Source of the DNA: Bacteroidaceae bacterium
Lineage (GTDB): Bacteria > Bacteroidota > Bacteroidia > Bacteroidales > Bacteroidaceae
Assembly: GCA_017962495.1 (NCBI GenBank)
Contig: JAGCVH010000103.1
Coordinates: 1 to 44,475, forward strand
Direction: 5' to 3'
Length of the DNA: 44,475 bases
Shown: in pieces, positions 1 through 44,475 of the stretch
Layout of the letters: each line of letters begins with the position of its first letter
How positions within the stretch are numbered: position 1 is the first letter of the stretch
Made by a program: the position numbers and the translations under genes
The notes under the pieces: generated by a model
What the model was told of the DNA's origin: nothing
The model's input: only the letters and a program-made list of their open reading frames with translations
Database searches by the model: none

Positions 1-152
1 ACACCGACTTTCACCTTGGTGATATTATGTGCCTTGGCAATAACGCCAATATTAGCTTTAGTCATGCCGTACTTCTCGGCAGCTTCGGCTGTGGTGTAAT
101 AGGCATCACTCGCCTTCAGGTCGGGACGGAAGATGGCATCAAGATGTTTCTT
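1..152 (-). pseudogene. Fragment of helix-turn-helix DNA-binding protein
   Basis: On the minus strand a reading frame is open from about 152 to the window edge. It encodes about 50 residues, including DAIFRPDLKASDAYYTTAEA followed by EKYGMTKANIGVIAKAHNI. The pattern (aromatic-TTAEA, helix, turn, second helix, K-V) resembles the excisionase/MerR-like helix-turn-helix of Bacteroidota mobile-element proteins. A TAA at 155-153 lies immediately upstream in frame. The only ATG (65-63) would start inside the helix-turn-helix, so no credible start is visible. Base composition turns AT-rich at about 150, as if a coding segment had been cut there. It is probably a remnant; a frameshifted intact gene is the alternative. 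The C-terminus lies outside the window. Confidence 0.4.
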
Positions 153-348
153 TTATAGTTGTTTAGAGGTCTCTAAATACAAAATAATAAATTCAAAAAG
201 TAATAATGCTCTCGCTCATGCACCCTATATTATTGTATAACATTTCATGCGCTTTTCGTGCGCGCGCATACTTAAATTTTTTTATGCAGAAATCAACTGA
301 ATCAACTGCAGAGGTATTGTAAACTATTAATAATCAAATGGTAAGCGT

Positions 349-377
349 GCAGTAGATTCAGTCTTCAAATCTACTGC
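349..377. other. Stem-loop, 10-bp perfect arms
   Basis: GCAGTAGATT (349-358) and AATCTACTGC (368-377) are perfect inverted repeats around a 9-base loop. No T-run follows directly, so a terminator is not clear; an operator or decayed element end is possible. Confidence 0.5.
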
Positions 378-544
378 AATCAGCTGATTTTAGGCAAAAA
401 CAGGGGTTAGTCACAAACATGTCACCTGCAAAAGGCAAAGGTCGTGGATGTTATTTGGGCTTTAGCCTTTGGTCAAGAGTGAAACTCGCAGTTAGTCTTT
501 GGCCAAGACCGAAGGGTGAAAGGTGAAGGGTGAAGGGCAAAAAG

Positions 545-581
545 CCCTCTTCCTATGGGGGAGAGGGTTTGGGAGTGAGGC
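545..581. repeat. Dispersed GC-rich palindromic repeat, copy 1
   Basis: CCCTCTTCC, a short loop, then GGGGGAGAGGG followed by a TTGGGAGTGAGG-like tail. Six related copies occur in the window (near 3070, 8073, 30861, 36852, 36928 and 37066). The shared layout is a T-G-rich tail next to a C/T-rich versus G/A-rich hairpin. Confidence 0.65.
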
Positions 582-749
582 TGTAAGGACAAAGTCCGTG
601 GAACGAGAAGGGTTTTCCTTTGTTTTTGTTAAATACCAGCACAGGAATTTACTGGTGAGCCGCAAAAGGTATCTCTTTATGACTGTCTTTCTTAGGAATG
701 AGCACGAGGGATATCAAGTGACGTACGGGACGCCTAAGAGGGAAAGAAA

Positions 750-765
750 GTAACATTAATGTTAC
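750..765. promoter_or_regulatory. Perfect 16-bp palindrome, possible operator
   Basis: GTAACATTAATGTTAC reads identically on both strands. The half-site TGTTACAAA recurs at about 803-811. This suits a dimeric regulator site, but no regulator gene lies beside it. Confidence 0.4.
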
Positions 766-973
766 AAAACGGAAGATATAGGAGCATGTCGTTGTATCAC
801 TTGTGTTACAAACCTGAGGTATTAGGCCTTTGGCCGTCCGATTACTTGCTCGTTATCCTATACAAGGGTACGAAAAGAGTCGCGTTTTGCTTTTCCCTTG
901 TCATTCTGCCCGATATTTAATGTTTTTTTGCTTAATTCTGCATACATCTCTCTTATTTCTTAATTATTTTTAC

Positions 974-981
974 TATTTTTG
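974..981 (+). promoter_or_regulatory. -7 promoter box for uvrB
   Basis: TATTTTTG matches the Bacteroidota -7 consensus TAnnTTTG. It ends 8 bases before the uvrB ATG, so the predicted transcript has almost no 5' leader. No good -33 element is visible. Confidence 0.55.
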
Positions 982-989
982 CCTCAATT

Positions 990-3044
990 ATGTCGGCATT
1001 CAATCTCGTTTCTCCTTTTAAGCCTACGGGTGATCAACCGCAAGCCATCAGTCAACTCACTGATGGTGTGCTTCGTGGCGACCCTGCTCAGGTATTGCTT
1101 GGTGTGACGGGAAGCGGTAAGACCTTTACGATGGCAAACGTCATTGCTCAAGTAGGTCGCCCAACTCTCATTCTAAGTCACAACAAGACGCTTGCCGCCC
1201 AGCTTTATCGTGAGATGAAGGCCTTCTTCCCACAGAATGCTGTGGAGTATAACGTCTCTTATTACGACTATTATCAGCCTGAGGCTTACATCCCCTCGAC
1301 AGACACCTACATTGAGAAGGACCTCGCCATCAACGACGAGATTGATAAACTCCGTCTGGCGGCTACAAGTGCATTGCTGAGTGGACGTAAGGATGTCATT
1401 GTGGTCTCCTCTGTCAGTTGCATTTACGGTATGGGCAATCCGGCTGCTTTCTACGAGAGCGTCATTCGCATTAGGGTGGGGCAGGAGATGAGCCGTAATG
1501 TATTGTTGCGCAAACTATTAGATAGCCTTTATGTACGTAATGATTTAAGTCTCAATCGAGGCGAGGTCCGCGTCAAAGGCGACACGGTGGACGTGGCTCT
1601 TGCGTACTCCGACAATATACTTCGCATCACTTATTGGGGCGATGAGATAGAGAGCATTGAGGAGATTGACCCAGAGACGCTTCAACGTGTGTCTTCTTTC
1701 GAGGAATACAACATCTATCCCGCCAACCTCTTCATGACGTCGAAGGAGACACAGGAACGAGCCGTTCGACAGATAGAGGATGATTTGGCCGTGCAAGTGC
1801 GCTATTTCGAGGATGAAGGACGCGACTTAGAGGCAGAACGCATACGTGAACGTGTAACCTATGATGTGGAGATGATACGCGAATTGGGCCATTGTTCGGG
1901 CATAGAGAACTACAGCCGTTATTTCGATGGCCGTGAACCTGGCACTCGTCCGTTCTGCCTGCTCGATTTCTTCCCTGACGATTTCCTGATGTTCATTGAT
2001 GAAAGTCACGTCTCTGTGCCACAGATAGGAGGCATGTATGGAGGCGACCGTGCTCGCAAGGAGAACCTTGTGCATTATGGTTTCCGTTTGCCTGCTGCTC
2101 TCGACAACCGTCCTCTCCGCTTCGATGAGTTCAAGAAGATGGTGCATCAGATTATCTACGTATCTGCAACACCTGCCGACTACGAACTGGCTGAGTCGGA
2201 GGGCGTGGTAGTGGAACAACTTATCCGCCCCACAGGCTTGCTTGACCCCATCATAGAGGTGCGTCCACGCCAGCATGAAGCCGACGACCTGCTTGAGGAG
2301 ATACAACAACGTATCGACGTAGGAGAGCGTGTACTCGTCACTACCCTCAGCAAGCGTCAGGCAGAGGAGTTTAGCGGCTATCTGACGCGTTCAGGCATAC
2401 GTTCGTGCTACATTCATCATGAGGTGGATACAATGGAACGTGTGCAGATTATGGACAGCCTGCGCAGAGGAGATTACGACGTCCTTGTGGGTGTCAATCT
2501 GCTTCGTGAAGGACTTGACTTGCCTGAGGTTTCACTTGTGGGTATTCTCGATGCCGATCAGGAAGGTTTCCTGCGAAGCAGAACCAGTTTGACACAGACG
2601 ATTGGTCGAGCGGCTCGTCACGTGCACGGAAAGGCCATTTTCTATGCCGACAAGATTACGCGCTCTATGGCTCAGTGCATCGAGGATACCAACCATCGTC
2701 GTGAGGTGCAACTGCGTTATAATGAGGAACATGGCATTATTCCGCACGCTGTCAAGAAGGAACTTGCTCAGGCAGAGTCGGGTTCAGGTATGAAGCGAAC
2801 CGAATTGCCGACAGAGCAGAAGGGTGTGGACTATCAAATGGCTGCTCAGAATGGTGCTACTCCCTTCATGGCAGCAGACCCCATAGTGGAGGCTATGACG
2901 CCACAGCAGCTGAAGAAAAGCATCGACCACACACGCCGATTAATGCAGGAAGCCGCCAAGAAATTAGATTTCCTGACGGCTGCCCAATATCGTGACGAAT
3001 TGCTTCGCTTGACTTCCCTGCTTGAAGCAAAGAATGATAATTAG
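990..3044 (+). CDS. uvrB: Excinuclease ABC subunit B (UvrB)
   Basis: UvrB is the damage-verifying helicase-like subunit of nucleotide excision repair; it is loaded by UvrA and recruits UvrC to nick the strand. The 684-residue length is normal for the family. Walker A GVTGSGKT is at residues 38-45, the beta-hairpin region with YYDYYQPEAY follows at about 93-102, the Walker B-type box DESH is at 337-340, and a C-terminal UVR motif (TPQQLKKSIDHTRRLM onward) binds UvrC. The ATG at 990 fits both the conserved N-terminus (FKPTGDQPQAI) and the promoter box just upstream. It ends with TAG. It stands alone and faces the GH43 gene, from which it is separated by a GC-rich palindrome. Confidence 0.98.
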   Translation: MSAFNLVSPFKPTGDQPQAISQLTDGVLRGDPAQVLLGVTGSGKTFTMANVIAQVGRPTLILSHNKTLAAQLYREMKAFFPQNAVEYNVSYYDYYQPEAYIPSTDTYIEKDLAINDEIDKLRLAATSALLSGRKDVIVVSSVSCIYGMGNPAAFYESVIRIRVGQEMSRNVLLRKLLDSLYVRNDLSLNRGEVRVKGDTVDVALAYSDNILRITYWGDEIESIEEIDPETLQRVSSFEEYNIYPANLFMTSKETQERAVRQIEDDLAVQVRYFEDEGRDLEAERIRERVTYDVEMIRELGHCSGIENYSRYFDGREPGTRPFCLLDFFPDDFLMFIDESHVSVPQIGGMYGGDRARKENLVHYGFRLPAALDNRPLRFDEFKKMVHQIIYVSATPADYELAESEGVVVEQLIRPTGLLDPIIEVRPRQHEADDLLEEIQQRIDVGERVLVTTLSKRQAEEFSGYLTRSGIRSCYIHHEVDTMERVQIMDSLRRGDYDVLVGVNLLREGLDLPEVSLVGILDADQEGFLRSRTSLTQTIGRAARHVHGKAIFYADKITRSMAQCIEDTNHRREVQLRYNEEHGIIPHAVKKELAQAESGSGMKRTELPTEQKGVDYQMAAQNGATPFMAADPIVEAMTPQQLKKSIDHTRRLMQEAAKKLDFLTAAQYRDELLRLTSLLEAKNDN

Positions 3045-3069
3045 AAAGTAAGAATCTTCGCTTCTAAAA

Positions 3070-3100
3070 GCTCTCCCCCTCGGGGGAGCGGGGAGAGGGG
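3070..3100. repeat. Dispersed GC-rich palindromic repeat, copy 2
   Basis: CTCTCCCC (3071-3078) pairs with GGGGAGAG (3090-3097), with a nested CTC/GAG. It lies between the convergent uvrB and GH43 genes and fills most of the 62-bp gap. It could stop both transcripts as a hairpin, although neither side has a strong T-run. Confidence 0.7.
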
Positions 3101-3106
3101 TACTTC

Positions 3107-5158
3107 TTAATTAATAAGGTATACCTTTTCCTTACCCTTATACGTGCACTTTACCGTTGCTCTGCCAGCCACGATAGGACTAACCTCGCATTTAACCTCG
3201 GGGTTGTCGGCTGTTGCGGTAAGCACTGAGTTGTCTGTAAGCGGACCATACACCTGATAGCGTGTGGCATCGGTGAGACCGTTGCTATTGGTGGAACGTA
3301 TGGGCGTGCGTGGCAACATCAGCACTTTGCCGTCGACGGTGATGCTAACCTGCGGAACGGCAGGACGCTGCCAGTCGGCACCTTTCTTCGCAAAGCCGAT
3401 TCCGTGCAGGTCGAACAAACCCTGTGGGCGTTGTGGCTGTTGTGGACGCTGTCCCCACTGACCACGTTGTGGACGTTCGGGTTGCTGTACATCTGGTCCT
3501 TCAGCTACCAAATAGATGGCGTGCTTGCCTGTAAGGCCTTCCACGTCAGGAACTGCCACGCGATAGGTTGAAGCCACTCTTGGAGCATTGTCAGGCACTT
3601 CCACCAAGGCTATTTCGCGACCCTTCCAGGTGTCGTTGGCATACGGACCATCGAGCATGACGTGAATCTTGAAGCCTCCGTGCCCGCCTGGAGTCAGGTT
3701 GAGGCATAGTTCAGTCTTGTCGCCCTTCTTCGTGGCTGCAAAGGCGTGTATGCCCTTGCTGTCCTGCTCCAAACCTCCGAATCCGAAGTATTTGAAACCA
3801 ATAATGCCTCGGTTGTTGATGCCGGCAAGGTCCATGTGGTTGTTCCACACGTCGTGATTGTCCTGCAACCATTCGTTGCCAGTCATGTAGCAGGCAATAC
3901 CTGCCGAATAATATTGGTAGGGAGGCAATCCGAAGATGTTGAAGCCCTCGCTGGTCACTTCGGCACCTGTGTATTCGTTGCCGTCGCTTGCTTTAGCCGT
4001 CCATTCATTGTCCTTCGTATAGGGGTCGTATGCCACGATGCGTACTTTTCCGCCCTTTGCTACAGGCTTCTTGTCACAGACGATTTTCACGGGTGCAACC
4101 ATCGGTTGACGGGCATTGGCGAAACCGCGTGGAGGACGATGATAGAAGACGTACCATTGGCCATTGATTTGCTGCAGTGAGCCATGCGTGTTGTGTGCAG
4201 CGTTTGAGGTTATCAGGCGAGAGCCGTCCTCGTTGGGTACAACACCTCGAGAGTCGACCAGCACGCCTCCGCTTCTCCAAGGTCCCAGAGGCGAGTCGCC
4301 ATAGGCATAACGAAGTGCCGAGTTGGTGTTGCCAAGACCGTATTCCTTGCCGCTATAGCCAGAGAACACCATCACGTATTTGTTGCCCACTTGGCGGATG
4401 CTTGAAGCCTCGAAGAAGTTGAAGTCGAGCGGGTTCTGCCCTTTGTAGAGCGCTTTATATTCGCTTCCCTCCTTGTCGAGCAGTCGTCCGTCGGCACTGC
4501 TGGCAGGAATGAAGGGATCGATGAAATCCGTACCCGGACGCTTGCTATACATCGTGTTCTGGTCAAGTTCGCAGGCTGTGGAGTGCTGGAAACCATAGAA
4601 GACATAGGCACGGAAACCCTTGTCGAAGTCGGGATCTTTCTTGTCGGTAATGTTCTCCACGAACACCGAGGGGTCGAAGTCGATGGGCGAACCCTCAACG
4701 CATTGTCTGCCGTCTTCCGTTAGGTTGATGGGCACGAAAGGACCATTTGGACGGTCGCTCTTGCAGACCATAGCCACACGTCGCCATCCACGTGAGTGGG
4801 GATAGAGGTAATAGGTCTTCTTGCCCGTCTGCTTATCTTTCACTTCCACCAGATCGGGTGCAAACATGGTGTCCCAACGTCCATCGACAAACCACGAGAA
4901 GATGGGGCCTTCGTCGCGCCACTGCGTCAGGTCTTCCACGGGAGCCGACCACATGCGTACGTCGTTTCCGCAGTACTCCGTGTAGTGAGTGTCGTGCGAA
5001 CCGATGATGTAGGCACGCAGGTGACCAGGACGGTCTGGGTCTTCGAACACACGTGGTTCGCCGTCAGGCAGGTGTTCCCACAAGGGCAGGTAGGGATTTT
5101 GTCCGCTCATCGTCAGCGTCAAGGCTGAGAACAGAGCCAAAAGCATAGACTTTTTCAT
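3107..5158 (-). CDS. Secreted glycoside hydrolase family 43 protein
   Basis: The protein has 683 residues from the start chosen at 5158, where a signal peptide (MKKSMLLALFSALTLTMSGQ) begins; an upstream in-frame ATG at 5239 would lie before the promoter box. The N-terminal half is a GH43 five-bladed propeller: the presumed base Asp40 in FEDPDRPG, the presumed acid Glu250 in FFEASSIRQ, and HNTHGSLQQINGQWYVFYHR further on. The middle part (about 380-560) looks like a CBM6-type beta-sandwich interrupted by a low-complexity Q/P/R stretch, and a short beta-rich domain ends the protein. GH43 members usually release arabinose or xylose from plant arabinoxylan or arabinan; the exact substrate cannot be read. 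No SusC/D genes are adjacent. Confidence 0.85.
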   Translation of the reverse strand: MKKSMLLALFSALTLTMSGQNPYLPLWEHLPDGEPRVFEDPDRPGHLRAYIIGSHDTHYTEYCGNDVRMWSAPVEDLTQWRDEGPIFSWFVDGRWDTMFAPDLVEVKDKQTGKKTYYLYPHSRGWRRVAMVCKSDRPNGPFVPINLTEDGRQCVEGSPIDFDPSVFVENITDKKDPDFDKGFRAYVFYGFQHSTACELDQNTMYSKRPGTDFIDPFIPASSADGRLLDKEGSEYKALYKGQNPLDFNFFEASSIRQVGNKYVMVFSGYSGKEYGLGNTNSALRYAYGDSPLGPWRSGGVLVDSRGVVPNEDGSRLITSNAAHNTHGSLQQINGQWYVFYHRPPRGFANARQPMVAPVKIVCDKKPVAKGGKVRIVAYDPYTKDNEWTAKASDGNEYTGAEVTSEGFNIFGLPPYQYYSAGIACYMTGNEWLQDNHDVWNNHMDLAGINNRGIIGFKYFGFGGLEQDSKGIHAFAATKKGDKTELCLNLTPGGHGGFKIHVMLDGPYANDTWKGREIALVEVPDNAPRVASTYRVAVPDVEGLTGKHAIYLVAEGPDVQQPERPQRGQWGQRPQQPQRPQGLFDLHGIGFAKKGADWQRPAVPQVSITVDGKVLMLPRTPIRSTNSNGLTDATRYQVYGPLTDNSVLTATADNPEVKCEVSPIVAGRATVKCTYKGKEKVYLIN

Positions 5159-5193
5159 AATGCATTTATTATTAAGGTTATTACATTCCTTCG

Positions 5194-5201
5194 CAAAGTT
5201 A
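5194..5201 (-). promoter_or_regulatory. -7 promoter box for the GH43 gene
   Basis: On the minus strand TAACTTTG matches TAnnTTTG. It lies 35 bases upstream of the start at 5158 and downstream of the alternative ATG at 5239, which supports the shorter protein. Confidence 0.5.
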
Positions 5202-5360
5202 CTCTTTTCCCCCCAATGATACCTCCACACATGTCTCAAAAACTTGCAAGTATATCTAATTCAGTTCTTGGCCATTTTCATTTGCTCAAAGCAAGTCTCC
5301 TTTCAAGGGCTTAGGTAGAGGGAAGGCTTGCATTGTGCCCTCGTTTGCCCTACTACGACT

Positions 5361-5536
5361 GCTTGTACGATGTCCTTCGAATGCTTGTACGAAGCCCTTC
5401 GAACGCTTGTTCGATGTCCTTTGAACGCTTGTTCGATGTCCTTTGAACGCTTGTTCGATGTCCTTTGAACGCTTGTTCGTTGTCCGTCGAGTACTAGTAC
5501 AATGGTCTTCAAGTGCTTGTGCAATGCCTTGCTTAT
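5361..5536. repeat. 22-bp tandem array 1 (eight units)
   Basis: Eight units start at 5361, 5383, 5405, 5427, 5449, 5471, 5493 and 5515. Units 3-5 are identical and the outer ones degenerate. A unit is a core of the form CGAACGCTTGTTCG, with arms CGAAC/GTTCG around GCTT, plus an 8-bp spacer such as ATGTCCTT. A weak ninth unit may precede (5339). It lies between the divergent GH43 and small exported-protein genes. The minus strand is open through it, but the resulting peptide is just the repeat translated, so I do not call a gene. The rest of 5202-5596 shows nothing else. Confidence 0.9.
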
Positions 5537-5596
5537 AGTCTCTCGACGATGATGATGATGAGGGATGGATAATACAACAAACTTGAAGATTTGAAA

Positions 5597-5628
5597 TTTG
5601 GTAATCTCAGAATTGTTATGTAACTTTG
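5597..5628 (+). promoter_or_regulatory. Promoter for the small acidic protein gene
   Basis: TTTG at 5597-5600, a 20-bp spacer, and TAACTTTG at 5621-5628 form a consensus Bacteroidota promoter. The ATG at 5633 follows the box by four bases, so the message should be nearly leaderless. Confidence 0.65.
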
Positions 5629-5632
5629 AACC

Positions 5633-5944
5633 ATGAAAACGATGCAGGTTTGTTTAGTCCTTTTGATGTTGCTGCTGACAACGGATTGCAGGCGAGAGAC
5701 TACGCCGAATGCTGTGGACACAGGAGTGCCAATGACGTATAGCGAGATCGAAGATGACCCCGTCGACTCGACCTTCCAGTCGCGTGACGAAGAGAGCGAG
5801 GACGACCACTTCGACCCGAACTACCGACCACGTGACGACGAGAGCGACAACCTGAGAGGCTTCGATCCGATATGGGAAGATGACATGGAAGACAACGGAA
5901 TGACACGCTATCAGGAAAACTATGACGAGGAGGGTTGGGACTGA
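5633..5944 (+). CDS. Small acidic exported protein, function unknown
   Basis: The 103-residue protein has a hydrophobic N-terminal segment ending LLLTTDC (Cys19), which may be a lipoprotein signal, although Asp before the Cys is unusual. The mature part is strongly acidic and contains a diverged internal duplication: SRDEESEDDHFDP and PRDDESDNLRGFDP. It has no recognisable domain and is probably unstructured outside the cell membrane. It has its own strong promoter directly before the ATG and lies upstream of ridA, which also has its own promoter. Such acidic proteins might bind cations, but that is a guess. The gene is credible because of the promoter, signal-like start and compositional purpose. 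Confidence 0.7.
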   Translation: MKTMQVCLVLLMLLLTTDCRRETTPNAVDTGVPMTYSEIEDDPVDSTFQSRDEESEDDHFDPNYRPRDDESDNLRGFDPIWEDDMEDNGMTRYQENYDEEGWD

Positions 5945-5959
5945 AAATCAGGCAGAAAG

Positions 5960-5991
5960 TTTGGTGGTATCAAGGAAAACGATTAACTTTG
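5960..5991 (+). promoter_or_regulatory. Promoter for ridA
   Basis: TTTG at 5960-5963, a 20-bp spacer and TAACTTTG at 5984-5991; the ridA ATG is at 6014. Confidence 0.65.
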
Positions 5992-6013
5992 TTTGCGATA
6001 AAAACGACGAACT

Positions 6014-6388
6014 ATGAAAGCAATTAAGACAAACATGGCTCCAGCGGCCATAGGTCCATACAGCCAGGCAATAGAGGCCAACGGAATGGTGTTCCTTAGT
6101 GGACAACTCCCCATCAATCCGCAGACGGGTGAGATGCCCGAAGGAATCGAGGCTCAGACAAGGCAGTCGCTAACTAACGCGCGTGCTATACTGACAGAGG
6201 CAGGACTGACCATGAGCGACGTGGTGAAGACCACCGTGTTGCTAGCCGACATTGCCGATTTTGCTGCCATGAACTCGGTCTATAGCGAGTTCTTCAGTGA
6301 ACCATTCCCTGCCCGCAGTGCTTTTGCCGTGAGGGATGTGCCCAAGGGCGCTCTGGTGGAGATAGAGTGCATTGCCGTGAAACGATAG
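6014..6388 (+). CDS. ridA: RidA family reactive imine deaminase
   Basis: RidA hydrolyses reactive enamine/imine intermediates released by PLP enzymes (2-aminoacrylate and relatives) and so protects them from damage. At 124 residues it is full length for the trimeric YjgF/YER057c/UK114 fold. Visible family features are IGPYSQAI (residues 13-20), FLSGQLPINP (27-36), the active-site Arg107 in VRDVPKGALVEIE, and the conserved C-terminal AVKR. It is cytoplasmic, with no signal peptide. The flavodoxin gene starts 43 bp downstream on the same strand and may be co-transcribed. Family assignment is firm; the physiological substrate is inferred from the family. Confidence 0.95.
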   Translation: MKAIKTNMAPAAIGPYSQAIEANGMVFLSGQLPINPQTGEMPEGIEAQTRQSLTNARAILTEAGLTMSDVVKTTVLLADIADFAAMNSVYSEFFSEPFPARSAFAVRDVPKGALVEIECIAVKR

Positions 6389-6431
6389 ACGAGAAATCTG
6401 AAAACGAATAATCTTAATATAGTATCGCATT

Positions 6432-7265
6432 ATGAAAAACTTGAAATGGTTGATGGTTTTGGCCATCGGAGTGTTGGTTGCCATCGCATGCAGTTCAAAG
6501 AAACCCGAGAAACAGCGCGTGCTGGTGCTCTATTACTCGCAGACATCGAACACCAAACAGGTGGCCGAGGAGATTGCCACTCGACTGGAGGCCGATATAG
6601 AGGAGATAGTGCTTAAGAACCCCTACGACGCAGATTTCCAAGCAACTATTGCCCGCAGTATGAAAGAGCGTGAAGAGGGCGTGACACCTGAAATCGAGCC
6701 TCTGAAGACCGACGTCAGTCAGTATGACGTGGTGTTCATCGGCTATCCCATCTGGTTCGGAACTTATGCACCTCCCATTGCAACATTGCTCGATAGCATT
6801 GACCTGACGGGTAAGAAGGTGGTGCCCTTCTGCACCTTCGGAAGCGGGGGCTTGGAGTCGAGTGTGAGGGATTTGACCGAGAAACTACCCAATGCCGAAA
6901 TTCTGCCCGGATATGGCGTTCGTGCAGCACGTATTAAGGCAGTTCCAGAGGAGATAGACCAATTCCTAAAGGCTGGTGGATTCGTGGAAGGCGAGTGCGT
7001 GAAACTGGAGGACTTTGGTGAGGCACACGACGCAAGCGAAGAGGAAGCGGCCATCTTCGATGCTGCAGTCGACGGTTATCCAATGATTCATGCCAAAGCG
7101 AAGACTGTGGCTTCAAGAGCCCTTCCCAATGGAACGGAATACCTATTTACTGCCGAGGATTTGCCAAGAGAGGGTGCCCCAGCAATGCCTGCTATGGGTG
7201 AAATGAAGGTGTATGTGACAGTCGTGGAAGGTGAAACGCCTGTGTTTACACGTGTGGTAAGATAA
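6432..7265 (+). CDS. Lipoprotein-anchored flavodoxin-like protein
   Basis: The 277-residue protein starts with a lipoprotein signal ending VAIAC (Cys20), so it should be attached to a membrane and not free in the cytoplasm. Residues about 29-185 form a flavodoxin fold with the FMN phosphate loop YYSQTSNTKQVA, the segment GYPIWFGTYAPPI and TFGSGGLESS, close to the Bacteroidota flavodoxin_4-type family. An extra C-terminal domain of about 90 residues (from KLEDFGEAHDAS on) is not recognised. It probably carries electrons between periplasmic or membrane redox partners. It lies between ridA and the zinc-ribbon gene, 10 bp upstream of the latter. Confidence 0.85.
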   Translation: MKNLKWLMVLAIGVLVAIACSSKKPEKQRVLVLYYSQTSNTKQVAEEIATRLEADIEEIVLKNPYDADFQATIARSMKEREEGVTPEIEPLKTDVSQYDVVFIGYPIWFGTYAPPIATLLDSIDLTGKKVVPFCTFGSGGLESSVRDLTEKLPNAEILPGYGVRAARIKAVPEEIDQFLKAGGFVEGECVKLEDFGEAHDASEEEAAIFDAAVDGYPMIHAKAKTVASRALPNGTEYLFTAEDLPREGAPAMPAMGEMKVYVTVVEGETPVFTRVVR

Positions 7266-7275
7266 ACTTTGATGA

Positions 7276-7422
7276 ATGAAAGACACGAAGGACATAGAAA
7301 ACAAGGAAACTCCTGAAGAGCAGGTGTATCATTGCAACGACTGCGGCAACGTGATTCATCGTCACGAAGTCTTCTGTTCGAAGTGCGGAAAACTGCTCGA
7401 CAGGTACGACTTTGAGGACTAA
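7276..7422 (+). CDS. Small zinc-ribbon protein, 48 residues
   Basis: A short frame starts with ATG at 7276 and ends with TAA at 7422. It contains two CxxC knuckles: CNDC (residues 20-23) and CSKC (34-37), the latter in FCSKCGKLLDRYDFED. This spacing suits one structural zinc ribbon, with a charged N-terminal tail (MKDTKDIENKETPEEQ). It starts 10 bp after the flavodoxin stop and is likely co-transcribed with it; a hairpin follows. The function is unknown; small zinc ribbons often bind RNA, DNA or a partner protein. The alternative ATG at 7272 is in another frame. Confidence 0.8.
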   Translation: MKDTKDIENKETPEEQVYHCNDCGNVIHRHEVFCSKCGKLLDRYDFED

Positions 7423-7433
7423 AAGGCGAAAAA

Positions 7434-7459
7434 GTGCAATTTCCCTTTGCCGATTGCAC
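7434..7459 (+). terminator. Stem-loop after the zinc-ribbon gene
   Basis: GTGCAAT (7434-7440) pairs with ATTGCAC (7453-7459) around 12 bases and is followed by a T-rich stretch. It lies 11 bp after the stop codon and overlaps the -33 element of the next promoter. It is probably the end of the flavodoxin unit. Confidence 0.5.
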
Positions 7460-7476
7460 CTAATTTCGTATTTTTG
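7446..7476 (+). promoter_or_regulatory. Promoter for the unknown gene at 7598
   Basis: TTTG at 7446-7449, a 19-bp spacer and TATTTTTG at 7469-7476. A start near 7480 leaves a leader of about 118 bases. Confidence 0.6.
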
Positions 7477-7501
7477 CATCAACATTTTTGACAACAATCG
7501 C

Positions 7502-7559
7502 ATGAAGACGGCCATGAGAGTGGCGTGACATGGGGTTGTTGTACTTTTTTATGTACAAC
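7502..7559 (+). promoter_or_regulatory. Leader with possible 8-residue uORF and hairpin
   Basis: The predicted leader holds an ATG frame at 7502-7528 encoding MKTAMRVA and stopping at TGA. A stem-loop follows: GTTGTAC (7538-7544) and GTACAAC (7553-7559) around TTTTTTAT. This order of short peptide then hairpin would allow translation-coupled control, but nothing shows that the peptide is made. Confidence 0.3.
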
Positions 7560-7597
7560 TTTCCCGAAGAGATGTTTGACTTAATGAAAGTTGTATT

Positions 7598-8047
7598 ATG
7601 GCAAAGAAAAAACGATTTGTCAAGGTGTGCAGTTGTACACCGAAGGGTGACATCAGGACGATGGACACCCGAGTGTTGAACTTGCTTGTCGAAGAACAGC
7701 AAAAGGCGATTGCCAATGAGCCGAACACGCGTAAAATGGCACAGAGGGCTCTGGAACTGGGCGAAGTGTGTATGGCGGCAGGATGTCCCATGATGGCCAT
7801 TCAGGTGTGGAAAAGTGCAGCAATGCGATTGGAGGCTATGGATTACTACTGGGTTTCAGAACCCATCAATCCGCAGTTCGTGCGCTTCGATGACCTTGTT
7901 TCGGCAAAAGAAGCAGTTACGTTAGGAAGGCGTATCGATAAGGTTTGGCATTTGCTCGGTCATCCGGAGATGGCCGTTTGGGCAAGAAAGATGAAGCATG
8001 CTTACGAAGACATGTGGTACGACAAGTACTACGAGTCATTGCCGTAA
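7598..8047 (+). CDS. Hypothetical helical protein, 149 residues
   Basis: I do not recognise this family. The protein has 149 residues, is cytoplasmic (no signal or membrane segment), has a basic N-terminus (MAKKKRFVKV), and is otherwise mostly amphipathic helix with Cys at 11, 13, 58 and 63. The stretch MAQRALELGEVCMAAGCPMM onward and the later helix with HLLGHPEMAVWARKM look like paired helices of the TPR type. Its tail is aromatic and acidic (YEDMWYDKYYESLP). It has its own promoter and leader. Codon use and length support a real gene; the function is unknown. Confidence 0.75.
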   Translation: MAKKKRFVKVCSCTPKGDIRTMDTRVLNLLVEEQQKAIANEPNTRKMAQRALELGEVCMAAGCPMMAIQVWKSAAMRLEAMDYYWVSEPINPQFVRFDDLVSAKEAVTLGRRIDKVWHLLGHPEMAVWARKMKHAYEDMWYDKYYESLP

Positions 8048-8072
8048 GCCAAGGGCCTCTCCTACAAAAAAC

Positions 8073-8105
8073 GCCCTCTCTTATGGAGAGGGTTGGGGTG
8101 AGGTC
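8073..8105. repeat. Dispersed GC-rich palindromic repeat, copy 3
   Basis: CCCTCTC (8074-8080) pairs with GAGAGGG (8086-8092) and is followed by TTGGGGTGAGGT. It lies between the convergent gene at 7598 and aguB and ends one base before the aguB stop codon. A partial copy (GGGCCTCTCC) precedes it. Confidence 0.75.
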
Positions 8106-8981
8106 CTAATCAATAAACCGCTGTGAAAGCCCTTGAAACTCGTCTATGCGACGGTCACGGAGGAAGGGCCACCAACGGCGAACCTGTTCGGAACGATGGA
8201 GGTCGATGTCAATAACGGCGTTGACCTCCTCGTCTTTTGGTGCACGATAGAGCATTTCGCCTTGAGGACCTGCCACAAAACTGCTTCCCCAGAACTGAAT
8301 GCCATTAGTTTGTCCGCTGGGATCGGGCTCATGGCCTACGCGATTGACGGCAATGACAGGGAGTCCGTTAGCTACAGCATGTCCTCGTTGAATGGTTGTC
8401 CAAGCTTCGCGTTGGCGTTCCTGTTCCTCAGGTGTGTCACTGCTCTCATAGCCGATGGCAGTGGGATAGATGAGCAATTCTGCACCCTGTAAGGCCATTA
8501 GGCGAGCACCTTCGGGATACCATTGGTCCCAGCAAACCTGCACTCCCAACAATCCAACACTTGTGGCAATGGGATGGAATCCCAAATCGCCTGGTGTGAA
8601 ATAGAACTTCTCGTAGTATGCAGGGTCGTCGGGTATGTGCATCTTGCGGTATTTGCCTGCAATCGAGCCGTCAGCTTCGAATACTACTGCCGTGTTGTGA
8701 TAGAGCCCAGGTGTACGTCGTTCGAAGAGGCTTGTCACGAGTACAATGCCATATTGGCGAGCCAATTGACCATAGAATTCCGTCGAAGGACCAGGTATGC
8801 TCTCTGCCAGATTGCAGTTATCCACATCCTCCACTTGACAGAAATAGAGGGAGTTGTGCAGTTCTTGCAGGATAACGAGTTTGGCACCTTTCCTGGCCAC
8901 ATCTGCTATATTGCGAGCTAGTTTCTGCTTATTGGCTTCCACGTCAGCCACGCATGATTGTTGTATGATACCTACTAACAT
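8106..8981 (-). CDS. aguB: N-carbamoylputrescine amidase (AguB)
   Basis: AguB is a nitrilase-superfamily amidohydrolase that converts N-carbamoylputrescine to putrescine, CO2 and ammonia. The 291-residue protein has the complete Glu-Lys-Cys triad: Glu40 in LQELHNS, Lys113 in YRKMHIPDDP and Cys150 in QVCWDQWYPE. The sequence GLYHNTAVVFEADGSIAGKY and the C-terminal RRWWPFLRDRRID are typical of the AguB branch. It follows aguA by 71 bp on the same strand, so the two steps from agmatine to putrescine are encoded together. The stop codon (TAG) directly abuts a dispersed repeat. Confidence 0.96.
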   Translation of the reverse strand: MLVGIIQQSCVADVEANKQKLARNIADVARKGAKLVILQELHNSLYFCQVEDVDNCNLAESIPGPSTEFYGQLARQYGIVLVTSLFERRTPGLYHNTAVVFEADGSIAGKYRKMHIPDDPAYYEKFYFTPGDLGFHPIATSVGLLGVQVCWDQWYPEGARLMALQGAELLIYPTAIGYESSDTPEEQERQREAWTTIQRGHAVANGLPVIAVNRVGHEPDPSGQTNGIQFWGSSFVAGPQGEMLYRAPKDEEVNAVIDIDLHRSEQVRRWWPFLRDRRIDEFQGLSQRFID

Positions 8982-9052
8982 GAATTAATAATTTACAATT
9001 AAATGTACTGTCTTTAAAGGGTTAATGGTATTGTTTTCTCAATTATCACTTT

Positions 9053-10201
9053 TCACTTCTTCACTTCTTCACTCTTAATCACTCCCACTGGGAATTGCAT
9101 TGCCGAGCAGTGCAGAGAACCATGTTGTTCGATGAGGATGCGGCAATCGACAGGCACAATCTCATGCTTTGGGAAGGCCTGCTGTAGTTGTTGGCGTGCT
9201 TGCTCGTCAAGCTTAGGACAACCGTATGTGGGCATAAGCACAGCACCATTGATACAGAGGAAATTGGCGTACGTGGCAGGCAATCGCATACCGTCTTCAT
9301 CGTATATTGCTTCAGCCATTGGCAGAGGAATAAGTTGGTAAGGTTTCCCTTCAAGCGTACGGAACTCCTGCAGTTGCTCTTCCATCTTCTTCAGTTCCTC
9401 GTAATGCTCATCGTCCTTGTCAAGACATTGGACGTAGGCAATGGTGTCATTCGGACACATACGTGCAAGCGTGTCGATGTGCGAATCCGTGTCGTCGCCT
9501 GCCAGATAGCCATAGTCGAGCCATAGGACGCGTTCCACTCGCAGATAGCGCTTCAGGCGGTCTTCAATCTCCGCTTGCGAGAGAGGCTGATTCCTATTGG
9601 GTGCAAGTAAGCATTTACTTGTGGTCATGATGGTTCCTCGTCCGTCGCATTCGATGCTTCCGCCTTCGAGCACAAAGTCGAGATGGTCTTCATATTGCCC
9701 GTTTAGCACGCCTTGTGACACGAGTTCACGATTAATCTGATTGTCAAGTTCGGCTGGGAATTTCTTGCCCCATCCATTAAACTGAAAATCGAGCAGGAGT
9801 GCCCCAATAGAGGTTTTCAGGGTGATGAATCCGTGATCGCGAGCCCAGGTGTCGTTGCTTGGGATGTTGTGAAGCGAGATGTTCGCCAGAGCGCGCTTGG
9901 GCAGGCGTTCCTTAAGCAATTGTCCTACGGCATCGGGTTCAGGCGTAATGATGATGAGACGCTCGCGCAAACTGATTTCCAGTGCCATATGGATGTAACA
10001 CTCCGTTACTTCCTTAAGCGTAGGAGCCCAATCGGTGGCTTTATGTGGCCACGTCAGTTGCACCCCGCTCTGCATTGCCCATTCGGCAGGCAGGTGTGTG
10101 GCGCGAATCTCACTTTGTTCAGGGCCTGCCAGACGTTCAGGTCGAAGCTCGTTCGTCAAGTCCTCGATGATGGTAGTTGTAAGCTTATAATGTATGCCCA
10201 T
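9053..10201 (-). CDS. aguA: Agmatine deiminase (AguA)
   Basis: AguA hydrolyses agmatine to N-carbamoylputrescine and ammonia. The 382-residue protein shows the family blocks LPAEWAMQSGVQLTWPH, NDTWARDHGFITL, DFQFNGWGKKFPAELDNQ, LEGGSIECDGRGTIMTT and the catalytic Cys near the C-terminus in GSLHCSAMQFP. About 34 residues precede the usual N-terminus; I keep the ATG at 10201 because the promoter box lies 26 bp upstream of it. The last residues (IKSEEVKK) are encoded by a simple GAAGTGAAGAAGTGA repeat that runs past the stop. aguB follows, and flavin reductase is divergent. Confidence 0.95.
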   Translation of the reverse strand: MGIHYKLTTTIIEDLTNELRPERLAGPEQSEIRATHLPAEWAMQSGVQLTWPHKATDWAPTLKEVTECYIHMALEISLRERLIIITPEPDAVGQLLKERLPKRALANISLHNIPSNDTWARDHGFITLKTSIGALLLDFQFNGWGKKFPAELDNQINRELVSQGVLNGQYEDHLDFVLEGGSIECDGRGTIMTTSKCLLAPNRNQPLSQAEIEDRLKRYLRVERVLWLDYGYLAGDDTDSHIDTLARMCPNDTIAYVQCLDKDDEHYEELKKMEEQLQEFRTLEGKPYQLIPLPMAEAIYDEDGMRLPATYANFLCINGAVLMPTYGCPKLDEQARQQLQQAFPKHEIVPVDCRILIEQHGSLHCSAMQFPVGVIKSEEVKK

Positions 10202-10227
10202 ATTGTCCTTTTCTTGCTATTTGTTGG

Positions 10228-10235
10228 CAAAGATA
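10228..10235 (-). promoter_or_regulatory. -7 promoter box for aguA
   Basis: TATCTTTG on the minus strand, 26 bp upstream of the aguA start. It shares a 103-bp divergent region with the flavin reductase promoter. Confidence 0.5.
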
Positions 10236-10267
10236 GGAAATTATTTTCATAATTTGATTAATTGTAT

Positions 10268-10275
10268 TAATTTTG
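10268..10275 (+). promoter_or_regulatory. -7 promoter box for flavin reductase-msrA
   Basis: TAATTTTG matches TAnnTTTG and precedes the ATG at 10305 by 29 bases. Confidence 0.5.
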
Positions 10276-10304
10276 CACCGCATTATAATATAATAATAAG
10301 GTAT

Positions 10305-10883
10305 ATGCGTAAGAACTTTGGAAAGAAGGGGATGTTTACCGCCCCTCTGCCCGTGCTTTTGGTCGGCACTTATGACAAGGATGGAGTGGCTAATCTGATG
10401 AATGTCGCTTGGGGTGGACAATGTAGCGAACACCATGTTGCCCTGAATCTGGGTCATGAGCGTCAAACTCTGGAGAATATGCGTCTTAAGGGCGAGTTCA
10501 CGGTAATGTTTGCCACACAGGAGACGATGGTACAAGCCGATTACGTCGGCATTGTGTCTGGATTGAAGGTACACGACAAGGTGCCCAATAGTGGTTTGAC
10601 TCCGATGAAGGCCGAGATGGTGGATGCTCCTGCTTTCGAGGAACTTCCTGTGACTTTGGAATGCCGTGTTGCAAGCATTCGTGAAGAGCCCACCGGTGAG
10701 GTGCGTGTGACTGGCGAGGTGGTGAACCTAAGTGCAGAGGAAAGCGTGCTTAATGATAAGGGACGTGTGGACTTTGACAAAGTTCATTTGATTTGTTTCG
10801 ATGAATCGACATTGACCTATCGCGCAGTTGGCCAGGTGGTTGGCAATGCCTTCGTAGCAGGGAACAAGATTCGTAAAGGATGA
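10305..10883 (+). CDS. Flavin reductase family protein
   Basis: The 192-residue protein belongs to the flavin reductase-like FMN-binding split-barrel family (DIM6/NTAB type). Family features are KGMFTAPLPVLLVGTYDKDG near the start, ANLMNVAWGGQCSEHH, LNLGHERQTLENM, and the segment GLKVHDKVPNSGLT. Members bind FMN and reduce it or use it for NAD(P)H-dependent reactions; the real substrate is unknown. I start at 10305 because conservation begins there and the promoter box ends at 10275; an in-frame ATG at 10194 lies upstream of that box. It overlaps msrA by four bases (ATGA), so translation is probably coupled and a redox-repair role is suggested. Confidence 0.9.
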   Translation: MRKNFGKKGMFTAPLPVLLVGTYDKDGVANLMNVAWGGQCSEHHVALNLGHERQTLENMRLKGEFTVMFATQETMVQADYVGIVSGLKVHDKVPNSGLTPMKAEMVDAPAFEELPVTLECRVASIREEPTGEVRVTGEVVNLSAEESVLNDKGRVDFDKVHLICFDESTLTYRAVGQVVGNAFVAGNKIRKG

Positions 10884-11395
10884 GGGAAATATACTTCGCT
10901 GGCGGTTGCTTCTGGGGTGTGGAACACTTCATGAAGCAGATTGCAGGCGTGTGCGATACGGACACAGGCTTTGCCAATGGCAAGGATGACTTGGTGAAAC
11001 CCACTTACGAGGAGGTGTACACCGATACGACGGGCTTTGCTGAGACCGTTCGTGTAAGGTTCGACGAGAAGCGTGTGGGATTGCGATTCCTAACGCGTCT
11101 GTTCTTTCACTCCATCGACCCTAAATCCTTGAACAAGCAAGGCGAGGACGAAGGAACTCGCTATCGGACAGGCGTTTATTACACTTGCGAGGAAGACTTG
11201 CCTATCCTGCGTGAGGTGTTCGATGAGGTTAAGCGAGAGGTTGGTCCCATCGTGGTGGAACTGGAACCCTTGAAGGCCTATTATTCGGCAAGCGAATGGC
11301 ATCAAGACTATCTGGACAAGCATGCTGACGGGTATTGCCATTTGCCTTTATCCTTATTTAAATACGCGCGCGAGGCTAAGCCAGAGGTTGATTGA
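10880..11395 (+). CDS. msrA: Peptide-methionine (S)-S-oxide reductase MsrA
   Basis: MsrA reduces the S-epimer of methionine sulfoxide in proteins and free methionine. The 171-residue protein carries the catalytic motif GCFWG with Cys10 at the usual distance from the N-terminus, followed by VEHFMKQIAGV, and the downstream HSIDPKSLNKQGEDEGTRYR and SEWHQDYLDKH blocks that shape the active site. There is no signal peptide, so it is cytoplasmic, and no MsrB domain is fused. It overlaps the flavin reductase stop by four bases. Electrons normally come from thioredoxin; a link to the flavin reductase is only inferred from the overlap. Confidence 0.96.
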   Translation: MREIYFAGGCFWGVEHFMKQIAGVCDTDTGFANGKDDLVKPTYEEVYTDTTGFAETVRVRFDEKRVGLRFLTRLFFHSIDPKSLNKQGEDEGTRYRTGVYYTCEEDLPILREVFDEVKREVGPIVVELEPLKAYYSASEWHQDYLDKHADGYCHLPLSLFKYAREAKPEVD

Positions 11396-11449
11396 TGATG
11401 GAATACTCACATTTTTATCTTTTAATTTTTAATTCTTAATTTTTCTTCG

Positions 11450-11457
11450 TACCTTTG
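11450..11457 (+). promoter_or_regulatory. -7 promoter box for the Nif3-like gene
   Basis: TACCTTTG, 36 bases before the GTG start at 11494, in an AT-rich stretch made of TTTAATTTTTAATTC-like repeats. Confidence 0.5.
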
Positions 11458-11493
11458 CCCACGGTTTAAGAAACCACACATACTTCATACAGC

Positions 11494-12294
11494 GTGAAAA
11501 TAAAGGATATTCTGAACGCCCTTGAACGTTTTGCGCCGTTGCCTCTGCAGGAAAGTTATGACAATGCTGGCTTGCAGATAGGATTGACAGCGGAGCAGGA
11601 AGCCTCAGGGGCATTGTTGTGTTTGGACGTTACTGAAGACGTCATCAACGAGGCCATTGACCTAGGTTGTAATCTCATCGTCAGTCATCATCCCCTGCTG
11701 TTTCGCCCATTGCGACATGTGACGGAAGACACGCAAGTGGAGCGTTGCGTAAGGTTGGCCATTCAGAACGACATCGCCATTTATTCGGCTCACACCAATC
11801 TGGATAATGCCGAGGACGGAGTGAACTATCGCATTGCCGAAAAACTGGGATTGGTGGACGTGCAGATGATGCAACCGCGACAGGTAAATGTGGCTGATCA
11901 CAGAGTGGTGGCGGGAAGCGGACTGATAGGCTATCTGCCTGGTCCTGAGGATTCTCTGGCCTTCCTCCAACGGATAAAGGACGTGTTCCACATCGAATGT
12001 CTCCAACACAACGAACTGCTTGGTCGACCCATCGAGACGGTGGCCTTGTGTGGTGGAGCAGGTGCATTCATGCTCGACGAAGCTATTCGCCTTGGTGCTG
12101 ATGCCTTCCTAACAGGAGAGATGTCGTACCACCAGTTCTTCGGCCACGAGCAAGAGATACAGCTTGCCGTTATGGGGCACTATCAGAGTGAGCAATACAC
12201 GAAGGAAATCTTCTACTCCGTCATCACTGACAGAGCACCTGATTTGCCAGTCTTTATCACTAGCATCGACACAAACCCGATAAAATATCTGTAA
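11494..12294 (+). CDS. Nif3-like dinuclear metal centre protein
   Basis: The 266-residue protein belongs to the Nif3/YbgI (DUF34) family, which forms toroidal hexamers with a two-metal site; it is often described as GTP cyclohydrolase 1 type 2-like, but its true role is unsettled. Metal-binding blocks are visible: LIVSHHPLLFR, SAHTNLDNAEDGVN and GHYQSEQYT near the C-terminus, plus GGAGAFMLDEAIRLGADAFL. It is the short form without the central PII-like insertion found in many relatives. The start is GTG at 11494, chosen because MKIKDILNALERFAP begins the family. The zinc-ribbon gene follows 25 bp downstream, a conserved pairing in Bacteroidota. Confidence 0.93.
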   Translation: MKIKDILNALERFAPLPLQESYDNAGLQIGLTAEQEASGALLCLDVTEDVINEAIDLGCNLIVSHHPLLFRPLRHVTEDTQVERCVRLAIQNDIAIYSAHTNLDNAEDGVNYRIAEKLGLVDVQMMQPRQVNVADHRVVAGSGLIGYLPGPEDSLAFLQRIKDVFHIECLQHNELLGRPIETVALCGGAGAFMLDEAIRLGADAFLTGEMSYHQFFGHEQEIQLAVMGHYQSEQYTKEIFYSVITDRAPDLPVFITSIDTNPIKYL

Positions 12295-12319
12295 ATCATA
12301 ATAAACATAAAATCAAATT

Positions 12320-13153
12320 ATGGCAAGTAAAGTTAAAGACCCTGTTGAACTGACTGTAGAGGACAAGCTGAAGAACCTCTATCAGTTGCAAACAATGCTG
12401 TCGGAAATCGACAAAATCAAGACCTTGCGCGGCGAATTGCCTTTGGAAGTGCAGGACTTGGAGGACGAAATCGAGGGACTTACCACCCGTATCGAGAAGA
12501 TCCAGAATGAGATCGTAGAGATGAAGCGCGAGATTGTCGACAGACGCGGAAACATCGAGTCCGCAACATCCACCATCAACAAGTATAAGGAGCAGATGGA
12601 CAATGTCAGGAATAATCGTGAATACGACTCGCTGAATAAGGAAATCGAGTTCCAAAAGCTTGATATCGAGCTGAACCAGAAGAAGATACGCGAAGCAGAA
12701 GAGGCCATTCAGCAACGAACCGATGATTTGGCTCGTAGCACTGAGGCTGTGACAGAACGCCGCACTGACTTGGACATCAAGAAGTCGGAGTTGGAGGAAA
12801 TCGTTGCCGAGACTCGTGCCGAGGAAGAGAAATTGCGTGAGCGTTCGAAGAACTTGGAGGCTCAAATCGAACCTCGCTTGCTGGCATCCTTCAAGCGCAT
12901 CCGTCGCAATTCGCGCAATGGACTGGGCATCGTTTATGTTCAGCGCGACGCTTGTGGTGGTTGCTTCAACAAGATTCCGCCCCAGCGCCAACTCGACATT
13001 CGCATGCGTAAGAAGATTGTTGTATGTGAGTATTGCGGACGCATCATGATTGACCCCGAACTGGCTGGCGTTCAGCTTGTTAAGGCGGAAGCAAAGCCCA
13101 AGCGCACACGTCGTTCCACAAAGAAGGCTGCAGAAGAGAATACGGAGGATTAA
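12320..13153 (+). CDS. C4-type zinc ribbon, coiled-coil protein
   Basis: The 277-residue protein has a long coiled coil (about residues 15-190, rich in E, K, R and heptad leucines/isoleucines) followed by a C4 zinc ribbon: CGGC at about 212-215 and CEYC at about 235-238, separated by IPPQRQLDIRMRKKIVV. It matches the zf-RING_7 (PF02591) family of bacterial coiled-coil zinc-ribbon proteins. The C-terminal tail is lysine/arginine-rich (AKPKRTRRSTKKAA), suggesting nucleic acid contact. It lies directly downstream of the Nif3-like gene and is followed by a strong terminator. Family assignment is good; the molecular function is uncertain. Confidence 0.9.
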   Translation: MASKVKDPVELTVEDKLKNLYQLQTMLSEIDKIKTLRGELPLEVQDLEDEIEGLTTRIEKIQNEIVEMKREIVDRRGNIESATSTINKYKEQMDNVRNNREYDSLNKEIEFQKLDIELNQKKIREAEEAIQQRTDDLARSTEAVTERRTDLDIKKSELEEIVAETRAEEEKLRERSKNLEAQIEPRLLASFKRIRRNSRNGLGIVYVQRDACGGCFNKIPPQRQLDIRMRKKIVVCEYCGRIMIDPELAGVQLVKAEAKPKRTRRSTKKAAEENTED

Positions 13154-13180
13154 ACCTCTCCGTTTCGTGCACAAAAGATA

Positions 13181-13215
13181 AAGGGATTAGGGCAATGAGC
13201 CTTAATCCCTTTTCT
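13181..13215 (+). terminator. Intrinsic terminator after the zinc-ribbon gene
   Basis: AAGGGATTAGGGC (13181-13193) pairs along its full length with GCCTTAATCCCTT (13199-13211), with one G-U pair and a 5-base loop, then TTCTATT. Its right arm is also the first unit of the neighbouring 22-bp array. Confidence 0.85.
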
Positions 13216-13374
13216 ATTAGCTCTTAGGCGTTATTTAATCGGACCTTAGGCCTTATTGATTTGCACCTTAGGCTCATTTGATTTGCACCTTAGGCTCATT
13301 TGTTTTGCACCTTAGGCGTAAATTCATCGAGCCTAAATCCCTTTTTCCGAAGACTTAACGCCTTATCCCTATAT
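13199..13374. repeat. 22-bp tandem array 2 (eight units)
   Basis: Units begin at 13199, 13221, 13243, 13265, 13287, 13309, 13331 and 13353, all in exact 22-bp register. The middle four share ACCTTAGGC with spacers such as TTTGATTT, and the outer ones keep only a CTTA or CCTAA core. Palindromy is weaker than in the other arrays. It lies between the convergent zinc-ribbon and HsdR_N genes. Confidence 0.88.
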
Positions 13375-13389
13375 CTTACCTATTACCTC

Positions 13390-13845
13390 TTAATTAGTAA
13401 TCGTTGTGTAGTCAGGAATCTCAGGTAGAAAAGTGCAGACGTTTGTATCATAATCCACACGGCAACAATAGTGTTGCAAGCCGTTCGAAACCATGAGATA
13501 TGGTACACGCAGGACGATGTTGTAGCGCGTAATCTGGTCGAAAGTCTTTTGCGAAAGCAGTATGTTTGGTGCTTTGTACTCCATAATCGCCAATGGGCGT
13601 GCTTCCTTGTCGTAGAGCACTGTGTCGCAACGCTTCGAAGTCGTGTTCAGCGTAAGCGAAACCTCGTTGGCAAGCGACTCTTGAGGGTAGCCCTTGTGGT
13701 GGACGAGATAGTGCACAAAATGCTGCCGAACCCACTCCTCTGGCGTCAACCTGACATAGCGGCGACGCAGAAAATCGAACACCAAAGTATGGCCTTCGCG
13801 TTGGCTTAGTCGCAATTCGGCAGGGGGTAGGTTTAACGTCATCAT
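13390..13845 (-). CDS. HsdR N-terminal domain protein (putative nuclease)
   Basis: The 151-residue protein matches the stand-alone type I restriction enzyme R-subunit N-terminal domain (HSDR_N_2, PF13588). The PD-(D/E)xK-like core is visible: Asp74 in RCDTVLYDKEARPLAIMEYK with Glu89-x-Lys91, and an upstream helix with VRQHFVHYLVHHKGYPQESL. No helicase, methylase or specificity subunit is nearby, so it is not a restriction system as such. In Bacteroidota such genes are commonly found near holA, as here; a role in DNA metabolism is inferred. Two ATGs are adjacent (13845, 13842); the promoter box ends five bases upstream. Confidence 0.88.
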   Translation of the reverse strand: MMTLNLPPAELRLSQREGHTLVFDFLRRRYVRLTPEEWVRQHFVHYLVHHKGYPQESLANEVSLTLNTTSKRCDTVLYDKEARPLAIMEYKAPNILLSQKTFDQITRYNIVLRVPYLMVSNGLQHYCCRVDYDTNVCTFLPEIPDYTTITN

Positions 13846-13850
13846 GATGA

Positions 13851-13858
13851 CAAAGATA
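13851..13858 (-). promoter_or_regulatory. -7 promoter box for the HsdR_N gene
   Basis: TATCTTTG on the minus strand ends five bases before the ATG, predicting a nearly leaderless message. Confidence 0.55.
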
Positions 13859-13899
13859 CAAATTAATTAATTAAAAATTAGAATTTCAAAAATATTTCC

Positions 13900-13907
13900 T
13901 ATCTTTG
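13900..13907 (+). promoter_or_regulatory. -7 promoter box for AMP nucleosidase
   Basis: TATCTTTG, 23 bases before the ATG at 13931. It faces the HsdR_N promoter across an AT-rich 85-bp gap. Confidence 0.55.
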
Positions 13908-13930
13908 TACTCGTATTAAACTGATAAGCT

Positions 13931-14707
13931 ATGAAAACAAAGGAAGAAATCGTTCAGAATTGGTTGCCTCGTTACACAAACCGCCCTTTGAATGAGTTTG
14001 GAGAGTACATCCTGTTGACTAACTTCAACAACTACGTCGACATCTTCTGCGACCACTTTGGTGTGCCCCATCCCGACTACACTTCTAACATGCGTTCGGC
14101 GACTGCTGAGGACATCACCATCATCAATTTCGGCATGGGTTCGCCCAACGCCGCCATCATCATGGACCTCCTTGCAGCAATCAATCCCAAGGCTTGCCTG
14201 TTCCTGGGCAAGTGCGGAGGCATTAGTTCCAAAACGCAGAAGGGCGACCTCATACTGCCCATCGCAGGTATCCGAGGCGAAGGAACCAGCAACGACTACT
14301 ATCCTCCCGAAGTGCCGGCTTTGCCTGCTTTCATGATGCAACGCGCTGTGTCCAGTGCGATTCGAGACTTGGGTCACGACTATTGGACGGGAACCGTTTA
14401 CACCACAAACCGTCGCGTGTGGGAACACGACGATGAGTTTAAGGCCTATCTGCGCAAGACACGCGCTATGGCTGTGGATATGGAGACTGCAACCCTCTTC
14501 ACTTGTGGCTTCGCCAATCATATTCCCACTGGTGCTTTGCTTCTCGTCTCCGACAATCCGATGACGCCTGAAGGTGTGAAGACCACAGAGAGCGACAATC
14601 AGGTGACGGCCAACTACGTGCAGGATCACGTGATTATAGGCATCGAGGCACTTGAGATGATTAAGCAGGATAAGAAGACGGTTAAGCATCTGAAATTCGA
14701 CTACTAA
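13931..14707 (+). CDS. amn: AMP nucleosidase, short form
   Basis: AMP nucleosidase hydrolyses AMP to adenine and ribose 5-phosphate. The 258-residue protein is the short Bacteroidota form, comprising only the phosphorylase-superfamily catalytic domain and lacking the N-terminal regulatory part of the E. coli enzyme. Motifs include INFGMGSPNAAIIMDLL, CLFLGKCGGISSKTQKGD, YYPPEVPALPAFMMQRAV, the nucleoside-site MAVDMETATLF and LLLVSDNPMTPEG. It has its own promoter and is followed by a terminator, so it is probably a single-gene unit. It is cytoplasmic and would serve adenine salvage or adjust the AMP level. Confidence 0.93.
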   Translation: MKTKEEIVQNWLPRYTNRPLNEFGEYILLTNFNNYVDIFCDHFGVPHPDYTSNMRSATAEDITIINFGMGSPNAAIIMDLLAAINPKACLFLGKCGGISSKTQKGDLILPIAGIRGEGTSNDYYPPEVPALPAFMMQRAVSSAIRDLGHDYWTGTVYTTNRRVWEHDDEFKAYLRKTRAMAVDMETATLFTCGFANHIPTGALLLVSDNPMTPEGVKTTESDNQVTANYVQDHVIIGIEALEMIKQDKKTVKHLKFDY

Positions 14708-14727
14708 TAAGATGAATGAACGCGGGT

Positions 14728-14760
14728 GGCAAGAACGCTGAGAGGCGTTCTGCCCTTTTC
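14728..14760 (+). terminator. Intrinsic terminator after AMP nucleosidase
   Basis: GGCAAGAACGC (14728-14738) pairs with GCGTTCTGCC (14745-14754), with one bulged A and a TGAGAG loop, then TTTTC. It ends 19 bases before the holA start, which lies downstream of it. Confidence 0.75.
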
Positions 14761-14779
14761 TGCCCGCTATTCTTGCACG

Positions 14780-15805
14780 ATGGCAGCAAAAGACTCAGGA
14801 CCAAAGTACACAGACATTGTGAAGGATGTCGATGCGGGTAAGTTCCTCCCCGTCTATCTTTTGATGGGAGATGAGGGATACTACATCGATATGGTGAGTC
14901 AGTATATTGCCGACAAAGCCCTGAAACCCGAAGAACGCGATTTCAACCTCGACATTATTTACGGAGCCGAAGCACGAGGAAACGATATCATCAACATCGC
15001 ACGCCAGTATCCCATGTTGGCAGAGCGACGCGTCGTATTGGTGAGAGAATTCCAGTCTTTGCAAGATAAAGATACACTGACGGATTACGTGAAGAATCCC
15101 AATCCGTCCACAGTCCTCATATTTTGTTATAAGAATGGGAGGATGGATGCACGACGCTCTTTATGTGCTGAGATTAAGAAAAATGGAATCGTGTTCGACT
15201 CGAAACGTCTCTACGAAAACGAATTGCCTGGCTTCGTTAATGCCTTCATGGCGCGCAAGAAGAAAGAAATTGAGCCTGCTGCAGCACAAATGCTTTGTGA
15301 CCATGTGGGAAGTGACCTTAGTCGTCTGGTAACTGAAATGGATAAACTCCTGATGGCTTTGCCGCAAAACGAGAACAGGGTAGGGGCTTCACTCGTGGAA
15401 GAGCTCACGGGAATGAGTAAGGACTTCAATAATTTTGAATTACAGAATGCTCTTGGCAATCGTGATATATTAAAGGCAAATCAGATAGTAAAATATTTTG
15501 ACAGCAATCCTCGCTCATTTGCTCTCCAACCTACGCTTGCTGCTCTCTTTAACTTTTTTTCTGATGTGCTGATGGCATATTTCGCTCCTTCATCGTCAGA
15601 CGAAGATATAGCTAAGTTCTTAGGGAAGAGTGTATGGGTTTGTCGGCAAGCGATCATTCCAGCGCGTCGATCTTACTCTGGTGCAAAGGTTATGAGTATA
15701 ATAAGTGAAATACGCAAAACTGATGCCAAATCCAAGGGGGTAGGGGGCTATAGAAGTACACCTGGAGACCTCCTAAAGGAGCTTATTTTCTTTATTCTTC
15801 ACTAA
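14780..15805 (+). CDS. holA: DNA polymerase III subunit delta (HolA)
   Basis: HolA is the clamp-loader subunit that opens the beta sliding clamp. The 341-residue protein from ATG 14780 starts MAAKDSGPKYTDIVKD; the earlier in-frame GTG at 14726 would place the terminator hairpin inside the coding region, so I reject it. Family features are FLPVYLLMGDEGYYIDMV, YPMLAERRVVLVREFQSL, MLCDHVGSDLSRLVTEMDKL and the C-terminal SKGVGGY followed by LLKELIFFILH. The last third is noticeably more AT-rich than its start and merges into the AT-rich non-coding region downstream. No promoter box is evident between it and amn. Confidence 0.93.
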   Translation: MAAKDSGPKYTDIVKDVDAGKFLPVYLLMGDEGYYIDMVSQYIADKALKPEERDFNLDIIYGAEARGNDIINIARQYPMLAERRVVLVREFQSLQDKDTLTDYVKNPNPSTVLIFCYKNGRMDARRSLCAEIKKNGIVFDSKRLYENELPGFVNAFMARKKKEIEPAAAQMLCDHVGSDLSRLVTEMDKLLMALPQNENRVGASLVEELTGMSKDFNNFELQNALGNRDILKANQIVKYFDSNPRSFALQPTLAALFNFFSDVLMAYFAPSSSDEDIAKFLGKSVWVCRQAIIPARRSYSGAKVMSIISEIRKTDAKSKGVGGYRSTPGDLLKELIFFILH

Positions 15806-15815
15806 TTTTTATCTA

Positions 15816-15840
15816 TTTGCTCTTCTCTTGAAGAGTCAAA
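15816..15840 (+). terminator. Stem-loop after holA
   Basis: CTCTTC (15820-15825) pairs with GAAGAG (15830-15835) around TCTT, with outer TTTG and CAAA arms, followed by TATTTTTG. It is a probable terminator 10 bp after the stop. Confidence 0.6.
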
Positions 15841-16481
15841 TATTTTTGTCATCTCCCTATAAACAAAGGGATTAGCCCATAAACAAGCGTGCTGAGAATC
15901 GCGTAGAAATTTCCATTCGTCCCTTTGCTCGTAAATGAGCGAGTATTTCAAAATCTCTCGGTTTTCCACATTTCTCGATTTGGACTTTAGGATTCAAAAG
16001 TTTGCAATTCGATATTCGCAATTCAGCATTGTTGTGAACAATTGTTCGCATTTCGAGTTTTAAAATCCAAATTTATGCAAGCTTGGACTCAGTATTCATT
16101 TTGCAATTTAGGATTGTCCATTGTGAATTCATCCTTTTTCGAATGTGAATGGATATTCATCCTTGCATTCGTAATAATGATAAGCCATTGGGTTTCAGTA
16201 TTATATCATTTTTATCTTAAATCTTTTCCTTTAAATAAATGTTCAGCTTTTACCATCTATATTCATAATACGAAATATTTGTTTATTTGATTATGTAAAT
16301 AGTATTGATTGCCAGTCTTTTGTAAGTTTTTATTAAACTTTTTTCTATAAGTATTCGCCTTTCTGTTTTCTTATTCGTCTTTTCGTTTCCTAAATCTTCC
16401 CTTTTTATTGTTTTAGTTTCCTTAATGCTGAAATGTAAATACTAAATCCAAACCACCTGATTTAATTTTTGATACATAAAT
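15841..16481. other. AT-rich non-coding stretch with scattered palindromes
   Basis: About 640 bases hold no credible gene. It contains short palindromes (for example GAACAATTGTTC at 16036-16047) and repeated fragments of the type TTTGCAATT and GGATTC without a fixed period. A frame of 82 codons at 16042-16290 has an implausible composition. The region may be a decayed repeat array or an old insertion. Confidence 0.5.
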
Positions 16482-16512
16482 TTTGCTAGATAAATTTAAT
16501 TTTATAACTTTG
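16482..16512 (+). promoter_or_regulatory. Promoter for the HTH regulator gene
   Basis: TTTG at 16482-16485, a 19-bp spacer and TAACTTTG at 16505-16512. The leader then contains GGTACCCCCACCCCC just before the coding region. Confidence 0.6.
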
Positions 16513-16564
16513 TATCGAATTACAAACCCGAAACAGAGGGGTACCCCCACCCCCACTTCGTCAG

Positions 16565-17026
16565 ATGAAAGACAGAATCTTCCAGATCATGAAGCAGGAA
16601 GGACTCAACCAAAAGGAGTTCGCTGCAACAACAGGAATCAGTCCTGCTACTTTGTCAAGTATTTTCAACGGGCGTACTAGTCCTACACTCAATCATGCCG
16701 AAGCCCTTCATCGTCGCTTCCCGAAGCTTAACATGTCGTGGCTTATGTTTGGTGAAGGAGATATGTATATTAAGCCTCAAGATTTAACGGCCCAAGGTGG
16801 CGTGAATCAGGAAGACGATGCGTTTGCTTCATCGTTCTCTGTAGATGGAGGTGGGGATGATGCTCAAAGTGGTTCTTCTGGATTGAACTTCGATGTTAAT
16901 GGAGGCACCCCTCGAATCCCTATTGTCCGTGAGGTGGTAAAATTTGTTGACAAGCCCCAACGTAAGATAACTGAGATACGCATATTCTTTGACGATGGCA
17001 CATTTGAAACCTTTCCTGGCAAATAG
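16565..17026 (+). CDS. Cro/CI-type helix-turn-helix regulator
   Basis: The 153-residue protein has a lambda-repressor-like helix-turn-helix in residues about 3-60: IFQIMKQEGLNQKEFAATTG, then ISPATLSSIFNGRTSPTLNH. The following FPKLNMSWLMFGEGDMY is typical of Bacteroidota XRE-family proteins. The middle is a low-complexity Gly/Asp/Ser linker and the C-terminus a short beta-rich element (ITEIRIFFDDGTFETF). It could repress or activate nearby genes, but its targets are unknown. It has its own promoter and terminator and lies in the AT-rich accessory segment upstream of the sigma/A1S_2505 fusion. Confidence 0.88.
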   Translation: MKDRIFQIMKQEGLNQKEFAATTGISPATLSSIFNGRTSPTLNHAEALHRRFPKLNMSWLMFGEGDMYIKPQDLTAQGGVNQEDDAFASSFSVDGGGDDAQSGSSGLNFDVNGGTPRIPIVREVVKFVDKPQRKITEIRIFFDDGTFETFPGK

Positions 17027-17063
17027 TATTCTTCTTTATTACTTTGTTTAATTATTAAATAAC

Positions 17064-17103
17064 TACGCCCTCCTGCTTATCGCAAGTGGGCGTATTCTTT
17101 TTG
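17064..17103 (+). terminator. Terminator after the HTH regulator gene
   Basis: TACGCCC (17064-17070) pairs with GGGCGTA (17088-17094), with an inner TGC/GCA pairing, followed by TTCTTTTTG. Confidence 0.7.
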
Positions 17104-17125
17104 TTGTAATCGAATGTGTTATTTC

Positions 17126-18292
17126 TTACCAACCTTCGGGTAGTACGATGTTCTCTACCTCGTGAGCCTTTTCGAACAAAGGAGATATTTCCCAATCCTC
17201 GAATCCTGCAATACCACAACCAATGCGTGTGACAAGGAATGTTAGGTCGGGTCTTGTCTTGGCAAATTCAATGAATTCATCTACGTATGGCTTTATTGTC
17301 TCCACGCCGCCCTGCATTGTGGGAATGCCATAACTCTGTCCTTGCAGGCCCACACCCTGCCCTGTGATGGCGCCAAACTTCTTGTAGGCTATCCAGGCAG
17401 CACCTCCTCCATGCATTCCTCGTAGGTTGCTTCCAAACACAAATATTTCGTTGGGCGCCAATTCTGTAATGTAATCGGGCGTTGTCCTTTTCTCTTTTGC
17501 TGCCTTGTGCAGGCTCTTCTCGTCGTATTCCATATGTGTAAGATTATTGTAGGTTTCTTTTTCGCTTTGCAGGCTTGGTATGGAAGAAGGAAATATCGAG
17601 GAAGAGCGACTCCTGTTCCAAATCTCGTCGTCCTTACTGATGGAAAATACAACTCCCCTTTCGTTATTGTCGAAGTCGGGAGTGCTCTCCTCTATCATTA
17701 CCTCTTGCATGTCCATATCCATATCGAAGTGATTGCGCAGATACGGCACCACCACTCGTTCACGAATGTTCTTGTAGCGTTGCGAGATGGCCGATGATGT
17801 TACGCCCATCTTCTCTGCTACCTCCTTTATAGTGTAACCTTCTATGAGTAATAGAGACACCAGTTTCGCATCATTAGGCTCGAGGCAGTTGTCGCACATC
17901 TCTTGGACGATGCGATTGAAATGGAGCCGCAAATCATATGAAAGGTTGAATGTGCGCAGGTATTCGTCGAAGCTTATGTTCCCATAAATCTTTCGATACC
18001 ATTTCAGGGCATCGAGCACAACATAGCGGAATCCGTTCACCATCCATGTGCACAGACTCACTTGTGGCGAATGATCTTCCAATTGTTTCCAGTCATGTTC
18101 GATGAGATAAAGCGCATACTGGTGTGCCATCGACATGAAGTCGAGGTTCTCCTTACTTCTCAATTCGTACTTCCTGTCATAGATGGCGTATGCCATATGA
18201 CAGTATTCGTAGAAGTATTGACGGAAGAAGAAGGCGTCTCCCGTTTTGAATCCCTTTAGAATCTCTTGCTCTGTATAGTTGTGATTGGGCAT
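17126..18292 (-). CDS. Sigma-70-like protein fused to A1S_2505/macro-like domain
   Basis: The 388-residue protein has two unrelated halves. Residues about 8-187 look like a sigma-70/ECF factor: a region-2-like helical part (EILKGFKTGDAFFFRQYFYE to about 105) and a region-4 helix-turn-helix (about 145-180, IEGYTIKEVAEKMGVTSSAI). After a Ser/Glu-rich linker, residues about 276-388 match the A1S_2505-type phage domain: NEIFVFGSNLRGMHGGGAAW, KKFGAITGQGVGLQGQSYGI and LVTRIGCGIAGF. This resembles macro-like domains that bind ADP-ribose compounds; ligand binding is inferred. An internal ATG (Met254) could in principle give a separate domain. It is divergent from the vWA gene across 140 bp. Confidence 0.8.
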   Translation of the reverse strand: MPNHNYTEQEILKGFKTGDAFFFRQYFYEYCHMAYAIYDRKYELRSKENLDFMSMAHQYALYLIEHDWKQLEDHSPQVSLCTWMVNGFRYVVLDALKWYRKIYGNISFDEYLRTFNLSYDLRLHFNRIVQEMCDNCLEPNDAKLVSLLLIEGYTIKEVAEKMGVTSSAISQRYKNIRERVVVPYLRNHFDMDMDMQEVMIEESTPDFDNNERGVVFSISKDDEIWNRSRSSSIFPSSIPSLQSEKETYNNLTHMEYDEKSLHKAAKEKRTTPDYITELAPNEIFVFGSNLRGMHGGGAAWIAYKKFGAITGQGVGLQGQSYGIPTMQGGVETIKPYVDEFIEFAKTRPDLTFLVTRIGCGIAGFEDWEISPLFEKAHEVENIVLPEGW

Positions 18293-18322
18293 TTATATTC
18301 TTTCTTTTTGCTTTTCTCGGGG

Positions 18323-18330
18323 CAAATATA
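18323..18330 (-). promoter_or_regulatory. -7 promoter box for the sigma/A1S_2505 gene
   Basis: TATATTTG on the minus strand, 30 bases upstream of the start at 18292, inside the divergent gap with the vWA gene. Confidence 0.5.
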
Positions 18331-18432
18331 AAAAAAGTTTTTCATCTGCCTTAATTTTTCGTTCGAAACTTTCTTTATACTAATAGACGAGATTCGTAAA
18401 AAGCAAGTTTAATCTAAAAAACAGTAACAGTT

Positions 18433-19092
18433 ATGAAAAAGAAAGTATTCAATCTGGTAATTGTCGATGAGAGTGGTTCCATGTCTTGCATCCGTGAACA
18501 GGCCCTGACTGGTATGAATGAAACCCTTTCCACCATTCAGGTCATGCAGGAGAAGTACCCAGACACCGAGCAATTCACCACGCTACTGACATTCGACAGC
18601 GAGCACACAACTTGGCATCTCGACAATGCCTCTGTCGATCAGATACGTAAGTTGGCATGGGATGAATACAATCCCAATGCTTGTACTCCTCTCTATGATG
18701 CCATTGGCGGTGCTATCTCTAAGGTGGAGAAGCAAGTAGGCGAGGGTGCTAACGTCTTGGTTACCATCATCACTGATGGTGAAGAGAATAGTTCCCGCGA
18801 ATGGACATTGCCGATGATTCGCCAGCGCATCGAGTTGCTGAAGAAACACGGATGGACCTTCTCACTCATTGGAACCGACAACCTTGACGTCGAGACGATG
18901 GCCATTTCTATGAAGATAGATTCTCACATTTCCTTCTGTCAGGATGCAGCAGGCACAAAGCGCATGTTCTCCACAGAGCGTTGTGCTCGTAGTCGCTTTA
19001 ACGCTATGGTAAGTAGAGATGAAAGCATCGAAGAGTCGGCTTATTTCAATTTGTCCAGTAATGATGTCGATCCGCTTGCCGATAAGCATTGA
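18433..19092 (+). CDS. von Willebrand factor A domain protein
   Basis: The 219-residue protein is almost entirely a vWA domain with a complete metal-ion-dependent adhesion site: Asp12-x-Ser14-x-Ser16 in VDESGSM, the Thr in ACTPLYDAIGGAISKVEKQV and Asp in ITDGEENSSREW. There is no signal peptide or membrane segment, so it is probably cytoplasmic, like the YegL/TerY-type vWA proteins and unlike adhesins. Such proteins act as metal-dependent scaffolds in stress and NAD-related systems. It is transcribed away from the sigma/A1S_2505 gene, and the two probably share regulation. Its stop is 13 bp from the convergent GH130 gene. Confidence 0.9.
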   Translation: MKKKVFNLVIVDESGSMSCIREQALTGMNETLSTIQVMQEKYPDTEQFTTLLTFDSEHTTWHLDNASVDQIRKLAWDEYNPNACTPLYDAIGGAISKVEKQVGEGANVLVTIITDGEENSSREWTLPMIRQRIELLKKHGWTFSLIGTDNLDVETMAISMKIDSHISFCQDAAGTKRMFSTERCARSRFNAMVSRDESIEESAYFNLSSNDVDPLADKH

Positions 19093-19105
19093 ATAAAGAG
19101 ATGGT

Positions 19106-20083
19106 TCACACGATACTTGTGCGCTTCGTGAATTCTACGATTTCAGGAATGTAGCCAAAAGCAAGCCCCGTGACAGTGTCGGCACAGCCGTAATAGACGG
19201 CCAGCCGACCTGTTGCGGGGTCATGGAGCGAAGCACAGGGGAAGCATACATTGGGCACATCGCCCATGCACTCGTATGGCATCTGCGGTGAGATTAGGTA
19301 TGGGCCACTTCGTGCAAGTACATGCCAAGGTTCGTCCAAATCGAGGAGGGCAGAACCAAAGGAATAGACATACCCGTTGCACGAGCGCAATACACCGTGA
19401 TAGAGCAGTAGCCAACCTTCGTTTGTCTCTATGGGCACAGGTCCTGCACCTATCTTCATGCATTGCCAGGCACTCACCTCGAAGGGAGCAGGAGCCATCA
19501 CGTGACGATGGCGACCCCAGAACTCCATATCGGGCGATTCGCTGTAGAAGATGTCGCCAAAGGGTGTGTGGCCTGTATCGCTTGGTCGACTGAGCATGGC
19601 AAAGCGTCCGTTGATTTTGCGAGGGAATAATACACCATTACGATTGTAAGGCAGGAATGCATTTTCGAGGGTGTGGAAATCTTGGAAGTCCTTTGTCCAA
19701 GCTACGCCAATGGTAGGTCCGTGATAGCCGTTGCACCAGGTGACATAGTAACGATCATCAATCCAACACACACGAGGGTCATAGCCGTAGTCACCTACGA
19801 TTTGCAGAGGTTGGGGATCGATGTTCCACTTGATACCATCGTCGCTAAAGCCAACGTGCAGGGCCATACGACGGTTTGTGTCATCACATCTAAACACGCC
19901 TGCATACCCGTCATTATATGGTACTACAGCGCTATTGAAGATGCTGTTGCTTGTGGGCAATAAGTCGCGTGGGATGATGGGATTGCGTCGTGAGCGCCAC
20001 ATCACGTTGCGACATCCTTCCGGGCGTTCTTCCCAAGGCATATTGGGAAGGGGGGCTCCGATAATGTTAAGGTCTTTTATCAT
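19106..20083 (-). CDS. GH130 beta-mannoside phosphorylase family protein
   Basis: The 325-residue protein is a cytoplasmic five-bladed propeller of family GH130, which phosphorolyses beta-1,4-linked mannosides (mannobiose, mannosyl-glucose) to mannose 1-phosphate, sparing ATP. Visible blocks are [20 protein letters not shown], the likely proton-donor Asp in [37 protein letters not shown] and the C-terminal [15 protein letters not shown]. No signal peptide is present. The upstream MFS gene is on the same strand 33 bp away and probably imports the substrate. Whether it prefers mannobiose or mannosylglucose cannot be told from the sequence. Confidence 0.9.
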
Positions 20084-20094
20084 AGTATTATTTT

Positions 20095-20175
20095 CTGGGT
20101 TTTCTGAGTAATTTGATTATTCTGAGCAATCCGGGTAATCTGAAGACTCGGAGTATTCCGATTGTTCAGAGTCTT
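20095..20175. repeat. 9-bp degenerate tandem repeat spanning a stop codon
   Basis: Nine units of the type CTGAGTAAT (starting 20095, 20104, 20113, 20122, 20131, 20140, 20149, 20158, 20167) cross the 3' end of the MFS gene. Because 9 is a multiple of three, they encode an (E/D)-x-S tail ending YPDCSE, and the same pattern continues beyond the TAA at 20117-20119. Confidence 0.7.
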
Positions 20176-21397
20176 CATAGGTGAAAGGCACAAACCAGGT
20201 GATGAGAAGGGCGGGGATGGTGCACAGGAGCACAAACACGAAGAAGAGACGATACCCTAACCAGTCACTCACGAAGCCACTCATCATGCCTGGGAGCATG
20301 ACGCCAAGGTTCATGATGCCCGATGCAAAGGCGTAGTGTGCCATCTGATGGCGCCCCGGTGCCACTTGTTGCATCATAAAGAGCGTGAGGCCCACGAATC
20401 CGAATCCGTAGCCAAAGTATTCGAGGACGATTCCGCTACCAATTATCCATAGGCTCTCGGGTTGATAGAGTGCCAAAAGCGTATAAGCGACAAACGGAAG
20501 GTTGAAGATCAAGGCTAATCGGAAAAGCGAGCGTTTAAGTCCACGATGGGCAATGTAGTACCCAGCCAATATGCTTCCGAGTACGAAGGCCGCCGCTCCA
20601 AATGTACCGTAACAAAGTCCTATCTGTTGTTCAGTCAATCCCAGTCCTTGTTCACTTCGTTCGGCTTTTAGGAATAGCGGAACAATTTTCATCACAAAAC
20701 CTTCAGCAAAGCGATAGAGAATGATGAAGCAGATGTAATAGACAATGTGTCGTTTGCGGAAGAAATCACGGAATACAGCCCAAAACTCCACCATCGAGGT
20801 CCTTTGCTCAATGCGAGGCGTTGCGGGAAGCATGAAGATGTGATAGAGACCAAAACAAAGCATCAGTGCCGCCACAACCAGCATCACTATTGTCCAGGCT
20901 TGTGCCACGCCAACGTGGTCGATGAGCACACCTGCTAGCGACACCAACAACCCCGTTCCCACTATCTTCGCTATGTTGTAGAAAGCTCCTTGCCATCCGA
21001 TGTATTCTGCTTGCTTGTCGCTTGAGAGAACCTGCATATAGACACCATCGGCAGCAATGTCGTGCGTGGCTCCACTTAGGGCTACTACTGCCAGCAGGGC
21101 AATGGTGACGGCAAAGAACTGTGGAAGGTGCAGGGCGAGGGCAATCATGCCAAAAAGCACACCCGAGAGCAGTTGCGTGGCAATGACGAAGAACTTCTTT
21201 GTTCGGTACATCTCCAGCAGTGGGCTCCACAGTGGTTTCAGCGTCCAAGGCATCATGATGAGTGACGTCCAAAAGGCTATCTGCGCGTCACTGACTCCCA
21301 TGCCCTTGTACATGAGTGTCGTCACCATGTTCAGCATCACAAAAGGAAGTCCCATGGCGAAGTACAGGGTGGGAACCCAGCTTCTCGGTGTTTTCAT
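20117..21397 (-). CDS. MFS transporter (AmpG-like), putative mannoside importer
   Basis: From the ATG at 21397 (MKTPRSWVPTLYFAMGLPFV) the protein has 426 residues and about 12 hydrophobic membrane segments, for example FFVIATQLLSGVLFGMIAL and LYHIFMLP, with AmpG/PAT-type features such as SGATHDIAADGVYMQ. The frame stays open upstream to 21658, but those 87 residues are polar, lack family similarity and precede a normal transporter start, so I exclude them. The C-terminal tail (EDSEQSEYSESSDYPDCSE) is encoded by a degenerate 9-bp repeat. Coupling to the downstream GH130 gene suggests uptake of beta-mannosides through the inner membrane. Confidence 0.87.
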   Translation of the reverse strand: MKTPRSWVPTLYFAMGLPFVMLNMVTTLMYKGMGVSDAQIAFWTSLIMMPWTLKPLWSPLLEMYRTKKFFVIATQLLSGVLFGMIALALHLPQFFAVTIALLAVVALSGATHDIAADGVYMQVLSSDKQAEYIGWQGAFYNIAKIVGTGLLVSLAGVLIDHVGVAQAWTIVMLVVAALMLCFGLYHIFMLPATPRIEQRTSMVEFWAVFRDFFRKRHIVYYICFIILYRFAEGFVMKIVPLFLKAERSEQGLGLTEQQIGLCYGTFGAAAFVLGSILAGYYIAHRGLKRSLFRLALIFNLPFVAYTLLALYQPESLWIIGSGIVLEYFGYGFGFVGLTLFMMQQVAPGRHQMAHYAFASGIMNLGVMLPGMMSGFVSDWLGYRLFFVFVLLCTIPALLITWFVPFTYEDSEQSEYSESSDYPDCSE

Positions 21398-21665
21398 TGT
21401 CTCAGATTCATGTTTCGGGGGACTAAGATACAAAGAACTGGGCAACTGAGCAAACATCCTGTCCTTTTTTTCTCTCACGGCCTCGCTTCCCCGTATCCAT
21501 GAGGCTACTCGCCAGTATATACTCACAGAAGTAGAGAGTATGGGGGTGAAGCCCTGTCGTATGATTCCTCCTATCCTGATTCTATTGTCCTTTTCGTCCT
21601 GATAGATAGAGCCAGGGCGATTATTCATAGGAGTAATTGCGGGAACGCCTATATGCAACTCATAA
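21398..21665. other. Non-coding upstream region of the MFS gene
   Basis: The minus-strand frame of the MFS gene is open here without a family-like sequence. No promoter box fits the consensus well (GTTCTTTG at about 21437-21444 is the nearest). I see no RNA gene. Confidence 0.4.
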
Positions 21666-21841
21666 AAGACTTAAGTCTTACAGCGATAAGACTTAAGTCT
21701 TTCACCATTAAGACCTAGGTCTTTCATCAATAAGACTTAAGTCTTTCGTCGTTAAGACCTAAGTCTTTCAAACATAAGATATATGTCTTTCTTTGTTAGC
21801 GAGCAGGAGTTATCCCATAAACGCTTATGCGTCATCAGCTC
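21666..21841. repeat. 22-bp tandem array 3 (six clear, two diverged units)
   Basis: Units start at 21666, 21688, 21710, 21732, 21754, 21776, 21798 and 21820. The core is the perfect palindrome AAGACTTAAGTCTT followed by an 8-bp spacer such as TCATCAAT. Unit 3 has AAGACCTAGGTCTT, a paired change that keeps the palindrome; unit 8 keeps ACGC/GCGT arms in register. It lies between the divergent MFS and yjbQ genes. Nothing else is seen in 21842-21987. Confidence 0.9.
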
Positions 21842-21987
21842 GACACCTATGTATGCTGAACATTTCTTACTAAATGCGAGGGTGCTTCCTCCCCATGCTT
21901 TTTGCTTTGCATAGTTGTGAATTGCTTTTTATCTAGTATCCCAGACTTCGCTTTAGATAGGCTTCACCTCAGGAAAGTTCAAATATA

Positions 21988-22019
21988 TTTGCTTTTCCAT
22001 TCGGCTTGCACTATCTTTG
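21988..22019 (+). promoter_or_regulatory. Promoter for yjbQ
   Basis: TTTG at 21988-21991, a 20-bp spacer and TATCTTTG at 22012-22019. It supports the start at 22058 over an upstream in-frame ATG at 21902. Confidence 0.65.
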
Positions 22020-22057
22020 TGGTGGTGAAACAACTTAATGGGACTTATATTTATATT

Positions 22058-22471
22058 ATGGTAACACAAATAGAACTGACATTGCGCCCTCGTCCTCGAG
22101 GCTTTCACCTGGTGACTGCTGAGATAATGGGACAATTGCCGACGCTTCCTCGAACGGGGATAGTGAACATCTTTACGAAGCACACGAGTTGTGGATTATG
22201 CATTAACGAGAATTGCGACCCTGACGTGCGGACGGACATGGAAACGGTCTTCAACCGAATTGTGCCAGAGGGGAGGGCGGAATATACGCACACGCTGGAA
22301 GGAGCAGACGATATGCCGGCACACGCCAAGTCGGCGATTACGGGTGTGAGCCTGTGCATTCCCATTACGGAGGGACGACTGGCGCTGGGCACGTGGCAAG
22401 GCATCTACCTGTGTGAGTACCGCAACTATGGCGGTCCCCGAAGGCTGGTGGTGACAATTATGGGGGAATAG
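22058..22471 (+). CDS. yjbQ: YjbQ family protein (UPF0047)
   Basis: The 137-residue protein is a full-length YjbQ/UPF0047 member: a small trimeric beta-rich fold with a conserved His/Glu/Asp cluster, visible as FTKHTSCGLCINENCDPDV near residues 37-55, and RAEYTHTLEGADDMPAHAK. The C-terminus GTWQGIYLCEYRNYGGPR is also typical. Some family members show weak thiamine-phosphate synthase activity, but the physiological role is unknown. The start at 22058 is set by the promoter box at 22012-22019 and by where family similarity begins. It appears to be a single-gene unit. Confidence 0.93.
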   Translation: MVTQIELTLRPRPRGFHLVTAEIMGQLPTLPRTGIVNIFTKHTSCGLCINENCDPDVRTDMETVFNRIVPEGRAEYTHTLEGADDMPAHAKSAITGVSLCIPITEGRLALGTWQGIYLCEYRNYGGPRRLVVTIMGE

Positions 22472-22560
22472 TTGTTAGTACGATTCGGACTTATATTGTA
22501 TCTCTGTTGCAGTGATTATCTGTCAAGGATAAGGATATGGATACAATGGCTTCCGTCTTT

Positions 22561-22600
22561 AACCCCTTAACCTGTCAACCTGTTAACCCTTTAACCTTTT
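22561..22600. repeat. Short repeats of the AACCTGTTAACC type
   Basis: About 40 bases are built from CTTAACCTGT, CAACCTGTTAACC and CTTTAACCTT. It lies between yjbQ and the GH78 gene; the rest of 22472-22660 shows nothing clear. Confidence 0.45.
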
Positions 22601-22661
22601 ATAAACCCCGCTCAGCGTCAACCTTGTTAGTTTTTCTGCCTGATACGATGTGAGATGAAAA

Positions 22662-22669
22662 TATTTTTG
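22662..22669 (+). promoter_or_regulatory. -7 promoter box for GH78-pyrKD
   Basis: TATTTTTG, 31 bases before the GH78 ATG; an alternative TAACTTTA follows directly (22670-22677). The -33 element is not clear. Confidence 0.4.
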
Positions 22670-22700
22670 TAACTTTAACCCGTCAAGAAAAGAAATAAAT

Positions 22701-25274
22701 ATGAAGAAAAGCGTAATTTGGTTGGTGGCAGTGCTGTTTCTGACAGTCTCTTGCACGCACACAACAGAAAAAGGAAACGCGCGCGCGCAGGCGTTTTCTG
22801 ACGAGGCTTGGGGTCTTGCAGAATGGCTTTCGGTGGCCGATGCTCCTGTAGTGACGGGTCGTGTCACTGATGGCGAGAACAATTGTTCTGCCCCAGGTGC
22901 CAGTTGGTTTATGACGACACTTAATAACGAGAAGCGAGTGGCGAAAGCCCGTTGGATGACAACGTCGTTGGGTGTCTTCGAACTCTTTGTCAATGGTCAA
23001 CTTGTGGGCGAAGAAGTGTTGCGCCCTGGTTTTACTCATCCGCTGAAGACCCGTCGCACGTTCACCTATGACATCACACCCCTGTTGCATCGTGGCAAGG
23101 GAGAGGCGAATGTCCTTTCTGCCCAGGTCACTCCTGGTTGGTGGGGCGACAAGATTATCACCCCGTCTGGCAGCAATGGAATGTGGGGCACCAAGTGCGC
23201 CTTCCGCGGTGTGCTGGAAGTCACCTACACTGACGGTACTACTCGTCGCTATGGTACTAATCCTTCCGATTGGAGGTCGGGCATTGCTGGTCCTGTGAAG
23301 CATGCTGGCATCTTCGAGGGTGAGCGTTACGATGCTCGTCAGCCTATGGGATTCGATACGCCAGAGGCCTTGTCAACTCCTGAGATAAATCGTGAGTTCA
23401 AGGGCGAACTTTTACCCTCGCAAGGCGCCGAGATTTTCCATCGCCACGATATTGCTTTGCCTGTCCATCGTGCCTACGTTTGGAGTCGTGTCGAAGGGGC
23501 TGGTAATGAAGCCTATGGCAAGGTTGTGGTGGAGCGAGAGTATGATGCGAAGGAGACCATGATTCTGCACAAGGGCGAGACGCTGGTGGTGGATTTCGGA
23601 CAGAATGCCGCTGCAGTGCCTTCCTTCGTTTTTAAGGCTTCGGAGGGAACGGTTCTGACCTGTCTGCCTGGTGAGTTGCTGAACGATGGTAATGGTGCCA
23701 AGAGTCGAGGCATGGATGGTCCAGAGGGTACTGTCCACAGGCTCAATCTGCGTAGTGCCGACAAACATATGCGACTCGAATACACCTTCGGGGCGGGGGA
23801 GAACTATGTTGAGTATACGCCTCGAAGCACATTCTTCGGCTATCGTTTCATCTCCCTCACTGCCACTGACGACGTGAGCATCCGCAGCCTTTGTTCGATA
23901 CCTGTGACCAGCATTTCCCAGAGTATGGAGACAGGTACACTGGTGACAGGCAACAAGGACATCAACCAACTTATCTCTAACACCCTTTGGGGCATGCGCA
24001 GCAACTATCTGTCTGTCCCCACTGATTGTCCACAGCGCAACGAACGACAAGGTTGGACGGCCGACACGCAAGTGTTCACAGGGACAGGCTCTTTCTTTGC
24101 CGATACACGCCAATTCTTCCACAAATGGATGCGTGATATGCGCGATACCCAGAGTCCTCAAGGAGGATTCCCAGGCGTAGCGCCCATCGGTCAGTATGGC
24201 GATGCAGGCATGATGCGTGTGGGTTGGGCCGATGCTGGCATCATTGTCCCTTGGACCATCTGGAAGCAGTTTGCCGACCGCGACATAGTCGATGAGAATT
24301 GGGAGGCAATGGAGCGCTATATGAATCACATCAACGAGACCCATTACGACCATGTGGCTCTAAGTGGCGAGAATGGCAACTATCAGTGGGCCGACTGGCT
24401 CAGTTACGAACCGCTGGAGAGTTGTGGTGGAGGAGCCTTTGATGGCGGACCTCGTCCAGAGGCTATTGTGTATTGGAGTTACTTGAGTGCCAGCTATTGG
24501 GCTATCGATGCTCAGGCTATGTGCGATATGGCAGCAGCCACAGGGCGCGACGCCCAGCGTTACAGACGTATGGCAGAGGAAGCCCGAGCCTATCTGCGCG
24601 AGCATTTCCTCACGGCCGATGGTACCTTCACGACCCCCATCCTTAACACAATGCAGACGCCAGCTCTCTTTGCTCTGCGTAATGGATTGGTGAGCGGGAA
24701 GGCGAAAGAGGACATGATCAGTCGTCTGCGTAAGAACTTCGACGAGCACGGAGGATGCTTGCAAACGGGCTTCCTTGGTACTTCCATCCTCATGTCCACG
24801 CTCACGAGCAACAATATGCAGGATGTGGCTTACGAACTGCTATTCCAACGCAAGAACCCTAGTTGGCTCTATTCCATCGACAACGGAGCTACCACCATGT
24901 GGGAACGCTGGAACAGTTATATGGCCGATAAGGGTATGGGACCACAAGGCATGAACAGCTTCAACCATTATGCTTACGGATGCGTCTGCCAGTGGTTGTG
25001 GGAGTCTGCTGCAGGCATTGCGTCCGATCCAGCTTCGCCTGGTTTCCGCCATATCATCATGCGCCCCATTCCTGACAAGCGTTTGGGATATGTCAAAGCC
25101 GAATATCCGTCGGCAGCTGGTGTTATCAAGAGTTCTTGGCGTTTTGATGGCGACCAGTGGACGTGGGAGTTCGTAATACCCGAAGGCGCTACGGCGAGCG
25201 TTACACTGCCTGGCGAAACGGAAACTAAGACGTATGGTAGTGGTAAACACAAAGTGAAGAAAACCATTGACTGA
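22701..25274 (+). CDS. GH78 alpha-L-rhamnosidase, lipoprotein
   Basis: The 857-residue enzyme belongs to GH78, which removes terminal L-rhamnose from pectin side chains or plant glycosides. A lipoprotein-type signal ends at Cys18 (FLTVSC). N-terminal beta-domains contain WLSVADAPVVTGR and VSLGV-type rhamnosidase_N elements (about 25-250); the catalytic (alpha/alpha)6 barrel holds PTDCPQRNERQGWTADTQ (general acid Glu448) and MWERWNSY (putative base Glu735), and a C-terminal beta-domain ends the protein. Only 9 bp separate it from pyrK on the same strand, an odd pairing of a polysaccharide enzyme with pyrimidine synthesis genes. It may act with the pectate lyase at 31728. Confidence 0.95.
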   Translation: MKKSVIWLVAVLFLTVSCTHTTEKGNARAQAFSDEAWGLAEWLSVADAPVVTGRVTDGENNCSAPGASWFMTTLNNEKRVAKARWMTTSLGVFELFVNGQLVGEEVLRPGFTHPLKTRRTFTYDITPLLHRGKGEANVLSAQVTPGWWGDKIITPSGSNGMWGTKCAFRGVLEVTYTDGTTRRYGTNPSDWRSGIAGPVKHAGIFEGERYDARQPMGFDTPEALSTPEINREFKGELLPSQGAEIFHRHDIALPVHRAYVWSRVEGAGNEAYGKVVVEREYDAKETMILHKGETLVVDFGQNAAAVPSFVFKASEGTVLTCLPGELLNDGNGAKSRGMDGPEGTVHRLNLRSADKHMRLEYTFGAGENYVEYTPRSTFFGYRFISLTATDDVSIRSLCSIPVTSISQSMETGTLVTGNKDINQLISNTLWGMRSNYLSVPTDCPQRNERQGWTADTQVFTGTGSFFADTRQFFHKWMRDMRDTQSPQGGFPGVAPIGQYGDAGMMRVGWADAGIIVPWTIWKQFADRDIVDENWEAMERYMNHINETHYDHVALSGENGNYQWADWLSYEPLESCGGGAFDGGPRPEAIVYWSYLSASYWAIDAQAMCDMAAATGRDAQRYRRMAEEARAYLREHFLTADGTFTTPILNTMQTPALFALRNGLVSGKAKEDMISRLRKNFDEHGGCLQTGFLGTSILMSTLTSNNMQDVAYELLFQRKNPSWLYSIDNGATTMWERWNSYMADKGMGPQGMNSFNHYAYGCVCQWLWESAAGIASDPASPGFRHIIMRPIPDKRLGYVKAEYPSAAGVIKSSWRFDGDQWTWEFVIPEGATASVTLPGETETKTYGSGKHKVKKTID

Positions 25275-25283
25275 CGAGATACA

Positions 25284-26060
25284 ATGAAGAAGATTATAGA
25301 TTTGCGTGTGACTCTGTCGGAAAGGGTGGGGGCACAATGCGTACTGCTGAAAGCTAAACCCGTAGAAGGGCGCTTGCCTGAGTGCAAGCCAGGACAGTTT
25401 GCCCAACTTCGGGTCGATAATCCCGAGACATTCCTCCGACGCCCCATCAGCATACACGATGTGGAAGGCGACGAAATATCCTTCCTCGTTCAGGAGGTCG
25501 GCAAAGGCACTTCGTGGCTGTGTTCGCTCAAGGAGGGCGACCTGCTTAACGCCGTGTTGCCGTTAGGTAATGGGTTTACGCTTCCCTGTGCAAAGTCAAC
25601 CTGCCCGTCACTCCTTATCGGTGGAGGCGTGGGCGTTGCTCCCCTTTTGTTCTTGGGCAAACGGCTTAGGGAACAAGGTGTGAAGCCCACTTTCCTGCTT
25701 GGTGCTCGCTCAAAGGCTCAGCTCATTCGCCTCGATGCCTTTCGTGAGATTGGCGATGTGTTTGTGACTACCGAGGACGGAAGCGAGGGAGAACGCGGAT
25801 TTGTGACGCAACACTCACTCTTCACCTCTCATTCCTCACCTCTCTCTTTCATATACACTTGTGGCCCTATGCCTATGATGAGGGCTGTGGCAAAGTTGGC
25901 AAGGGAGAGAGGCATTGAGTGTGAGTTGTCGTTGGAGAATCGTATGGCTTGTGGCGTTGGGGCTTGTCTCTGCTGCGTTGAGGAATTGGCTGATGGCCAC
26001 AACCATTGCGTATGCACAGAAGGACCAGTGTTTGATGCCCGAAAGATAATCGATAATTGA
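25284..26060 (+). CDS. pyrK: Dihydroorotate dehydrogenase electron-transfer subunit PyrK
   Basis: PyrK passes electrons from the PyrD FMN through FAD and a [2Fe-2S] cluster to NAD+ in class 1B dihydroorotate dehydrogenase. The 258-residue protein has the FAD-binding block [11 protein letters not shown], the NAD-binding [30 protein letters not shown], and the iron-sulfur cysteines in [13 protein letters not shown] plus the later [11 protein letters not shown]. An unusual insert [12 protein letters not shown] (about residues 178-189) is encoded by a TCACCTCT-type simple repeat that looks like intruded repeat DNA. The pyrD start is 7 bp downstream. Confidence 0.97.
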
Positions 26061-26067
26061 AAGAAGT

Positions 26068-26982
26068 ATGATGGCTGATTTAAGTGTAATTATTGGAGGT
26101 TTAGCTTTGCGTAATCCTGTGATGACGGCAAGCGGAACGTTTGGTTATGGGTTGGAGTTCGAAGACTTTGTCGACCTGAGTCAGTTGGGAGGCATCGTGG
26201 TTAAAGGCACTACCCTGAAGCCTCGCGAGGGGAATCCCTATCCTCGTATGGCAGAGACCGCCAGCGGAATGCTCAATTGCGTAGGGTTGCAGAACAAAGG
26301 TGTCGATTACTTCTGCGAGCACATCTATCCGCAAGTGAAGAACCTGCCGACAAACGTCATTGTGAACGTGAGCGGAAGCACCATCGACGATTATGCAGAA
26401 ACAGCCAGTCGCATTGCCGAACTGGAATGCATACCAGCCATCGAACTCAACATTTCCTGTCCTAACGTGCGTCAGGGCGGGATGGCTTTCGGTGTTACAT
26501 GTGAAGGCGCAAGCAGTGTGGTAAAGGCAGTCAGGAAGGCTTATCCGAAGACGCTTATCGTAAAGCTCTCGCCCAATGTGACGGACATTGCCGAGATAGC
26601 GCGGGCGGTCGAAAGCGAAGGTGCTGACAGCGTCTCGCTCATAAACACGCTCATGGGTATGGCCATTGACGCAGAAAAGCGGAAGCGAATTCTTAGCATC
26701 GGCACTGGTGGTTTGAGTGGACCTGCCGTCAAGCCCGTTGCTCTTCGCATGGTTTATCAGGTGGCCCGCGCTGTCAAGATTCCCGTCGTGGGATTAGGAG
26801 GCATCATGACGGCTGTCGACGCTGTAGAGTTCCTCCTGGCAGGCGCTACGGCAGTGGAGATAGGGACGGCCAATTTCATTGACCCCAGTGTAACCATGAA
26901 GATTGTAAGGGGAATCAAAGAATATCTCGATAGGCACGGCTTCCAGTCAGTGCGCGACATCATTGGCGCTTTGGAAGAATAA
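26068..26982 (+). CDS. pyrD: Dihydroorotate dehydrogenase catalytic subunit PyrD
   Basis: PyrD oxidises dihydroorotate to orotate, the fourth step of pyrimidine synthesis. The 304-residue protein is class 1[56 protein letters not shown] with the active-site Cys, and the FMN-binding [20 protein letters not shown]. It pairs with PyrK, upstream by 7 bp, as a heterotetramer using NAD+. Two ATGs are adjacent (26068, 26071); either fits. It ends the plus-strand block; a 22-bp array lies between it and the convergent alkaline phosphatase gene. Confidence 0.97.
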
Positions 26983-27052
26983 AGCGTCGTGAGCACTTAA
27001 TTCGTCATTTTGTCGTGAAGTTATAGGCTCTTCGTAAAGGTATGACTCACCT

Positions 27053-27184
27053 CGAACTTAGGTTCGAGGCGTGTTGAACCTATATTCGATACGCATTGAA
27101 CCTATATTCGAGGCAACTCGAACCTATGTTCGAAGTGTGTTGAACATAGGCCCTGTTACCCTTGAACCTAAAGCCCTATTTGGA
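27053..27184. repeat. 22-bp tandem array 4 (six units)
   Basis: Units start at 27053, 27075, 27097, 27119, 27141 and 27163. The first core is CGAACTTAGGTTCG and the fourth CGAACCTATGTTCG; spacers include AGGCGTGT and ATACGCAT. The core arms CGAAC/GTTCG are the same as in array 1, although the centres differ. It lies between the convergent pyrD and alkaline phosphatase genes. The flanks (26983-27052, 27185-27224) show nothing clear. Confidence 0.88.
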
Positions 27185-27224
27185 AGTGAAAAATTAGGCA
27201 CTCTGCACTACTTAAGCGCAGCCT

Positions 27225-28643
27225 TTAATCATCAATTGTATAGCCGGCGATACGAGCCATGTTGGGGGCAATCTCGATGTTGTCGATGCGACCTTGGAAG
27301 ACTTCCGTACCAGGACCAACGGCATAGACGGGAACGTAACCATTGCTGTGTCCGCCACTTGCCCAACTGATGTGTGAAACTTCGCTCAGGATGCGCTTGC
27401 AGACATCGCAGAGGTCGTTGATGCGGTCATTGACCTTGTTGTCTTCGGCAATCGCCTTCTCGATGGCTTCCCAACGTCCGTCGATGCGCTCTTTCTGCCT
27501 GTCGCTGAGGGAGATGCCGCCACCTATGCCCAGGAGTGCTTGCAGTTGCTTGTCGACTTCTGCGCGAGTGAATTTCTTGGGGTTCTTCTTATACATCTGC
27601 TGGAGAATCCATTTCGTCTCGTCGATGCTACGCGTCTGATATTTGAGCAAGTCGGTATGGAGCTCGTAGGAACCTGTACCCATTACCAATCCGCCAGTTT
27701 CGTGGTCGGCAGAGATGACGATGATGGTCTCGTCGGGGTGTTGCTGATAGAACTCATAGGCCACCTTGACGGCCTTGTCGAGGTCAAGAACTTCGTTGAT
27801 GGCATTGCCAATGTCGTTGCGATGACAGGCGTAGTCAATCATTCCTCCTTCGATTTGGAAGAAGAAGCCGTCTGTGCCCTTGCTGTTGAGGAAGTTGATG
27901 CCAGCACGCACGATTTGTTCCAGTGTCAGGTCGTCCTTATCCTGATCCAAGGCGTATGGCAGATGGTCGCTCCCCAGCTTCTTGTTCTGTTCGTCGCTTT
28001 GGAACATAATGAGCTTTTCGGCCTTGCGTCCGCGCTTCAGGTATTCTTTGTAACCGCCTGTCAGGATGGTGTAACCTGCAGCTTTGGCTTGTTCGCGCAG
28101 AGAGGGTTCGCCTTCCTTGGTGTAGGGACGGTGGAAGTCGGCACCAGCGAAGAAGTCATAGCCGCTCTTGCAGAGATCTTGTCCAATCTCGTAATACATG
28201 TCGCGGTGGCGTTGGTGACCATAGAAGGAGGCAGGTGTGGCGTGAGTAATGGCCACATTCGTGGCTACACCAACAGCCTTGCCCGACTGCTTTGCCCATG
28301 CTGCGATGCTGGAGCAAGGAGTCACCAGGTCTTCGAGCACGCCAATGGCTCCGTTCTTGGTTTTCTTGCCTGAGGCGAGTGCTGTACCACCTGCAGCAGA
28401 GTCTGTGACGCCGTTGGTGGCAGAATAGGTGTTGACAACTCCCACGACGGGGAAATCTGACATTGTGATGCGCTCGATGCCGATGCGTCCTTTCAGTGCG
28501 GCCAGATAGGTTTCAGTAACATTGATTTGGTTGACCCCCATGCCGTCGCCTATGAAATAGAAGACATACTTTACTTGTCCTTCGGCCATAGCAACGAGGA
28601 CAAACAGGGTGGCTACGAAGAGCGAGAAAAGGCGTTTTCTCAT
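27225..28643 (-). CDS. Secreted alkaline phosphatase (PhoA family)
   Basis: The 472-residue protein has an N-terminal signal peptide (MRKRLFSLFVATLFVLVAMA) and should act in the periplasm or outside the cell, freeing phosphate from organic esters. PhoA-type residues are present: Asp33 in IGDGMG, the nucleophile Ser82 in VTDSAAGGTALASG, the metal ligands in EGGMIDYACHRND and ISADHETGG, and the C-terminal His in SGGHSNGYVPVYA. The long insert with KKNPKKFTRAEVDKQLQALL (about 350-400) is typical of the Bacteroidota form. It follows the flavodiiron gene on the same strand by 29 bp. Confidence 0.95.
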   Translation of the reverse strand: MRKRLFSLFVATLFVLVAMAEGQVKYVFYFIGDGMGVNQINVTETYLAALKGRIGIERITMSDFPVVGVVNTYSATNGVTDSAAGGTALASGKKTKNGAIGVLEDLVTPCSSIAAWAKQSGKAVGVATNVAITHATPASFYGHQRHRDMYYEIGQDLCKSGYDFFAGADFHRPYTKEGEPSLREQAKAAGYTILTGGYKEYLKRGRKAEKLIMFQSDEQNKKLGSDHLPYALDQDKDDLTLEQIVRAGINFLNSKGTDGFFFQIEGGMIDYACHRNDIGNAINEVLDLDKAVKVAYEFYQQHPDETIIVISADHETGGLVMGTGSYELHTDLLKYQTRSIDETKWILQQMYKKNPKKFTRAEVDKQLQALLGIGGGISLSDRQKERIDGRWEAIEKAIAEDNKVNDRINDLCDVCKRILSEVSHISWASGGHSNGYVPVYAVGPGTEVFQGRIDNIEIAPNMARIAGYTIDD

Positions 28644-28672
28644 AGTTCTTATGTGTTAATGGTTAATATTTG

Positions 28673-29860
28673 CTAACTGAGCACAGCGTCCACCAAAGCT
28701 TCCATCTGAGGCAGGTCGCTTTCTTTCATGCGGCTTCTGATGGTGACAAGGGGACCAACGATTTCGCAATCCTTCATGTTCTCCACCATTTCCTTCATCA
28801 CCTTGCCTGCCGAAGGAGCCCATGAACCATTTTCAAGCAGGGCAAAACGACGACGCTGGTAGTTCTTAATCTGCAGGTGCCAAAGGAAGTCATGCATCGG
28901 AGGGAATAGGCCTGAGTCGTAGGAGGCGGCACAGAGCACGAGGGTGGGGTAGCGGAAGGCATCTTCTATGGCTTCGGCCATATCGTCGCGAGTTAGATCG
29001 GACGCAGCAACCTTGGGGCAACCTTTGGCCTTCAGCATTTTGACAATCTTCTCAGCAGCCTCCTTGGTTCCTCCGTGTATGCTGGCATAGGCCACGAACA
29101 CGCCTTCTGTCTCTGGTTCGTATTTGCTCCAGGTATCGTAGAGTTTTATAGCTTTCGCCAGATCTTCATCCTTGAGCACAGGACCATGCAGTGGGGCAAT
29201 GGTTGCAATGTCGAGTGGGGCTGCCTTTTTCAGTACGTTCTGCACTTGCATTCCGTATTTGCCCACGATGTTGAAGTAGTAGCGTCGTGCCTCGCACGCC
29301 CAGTCAGCAAGTGTTCCGTCGGCATTTCGCTTTTCATGACAAATGGCACCAAACTTTCCAAACCCATCGGCGGCAAACAATACTTTCTCCTTCTGCTCAT
29401 AACTCATGAGCACCTCGGGCCAATGTACCATAGGTGCGGCTATGAATTGCAGCGTGTGCTCGCCCAAAGCAATGGTGTCGCTTTCCTTCACCACGAGCAA
29501 CTGATTGCTAAGGTCGTATGTGGGGAAAAAGTTGGGAATCATCTTTGTGGCAGCGGCACTGAGCACAATCTTCATTGAAGGAAAGGCCTTAGCCATACGG
29601 GCGATGTTAGCCGCATGGTCGGGTTCCATATGGTGGACAATGAGATAATCGACCTCGCGTCCTTGCAGACTTTCAGTAAGGTTATTCCACCACGCTTCGC
29701 TCTTACGCCTGTCCACGGTGTCGAGCACAGCCACTTTCTCGTCGAGGATAATATAAGAATTGTAACTCATGCCTTCAGGCACGTCATATTGACTCTCAAA
29801 GAGGTCAATATCGAGATCATCAACACCAATGTATCGAATCTTTTCCGAAATATTCATCAT
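28673..29860 (-). CDS. Flavodiiron protein (FprA family)
   Basis: Flavodiiron proteins reduce O2 or NO to water or N2O and protect anaerobes from oxygen or nitrosative stress. The 395-residue protein has the N-terminal metallo-beta-lactamase-like domain with the diiron ligands His77-x-Glu79-x-Asp81-His82 in HHMEPDHAAN, plus APMVHWPEVLMSY, ADGFGKFGA and PLHGPVL, and then a C-terminal flavodoxin domain (about 250-395) with VAYASIHGGTKEAAEKI. No rubredoxin domain is attached, so electrons come from a separate donor. Two ATGs (29860, 29857) are equivalent starts. It lies between the toxin-like pair and alkaline phosphatase. Confidence 0.96.
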   Translation of the reverse strand: MMNISEKIRYIGVDDLDIDLFESQYDVPEGMSYNSYIILDEKVAVLDTVDRRKSEAWWNNLTESLQGREVDYLIVHHMEPDHAANIARMAKAFPSMKIVLSAAATKMIPNFFPTYDLSNQLLVVKESDTIALGEHTLQFIAAPMVHWPEVLMSYEQKEKVLFAADGFGKFGAICHEKRNADGTLADWACEARRYYFNIVGKYGMQVQNVLKKAAPLDIATIAPLHGPVLKDEDLAKAIKLYDTWSKYEPETEGVFVAYASIHGGTKEAAEKIVKMLKAKGCPKVAASDLTRDDMAEAIEDAFRYPTLVLCAASYDSGLFPPMHDFLWHLQIKNYQRRRFALLENGSWAPSAGKVMKEMVENMKDCEIVGPLVTIRSRMKESDLPQMEALVDAVLS

Positions 29861-29905
29861 GTTATTTGTTATTATACTATATTTTGAATTCTTTCTCCGC
29901 TTCGC

Positions 29906-29923
29906 TCTGGAGACGCCTCCAGA
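29906..29923 (-). other. Stem-loop upstream of the flavodiiron gene
   Basis: TCTGGAG (29906-29912) and CTCCAGA (29917-29923) pair around ACGC, with outer CGCTC/GAGCG arms. No T-run follows. It could be a processing or attenuation hairpin between the small ORF and the flavodiiron gene. Confidence 0.4.
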
Positions 29924-29950
29924 TGTTGCCGAGCGATTAATTAACTTTCA

Positions 29951-30124
29951 TTACCACTTAATTTCGCTTGCCGGCACTTCGCGCACTCTGCCTCCTTGGC
30001 ATACGATGAACGAAAGTCCGTCGTGCAGACCTCTGTTGAGCAAGCGACGTTGTGCCAGGAGGATTCCCTCATCGATGCGCTGCTGCATGAGCAACACGTC
30101 GAAATCATTCTTCTTTTTGCTCAT
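29951..30124 (-). CDS. 57-residue protein overlapping the zeta-like kinase gene
   Basis: The frame from ATG at 30124 to the TAA at 29951 encodes 57 residues beginning MSKKKNDFDVLLMQQRIDEG and ending ASEIKW. It starts inside the last 20 bases of the zeta-like kinase gene, in another frame, which indicates coupled translation. It has no signal or membrane segment and is basic, with one amphipathic helix (residues about 8-30) and a short basic tail. Its size and position suit a partner or antitoxin of the kinase, but it does not resemble the epsilon antitoxin, and the usual order (antitoxin first) is reversed. Unknown family. Confidence 0.7.
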   Translation of the reverse strand: MSKKKNDFDVLLMQQRIDEGILLAQRRLLNRGLHDGLSFIVCQGGRVREVPASEIKW

Positions 30125-30716
30125 CTTCAGTCTTGTATTTGGTTCGTAATTCCTCGAACTTTTCTTTCACCAGCACCACGGGCTCCTTGCCCAGTTCTCC
30201 ACTTGCGATGTGCTGTGTGGGGATGTTCGAATTGTCGTAGAGTGCCCAGTAGTCAACGATGGGCATATAGAGGTTGAAGAGGTTGGACAACCCAGCTTCG
30301 AAACGGCGATAGACGACATCTGTAGGGATGTTGTGTCCGCCCTGACTCACACGCTTTGCCACACGCTGCACGGCCTGTTCTGGCGTAGCCAGCGCAAAGA
30401 AAAGCAGTGTGACAAAGTATCCACGTTTCTGTGCTTGCTGTATGAGTTTCACATACGAGCGTGTCGAAAGCGTTGTTTCGAAAGCAAATGTTTCGCCTTC
30501 CTTCAGCAGGTGGATGACGCGGTCAATCATCAGTCGGCCTGCCTGAATGGCCACCCCTTCAGGATGGAATGGCGAGAGACCGCGCGCTATTTCGTCGGCA
30601 TTGACGAACTCGTGGCAGTCGAGCATCTCAGGCAATACGGTAAACGAGGCAGTGGTCTTTCCTGCTCCGTTACACCCAGAGATGATGTAGAGATTTAACC
30701 TTTTGTCGTTTGACAT
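30105..30716 (-). CDS. Zeta toxin-like kinase
   Basis: The 203-residue protein is a P-loop kinase of the zeta toxin family (UDP-N-acetylglucosamine kinase-like). It has the Walker A GCNGAGKTT near residue 14-22, the catalytic-type Asp in VNADEIARG, FETTLSTRSYVKLIQQAQ, and the late RVSQGGHNIPTDVVYRRFE segment. Classic zeta toxins phosphorylate peptidoglycan precursors and are held by an epsilon antitoxin; chromosomal relatives are often housekeeping or of unknown role. I start at 30716 (MSNDKRLNLYIISG); an ATG four codons upstream is possible. The 57-residue gene overlaps its end by 20 bases. Confidence 0.88.
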   Translation of the reverse strand: MSNDKRLNLYIISGCNGAGKTTASFTVLPEMLDCHEFVNADEIARGLSPFHPEGVAIQAGRLMIDRVIHLLKEGETFAFETTLSTRSYVKLIQQAQKRGYFVTLLFFALATPEQAVQRVAKRVSQGGHNIPTDVVYRRFEAGLSNLFNLYMPIVDYWALYDNSNIPTQHIASGELGKEPVVLVKEKFEELRTKYKTEDEQKEE

Positions 30717-30860
30717 GATATTTTTCAATTACGGCCTCTTTCCAAACCTTTCCCTTAAGGTTAGGTTTATTCGGAGAGGACCTCCATTTACCATTTTGTT
30801 ATTTCTTGCGCTCCGTAGTGCTCGGGCGAGCGCTTTATTACTCTCATTATCTTATTCTTG

Positions 30861-30890
30861 CCTCCTCTCAGGAGAGGGCAGAGGTGAGGT
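30861..30890. repeat. Dispersed GC-rich palindromic repeat, copy 4
   Basis: CCTCTC (30864-30869) and GAGAGG (30872-30877) flank AG, followed by GGTGAGGT. It lies one base from the trmD stop codon. Confidence 0.65.
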
Positions 30891-30891
30891 G

Positions 30892-31569
30892 TTACTTTTT
30901 CAGTAGGTCTGGTCGCAGGCGTTTCGTTCTCTCCAGACTTTGTGCAAGTTCCCACTCCTTGATGTTGGCTTCGTGTCCACTGAGTAGGATTTCAGGCACT
31001 CGCCACCCCTTGTATTCAGCAGGACGCGTATAGACGGGAGCCGCCAACAGATGGTCTTGAAACGAATCGCTCAGGGCACTCTGCTCGTCACCAATGGCAC
31101 CAGGTAGTATGCGCACGATGGCGTCGGCCATAACAGCTGCAGCCAGTTCACCTCCCGTCAGCACATAATCACCTATCGACACTTCCTTCGTAATCAGGTG
31201 TTCCCTGATGCGATAGTCGATACCTTTGTAGTGTCCACATAGGATGATAAGGTTCTTGCATAGACTCAGTTCGTTTGCCATAGGTTGTGAGAACTGCTCT
31301 CCGTCTGGTGTGGTAAAGATAATCTCATCGTACTCCCTCTCGCTCTTCAGTTTCGAGATACATCGGTCTATGGGTTCGCATTGCATCACCATGCCGGCAA
31401 AGCCTCCAAAGGGGTAATCATCAACCCTGCGCCACCTGTTGGTGGAGTAGTCGCGCAAGTTGTGGAGGTGTATTTCCACCAACCCCTTGCGTTGAGCCCG
31501 TCCAAGTATACTCTCATTGAGAAAGCCTTCAATGAGTTCGGGCAAGACAGTGATGATGTCTATGCGCAT
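30892..31569 (-). CDS. trmD: tRNA (guanine-N1)-methyltransferase TrmD
   Basis: TrmD methylates G37 next to the anticodon of tRNAs reading C-starting codons, using S-adenosylmethionine, and prevents +1 frameshifting. The 225-residue protein starts [17 protein letters not shown]; the SPOUT trefoil-knot signature is clear in [16 protein letters not shown] and [15 protein letters not shown], and the C-terminal basic helices finish the protein. An in-frame ATG at 31599 lies upstream of the -7 box, so 31569 is preferred. No rpsP/rimM/rplS genes are beside it, so trmD is isolated from its common ribosomal operon. A repeat touches its stop. Confidence 0.97.
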
Positions 31570-31576
31570 GCGATTA

Positions 31577-31584
31577 CAAAGGTA
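31577..31584 (-). promoter_or_regulatory. -7 promoter box for trmD
   Basis: TACCTTTG on the minus strand, seven bases before the ATG at 31569, predicts a nearly leaderless message and decides the start. Confidence 0.6.
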
Positions 31585-31596
31585 ATAATAATTTGC

Positions 31597-31623
31597 CATT
31601 TACCGTTTACCATTTACCATTAT
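31597..31623. repeat. Short TTTACC tandem repeat
   Basis: ATTTACCGTTTACCATTTACC: three TTTACC units at a 7-bp step in the divergent gap between trmD and the pectate lyase. A single copy recurs near 30785. Confidence 0.5.
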
Positions 31624-31691
31624 TTTTTATTCTTTTCCCAAAAACCAAATGAAAATGAACGAAGAATTGGGCAATAATCCCCAAATATAGT

Positions 31692-31699
31692 TATATTTG
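31692..31699 (+). promoter_or_regulatory. -7 promoter box for the pectate lyase
   Basis: TATATTTG, 28 bases before the ATG at 31728, with a TTG about 23 bp upstream. Confidence 0.55.
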
Positions 31700-31727
31700 C
31701 AGCGAAAACGAAACTATTTCACATAAT

Positions 31728-34694
31728 ATGACTAAAAGAACAGTATCTTTTGCAATTTTGCTTCTGACAGTCCTGATGTCTCTCAATGCCCAGCAGTTGG
31801 CTTTCCCCGATGCAGAGGGCTTTGGCGCATACGCTTCAGGCGGACGAGGTGGGAATGTGGTTCATGTGACCAATCTCAACCCTTCAGGAGCAGGTTCGCT
31901 GGCAGAAGCGGCAAGTAAGGCTGGTAGTTTTGTGGTGTTCGACGTGGGAGGCGTGATTGACATCACGAACGCCAGCATCACCATTGCCAGTAACGTCACC
32001 ATTGCCGGACAGACGGCACCAGGCGAGGGTATCACCATCTATGGTGGTCGCGTCATAGCCTCAAATAGTAAGAATGTCATCATTCGATACCTGCGCATGA
32101 GAGGTGGAAAGAGTGTGAACAGCAGTAAATGCACGCTTACGCTCGACAACTGCGAAAACCTGATTATGGATCATTGCAGTATATCGTGGGGTCCTTGGGA
32201 CAACGTCCACATCGTCGATGCCAACAACATTACTTGGCAGTATTGCATCATCTCGGAAGGCATTGAACCTCAGCGTTTTGGTGCTATCACTGATGGTACT
32301 CGCAACTGGACTATTCACCATTGCCTATGGGCAAATAACAAGAGTCGAAATCCCAAGATGAAGTGCTATTTGCAGTACTACAACAATGTCGTTTACAACT
32401 ATGGTATGGGTGTCATTGGCGGTCATTCTGCTGCTGACAACTATCAGGACTTGATGAACAACTATTTCATTGCAGGTCCTAATGGCTCTGCCAAATATTT
32501 CGATGACTGGACGGAAACTGACCACATGTACAGCAAAGGTAATTATTTCGACGGCAACTGCGACGGCGTGCTCAATGGTACACTCATCACCGACCACCAC
32601 GGCGCTACTGTCATGAACAGTCCTTCGCTCAAGAGTACAGGTCCACAGAACCTCGAGACTGCGCGTCATGCCTATACCTCCATTGTTGAGGGCGTTGGTG
32701 CTTCACGAGTGCGTGACATTCACGACCAGCGCATCATTACCCACTTGACATCGTTAGGAAAGAAGGGAAGCTTCATAGCCAATGAGGACGATGTTGGCGG
32801 CATAGGCAATGTTGCCGACGGAGCACGTATTACTGACAAAGATCGTGATGGAATGGCTGATGAGTGGGAATCGGATCATGGCCTTAATCCGTTGGTCAAC
32901 GACGCCAATGGCTACACGCTTGGTAATGGTTACACCAACATTGAGAACTATGTGAACAGTCTTGCCCAGACGGTGGATTTCCTGATGCCTCCGCTTAATG
33001 TCGAAGCACGCCTTGTGGACGATACTACAGTCGAACTTACCTGGACAAATGAAGAGTCCGATAAAGCTGTTGCTATCGTGGTGGAACAATCCAGTGATGG
33101 TCAGCAATATGCAGAAATACAGCGCCTTTCCGCAACTGCCACCTCTACGCAGGTGGGTGGTCTTCAGGCAGGTGAACCCTATCTCTTTCGCCTCAAGACG
33201 CTATCCGAGAAATCCGAGTCGGGATACTCCGTCGTGGTAGCTGTTAATGATAAACACATGCGTGCAGCGGGTGGAATGCCTGCAGGCACAGAGACCTTTG
33301 TCCCCGTTGAAGGCTATCTCTATCGCATTCTCAACTATGCCACCGTCCCTTACAACTCCTCCACAACACTCGACGGTGCACCTAAATACCTCACTTTCAA
33401 TGATAATGGCACATTGGGTTCGACCGAAGAATATCTTTGGAACAACCCGTCTCTCCTTTGGGAGATATCGCCCGTAGAGGGAGGATTCACCATTCGCAAT
33501 CACAGCACTCACACCTATCCCACATCCACCAATGCTGCCACAGAGGGCAACAGTCGCATCTTAGCCACAGAAGAGCCTTCCACACTTACCATTAACTATG
33601 TGGGCGATCGCCAGCCAGCTCTCTCAGGAACCTCTGAACCCATCTCCATGTATCGCATCAATTGTCCTGACAACAAGGACCAACAGTTGCGCGCTCGCGG
33701 TTTTGGCGACGATTGGATATGGGGTTCTGGCACGCTCACTCGTGCCGATATGCTCTACACCTTTGTGCCTGTCGATGCTTCTCGCCTTACCCTCTATCTC
33801 ACGAAACTCAATGCCGAACTCGAGGACTCTCGTCAGTTTGCAGCATCAGCAGAGGCTGATGTCACCCTTGGATATCCTTCCGAACTCCTCTATCCTTTCA
33901 ACGACCTGATTGCACGTGCTGAGAAACTTGCCTCGAGCATTACTTCTGCCACCACGCAAGACGAAGTCGACGAACTTGCAAGAGACCTTGCTCAGGCGCG
34001 TGCCCGACTTCTCTCGTCCCAGATTATGACCCTTGCTGGTTACTCCACTGAGTATGCCTACAATATATATAGTTATGGTACTATGCCCAATGCGAGTGCC
34101 ACCAATGCCTCGAGTTCCGATGGTCGTCGTTTCCTCTATTGCATTCGTCGCACAGGTGTGGCGGACTCCCTTGTCTATCGCATAGGACTTTCTGAGGACC
34201 AAATCAATGCTGGCGGCAGTAACACGTATGCTCGCAATCGTGCAGCATTGTGGGCCATCGAACCTGCTGAAGAACCTGGCTTCGTGCGACTTTGCAACCA
34301 GTTGACAGGTAGTTACTTGCAGATTGCCAACACACTCTCTGACACACCTGTGGCCATTCGTCCCTATTACGCCAAGAATGACCTCGGCCATCTTGCTTAT
34401 TATCTCGATGCTACAGCAGAAGGCAATCGTTGCTTCAATGTTGGTCAACCTGATTCCGACGGCAAGGGAGGGCCACTCGAATTCTTCAATGGTCATGCTG
34501 ATCGCGTGCGCCTTCGTTGGGTGTTCGAAGCCACTACTACGCCTGTTACCACAGCCGTTTCCTCCCTTTCTGCCGATGTTCCCACCCATGTTGTCTACTA
34601 CAACCTTCAGGGTATGCAACTCACTTCTCCACCGCGCAGTGGTATCTACATCGTTCGTTACAGCGATGGTAGGGTAGTGAAGATAAAGAAATAA
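31728..34694 (+). CDS. Secreted multidomain PL1-type pectate lyase
   Basis: The 988-residue protein has a signal peptide (to about LNAQ at 21-22) and a parallel beta-helix of the pectate lyase PL1/pectin-binding type in residues 24-360: AEGFGAYASGGRGGNVVHVT, TLDNCENLIMDHCSISWG and DGTRNWTIHHCLWANNKSRN. A calcium-binding type segment follows (369 onward: DKDRDGMADEW), then an FN3-like domain (about 420-506), beta-rich and helical spacers, and a C-terminal tail YYNLQGMQLTSPPRSGIYIV followed by RYSDGRVVKIKK, resembling a secretion sorting domain. It should cleave polygalacturonan outside the cell by beta-elimination. A terminator follows. Confidence 0.88.
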   Translation: MTKRTVSFAILLLTVLMSLNAQQLAFPDAEGFGAYASGGRGGNVVHVTNLNPSGAGSLAEAASKAGSFVVFDVGGVIDITNASITIASNVTIAGQTAPGEGITIYGGRVIASNSKNVIIRYLRMRGGKSVNSSKCTLTLDNCENLIMDHCSISWGPWDNVHIVDANNITWQYCIISEGIEPQRFGAITDGTRNWTIHHCLWANNKSRNPKMKCYLQYYNNVVYNYGMGVIGGHSAADNYQDLMNNYFIAGPNGSAKYFDDWTETDHMYSKGNYFDGNCDGVLNGTLITDHHGATVMNSPSLKSTGPQNLETARHAYTSIVEGVGASRVRDIHDQRIITHLTSLGKKGSFIANEDDVGGIGNVADGARITDKDRDGMADEWESDHGLNPLVNDANGYTLGNGYTNIENYVNSLAQTVDFLMPPLNVEARLVDDTTVELTWTNEESDKAVAIVVEQSSDGQQYAEIQRLSATATSTQVGGLQAGEPYLFRLKTLSEKSESGYSVVVAVNDKHMRAAGGMPAGTETFVPVEGYLYRILNYATVPYNSSTTLDGAPKYLTFNDNGTLGSTEEYLWNNPSLLWEISPVEGGFTIRNHSTHTYPTSTNAATEGNSRILATEEPSTLTINYVGDRQPALSGTSEPISMYRINCPDNKDQQLRARGFGDDWIWGSGTLTRADMLYTFVPVDASRLTLYLTKLNAELEDSRQFAASAEADVTLGYPSELLYPFNDLIARAEKLASSITSATTQDEVDELARDLAQARARLLSSQIMTLAGYSTEYAYNIYSYGTMPNASATNASSSDGRRFLYCIRRTGVADSLVYRIGLSEDQINAGGSNTYARNRAALWAIEPAEEPGFVRLCNQLTGSYLQIANTLSDTPVAIRPYYAKNDLGHLAYYLDATAEGNRCFNVGQPDSDGKGGPLEFFNGHADRVRLRWVFEATTTPVTTAVSSLSADVPTHVVYYNLQGMQLTSPPRSGIYIVRYSDGRVVKIKK

Positions 34695-34702
34695 AAGAGA
34701 AT

Positions 34703-34744
34703 AGGATAAAAAAGAACAAGAGCGCAAAAAAATTGCGCTCTTGT
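34703..34744. terminator. Bidirectional terminator between PL1 and htpG
   Basis: ACAAGAGCGCAA (34716-34727) pairs perfectly with TTGCGCTCTTGT (34733-34744) around AAAAA. Read on the minus strand, TCTTTTTTATCC follows the hairpin, giving a strong terminator for htpG; on the plus strand it also ends the pectate lyase gene. Confidence 0.88.
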
Positions 34745-34790
34745 CGTTTGTGCTTATGGAAAGGCTTTCTTTCCCAAGGGGATGGTAGTC

Positions 34791-36845
34791 TTACTTTATA
34801 AACTCCACGCTTCGCTTTACGAATTGCGTGAGGGCTTCTCCACGAAGCATTCCGTTCTGCAAGAGGGCGAGGTCGATGAGTTGATGAACGCGATCGCTCT
34901 GCTTGCCATAGTCGGAGAGGATGGTATTCTTCTGTTCACGCTGTGCCTGTATGTCGTCGGCACACTTCTTCAGATCGTCTTTCTCTTCTTGTGTAACTTC
35001 GTCGGGTTTCTTCTTGTCTTGTTCCTGACGGAGTACGGCCTGACGGGCGCTGAGTCCCTTGATTTCAGCCTCGATGGGGCGCAGTTTCTCGAGCGTCTCG
35101 CTCTCGCTGTCCTCGAGCACACTCTTGATGAGGGGGGCATCGGTATTGAGGACGAGCGTCATCATGTCGGGCATTTCGCCGTAGAAACTCATACCTGGTT
35201 GCAGGCGTGACATCTCTTTCATGCGTCGCATATATTCGCTCTGAGTGAGCATAACGGGTAGTGCATCTTCGCCCAATGCTTGTGCCTCGACGTGGAAATC
35301 GAGTTTGTCAGTGCGAGGCATCTGGCTGTTAAAGATAGCCGTAAGGCGGTCGGCTCGTTCTTCTTCGAGCAATTCGCGCTTTGTGTCTTCCTTCTGAATG
35401 AGGCGGTCGATGACATCGGCATCAACGCGAGTGAAGGTAGCCTTCTCTAACTTACGCTCGAGCATGGAGATGAGTGGCGTGTCGAGTTGACCATTCATCA
35501 GCAACACATTGTAACCCTTGTCTTTTGCGGCTTGGATGTAGGTGTACTGGCTCTCGGGATCTTGAGCATAGAGATAGACAAGTTGGTCGTCCTTGTTCGT
35601 TTGGCTGTCCTTTATAAGTGTCTGATACTCATCCAGTATGTAGTATTTGTTATCAACATCCTTTAACAGGGCGTAGGCCTTAGCCTTGTCGTAGAAATCG
35701 TCCTCAGAGAGCATCCCGTAGTGGATGAAGAGTTTGATGTCGTCCCACTTCTTTTCGAAATCAGGACGGTCGCTTTTGAAGATACTCTGCAGGCGGTCGC
35801 TAACCTTCTTGGTAATGTAGCCAGAGATTTTCTTCACATTCTGGTCGCTCTGCAAGTACGAACGGCTAACATTCAGAGGGATGTCTGGCGAGTCGATGAC
35901 GCCGTGCAGCAGCATGAGGAACTCGGGCACGATGCCTTCCACATTATCAGTGACGAAGACCTGGTTGCAGTAGAGTTGAATCTTGTTGCGTTGCAGGTCG
36001 AGATTCGACTTGATTTTGGGGAAGTAGAGGATACCCGTGAGGTTGAAAGGATAATCCACATTGAGGTGAATCCAGAAGAGGGGTTCATCGCTCATGGGAT
36101 AGAGTTTGCGGTAGAACTCCTTGTAGTCCTCATCCTTCAGTTCGGCAGGTTTCTTTGCCCACAAGGGTTCAGTCTCGTTGATGATGTTGTCTTCGTCGGT
36201 ATCTTGCTGTTTGCCGTCCTTCCACTCCGTCTTTTTACCGAATGCGATGGGGATGGGCAGGAAGCTGCAGTACTTCTTCAGCAGACCCTCGAGTTTGTCC
36301 TTTTCGAGGAAGTCCTTGCAGTCGTCGTCGAGATGCATCACGATGTCTGTTCCGCGATCGGCCTTGTCCACCTCTTCGAGTGTGAATTCAGGACTACCGT
36401 CGCATGACCACTTCTGTGCCGTAGCACCCTCCTGATAGCTCTTGGTTATGATGTCCACGCGCTTGCTCACCATGAACGAGGAGTAGAATCCGAGTCCGAA
36501 GTGGCCAATAATGGCGTGAGCGTCGTCCTTGTACTTGTCGAGGAAGTCGTTAGCGCCTGAGAAGGCAATCTGGTTGATGTACTTGTCTATTTCCTCGGCG
36601 GTCATTCCGATACCTCGGTCACTGACGGTGATAGTGCCAGCTTCTTTGTCGATGTTGACGCGAATCGTTAGGTCGCCCAGTTCACCCTTAAACTCGCCTT
36701 TGCCCGCCAGCGTCTTCAGTTTCTGAGTGGCGTCGATGGCGTTAGACACGATTTCGCGGATGAATATCTCGTGGTCGGAATAGAGAAACTTTTTGATTAC
36801 GGGGAAGATGTTCTCAGTTGTAACCCCAATGTTTCCTTTTTGCAT
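34791..36845 (-). CDS. htpG: Molecular chaperone HtpG (Hsp90)
   Basis: HtpG is the ATP-dependent bacterial Hsp90. The 684-residue protein has the N-terminal ATPase domain with ENIFPVIKKFLYSDHEIFIR (start), SNAIDATQKL, DRGIGMTAEEIDKYINQIAF and GHFGLGFYSSFMV, a middle domain (FWIHLNVDYPFNLTGILYFP) and a C-terminal dimerisation part that is comparatively long. It lies downstream of clpC on the same strand, so two protein-quality-control genes are together. A dispersed GC-rich repeat lies directly before the ATG and supplies its G/A-rich upstream tract. The terminator at 34703-34744 ends it. Confidence 0.98.
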   Translation of the reverse strand: MQKGNIGVTTENIFPVIKKFLYSDHEIFIREIVSNAIDATQKLKTLAGKGEFKGELGDLTIRVNIDKEAGTITVSDRGIGMTAEEIDKYINQIAFSGANDFLDKYKDDAHAIIGHFGLGFYSSFMVSKRVDIITKSYQEGATAQKWSCDGSPEFTLEEVDKADRGTDIVMHLDDDCKDFLEKDKLEGLLKKYCSFLPIPIAFGKKTEWKDGKQQDTDEDNIINETEPLWAKKPAELKDEDYKEFYRKLYPMSDEPLFWIHLNVDYPFNLTGILYFPKIKSNLDLQRNKIQLYCNQVFVTDNVEGIVPEFLMLLHGVIDSPDIPLNVSRSYLQSDQNVKKISGYITKKVSDRLQSIFKSDRPDFEKKWDDIKLFIHYGMLSEDDFYDKAKAYALLKDVDNKYYILDEYQTLIKDSQTNKDDQLVYLYAQDPESQYTYIQAAKDKGYNVLLMNGQLDTPLISMLERKLEKATFTRVDADVIDRLIQKEDTKRELLEEERADRLTAIFNSQMPRTDKLDFHVEAQALGEDALPVMLTQSEYMRRMKEMSRLQPGMSFYGEMPDMMTLVLNTDAPLIKSVLEDSESETLEKLRPIEAEIKGLSARQAVLRQEQDKKKPDEVTQEEKDDLKKCADDIQAQREQKNTILSDYGKQSDRVHQLIDLALLQNGMLRGEALTQFVKRSVEFIK

Positions 36846-36851
36846 TTTAAA

Positions 36852-36892
36852 CTCCCCCTTCCCCTCCTATGGAGAGGTGATAGCGGGGGCCT
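36852..36892. repeat. Dispersed GC-rich palindromic repeat, copy 5
   Basis: CTCCTATGGAGAGG core with a CCCCC(T/G)-rich flank on both sides. On the minus strand it reads GGGGAAGGGGGAG, ending about 7 bases before the htpG start codon, where a ribosome-binding site would be. Confidence 0.65.
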
Positions 36893-36927
36893 CCGTATTT
36901 AATGTTTAATTATCTATTTCATAAAGA

Positions 36928-36962
36928 CCTCCCCGTTCCCCTCACAAGGAGGGGCGAGGAGA
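36928..36962. repeat. Dispersed GC-rich palindromic repeat, copy 6
   Basis: CCCCTC (36938-36943) and GAGGGG (36949-36954) flank ACAAG. It lies in the clpC-htpG gap about 36 bp from copy 5 in the other orientation. Confidence 0.65.
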
Positions 36963-37017
36963 ATATCCTGAGGTCTCGACTTGCACTTTCCCTTTGGGAA
37001 GGCGAGGACGGGTCTCT

Positions 37018-39579
37018 TTACTCTTCATTACTCGCCACCTCAATCACTATCTTTTCCTCCTGGGCCTTATCCCCCTCATCGGAGGGGGTTGGTGTAAGGT
37101 TGGTCGTAGCGCGCAGGGTGGAATTGGCTGCAGGCGCCTGGTCACTCATCAGCAGTTCGCAGATGGGGTCTTCGAGCAGTGTCTGCAGGGCGCGTTTCAG
37201 GGGTCGTGCACCATATTGCACATCGTAACCCTTCTTCGCTAGCAGTGCCTTTGCGTCGTCGGAAATCACGAGTCCGTAGCCCATTTCCTTGATGCGCTTG
37301 ATGAGCGGACGCGCTTCGATGTCCACTATCTGTTTGATATGTTCCTCCGAGAGTTGGTCAAAGTAGATGATATCGTCGAGACGGTTGAGGAATTCGGGTG
37401 CAAACTGCTTCGAGATGCTCTTTGTGACGATGCCTCTCGCAAACTCTTTATCCTTACTGCGGTCGCCCGGTGTGGCAAATCCGATGCCTTGTCCGAAGTC
37501 CTTCAGTTGGCGTGTGCCTGAGTTCGAAGTCATGATGAGCACGGTATTGCGGAAGTCGATAGTTGTTCCGTTTCCGTCGGTTAGGCGACCCTCGTCCATC
37601 ACTTGCAGGAGGATGTTGAACACATCCTGATGTGCTTTCTCTATCTCGTCGAGCAGTACGATGGAGTAGGGTTGGCGTCTCACGCGCTCGGTTAGTTGTC
37701 CGCCTTCCTCATATCCCACATATCCCGGAGGTGCACCCACCATGCGCGATACGGTATGTTTCTCGCCATACTCGCTCATGTCGATGCGTATGAGGTTCTT
37801 CTCGCTTCCGAACAATTCCTCTGCCAACTTCTTTGTTAGGTAGGTCTTACCCACACCCGTAGGACCAACGAACATGAAGGTTCCAATGGGCTTCTGGGGG
37901 TCTTTCAGTCCTATGCGGCTACGCTGTATGGCGCGCACCAGTTTCTTGATGGCTTCGTCCTGACCAACGACAGATTTCTTGAGTGCTTCTCCCAGGTTGC
38001 GCAGTCTCACGTTTTCTTCGCCTCCAATACGCTGAACGGGTATTCCGGTCATCATGCTCACCACACGAGCGATGTCCTCTTCGTCCACTGTCTGTCGTTC
38101 GTCCTTCAATGAGGCCTCCCACTCCTTGCGCTTTTGTTCCAAAGCCTGAGAAAGCACCTTCTGTTGGTCGCTGTATTCGCCAGCCATAGCATATTGCTCG
38201 GCTTTGATGGCGCGTTGTTTCAGGTCTTCGAGGTCGGAGAGTTGCTTCTCCATGAACTCCACATCTTGCGAGACGGGAATGTTCATGATGTGAGCACGGC
38301 TTCCCGCTTCATCCATCGCGTCGATGGCCTTGTCCGGGAATGCGCGGTCGCTGACATAGCGTTCGGTTAGACGCACGCAAGCCTGCAGAGCCTCGTCGGT
38401 ATATTTCACATTGTGGTGCTCCTCGTATCTGCCACGCAGGTTTTCGAGGATGTGTATCGTCTCTTCCGTTGTGGTGGGTCGAACCATCACTTTCTGGAAT
38501 CGGCGTTCGAGCGCACCGTCCTTTTCTATGCTCTTGCGGTATTCGTCGAGTGTTGTGGCACCTATGCACTGAATCTCGCCTCGCGAGAGGGCGGGTTTCA
38601 GCATGTTGGCAGCGTCCATCGTTCCTGCGGCAGACCCTGCCCCGATGATGGTGTGAATCTCATCAATGAAGATGATGACCTCGGGATGTTTCTGCAACTC
38701 TATCATGATGGCTCGCATGCGCTCTTCGAATTGTCCGCGATACTTTGTTCCAGCCACGACGGCACCGAGGTCAAGTACCACCACGCGCTTGCCCCAGAGG
38801 GCTCTCGAGATGCGATGCTCCACGATGCGTTGAGCCAAACCTTCCACGATGGCACTCTTGCCCACACCGGGTTCGCCGATGAGGATGGGGTTGTTCTTTT
38901 TTCTTCTCGAAAGAATTTGTGCCACGCGTTCTATCTCTTGTTCGCGTCCGACTACGGGGTCGAGCAGGTGTTGTGAAGCGGCTTGTGTGAGGTCTGTTCC
39001 GAACTTGTCGAGCACGGGCGTTTGGTCGCCTTCGCTTTCGTCATATCTCACTTTCGTCTTGTCGCCTCTCATCTCCTCGCCGTCCTCGGCATCGTCGTCC
39101 TCGTCTTCGGCAAAGCCGTATCCGTCCTGCACCTCGCGCTCAGGAAAGAGCGTGTGTGAGAAGTTCTGGTAGGTGACATTCTGTTCTGCCAATGCCTTTG
39201 CTGCCTCGTTTTCGGCTTCGCGCAGGATACCCAGCAGGAGGTGTATCACATCGATGGTTTCACTCTTTGTTACCACCGACTCCAGTACACTCAGTTTCAT
39301 GATGCGGTTGGCAGTTGGGTCGAATGCCAATTCGTCGGTAGAGGCAGGTACTGCATTGCCACTTTGCCTGAGTGCTGCCTGCTCCAGTTGCTGGCGCAGG
39401 CGTGAGGTGTCCACCCCGAGGTTGTTCAGTGCCTCGAGTGCGTGGCTATGTCCTTGTCTCAAGATGCCGAGCATCATAGTGGCAGGTGTCACTTTGTCAT
39501 TATATAATCGGAGTGCCTCGTCGCGACTAAGGGAGAGCACGGCGGTCACTTCTGGTGAGAATCTTTTACTAATCATCAT
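37018..39579 (-). CDS. clpC: ClpC-type AAA+ unfoldase
   Basis: ClpC is a Clp/Hsp100 ATPase that unfolds proteins for ClpP or for disaggregation. The 853-residue protein from ATG 39579 (MMISKRFSPEVTAVLSLSRD) has two N-terminal Clp repeats (about 1-150), an acidic linker EDEDDDAEDGEEM, AAA domain 1 with GEPGVGKS and IFIDEIHTIIGAGSAAGT, a UVR-like middle helix region, and AAA domain 2 with GPTGVGKT and LLDEIEKAH. The C-terminal tail after LEDPICELLMSDQ is atypical: it includes NLTPTPSDEGDKAQEE, encoded by a dispersed palindromic repeat. An in-frame ATG at 39603 precedes; 39579/39576 fit the family better. htpG follows. Confidence 0.95.
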   Translation of the reverse strand: MMISKRFSPEVTAVLSLSRDEALRLYNDKVTPATMMLGILRQGHSHALEALNNLGVDTSRLRQQLEQAALRQSGNAVPASTDELAFDPTANRIMKLSVLESVVTKSETIDVIHLLLGILREAENEAAKALAEQNVTYQNFSHTLFPEREVQDGYGFAEDEDDDAEDGEEMRGDKTKVRYDESEGDQTPVLDKFGTDLTQAASQHLLDPVVGREQEIERVAQILSRRKKNNPILIGEPGVGKSAIVEGLAQRIVEHRISRALWGKRVVVLDLGAVVAGTKYRGQFEERMRAIMIELQKHPEVIIFIDEIHTIIGAGSAAGTMDAANMLKPALSRGEIQCIGATTLDEYRKSIEKDGALERRFQKVMVRPTTTEETIHILENLRGRYEEHHNVKYTDEALQACVRLTERYVSDRAFPDKAIDAMDEAGSRAHIMNIPVSQDVEFMEKQLSDLEDLKQRAIKAEQYAMAGEYSDQQKVLSQALEQKRKEWEASLKDERQTVDEEDIARVVSMMTGIPVQRIGGEENVRLRNLGEALKKSVVGQDEAIKKLVRAIQRSRIGLKDPQKPIGTFMFVGPTGVGKTYLTKKLAEELFGSEKNLIRIDMSEYGEKHTVSRMVGAPPGYVGYEEGGQLTERVRRQPYSIVLLDEIEKAHQDVFNILLQVMDEGRLTDGNGTTIDFRNTVLIMTSNSGTRQLKDFGQGIGFATPGDRSKDKEFARGIVTKSISKQFAPEFLNRLDDIIYFDQLSEEHIKQIVDIEARPLIKRIKEMGYGLVISDDAKALLAKKGYDVQYGARPLKRALQTLLEDPICELLMSDQAPAANSTLRATTNLTPTPSDEGDKAQEEKIVIEVASNEE
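37066..37099. repeat. Dispersed GC-rich palindromic repeat, copy 7, inside clpC
   Basis: CCCCCTC (37071-37077) and GAGGGGG (37082-37088) around ATCG, followed by TTGGTGTAAGGT. On the coding strand it is translated as NLTPTPSDEGDKAQ near the ClpC C-terminus. The frame is kept. Confidence 0.75.
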
Positions 39580-39679
39580 AGGCGTAATGTGTCTAATTTT
39601 CACCTTAACAATTATCGTGCCAATATCCCCTCATCTCAAAATTTCTTGCAATTTTTATGTTTTCTATTGAAAAAAACAC

Positions 39680-39704
39680 TACCTTTGTGCACTTTTTAGT
39701 GCAC
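39680..39704 (+). promoter_or_regulatory. Promoter box and inverted repeat for the CotH gene
   Basis: TACCTTTG (39680-39687) is the -7 box. GTGCAC occurs at 39687-39692 and 39699-39704 around TTTTTA, so the inverted repeat covers the expected transcription start. It could be an operator or a 5' hairpin. Confidence 0.55.
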
Positions 39705-39724
39705 GAATACTTAATAATGATGTC

Positions 39725-42700
39725 ATGAAGACGCGTTTTATTACATTCATATTATGTTTGTTCGGATGCATTTCAGCCCTCTTTGCTGATGCACCCATTG
39801 CAGACGGCGTTTACTATATTTCGAACGCCACAAAGTTTGGTTACCTGGGTCTGGGTGCCTACCACGATGCTGATCCTTACATCTATTATGTGACTGACGG
39901 ACAGACGAAGACGGAGGATGCCTATTGGGTTATCACCAACACCCGTTCGGGTTACACCTTCCGCAACGAAGCCAGTGGTCAGTATCTGATATTCACTTAC
40001 GACCGCGACGACCAGTACTACAAGTACATGACGCTTGCCGACGAGCCCACCGAGGACCACTCAGAGTATTGGAACATCGTTGACAACGGCGATGGTTCCT
40101 TCTGCATTCAGAGTCTCTACGACGAACTCTATTATTGGAATCTGCGTGACGGCGCAGGTCTCATGGGCACTTATGCAGGAGGCTCGAGAGGTTGGAACGA
40201 GATGGTGGTTTTCCACAAGAAAGGCGACGAGCCCGACCCAGGCGACGACCCTGGTACCGATCCGGGCGACGACCCCGATCAGCCCACCACGACTCCGTTC
40301 GCCTTCCCCTCTGCCCTGCATGTAACCCTCACCGATGGACGCATCGAGGCCTATCCGTTGGAGTACATCACCTCCTATACGCAGCAGAACGGACAACTAG
40401 TCATCTCTACCAACATCGGGAAGACCTTCACCTACAGCCTTTCTGAAGTGGCATCTACAAGCGAGGAACCCCCCACCGACTTCCCCACCTTCGAATCGTT
40501 TAAGTTCAACAATAAGTTCAACGACCAACTCTTTACCGACGCCATTGGCGAGATGGTGGACGACACCGTTTTCGTCACCATTGCCGCCATCGGAAAGCGC
40601 CTGACGCCTTCGTTCAAGGTGCCCGACGATGGGGTAGAGGTGTATGTCGATGGAGTTCTGCAGTCGAGCAAGGTATCACGCTTGCGCTTCGACAAGGACA
40701 TCTATTATGTGGTTACTCGCCCGGGCATTACCATGCTTCTGCCCACTGAGGACAAGGGCGACTATGCGATGCAACCTTACGGCCGTGCCGTCCGCATTCA
40801 TGTCGATTGGCTTACCGACCGCGCCGATGTGCCTCGCATCTACATCAACACGGAGGATGGTCAAGCTATCACCAGCAAGACGGAATACAAGAACGCCGAA
40901 ATCACCATCGACGGACGCGGCATATTCCCCTCTATGGACACCACTCCCATGCAGATTCGCGGACGCGGAAACAGCAGTTGGGGTTGGGCGAAGAAACCCT
41001 ATCGCCTAAAGTTCGACGAGAAGGTGAAGCCTCTGGGAATGACGAAGGGCAAGTCGTGGGTGCTGCTCGCTAACGGCCAGCGCGGTTCGCTGATGTCGAA
41101 CGCCATCGGTATGAAGGCCGCCAACCTGATGAAGGCTGCTGCCGCCAACCACATCATCCCCGTTGATGTCTATCTCAACGGAGAGTACCGAGGCAGTTAC
41201 AACTTCACGGAGAAGATAGGATTCTCCAACAATAGCGTGGACCTCGAGGATGAGTCCGCCGCCGCCCTGCTCGAGCTCGACTCTTACTACGACGAGCCTG
41301 AGGGACAGAAGTTCCGTTCGCAACCCTACAACCTGCCCATCAACATTAAGGAACCCGAGTTTGCTGAGGGTACAACAAAGTTGACGCTTGAGGACATCGA
41401 GTCGCACTTCAATAAATTCCTCACCGCGCTCTATCGCAATCAGGACATCTCGAAGTATGTCGATATCGAACAACTCGTTCGCTTCATGATGGTCAACGAA
41501 ATTACGCTCAACTACGAATTCTACCACCCGAAGAGCACTTTCTGCTATCGCGAGAGTTTCGAGAGCGACACCAGCAAGTATGTCTTTGGACCGGTCTGGG
41601 ACCTCGATTGGTGCTTCGGATACGAGCGTTACGGCAACTACTTCGCGAACGAATCCACCAGCAACTACTGGCTCGATATGCCTGCCTTCGAGGTGCGCGA
41701 CTTCATACGCGACTTGCGCTTCAAGTATGCACCCATTGACGGCGTTTACCGCACGCTGTGGGAAGAGTTCATGGAGAACGACCTCCAAGAACTGAAGGAG
41801 TACTGTCAGGACTATTACGACTTTGCCCGCAACTCCTTCGACTCGAACCGACAGATGTGGGGCGACAACACCAACTATGCTCAGCAAGCGATAGAAGCCG
41901 CCAACTGGCTCGAGGCGCGCTCGGAAAAGATCTACGAGGACCTCGTCAACGGCGTGCGTCCCGATATGCCCATTCCTACCGACCCCATCGAGTTTGCTAA
42001 CGATAAACTCTACAAGATTTCGTGTCGCAGAGGCGATCTCGTGTTGAGCGAGGACCACACGTCCATCGAGGCAGGTCAGTCGCGTAAGGATGCACCCGAG
42101 GAAGACCACCTCTTCGCCATCATCAACATCGGTGGCAGCAACTTCCTCTACAGCCCCGTCACCAAGCAATATCTCCACTACGTGAACAACGGCACTTGGG
42201 TAAGCCAGCTCGGTACGGCCATCACTTTCAACCCCTCTCAGCCCGATGGCGAATACCTCTACATGATGTCCGTCCAGACGGAGTGGGGCGATACCTATTA
42301 CTTTAATAATAACAGCGCGCACATGGTCATCAATAGTTGGAGTACTGCCGACCAGGGCAACCGCTGGAAGATAGAGGAGGCAGGCGACTTTGACCCCACC
42401 GAGGCACTGGAACTTGCTGAGAGCGGACTCGCAGAGGTCACCAACCAACTCATGTTCAACGGCAAGGTCATCGCATCTGAAGTCGTGAAAGTGCCCTATG
42501 GCTCTGAACCGCCACAGCCTGCTGAAGAGTGGACCAACAGCTTCGTGACGGTTAACACGCCTGATAACCTGCCGTTTACCATCGAGGAAGATGTGGTCAT
42601 CAACTACGAGGCCGTGTGGACGGGACCCTTCCAGTTCACCAACTCCATCACTGATGCCCATTGGTACAACATGACCATTCGCAGCAACTACAATGTGGGT

Positions 42701-44053
42701 ATGAGCGAGGACGAACCCTATTATCCTCAGTTTGTCTATGAGGACGAGACACTCACCACGCCTGAATACCAGTGGGCATTTGGTGGCGACCCCTTCCATG
42801 TGCTCGTCTATAACCGCAAGACAGGCCTCGACCAGACGTTGACGCTCGCGAACGAATACGGCCTCATGCGTCCGGGCAACTATGCCTGGGACCTCCTGCC
42901 CAACAGCGACGGCTTCGTCCTGCGCGAGCCAGGCTCTGCCTACACCTGCCTCAATCAGTTTGGTGGCAATGGTGGTCCGCTGAAGGTATGGAACGACAGC
43001 AATAGTCCTCGCGACGACGGTTCCACCTTCCGCATTCACGAGGCTCTGGGCGAGATGCTCACCATCATAGCCGACGACAAGACGATGGCCTATGGCGATC
43101 CCCTGCCCAAGTTCACTTATACCACGTTGGGTGCCGCCATTCTGGGCACTCCCAGCATCTACACGACGGCAACCTCCAAGTCGCCCGTTGGCACCTATCC
43201 CATCATAGTAGAACAGGGTACTGTCAGCAACCAGCGCATGACCTTTGTGGCGGGCACGCTCACCATCACCCGCGCACCTCTGACCGTAGGAGCTGAGGAC
43301 GCTACAGGCATGGAAGGCAGCCCCATCCCCGAGTTCACACTCACCTACGACGGCTTCCGCAATGGCGATACTCCCGAGACGGCGTTCACCACCCTGCCCA
43401 CGGCACGTGTCACAGCCACTACATCGTCGAAGGCTGGCACCTATCCCATCCGCGTCAGTGGAGGCGTAGCACCCAATTACGAGATAACCTATGTCGAAGG
43501 TACGCTCACCCTCGCCCCGTGTCCGTATGTCGTTACCTATCAGGTGCGCTGGAACGGTTCTGTCGTGGCAACTGCCACCAGGGAAGTGCTTAGTGGCGAC
43601 CCATTGCCCGATGCCCCAGCCGAGCTCAGCAACGCCTTCATCACCCTTGTGAAGACAGGCACGTCGCCTTCCACCGTCACGCGCAATGTCACCGTCCGTT
43701 ACACGGCAGAGTGGAGTGGTCCCTTCGAGTTCTCTACCTCTGAGGCCGATGCCCATTGGTACAACATGAACATCCGCAGCGGATACTTTGTAGGCGTGCA
43801 GGATATGGAACCCTATCATCCCTATATGGCCGACAACGATGCACTTGGAACAGCCGAATATCATTGGGCATTCGGTGGCAATCCCTATCAGGTGCTCGTC
43901 TATAACCGTTCCACGGGCTTCGACCAGACACTCTCACGCGATGGTGAATACGCAGTCATGCGTCCTGGCAACTTCGCTTGGGACCTCCTGCCCAACGGCG
44001 ACGGCTTCGCACTTCGTGTGCCTGGCACCGACAACTGCTGCATCAACCAGTAG
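39725..44053 (+). CDS. Giant secreted CotH-kinase-domain protein, prematurely stopped
   Basis: The 1442-residue frame starts with a signal peptide (MKTRFITFILCLFGCISALF). Residues about 22-165 form a beta-rich lectin-like unit, followed by a D/P/G linker (EPDPGDDPGTDPGDDPDQP). A CotH-kinase domain is clear at about 360-650: MQIRGRGNSSWGWAKKPYRL, SNAIGMKAANLM and FGPVWDLDWCFGYER. Later come beta-rich modules, two MBG-type repeats (about 1110-1265), and a duplicated module of about 200 residues. The frame ends at an in-frame TAG (44051-44053) although homologous sequence continues for 76 codons. It is probably a cell-surface or exported protein of unknown substrate; CotH domains can phosphorylate proteins. 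Confidence 0.85.
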   Translation: MKTRFITFILCLFGCISALFADAPIADGVYYISNATKFGYLGLGAYHDADPYIYYVTDGQTKTEDAYWVITNTRSGYTFRNEASGQYLIFTYDRDDQYYKYMTLADEPTEDHSEYWNIVDNGDGSFCIQSLYDELYYWNLRDGAGLMGTYAGGSRGWNEMVVFHKKGDEPDPGDDPGTDPGDDPDQPTTTPFAFPSALHVTLTDGRIEAYPLEYITSYTQQNGQLVISTNIGKTFTYSLSEVASTSEEPPTDFPTFESFKFNNKFNDQLFTDAIGEMVDDTVFVTIAAIGKRLTPSFKVPDDGVEVYVDGVLQSSKVSRLRFDKDIYYVVTRPGITMLLPTEDKGDYAMQPYGRAVRIHVDWLTDRADVPRIYINTEDGQAITSKTEYKNAEITIDGRGIFPSMDTTPMQIRGRGNSSWGWAKKPYRLKFDEKVKPLGMTKGKSWVLLANGQRGSLMSNAIGMKAANLMKAAAANHIIPVDVYLNGEYRGSYNFTEKIGFSNNSVDLEDESAAALLELDSYYDEPEGQKFRSQPYNLPINIKEPEFAEGTTKLTLEDIESHFNKFLTALYRNQDISKYVDIEQLVRFMMVNEITLNYEFYHPKSTFCYRESFESDTSKYVFGPVWDLDWCFGYERYGNYFANESTSNYWLDMPAFEVRDFIRDLRFKYAPIDGVYRTLWEEFMENDLQELKEYCQDYYDFARNSFDSNRQMWGDNTNYAQQAIEAANWLEARSEKIYEDLVNGVRPDMPIPTDPIEFANDKLYKISCRRGDLVLSEDHTSIEAGQSRKDAPEEDHLFAIINIGGSNFLYSPVTKQYLHYVNNGTWVSQLGTAITFNPSQPDGEYLYMMSVQTEWGDTYYFNNNSAHMVINSWSTADQGNRWKIEEAGDFDPTEALELAESGLAEVTNQLMFNGKVIASEVVKVPYGSEPPQPAEEWTNSFVTVNTPDNLPFTIEEDVVINYEAVWTGPFQFTNSITDAHWYNMTIRSNYNVGMSEDEPYYPQFVYEDETLTTPEYQWAFGGDPFHVLVYNRKTGLDQTLTLANEYGLMRPGNYAWDLLPNSDGFVLREPGSAYTCLNQFGGNGGPLKVWNDSNSPRDDGSTFRIHEALGEMLTIIADDKTMAYGDPLPKFTYTTLGAAILGTPSIYTTATSKSPVGTYPIIVEQGTVSNQRMTFVAGTLTITRAPLTVGAEDATGMEGSPIPEFTLTYDGFRNGDTPETAFTTLPTARVTATTSSKAGTYPIRVSGGVAPNYEITYVEGTLTLAPCPYVVTYQVRWNGSVVATATREVLSGDPLPDAPAELSNAFITLVKTGTSPSTVTRNVTVRYTAEWSGPFEFSTSEADAHWYNMNIRSGYFVGVQDMEPYHPYMADNDALGTAEYHWAFGGNPYQVLVYNRSTGFDQTLSRDGEYAVMRPGNFAWDLLPNGDGFALRVPGTDNCCINQ

Positions 44054-44284
44054 GGCGGAAACAATGGCGACCTGAAGTTCTGGGACGACGGCGCCAGTCC
44101 TACTGACGACGGTTCCACCTTCCGCATCTCTGAGGCCCTCATCGACGGCATCATTGCCCTTGACGACGCCTCTGCCGAGATTGAAGGCTACTACAGCATC
44201 AACGGCGTTCGCCTTGCCCGTCCCACTCGTGGCATCATCATCATTCGCTACAAGGACGGACATACTGTGAAGGTAAGGAGGTAG
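44054..44284 (+). pseudogene. Detached C-terminal tail of the CotH protein
   Basis: The same frame continues after the TAG for 76 codons (GGNNGDLKFWDDG onward) to TAG 44282-44284. It matches the corresponding part of the first module copy (GGNGGPLKVWNDSNSPRDDG) and ends YYSINGVRLARPTRGIIIIR followed by YKDGHTVKVRR, the same sorting-type tail as the pectate lyase. One base change or sequencing error would restore a 1519-residue protein. Confidence 0.85.
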
Positions 44285-44325
44285 AAGACCTTCGCCTGCG
44301 CAAGGTGCAGTGTGAAAAGAATTGA

Positions 44326-44362
44326 AACCAAAAAGCCCCTCTTCGGAGAGTTTTTTTTGGTT
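44326..44362 (+). terminator. Terminator after the CotH gene
   Basis: CTCT, TCGG, AGAG hairpin (44340-44351) inside outer AACCAAAAA/TTTTTTGGTT arms, followed by a run of eight T. It lies after the restored stop at 44284, which supports that position as the real end of the gene. Confidence 0.8.
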
Positions 44363-44475
44363 AGTGATGAAAACGCAAAAACGCAAAAACGTTACAATAA
44401 GCTTTTTCGACCTTAGCAGATAAGGGTTGATTACTAAATCTTATTATAATATATAATATTTTATATATTATAATA
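44363..44475. other. AT-rich end of the window
   Basis: Contains CGCAAAAA tandem copies (44373-44391) and an almost pure A/T palindromic stretch (44440-44475). No gene is seen. Confidence 0.5.

Follow-up and report, generated by a model that had tools for sequence, protein, structure and literature searches.

Intergenic Arrays of 22-bp Period in Bacteroidaceae as Candidate Binding Lattices With Lineage-Specific Cores

The contig analyzed in this study (hereafter the window; 44,475 nucleotides, GenBank assembly GCA_017962495.1, contig JAGCVH010000103.1) derives from a Bacteroidaceae bacterium and carries four intergenic tandem-repeat arrays (Table 1). A preliminary description had reported that these arrays have a 22-bp period in common, but not a sequence. 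This raises the question of what keeps a repeat period constant when the repeated sequence changes.

Table 1. Repeat arrays and an adjacent inverted repeat in the window, with flanking genes.
Feature	Position	Strand	Description	Flanking genes
Array 1	5353..5536	.	7-8 units of 22 bp, GCTTGTTCGATGTCCTTTGAAC type	Leftward gene, 3107 to approximately 5160 (read as glycosidase-like); rightward small ORF from 5633
Array 2	13223..13340	.	4-5 units with CCTTAGGC word	Convergent: 12320-13153 (+) and 13390-13845 (-, HSDR_N domain)
Array 3	21666..21798	.	6 units, spacers of 8 bp	Divergent: MFS transporter (left), UPF0047 protein (right)
Array 4	27052..27175	.	4-6 units, GAAC-N4-GTTC type	Convergent: 26068-26982 (+, read as dihydroorotate dehydrogenase, pyrD) and 27225-28643 (-, alkaline phosphatase)
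Inverted repeat AAAGGGATTA...TAATCCCTTTT	13180..13213	.	Terminator-like by eye; ahead of array 2, separate from its repeat	

All four arrays were found where they had been described. In a scan of the window (lags 10-60, threshold of 62% match over 88 bp) only lags 22 and 44 passed, with best lag-22 matches of 93, 78, 78, and 67% for arrays 1-4, respectively, and the same scan of five Markov-shuffled windows yielded no array. A laxer scan returned two extra repeats, both coding, with periods of 48 and 18, and Tandem Repeats Finder listed additional short repeats with periods of 7-14. In three arrays the repetitive core was shorter than had been proposed. These cores spanned approximately 5353-5526 in array 1 (7 units), 13223-13317 in array 2 (4 units), 21666-21798 in array 3 (6 units), and 27054-27133 in array 4, in which three full units are followed by degenerate sequence to approximately 27175.

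The proposed layout of a palindromic core plus an 8-bp spacer was clear only in array 3, where five of the six units read AAGAC-YTWR-GTCTT and the remaining one AAGATATATGTCTT. When dyad symmetry of the unit consensus was compared with that of shuffled sequences, array 3 gave p = 0.02 and array 1 p = 0.06, whereas arrays 2 and 4 failed (p ≥ 0.99). Array 1, with three identical units in its middle, contains a single exact TCGAAC-N4-GTTCGA core (TCGAACGCTTGTTCGA, 5399-5414). Array 4 contains two (27052-27067 and 27118-27133), and its centers (TTAG, CTAT, CTAT, CTAT) occur in both orientations. These common TCGAAC/GTTCGA arms qualify the claim that each array has its own motif: unit similarity of arrays 1 and 4 was 11.1 out of 22 (column-shuffled mean 8.9, 99% point 11.2), as compared with 8.2-10.0 for the other five pairs.

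The 22-bp period is not confined to this locus, but extends to samples of the same genome, genus, and family. Periods of 22, 44, or 66 bp accounted for all four arrays of the window and for 14 of 22 intergenic arrays in an additional 328 kb of the genome that carries it (G000; sample of 372 kb including the window); 7 of the 20 stretches of this genome had been chosen for matches to array 1 and were tallied separately. Stretches of 12 same-genus genomes, eight of which were chosen for an array in the pyrK-pyrD gap and therefore biased upward in array density, gave 33 of 40; 74 loci of relatives, which all surround pyrD, are partly orthologous and are thus non-independent, gave 33 of 100. Other genera of the family contributed 5 such arrays out of 11, and further Bacteroidota 3 out of 16; neither of the two arrays from other families of the order, nor the single one in 250 kb of Escherichia coli, had such a period. 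Summed over the family samples, these periods were found in 89 of 177 intergenic arrays versus 1 of 49 coding arrays, the intergenic and coding assignments being approximate because genes were called by a custom script. The sharp excess at 22 bp predicted for the genome and its relatives was thus observed, on genome samples rather than whole genomes. Six relatives' loci from duplicate assemblies were dropped from the period tally and from the comparison of dyads with other periods. Five relatives' loci from assemblies already among the same-genus genomes were dropped from the tests on 84 arrays and from the dyad-spacing, exact-repeat, and conservation tests.

The preliminary description had noted that 22 bp approximates two helical turns, so that each palindrome would face the same side of the DNA. 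At 10.5 bp per turn, 22 bp corresponds to 2.1 helical turns. As worded, this argument would make 21 bp no less suitable than 22, but arrays of period 22 greatly outnumbered those of period 21, and helical phasing as sole cause was rejected on this period spectrum.

Arrays of one genome tend toward a common, species-specific core (TCGAAC-N4-GTTCGA in G000, CACGTG in G044), so that the original statement that no sequence is held in common is only half right. Unit similarities of at least 13 occurred in 55 of 224 within-genome array pairs versus 60 of 3262 between-genome pairs, although these pairs are not independent of one another. In the 372-kb sample of G000, seven stretches of which had been selected for array-1 matches, 26 of 28 successive intergenic matches to GAAC-N4-GTTC (at most one mismatch) that lay less than 200 bp apart were exactly 22 bp apart, with centers mixed and flipped inside single arrays. 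Across the whole G000 genome, TCGAAC-N(0-30)-GTTCGA had 63 forward matches (reversed-pattern control, 3); among the 50 matches listed, the gap was 4 in 30 and 26, which equals 4 + 22, in 9. The converse pattern, GTTCGA-N(0-30)-TCGAAC, had 51 matches (control, 3), with a gap of 6 in 28 and of 28 in 7 among the 50 listed. The 28 listed 6-bp spacers represented 26 different sequences. CACGTG-N(0-30)-CACGTG matched 532 times in G044, 47 times in G035, and twice in G000 (controls 3, 2, and 1, respectively). The gap was 16 in 44 of the 47 pairs of G035, all of which were listed, with 39 distinct spacers among these 44; among 28 listed matches of G044 it was 16 in 21, 15 in 5, and 18 in 2. Like cores thus hold their 22-bp spacing while spacers and centers vary, in line with the original argument that random duplication would not yield a common period. 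In places, spacers were copied with the whole unit, as in the identical units of array 1 and in repeated units of G035.

Symmetric half-sites with a free center and a fixed center-to-center distance were found for the TCGAAC-N4-GTTCGA and CACGTG cores, and not for array 2 and many dyad-less arrays. Several genomes contain more than one core family (the TCGAAC type, CCTTAGGC, and AAGACTTAAGTCTT in G000; five arrays of differing sequence in G035), and one protein of narrow specificity can therefore not account for all arrays. Dyads of unrelated sequence showed no excess at 22 bp, so that the 22-bp spacing is established only among like cores; a spacing rule for unrelated dyads was rejected, their peak at 11 bp being obligatory for a dyad repeated every 22 bp. 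A TTGSCAA word half-way between cores was enriched in G012, G032, G005, G008, G035, and G028, not in G000, G021, and G025, and hardly so in G044.

Consensus stems of at least 6 bp were present in 23 of 84 arrays versus 2.7 by shuffling, and in 5.0% of random intergenic 22-mers; 48 of the 84 had no consensus stem of at least 5 bp. By an alternative dyad score, 9 of 61 22-bp arrays reached p ≤ 0.05 (mean z 1.05). This symmetry fits a dimer on duplex DNA, as in the protein coat originally envisaged, yet arrays with other periods show it just as often: among 47 such intergenic arrays, 11 had stems of at least 6 bp (five of these 11 had 21- or 23-bp periods, and some others had longer units and hence more chances).

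The arrays favor 3' ends of genes. Of 78 arrays (the 84 minus six at stretch ends), 27 lay in convergent gaps, which made up 178 of 1016 gaps (p = 0.0005), and 10 in divergent gaps (240 of 1016; p = 0.03). In codirectional gaps, 32 of 41 arrays were closer to the upstream stop (p = 0.0004). None of the 84 arrays was coding, and one coding 22-bp array was found in another genus. Some species have an array between pyrK and pyrD, and others lack it (60 of 80 loci examined). Of 30 same-genus loci of the gene that precedes array 2, four, the window included, had a 22-bp array directly downstream of it, which approximates the rate for convergent gaps. Twenty proteins flanking most of the 17 G000 arrays outside the window had no common function; one was a MerR-type regulator. 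Rho sites were rejected as a candidate, since the transcribed strand had no C excess (mean GC skew +0.076).

We tentatively suggest, with confidence a little short of even, that the arrays are lattices of duplex sites for a putative two-fold symmetric, dimeric protein of lineage-specific specificity. Each array would be a local stretch of a chromosome-wide set, with one dimer on each symmetric core (TCGAAC-N4-GTTCGA in G000) and adjacent dimers touching or cooperating at a core distance of 22 bp. Such contacts would maintain the spacing while centers and spacers drift, and the core would be replaced lineage by lineage, presumably alongside the specificity of the protein, with the geometry unchanged. 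A nucleoid-associated or topological role is probably more likely than that of a promoter operator; the arrays might affect the nucleoid, supercoiling, or read-through, and arrays may have been gained rather than lost. Two observations lower our confidence in these lattices: dyad symmetry is as common at other periods, and two of the four arrays in the window did not pass the test for a consensus dyad. The interior of the pyrK-pyrD operon is, moreover, an odd site for a DNA-coating protein. A more far-reaching version appears possible but doubtful: in Prevotella-type Bacteroidaceae, hundreds of short intergenic tracts would be coated, with a pitch of invariably 22 bp, by a dimeric nucleoid protein whose core is replaced per species, the inherited trait being geometry and not sequence.

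Several of these observations could also be expected of REP-like parasitic palindromes, self-copying extragenic elements that expand locally and inherit a 22-bp unit from an ancestral element, without a binding partner. Cores common within and different between genomes, the 3'-end and convergent bias, and the variable occupancy of a single locus are all consistent with such elements. However, common descent alone would let spacer length vary, whereas G035 combines a nearly constant length with highly diverse spacer sequences. The REP-associated Y1 (RAYT) transposase domain PF01797 was not found at E ≤ 0.001 in the array-bearing genomes G000, G005, G008, and G012 (85-89% complete); matches were obtained in 4 of 16 genomes, among them array-bearing G021. 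Inspection by eye of the flanks of the window arrays revealed no leader, tail, or terminal repeat. Taken together, REP-like elements seem an unlikely explanation.

Slightly less probable are neutral minisatellites, in which a polymerase that slips or switches strands at small hairpins would favor 22-bp duplications in this clade. A copy-number change by a whole unit was observed between the species G012 and G032, which differ by one exact 22-bp unit, a difference that is in keeping with the binding lattices as well. Exact repeats of at least 11 bp outside arrays were found 9 times at lag 22, versus 1, 2, 2, and 1 times at lags 19, 20, 23, and 24, and slippage would likewise fit the central identical units of array 1. 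At lags 21 and 14, such repeats numbered 14 and 27, respectively, and were taken for 7-bp repeats. Array conservation was also compatible with neutrality in most genome pairs, being equal to or below that of other intergenic DNA in G035/G044, G005/G035, and G005/G044. Stronger conservation as a general rule was rejected; it held for G012/G032 (94.6%, or 88% from the other genome's side, versus 86% for other intergenic DNA; one array identical over the repeat, a second 88%), and the 97% in G005/G043 covered merely 33 bp. Slippage would, however, copy center and spacer along with the core, yet both vary at fixed core and spacing, and cores common to unlinked loci of one genome would be unexpected. 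A slippage mechanism with a preference for 22 bp is not known to us.

Transcribed hairpins, the alternative raised in the preliminary description, would form tandem mRNA stem-loops serving as 3'-end protection, as transcription terminators, or as targets of an RNA-binding protein. Consistent with this idea, arrays occur at gene 3' ends and operon-internal sites, and window arrays 1-4 folded better than shuffled sequences on the + strand (z -4.2, -3.5, -9.1, and -8.7) and the - strand (z -1.6, -3.9, -7.9, and -7.1). Best folds of most window arrays were, however, long hairpins of unit with unit rather than strings of small ones. Among the 36 of 84 arrays with a consensus stem of at least 5 bp, compensatory changes numbered 14 versus 14.3 in permutations. 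G-U pairs did not significantly exceed A-C pairs on the transcribed strand (41 versus 27; p = 0.11). Unit order had a slight effect (15 of 128 tests ranked within the top 5%) and barely affected folding overall (64 arrays, mean z -0.24, standard error 0.09, strands not independent), sense and antisense folding were equal (-0.34 and -0.35), and the window had no Rfam match at gathering scores. Hairpins acting as RNA are accordingly improbable. Least probable are preferred gyrase sites, as reported for E. coli BIME-2, that would be placed at points of supercoil accumulation by convergent transcription. The 3'-end and convergent bias and a mild 11-bp AA/TT/TA periodicity in units (z 2.4) would fit. 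According to PMC6379681, gyrase sites lie in BIME-2 and downstream of operons that are transcribed, with phased 10-bp variation in G/C. In the array units, however, G/C content had no clear 11- or 22-bp periodicity relative to column shuffles (z 1.9 and -3.3), and sequence-specific cores would be unexpected.

If the binding lattices exist, they would represent an uncharted layer of chromosome organization in one abundant family of gut bacteria, comprising hundreds of sites in certain species (G044 has 532 pairs of exact CACGTG words no more than 30 bp apart), and an unusual DNA-protein co-evolution, with a changing word at constant spacing. The core of each species would then predict a bait for protein capture. 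If the arrays are merely mutational, the sharp preference for 22 bp would be a new fact on bacterial replication or repair.

Among known systems, the arrays resemble the BrickBuilt minisatellite/MITE of Porphyromonas gingivalis, which, in the accessible text of PMC4596501, consists of intergenic tandem direct repeats of 23 nt in 1 to 22.8 copies. Both occur in Bacteroidales at many loci per genome, with similar repeat length and predicted stem-loops. BrickBuilt is, however, described there as one sequence family, found in P. gingivalis and P. gulae, with a leader, a tail, and IS5-like terminal repeats. The present arrays have 22-bp units, several core families, and cores that differ by species, and no leader or tail with IS5-like terminal inverted repeats was seen by eye in the flanks of the window arrays. 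The same text mentions 41-, 23-, and 22-nt tandem repeats previously described in P. gingivalis W83, without exact locations; apart from this remark, our literature search returned no earlier account of 22-bp arrays in Prevotella or Bacteroides in the texts accessible to it. REP/BIME elements likewise are extragenic palindromes with lineage-specific sequence, arrays, and a 3'-end bias. A length of 20-40 bp and a GTAG or CGTC tag characterize most REPs, and some are accompanied by a Y1 transposase; a constant 22-bp lattice with a changing core was not found in the accessible part of that account (PMC3733652). Neither tag was seen by eye in the window cores (TCGAAC-N4-GTTCGA, CCTTAGGC, and AAGACTTAAGTCTT). 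Two 23-bp arrays of the G000 genome contain CGTC. CRISPR arrays, with identical repeats, long unique spacers, and cas genes, differ in appearance from the present cores and their 6-16 bp spacers. Cooperative operators of dimeric repressors, such as lambda OR and the ArgR boxes, consist of symmetric sites approximately two turns apart with free center and spacer. Those operators comprise a few promoter sites, whereas the present arrays number dozens to hundreds per genome and lie mostly away from promoters.

The preliminary description had placed four 22-bp arrays in intergenic DNA of the window. All four were read directly in the sequence and were also found by Tandem Repeats Finder (see table); their places were confirmed, but the lengths given for three of them were too great. 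In a lag scan over 10-60 bp (62% match over 88 bp), lags 22 and 44 alone passed, and no array passed in five Markov shuffles of the window. A laxer scan added two coding repeats, with periods 48 and 18. The palindromic layout ascribed to all four arrays held in a dyad test of the unit consensus for array 3 (p 0.02), gave p 0.06 for array 1 and failed for arrays 2 and 4 (p at least 0.99). Despite these values, exact TCGAAC-N4-GTTCGA occurred once in array 1 and twice in array 4. The window is contig C59 of a 2.95-Mb assembly that is 85% complete; its nearest relatives by one protein (pyrD) are gut and rumen assemblies named Bacteroidaceae, Bacteroidales, Prevotellaceae, Paraprevotella and Prevotella.

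Arrays and other features (window positions unless a locus is named; limits of arrays 1-4 are approximate)
Feature	Position	Setting or content
Array 1	5353-5536	gap between divergent genes
Array 2	13223-13340	convergent-gene gap; right-hand gene with HSDR_N domain (domain search)
Array 3	21666-21798	divergent-gene gap; MFS transporter and UPF0047 protein (domain search)
Array 4	27052-27175	convergent-gene gap; dihydroorotate dehydrogenase (which we take, from our reading of the sequence, to be pyrD) and alkaline phosphatase (domain search)
Coding repeat	5731-5863	period 48, inside small acidic ORF 5633-5944, which had no Pfam match at E 0.001
ORF	17126-18292	388 residues; sole Pfam matches (E 0.001) are sigma-70 region-4 types, residues 120-180, leaving the long remainder without an assignment
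23-bp array	L018:12694-12832	stretch of G000, the window's own genome
23-bp array	L023:6866-6999	stretch of G000
Pyrimidine-operon arrays	L043, L044, L045, L050, L037, L041, L047, L048	pyrK-pyrD junction

The same detector was applied to every sample, with a fixed threshold of 42 identical positions out of 66 at the lag. Periods of 22, 44 or 66 bp accounted for all four intergenic arrays in the window, 7 of 10 in seven G000 stretches picked for array-1 hits and 7 of 12 in 13 G000 stretches chosen blind. The share was 33/40 in stretches of 12 same-genus genomes (eight picked for a pyrK-pyrD array), 33/100 in 74 relatives' loci, which all surround pyrD and are partly orthologous, 5/11 in other genera of the family, 0/2 in other families of the order (308 kb), 3/16 in other Bacteroidota (760 kb) and 0/1 in E. 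coli (250 kb). A single coding array out of 49 in the family samples had such a period. Periods 21 and 23 were represented by seven and five arrays, respectively, in the relatives' loci. Array density per 100 kb fell from 8.9 in same-genus stretches to 3.7 in blind G000 stretches, 2.5 in relatives' loci and 1.2 in the family's other genera; outside the family it did not exceed 0.4. Exact repeats of at least 11 nt showed intergenic peaks at lags 22, 44 and 66 (125, 69 and 32, versus 2, 2 and 3 in genic DNA). Further intergenic peaks at lags 14 (58), 21 (39) and 77 (42) were attributed to 7-bp repeats and to tRNA genes. In the relatives, intergenic repeats at lags 14, 21, 28 and 35 suggest that repeats of 7 bp form a second class.

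Spacing counts provided the strongest evidence that a core (a short, often symmetric word recurring in each unit) and a distance, rather than the whole unit, are kept. Intergenic matches to GAAC-N4-GTTC, with at most one mismatch, were collected from 372 kb of G000; of 28 successive ones separated by under 200 bp, 26 lay exactly 22 apart, with centres mixed and flipped inside a single array (e.g., GCTT, CTAT, GCTT, ATAG). When gaps of 0 to 30 were allowed over the whole of G000, the gap within the TCGAAC/GTTCGA core was 4 in 30 and 26 in 9 among 50 matches listed, and the gap between cores was 6 in 28 and 28 in 7 among 50 matches listed. The 28 six-base spacers from the matches listed fell into 26 distinct sequences that weakly follow the pattern KKNNMM. 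CACGTG pairs within 30 bp numbered 532 in G044 (reversed-pattern control, 3), 47 in G035 and 2 in G000, all three being genomes of one genus. In G035, 44 of the 47 were 22 apart, with 39 distinct spacers; among 28 listed for G044, the distance was 22 in 21 pairs, 21 in five and 24 in two. Contrary to this general pattern, some units were copied whole.

Cores were often common to the arrays of one genome: an GTTAACGTGTTA-like core in 4/4 arrays of G008, CACGTGA in 5/7 of G044, AAAGGCC in 5/5 of locus L112 and ACCTATG in 10/18 of G000. No 7-mer was common to the arrays within G005, G025 or G043. Unit similarity of at least 13 out of 22 was found in 55/224 within-genome pairs versus 60/3262 between-genome pairs. 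GTTCGA-N{0,30}-TCGAAC had 51 occurrences in G000; counts in 20 further genomes of the genus ran from 1 to 14, against 0 to 12 for the reversed-pattern control. Another core, CCGTCAA...TTGACGG, was present in the two 23-bp arrays of G000; these form a separate family and contain CGTC, a word also described for one super-family of REP elements. A second symmetric word, TTGSCAA, was seen in arrays of G005, G008, G012, G028, G032 and G035, at 4 to 13 per kb versus 0 to 0.6 in other intergenic DNA.

None of 84 arrays lay inside coding sequence; a 22-bp array within a gene turned up once, in another genus. The 78 arrays flanked by genes on both sides occupied 27 convergent, 10 divergent and 41 codirectional gaps, against 178, 240 and 598 among 1016 background gaps of at least 60 bp (convergent excess, p 0.0005; divergent deficit, p 0.03). 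In codirectional gaps, 32/41 arrays were closer to the upstream stop (p 0.0004), and 7/10 arrays in divergent gaps were at least 190 bp from both predicted starts. Because the arrays sit away from promoters, their placement suggests a putative nucleoid, topological or boundary role.

Between pyrK and pyrD, 4 of 60 relatives' loci examined carried a 22-bp array; of the remaining 56, 48 have the two genes overlapping or at most 48 bp apart. A spacer of about 143-188 bp, mostly array, separates pyrK from pyrD in eight same-genus genomes (G005, G008, G012, G028, G032, G035, G043 and G044); the four array-bearing loci are themselves four of these eight sequences. The motif varied between genomes at constant period; we infer array gain at the junction. 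In G005 and G008 the convergent gap of array 2, equated via neighbour proteins, likewise held 22-bp arrays, with sequences of their own; over 30 loci, however, such arrays were no commoner there than in convergent gaps generally. Conservation of arrays did not consistently exceed that of the rest of the intergenic DNA. G012 and G032, 92% identical over 36 kb, differed in one array by exactly one 22-bp unit; a 22-bp mutational bias is a rival explanation of the period.

A perfect stem of at least 6 was present in the unit consensus of 23/84 arrays; shuffling the units gave 2.7, and 5.0% of 22-mers drawn at random from intergenic DNA had one. Such a stem was nearly as frequent in control arrays of other periods (11/47, of which five have a 21- or 23-bp period and some others longer units with more stem chances), which indicates that symmetry is a trait of these intergenic arrays generally and not of period 22 alone. 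Under the rival explanation of RNA hairpins, the symmetry would reflect a fold. Since paired positions within arrays do not co-vary, any symmetry that an array has resembles a pair of half-sites recognised in double-stranded DNA rather than a selected fold; the centre flips agree with the duplex reading.

Beyond these sequence facts, every step of the mechanism is one that we infer. Cooperative binding of dimers to duplex DNA would select for like sites at fixed pitch with varied spacers. Lineage-specific cores would then need changed protein specificity with neighbour contacts kept or, alternatively, several related proteins sharing one geometry. REP-like spread and gyrase sites are the remaining rivals; a constant 22-bp lattice is absent from the available parts of the REP (PMC3733652) and gyrase (PMC6379681) accounts. 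Apart from the Porphyromonas gingivalis repeats described next, no account of such arrays was found in a literature search that left out preprints and most subscription papers. Repeats of 22 nt in Porphyromonas gingivalis strain W83 are mentioned without locations in the accessible text of PMC4596501. The nearest published element found, BrickBuilt of P. gingivalis, differs according to the same text in its 23-nt repeat, its single family and its MITE ends (PMC4596501).
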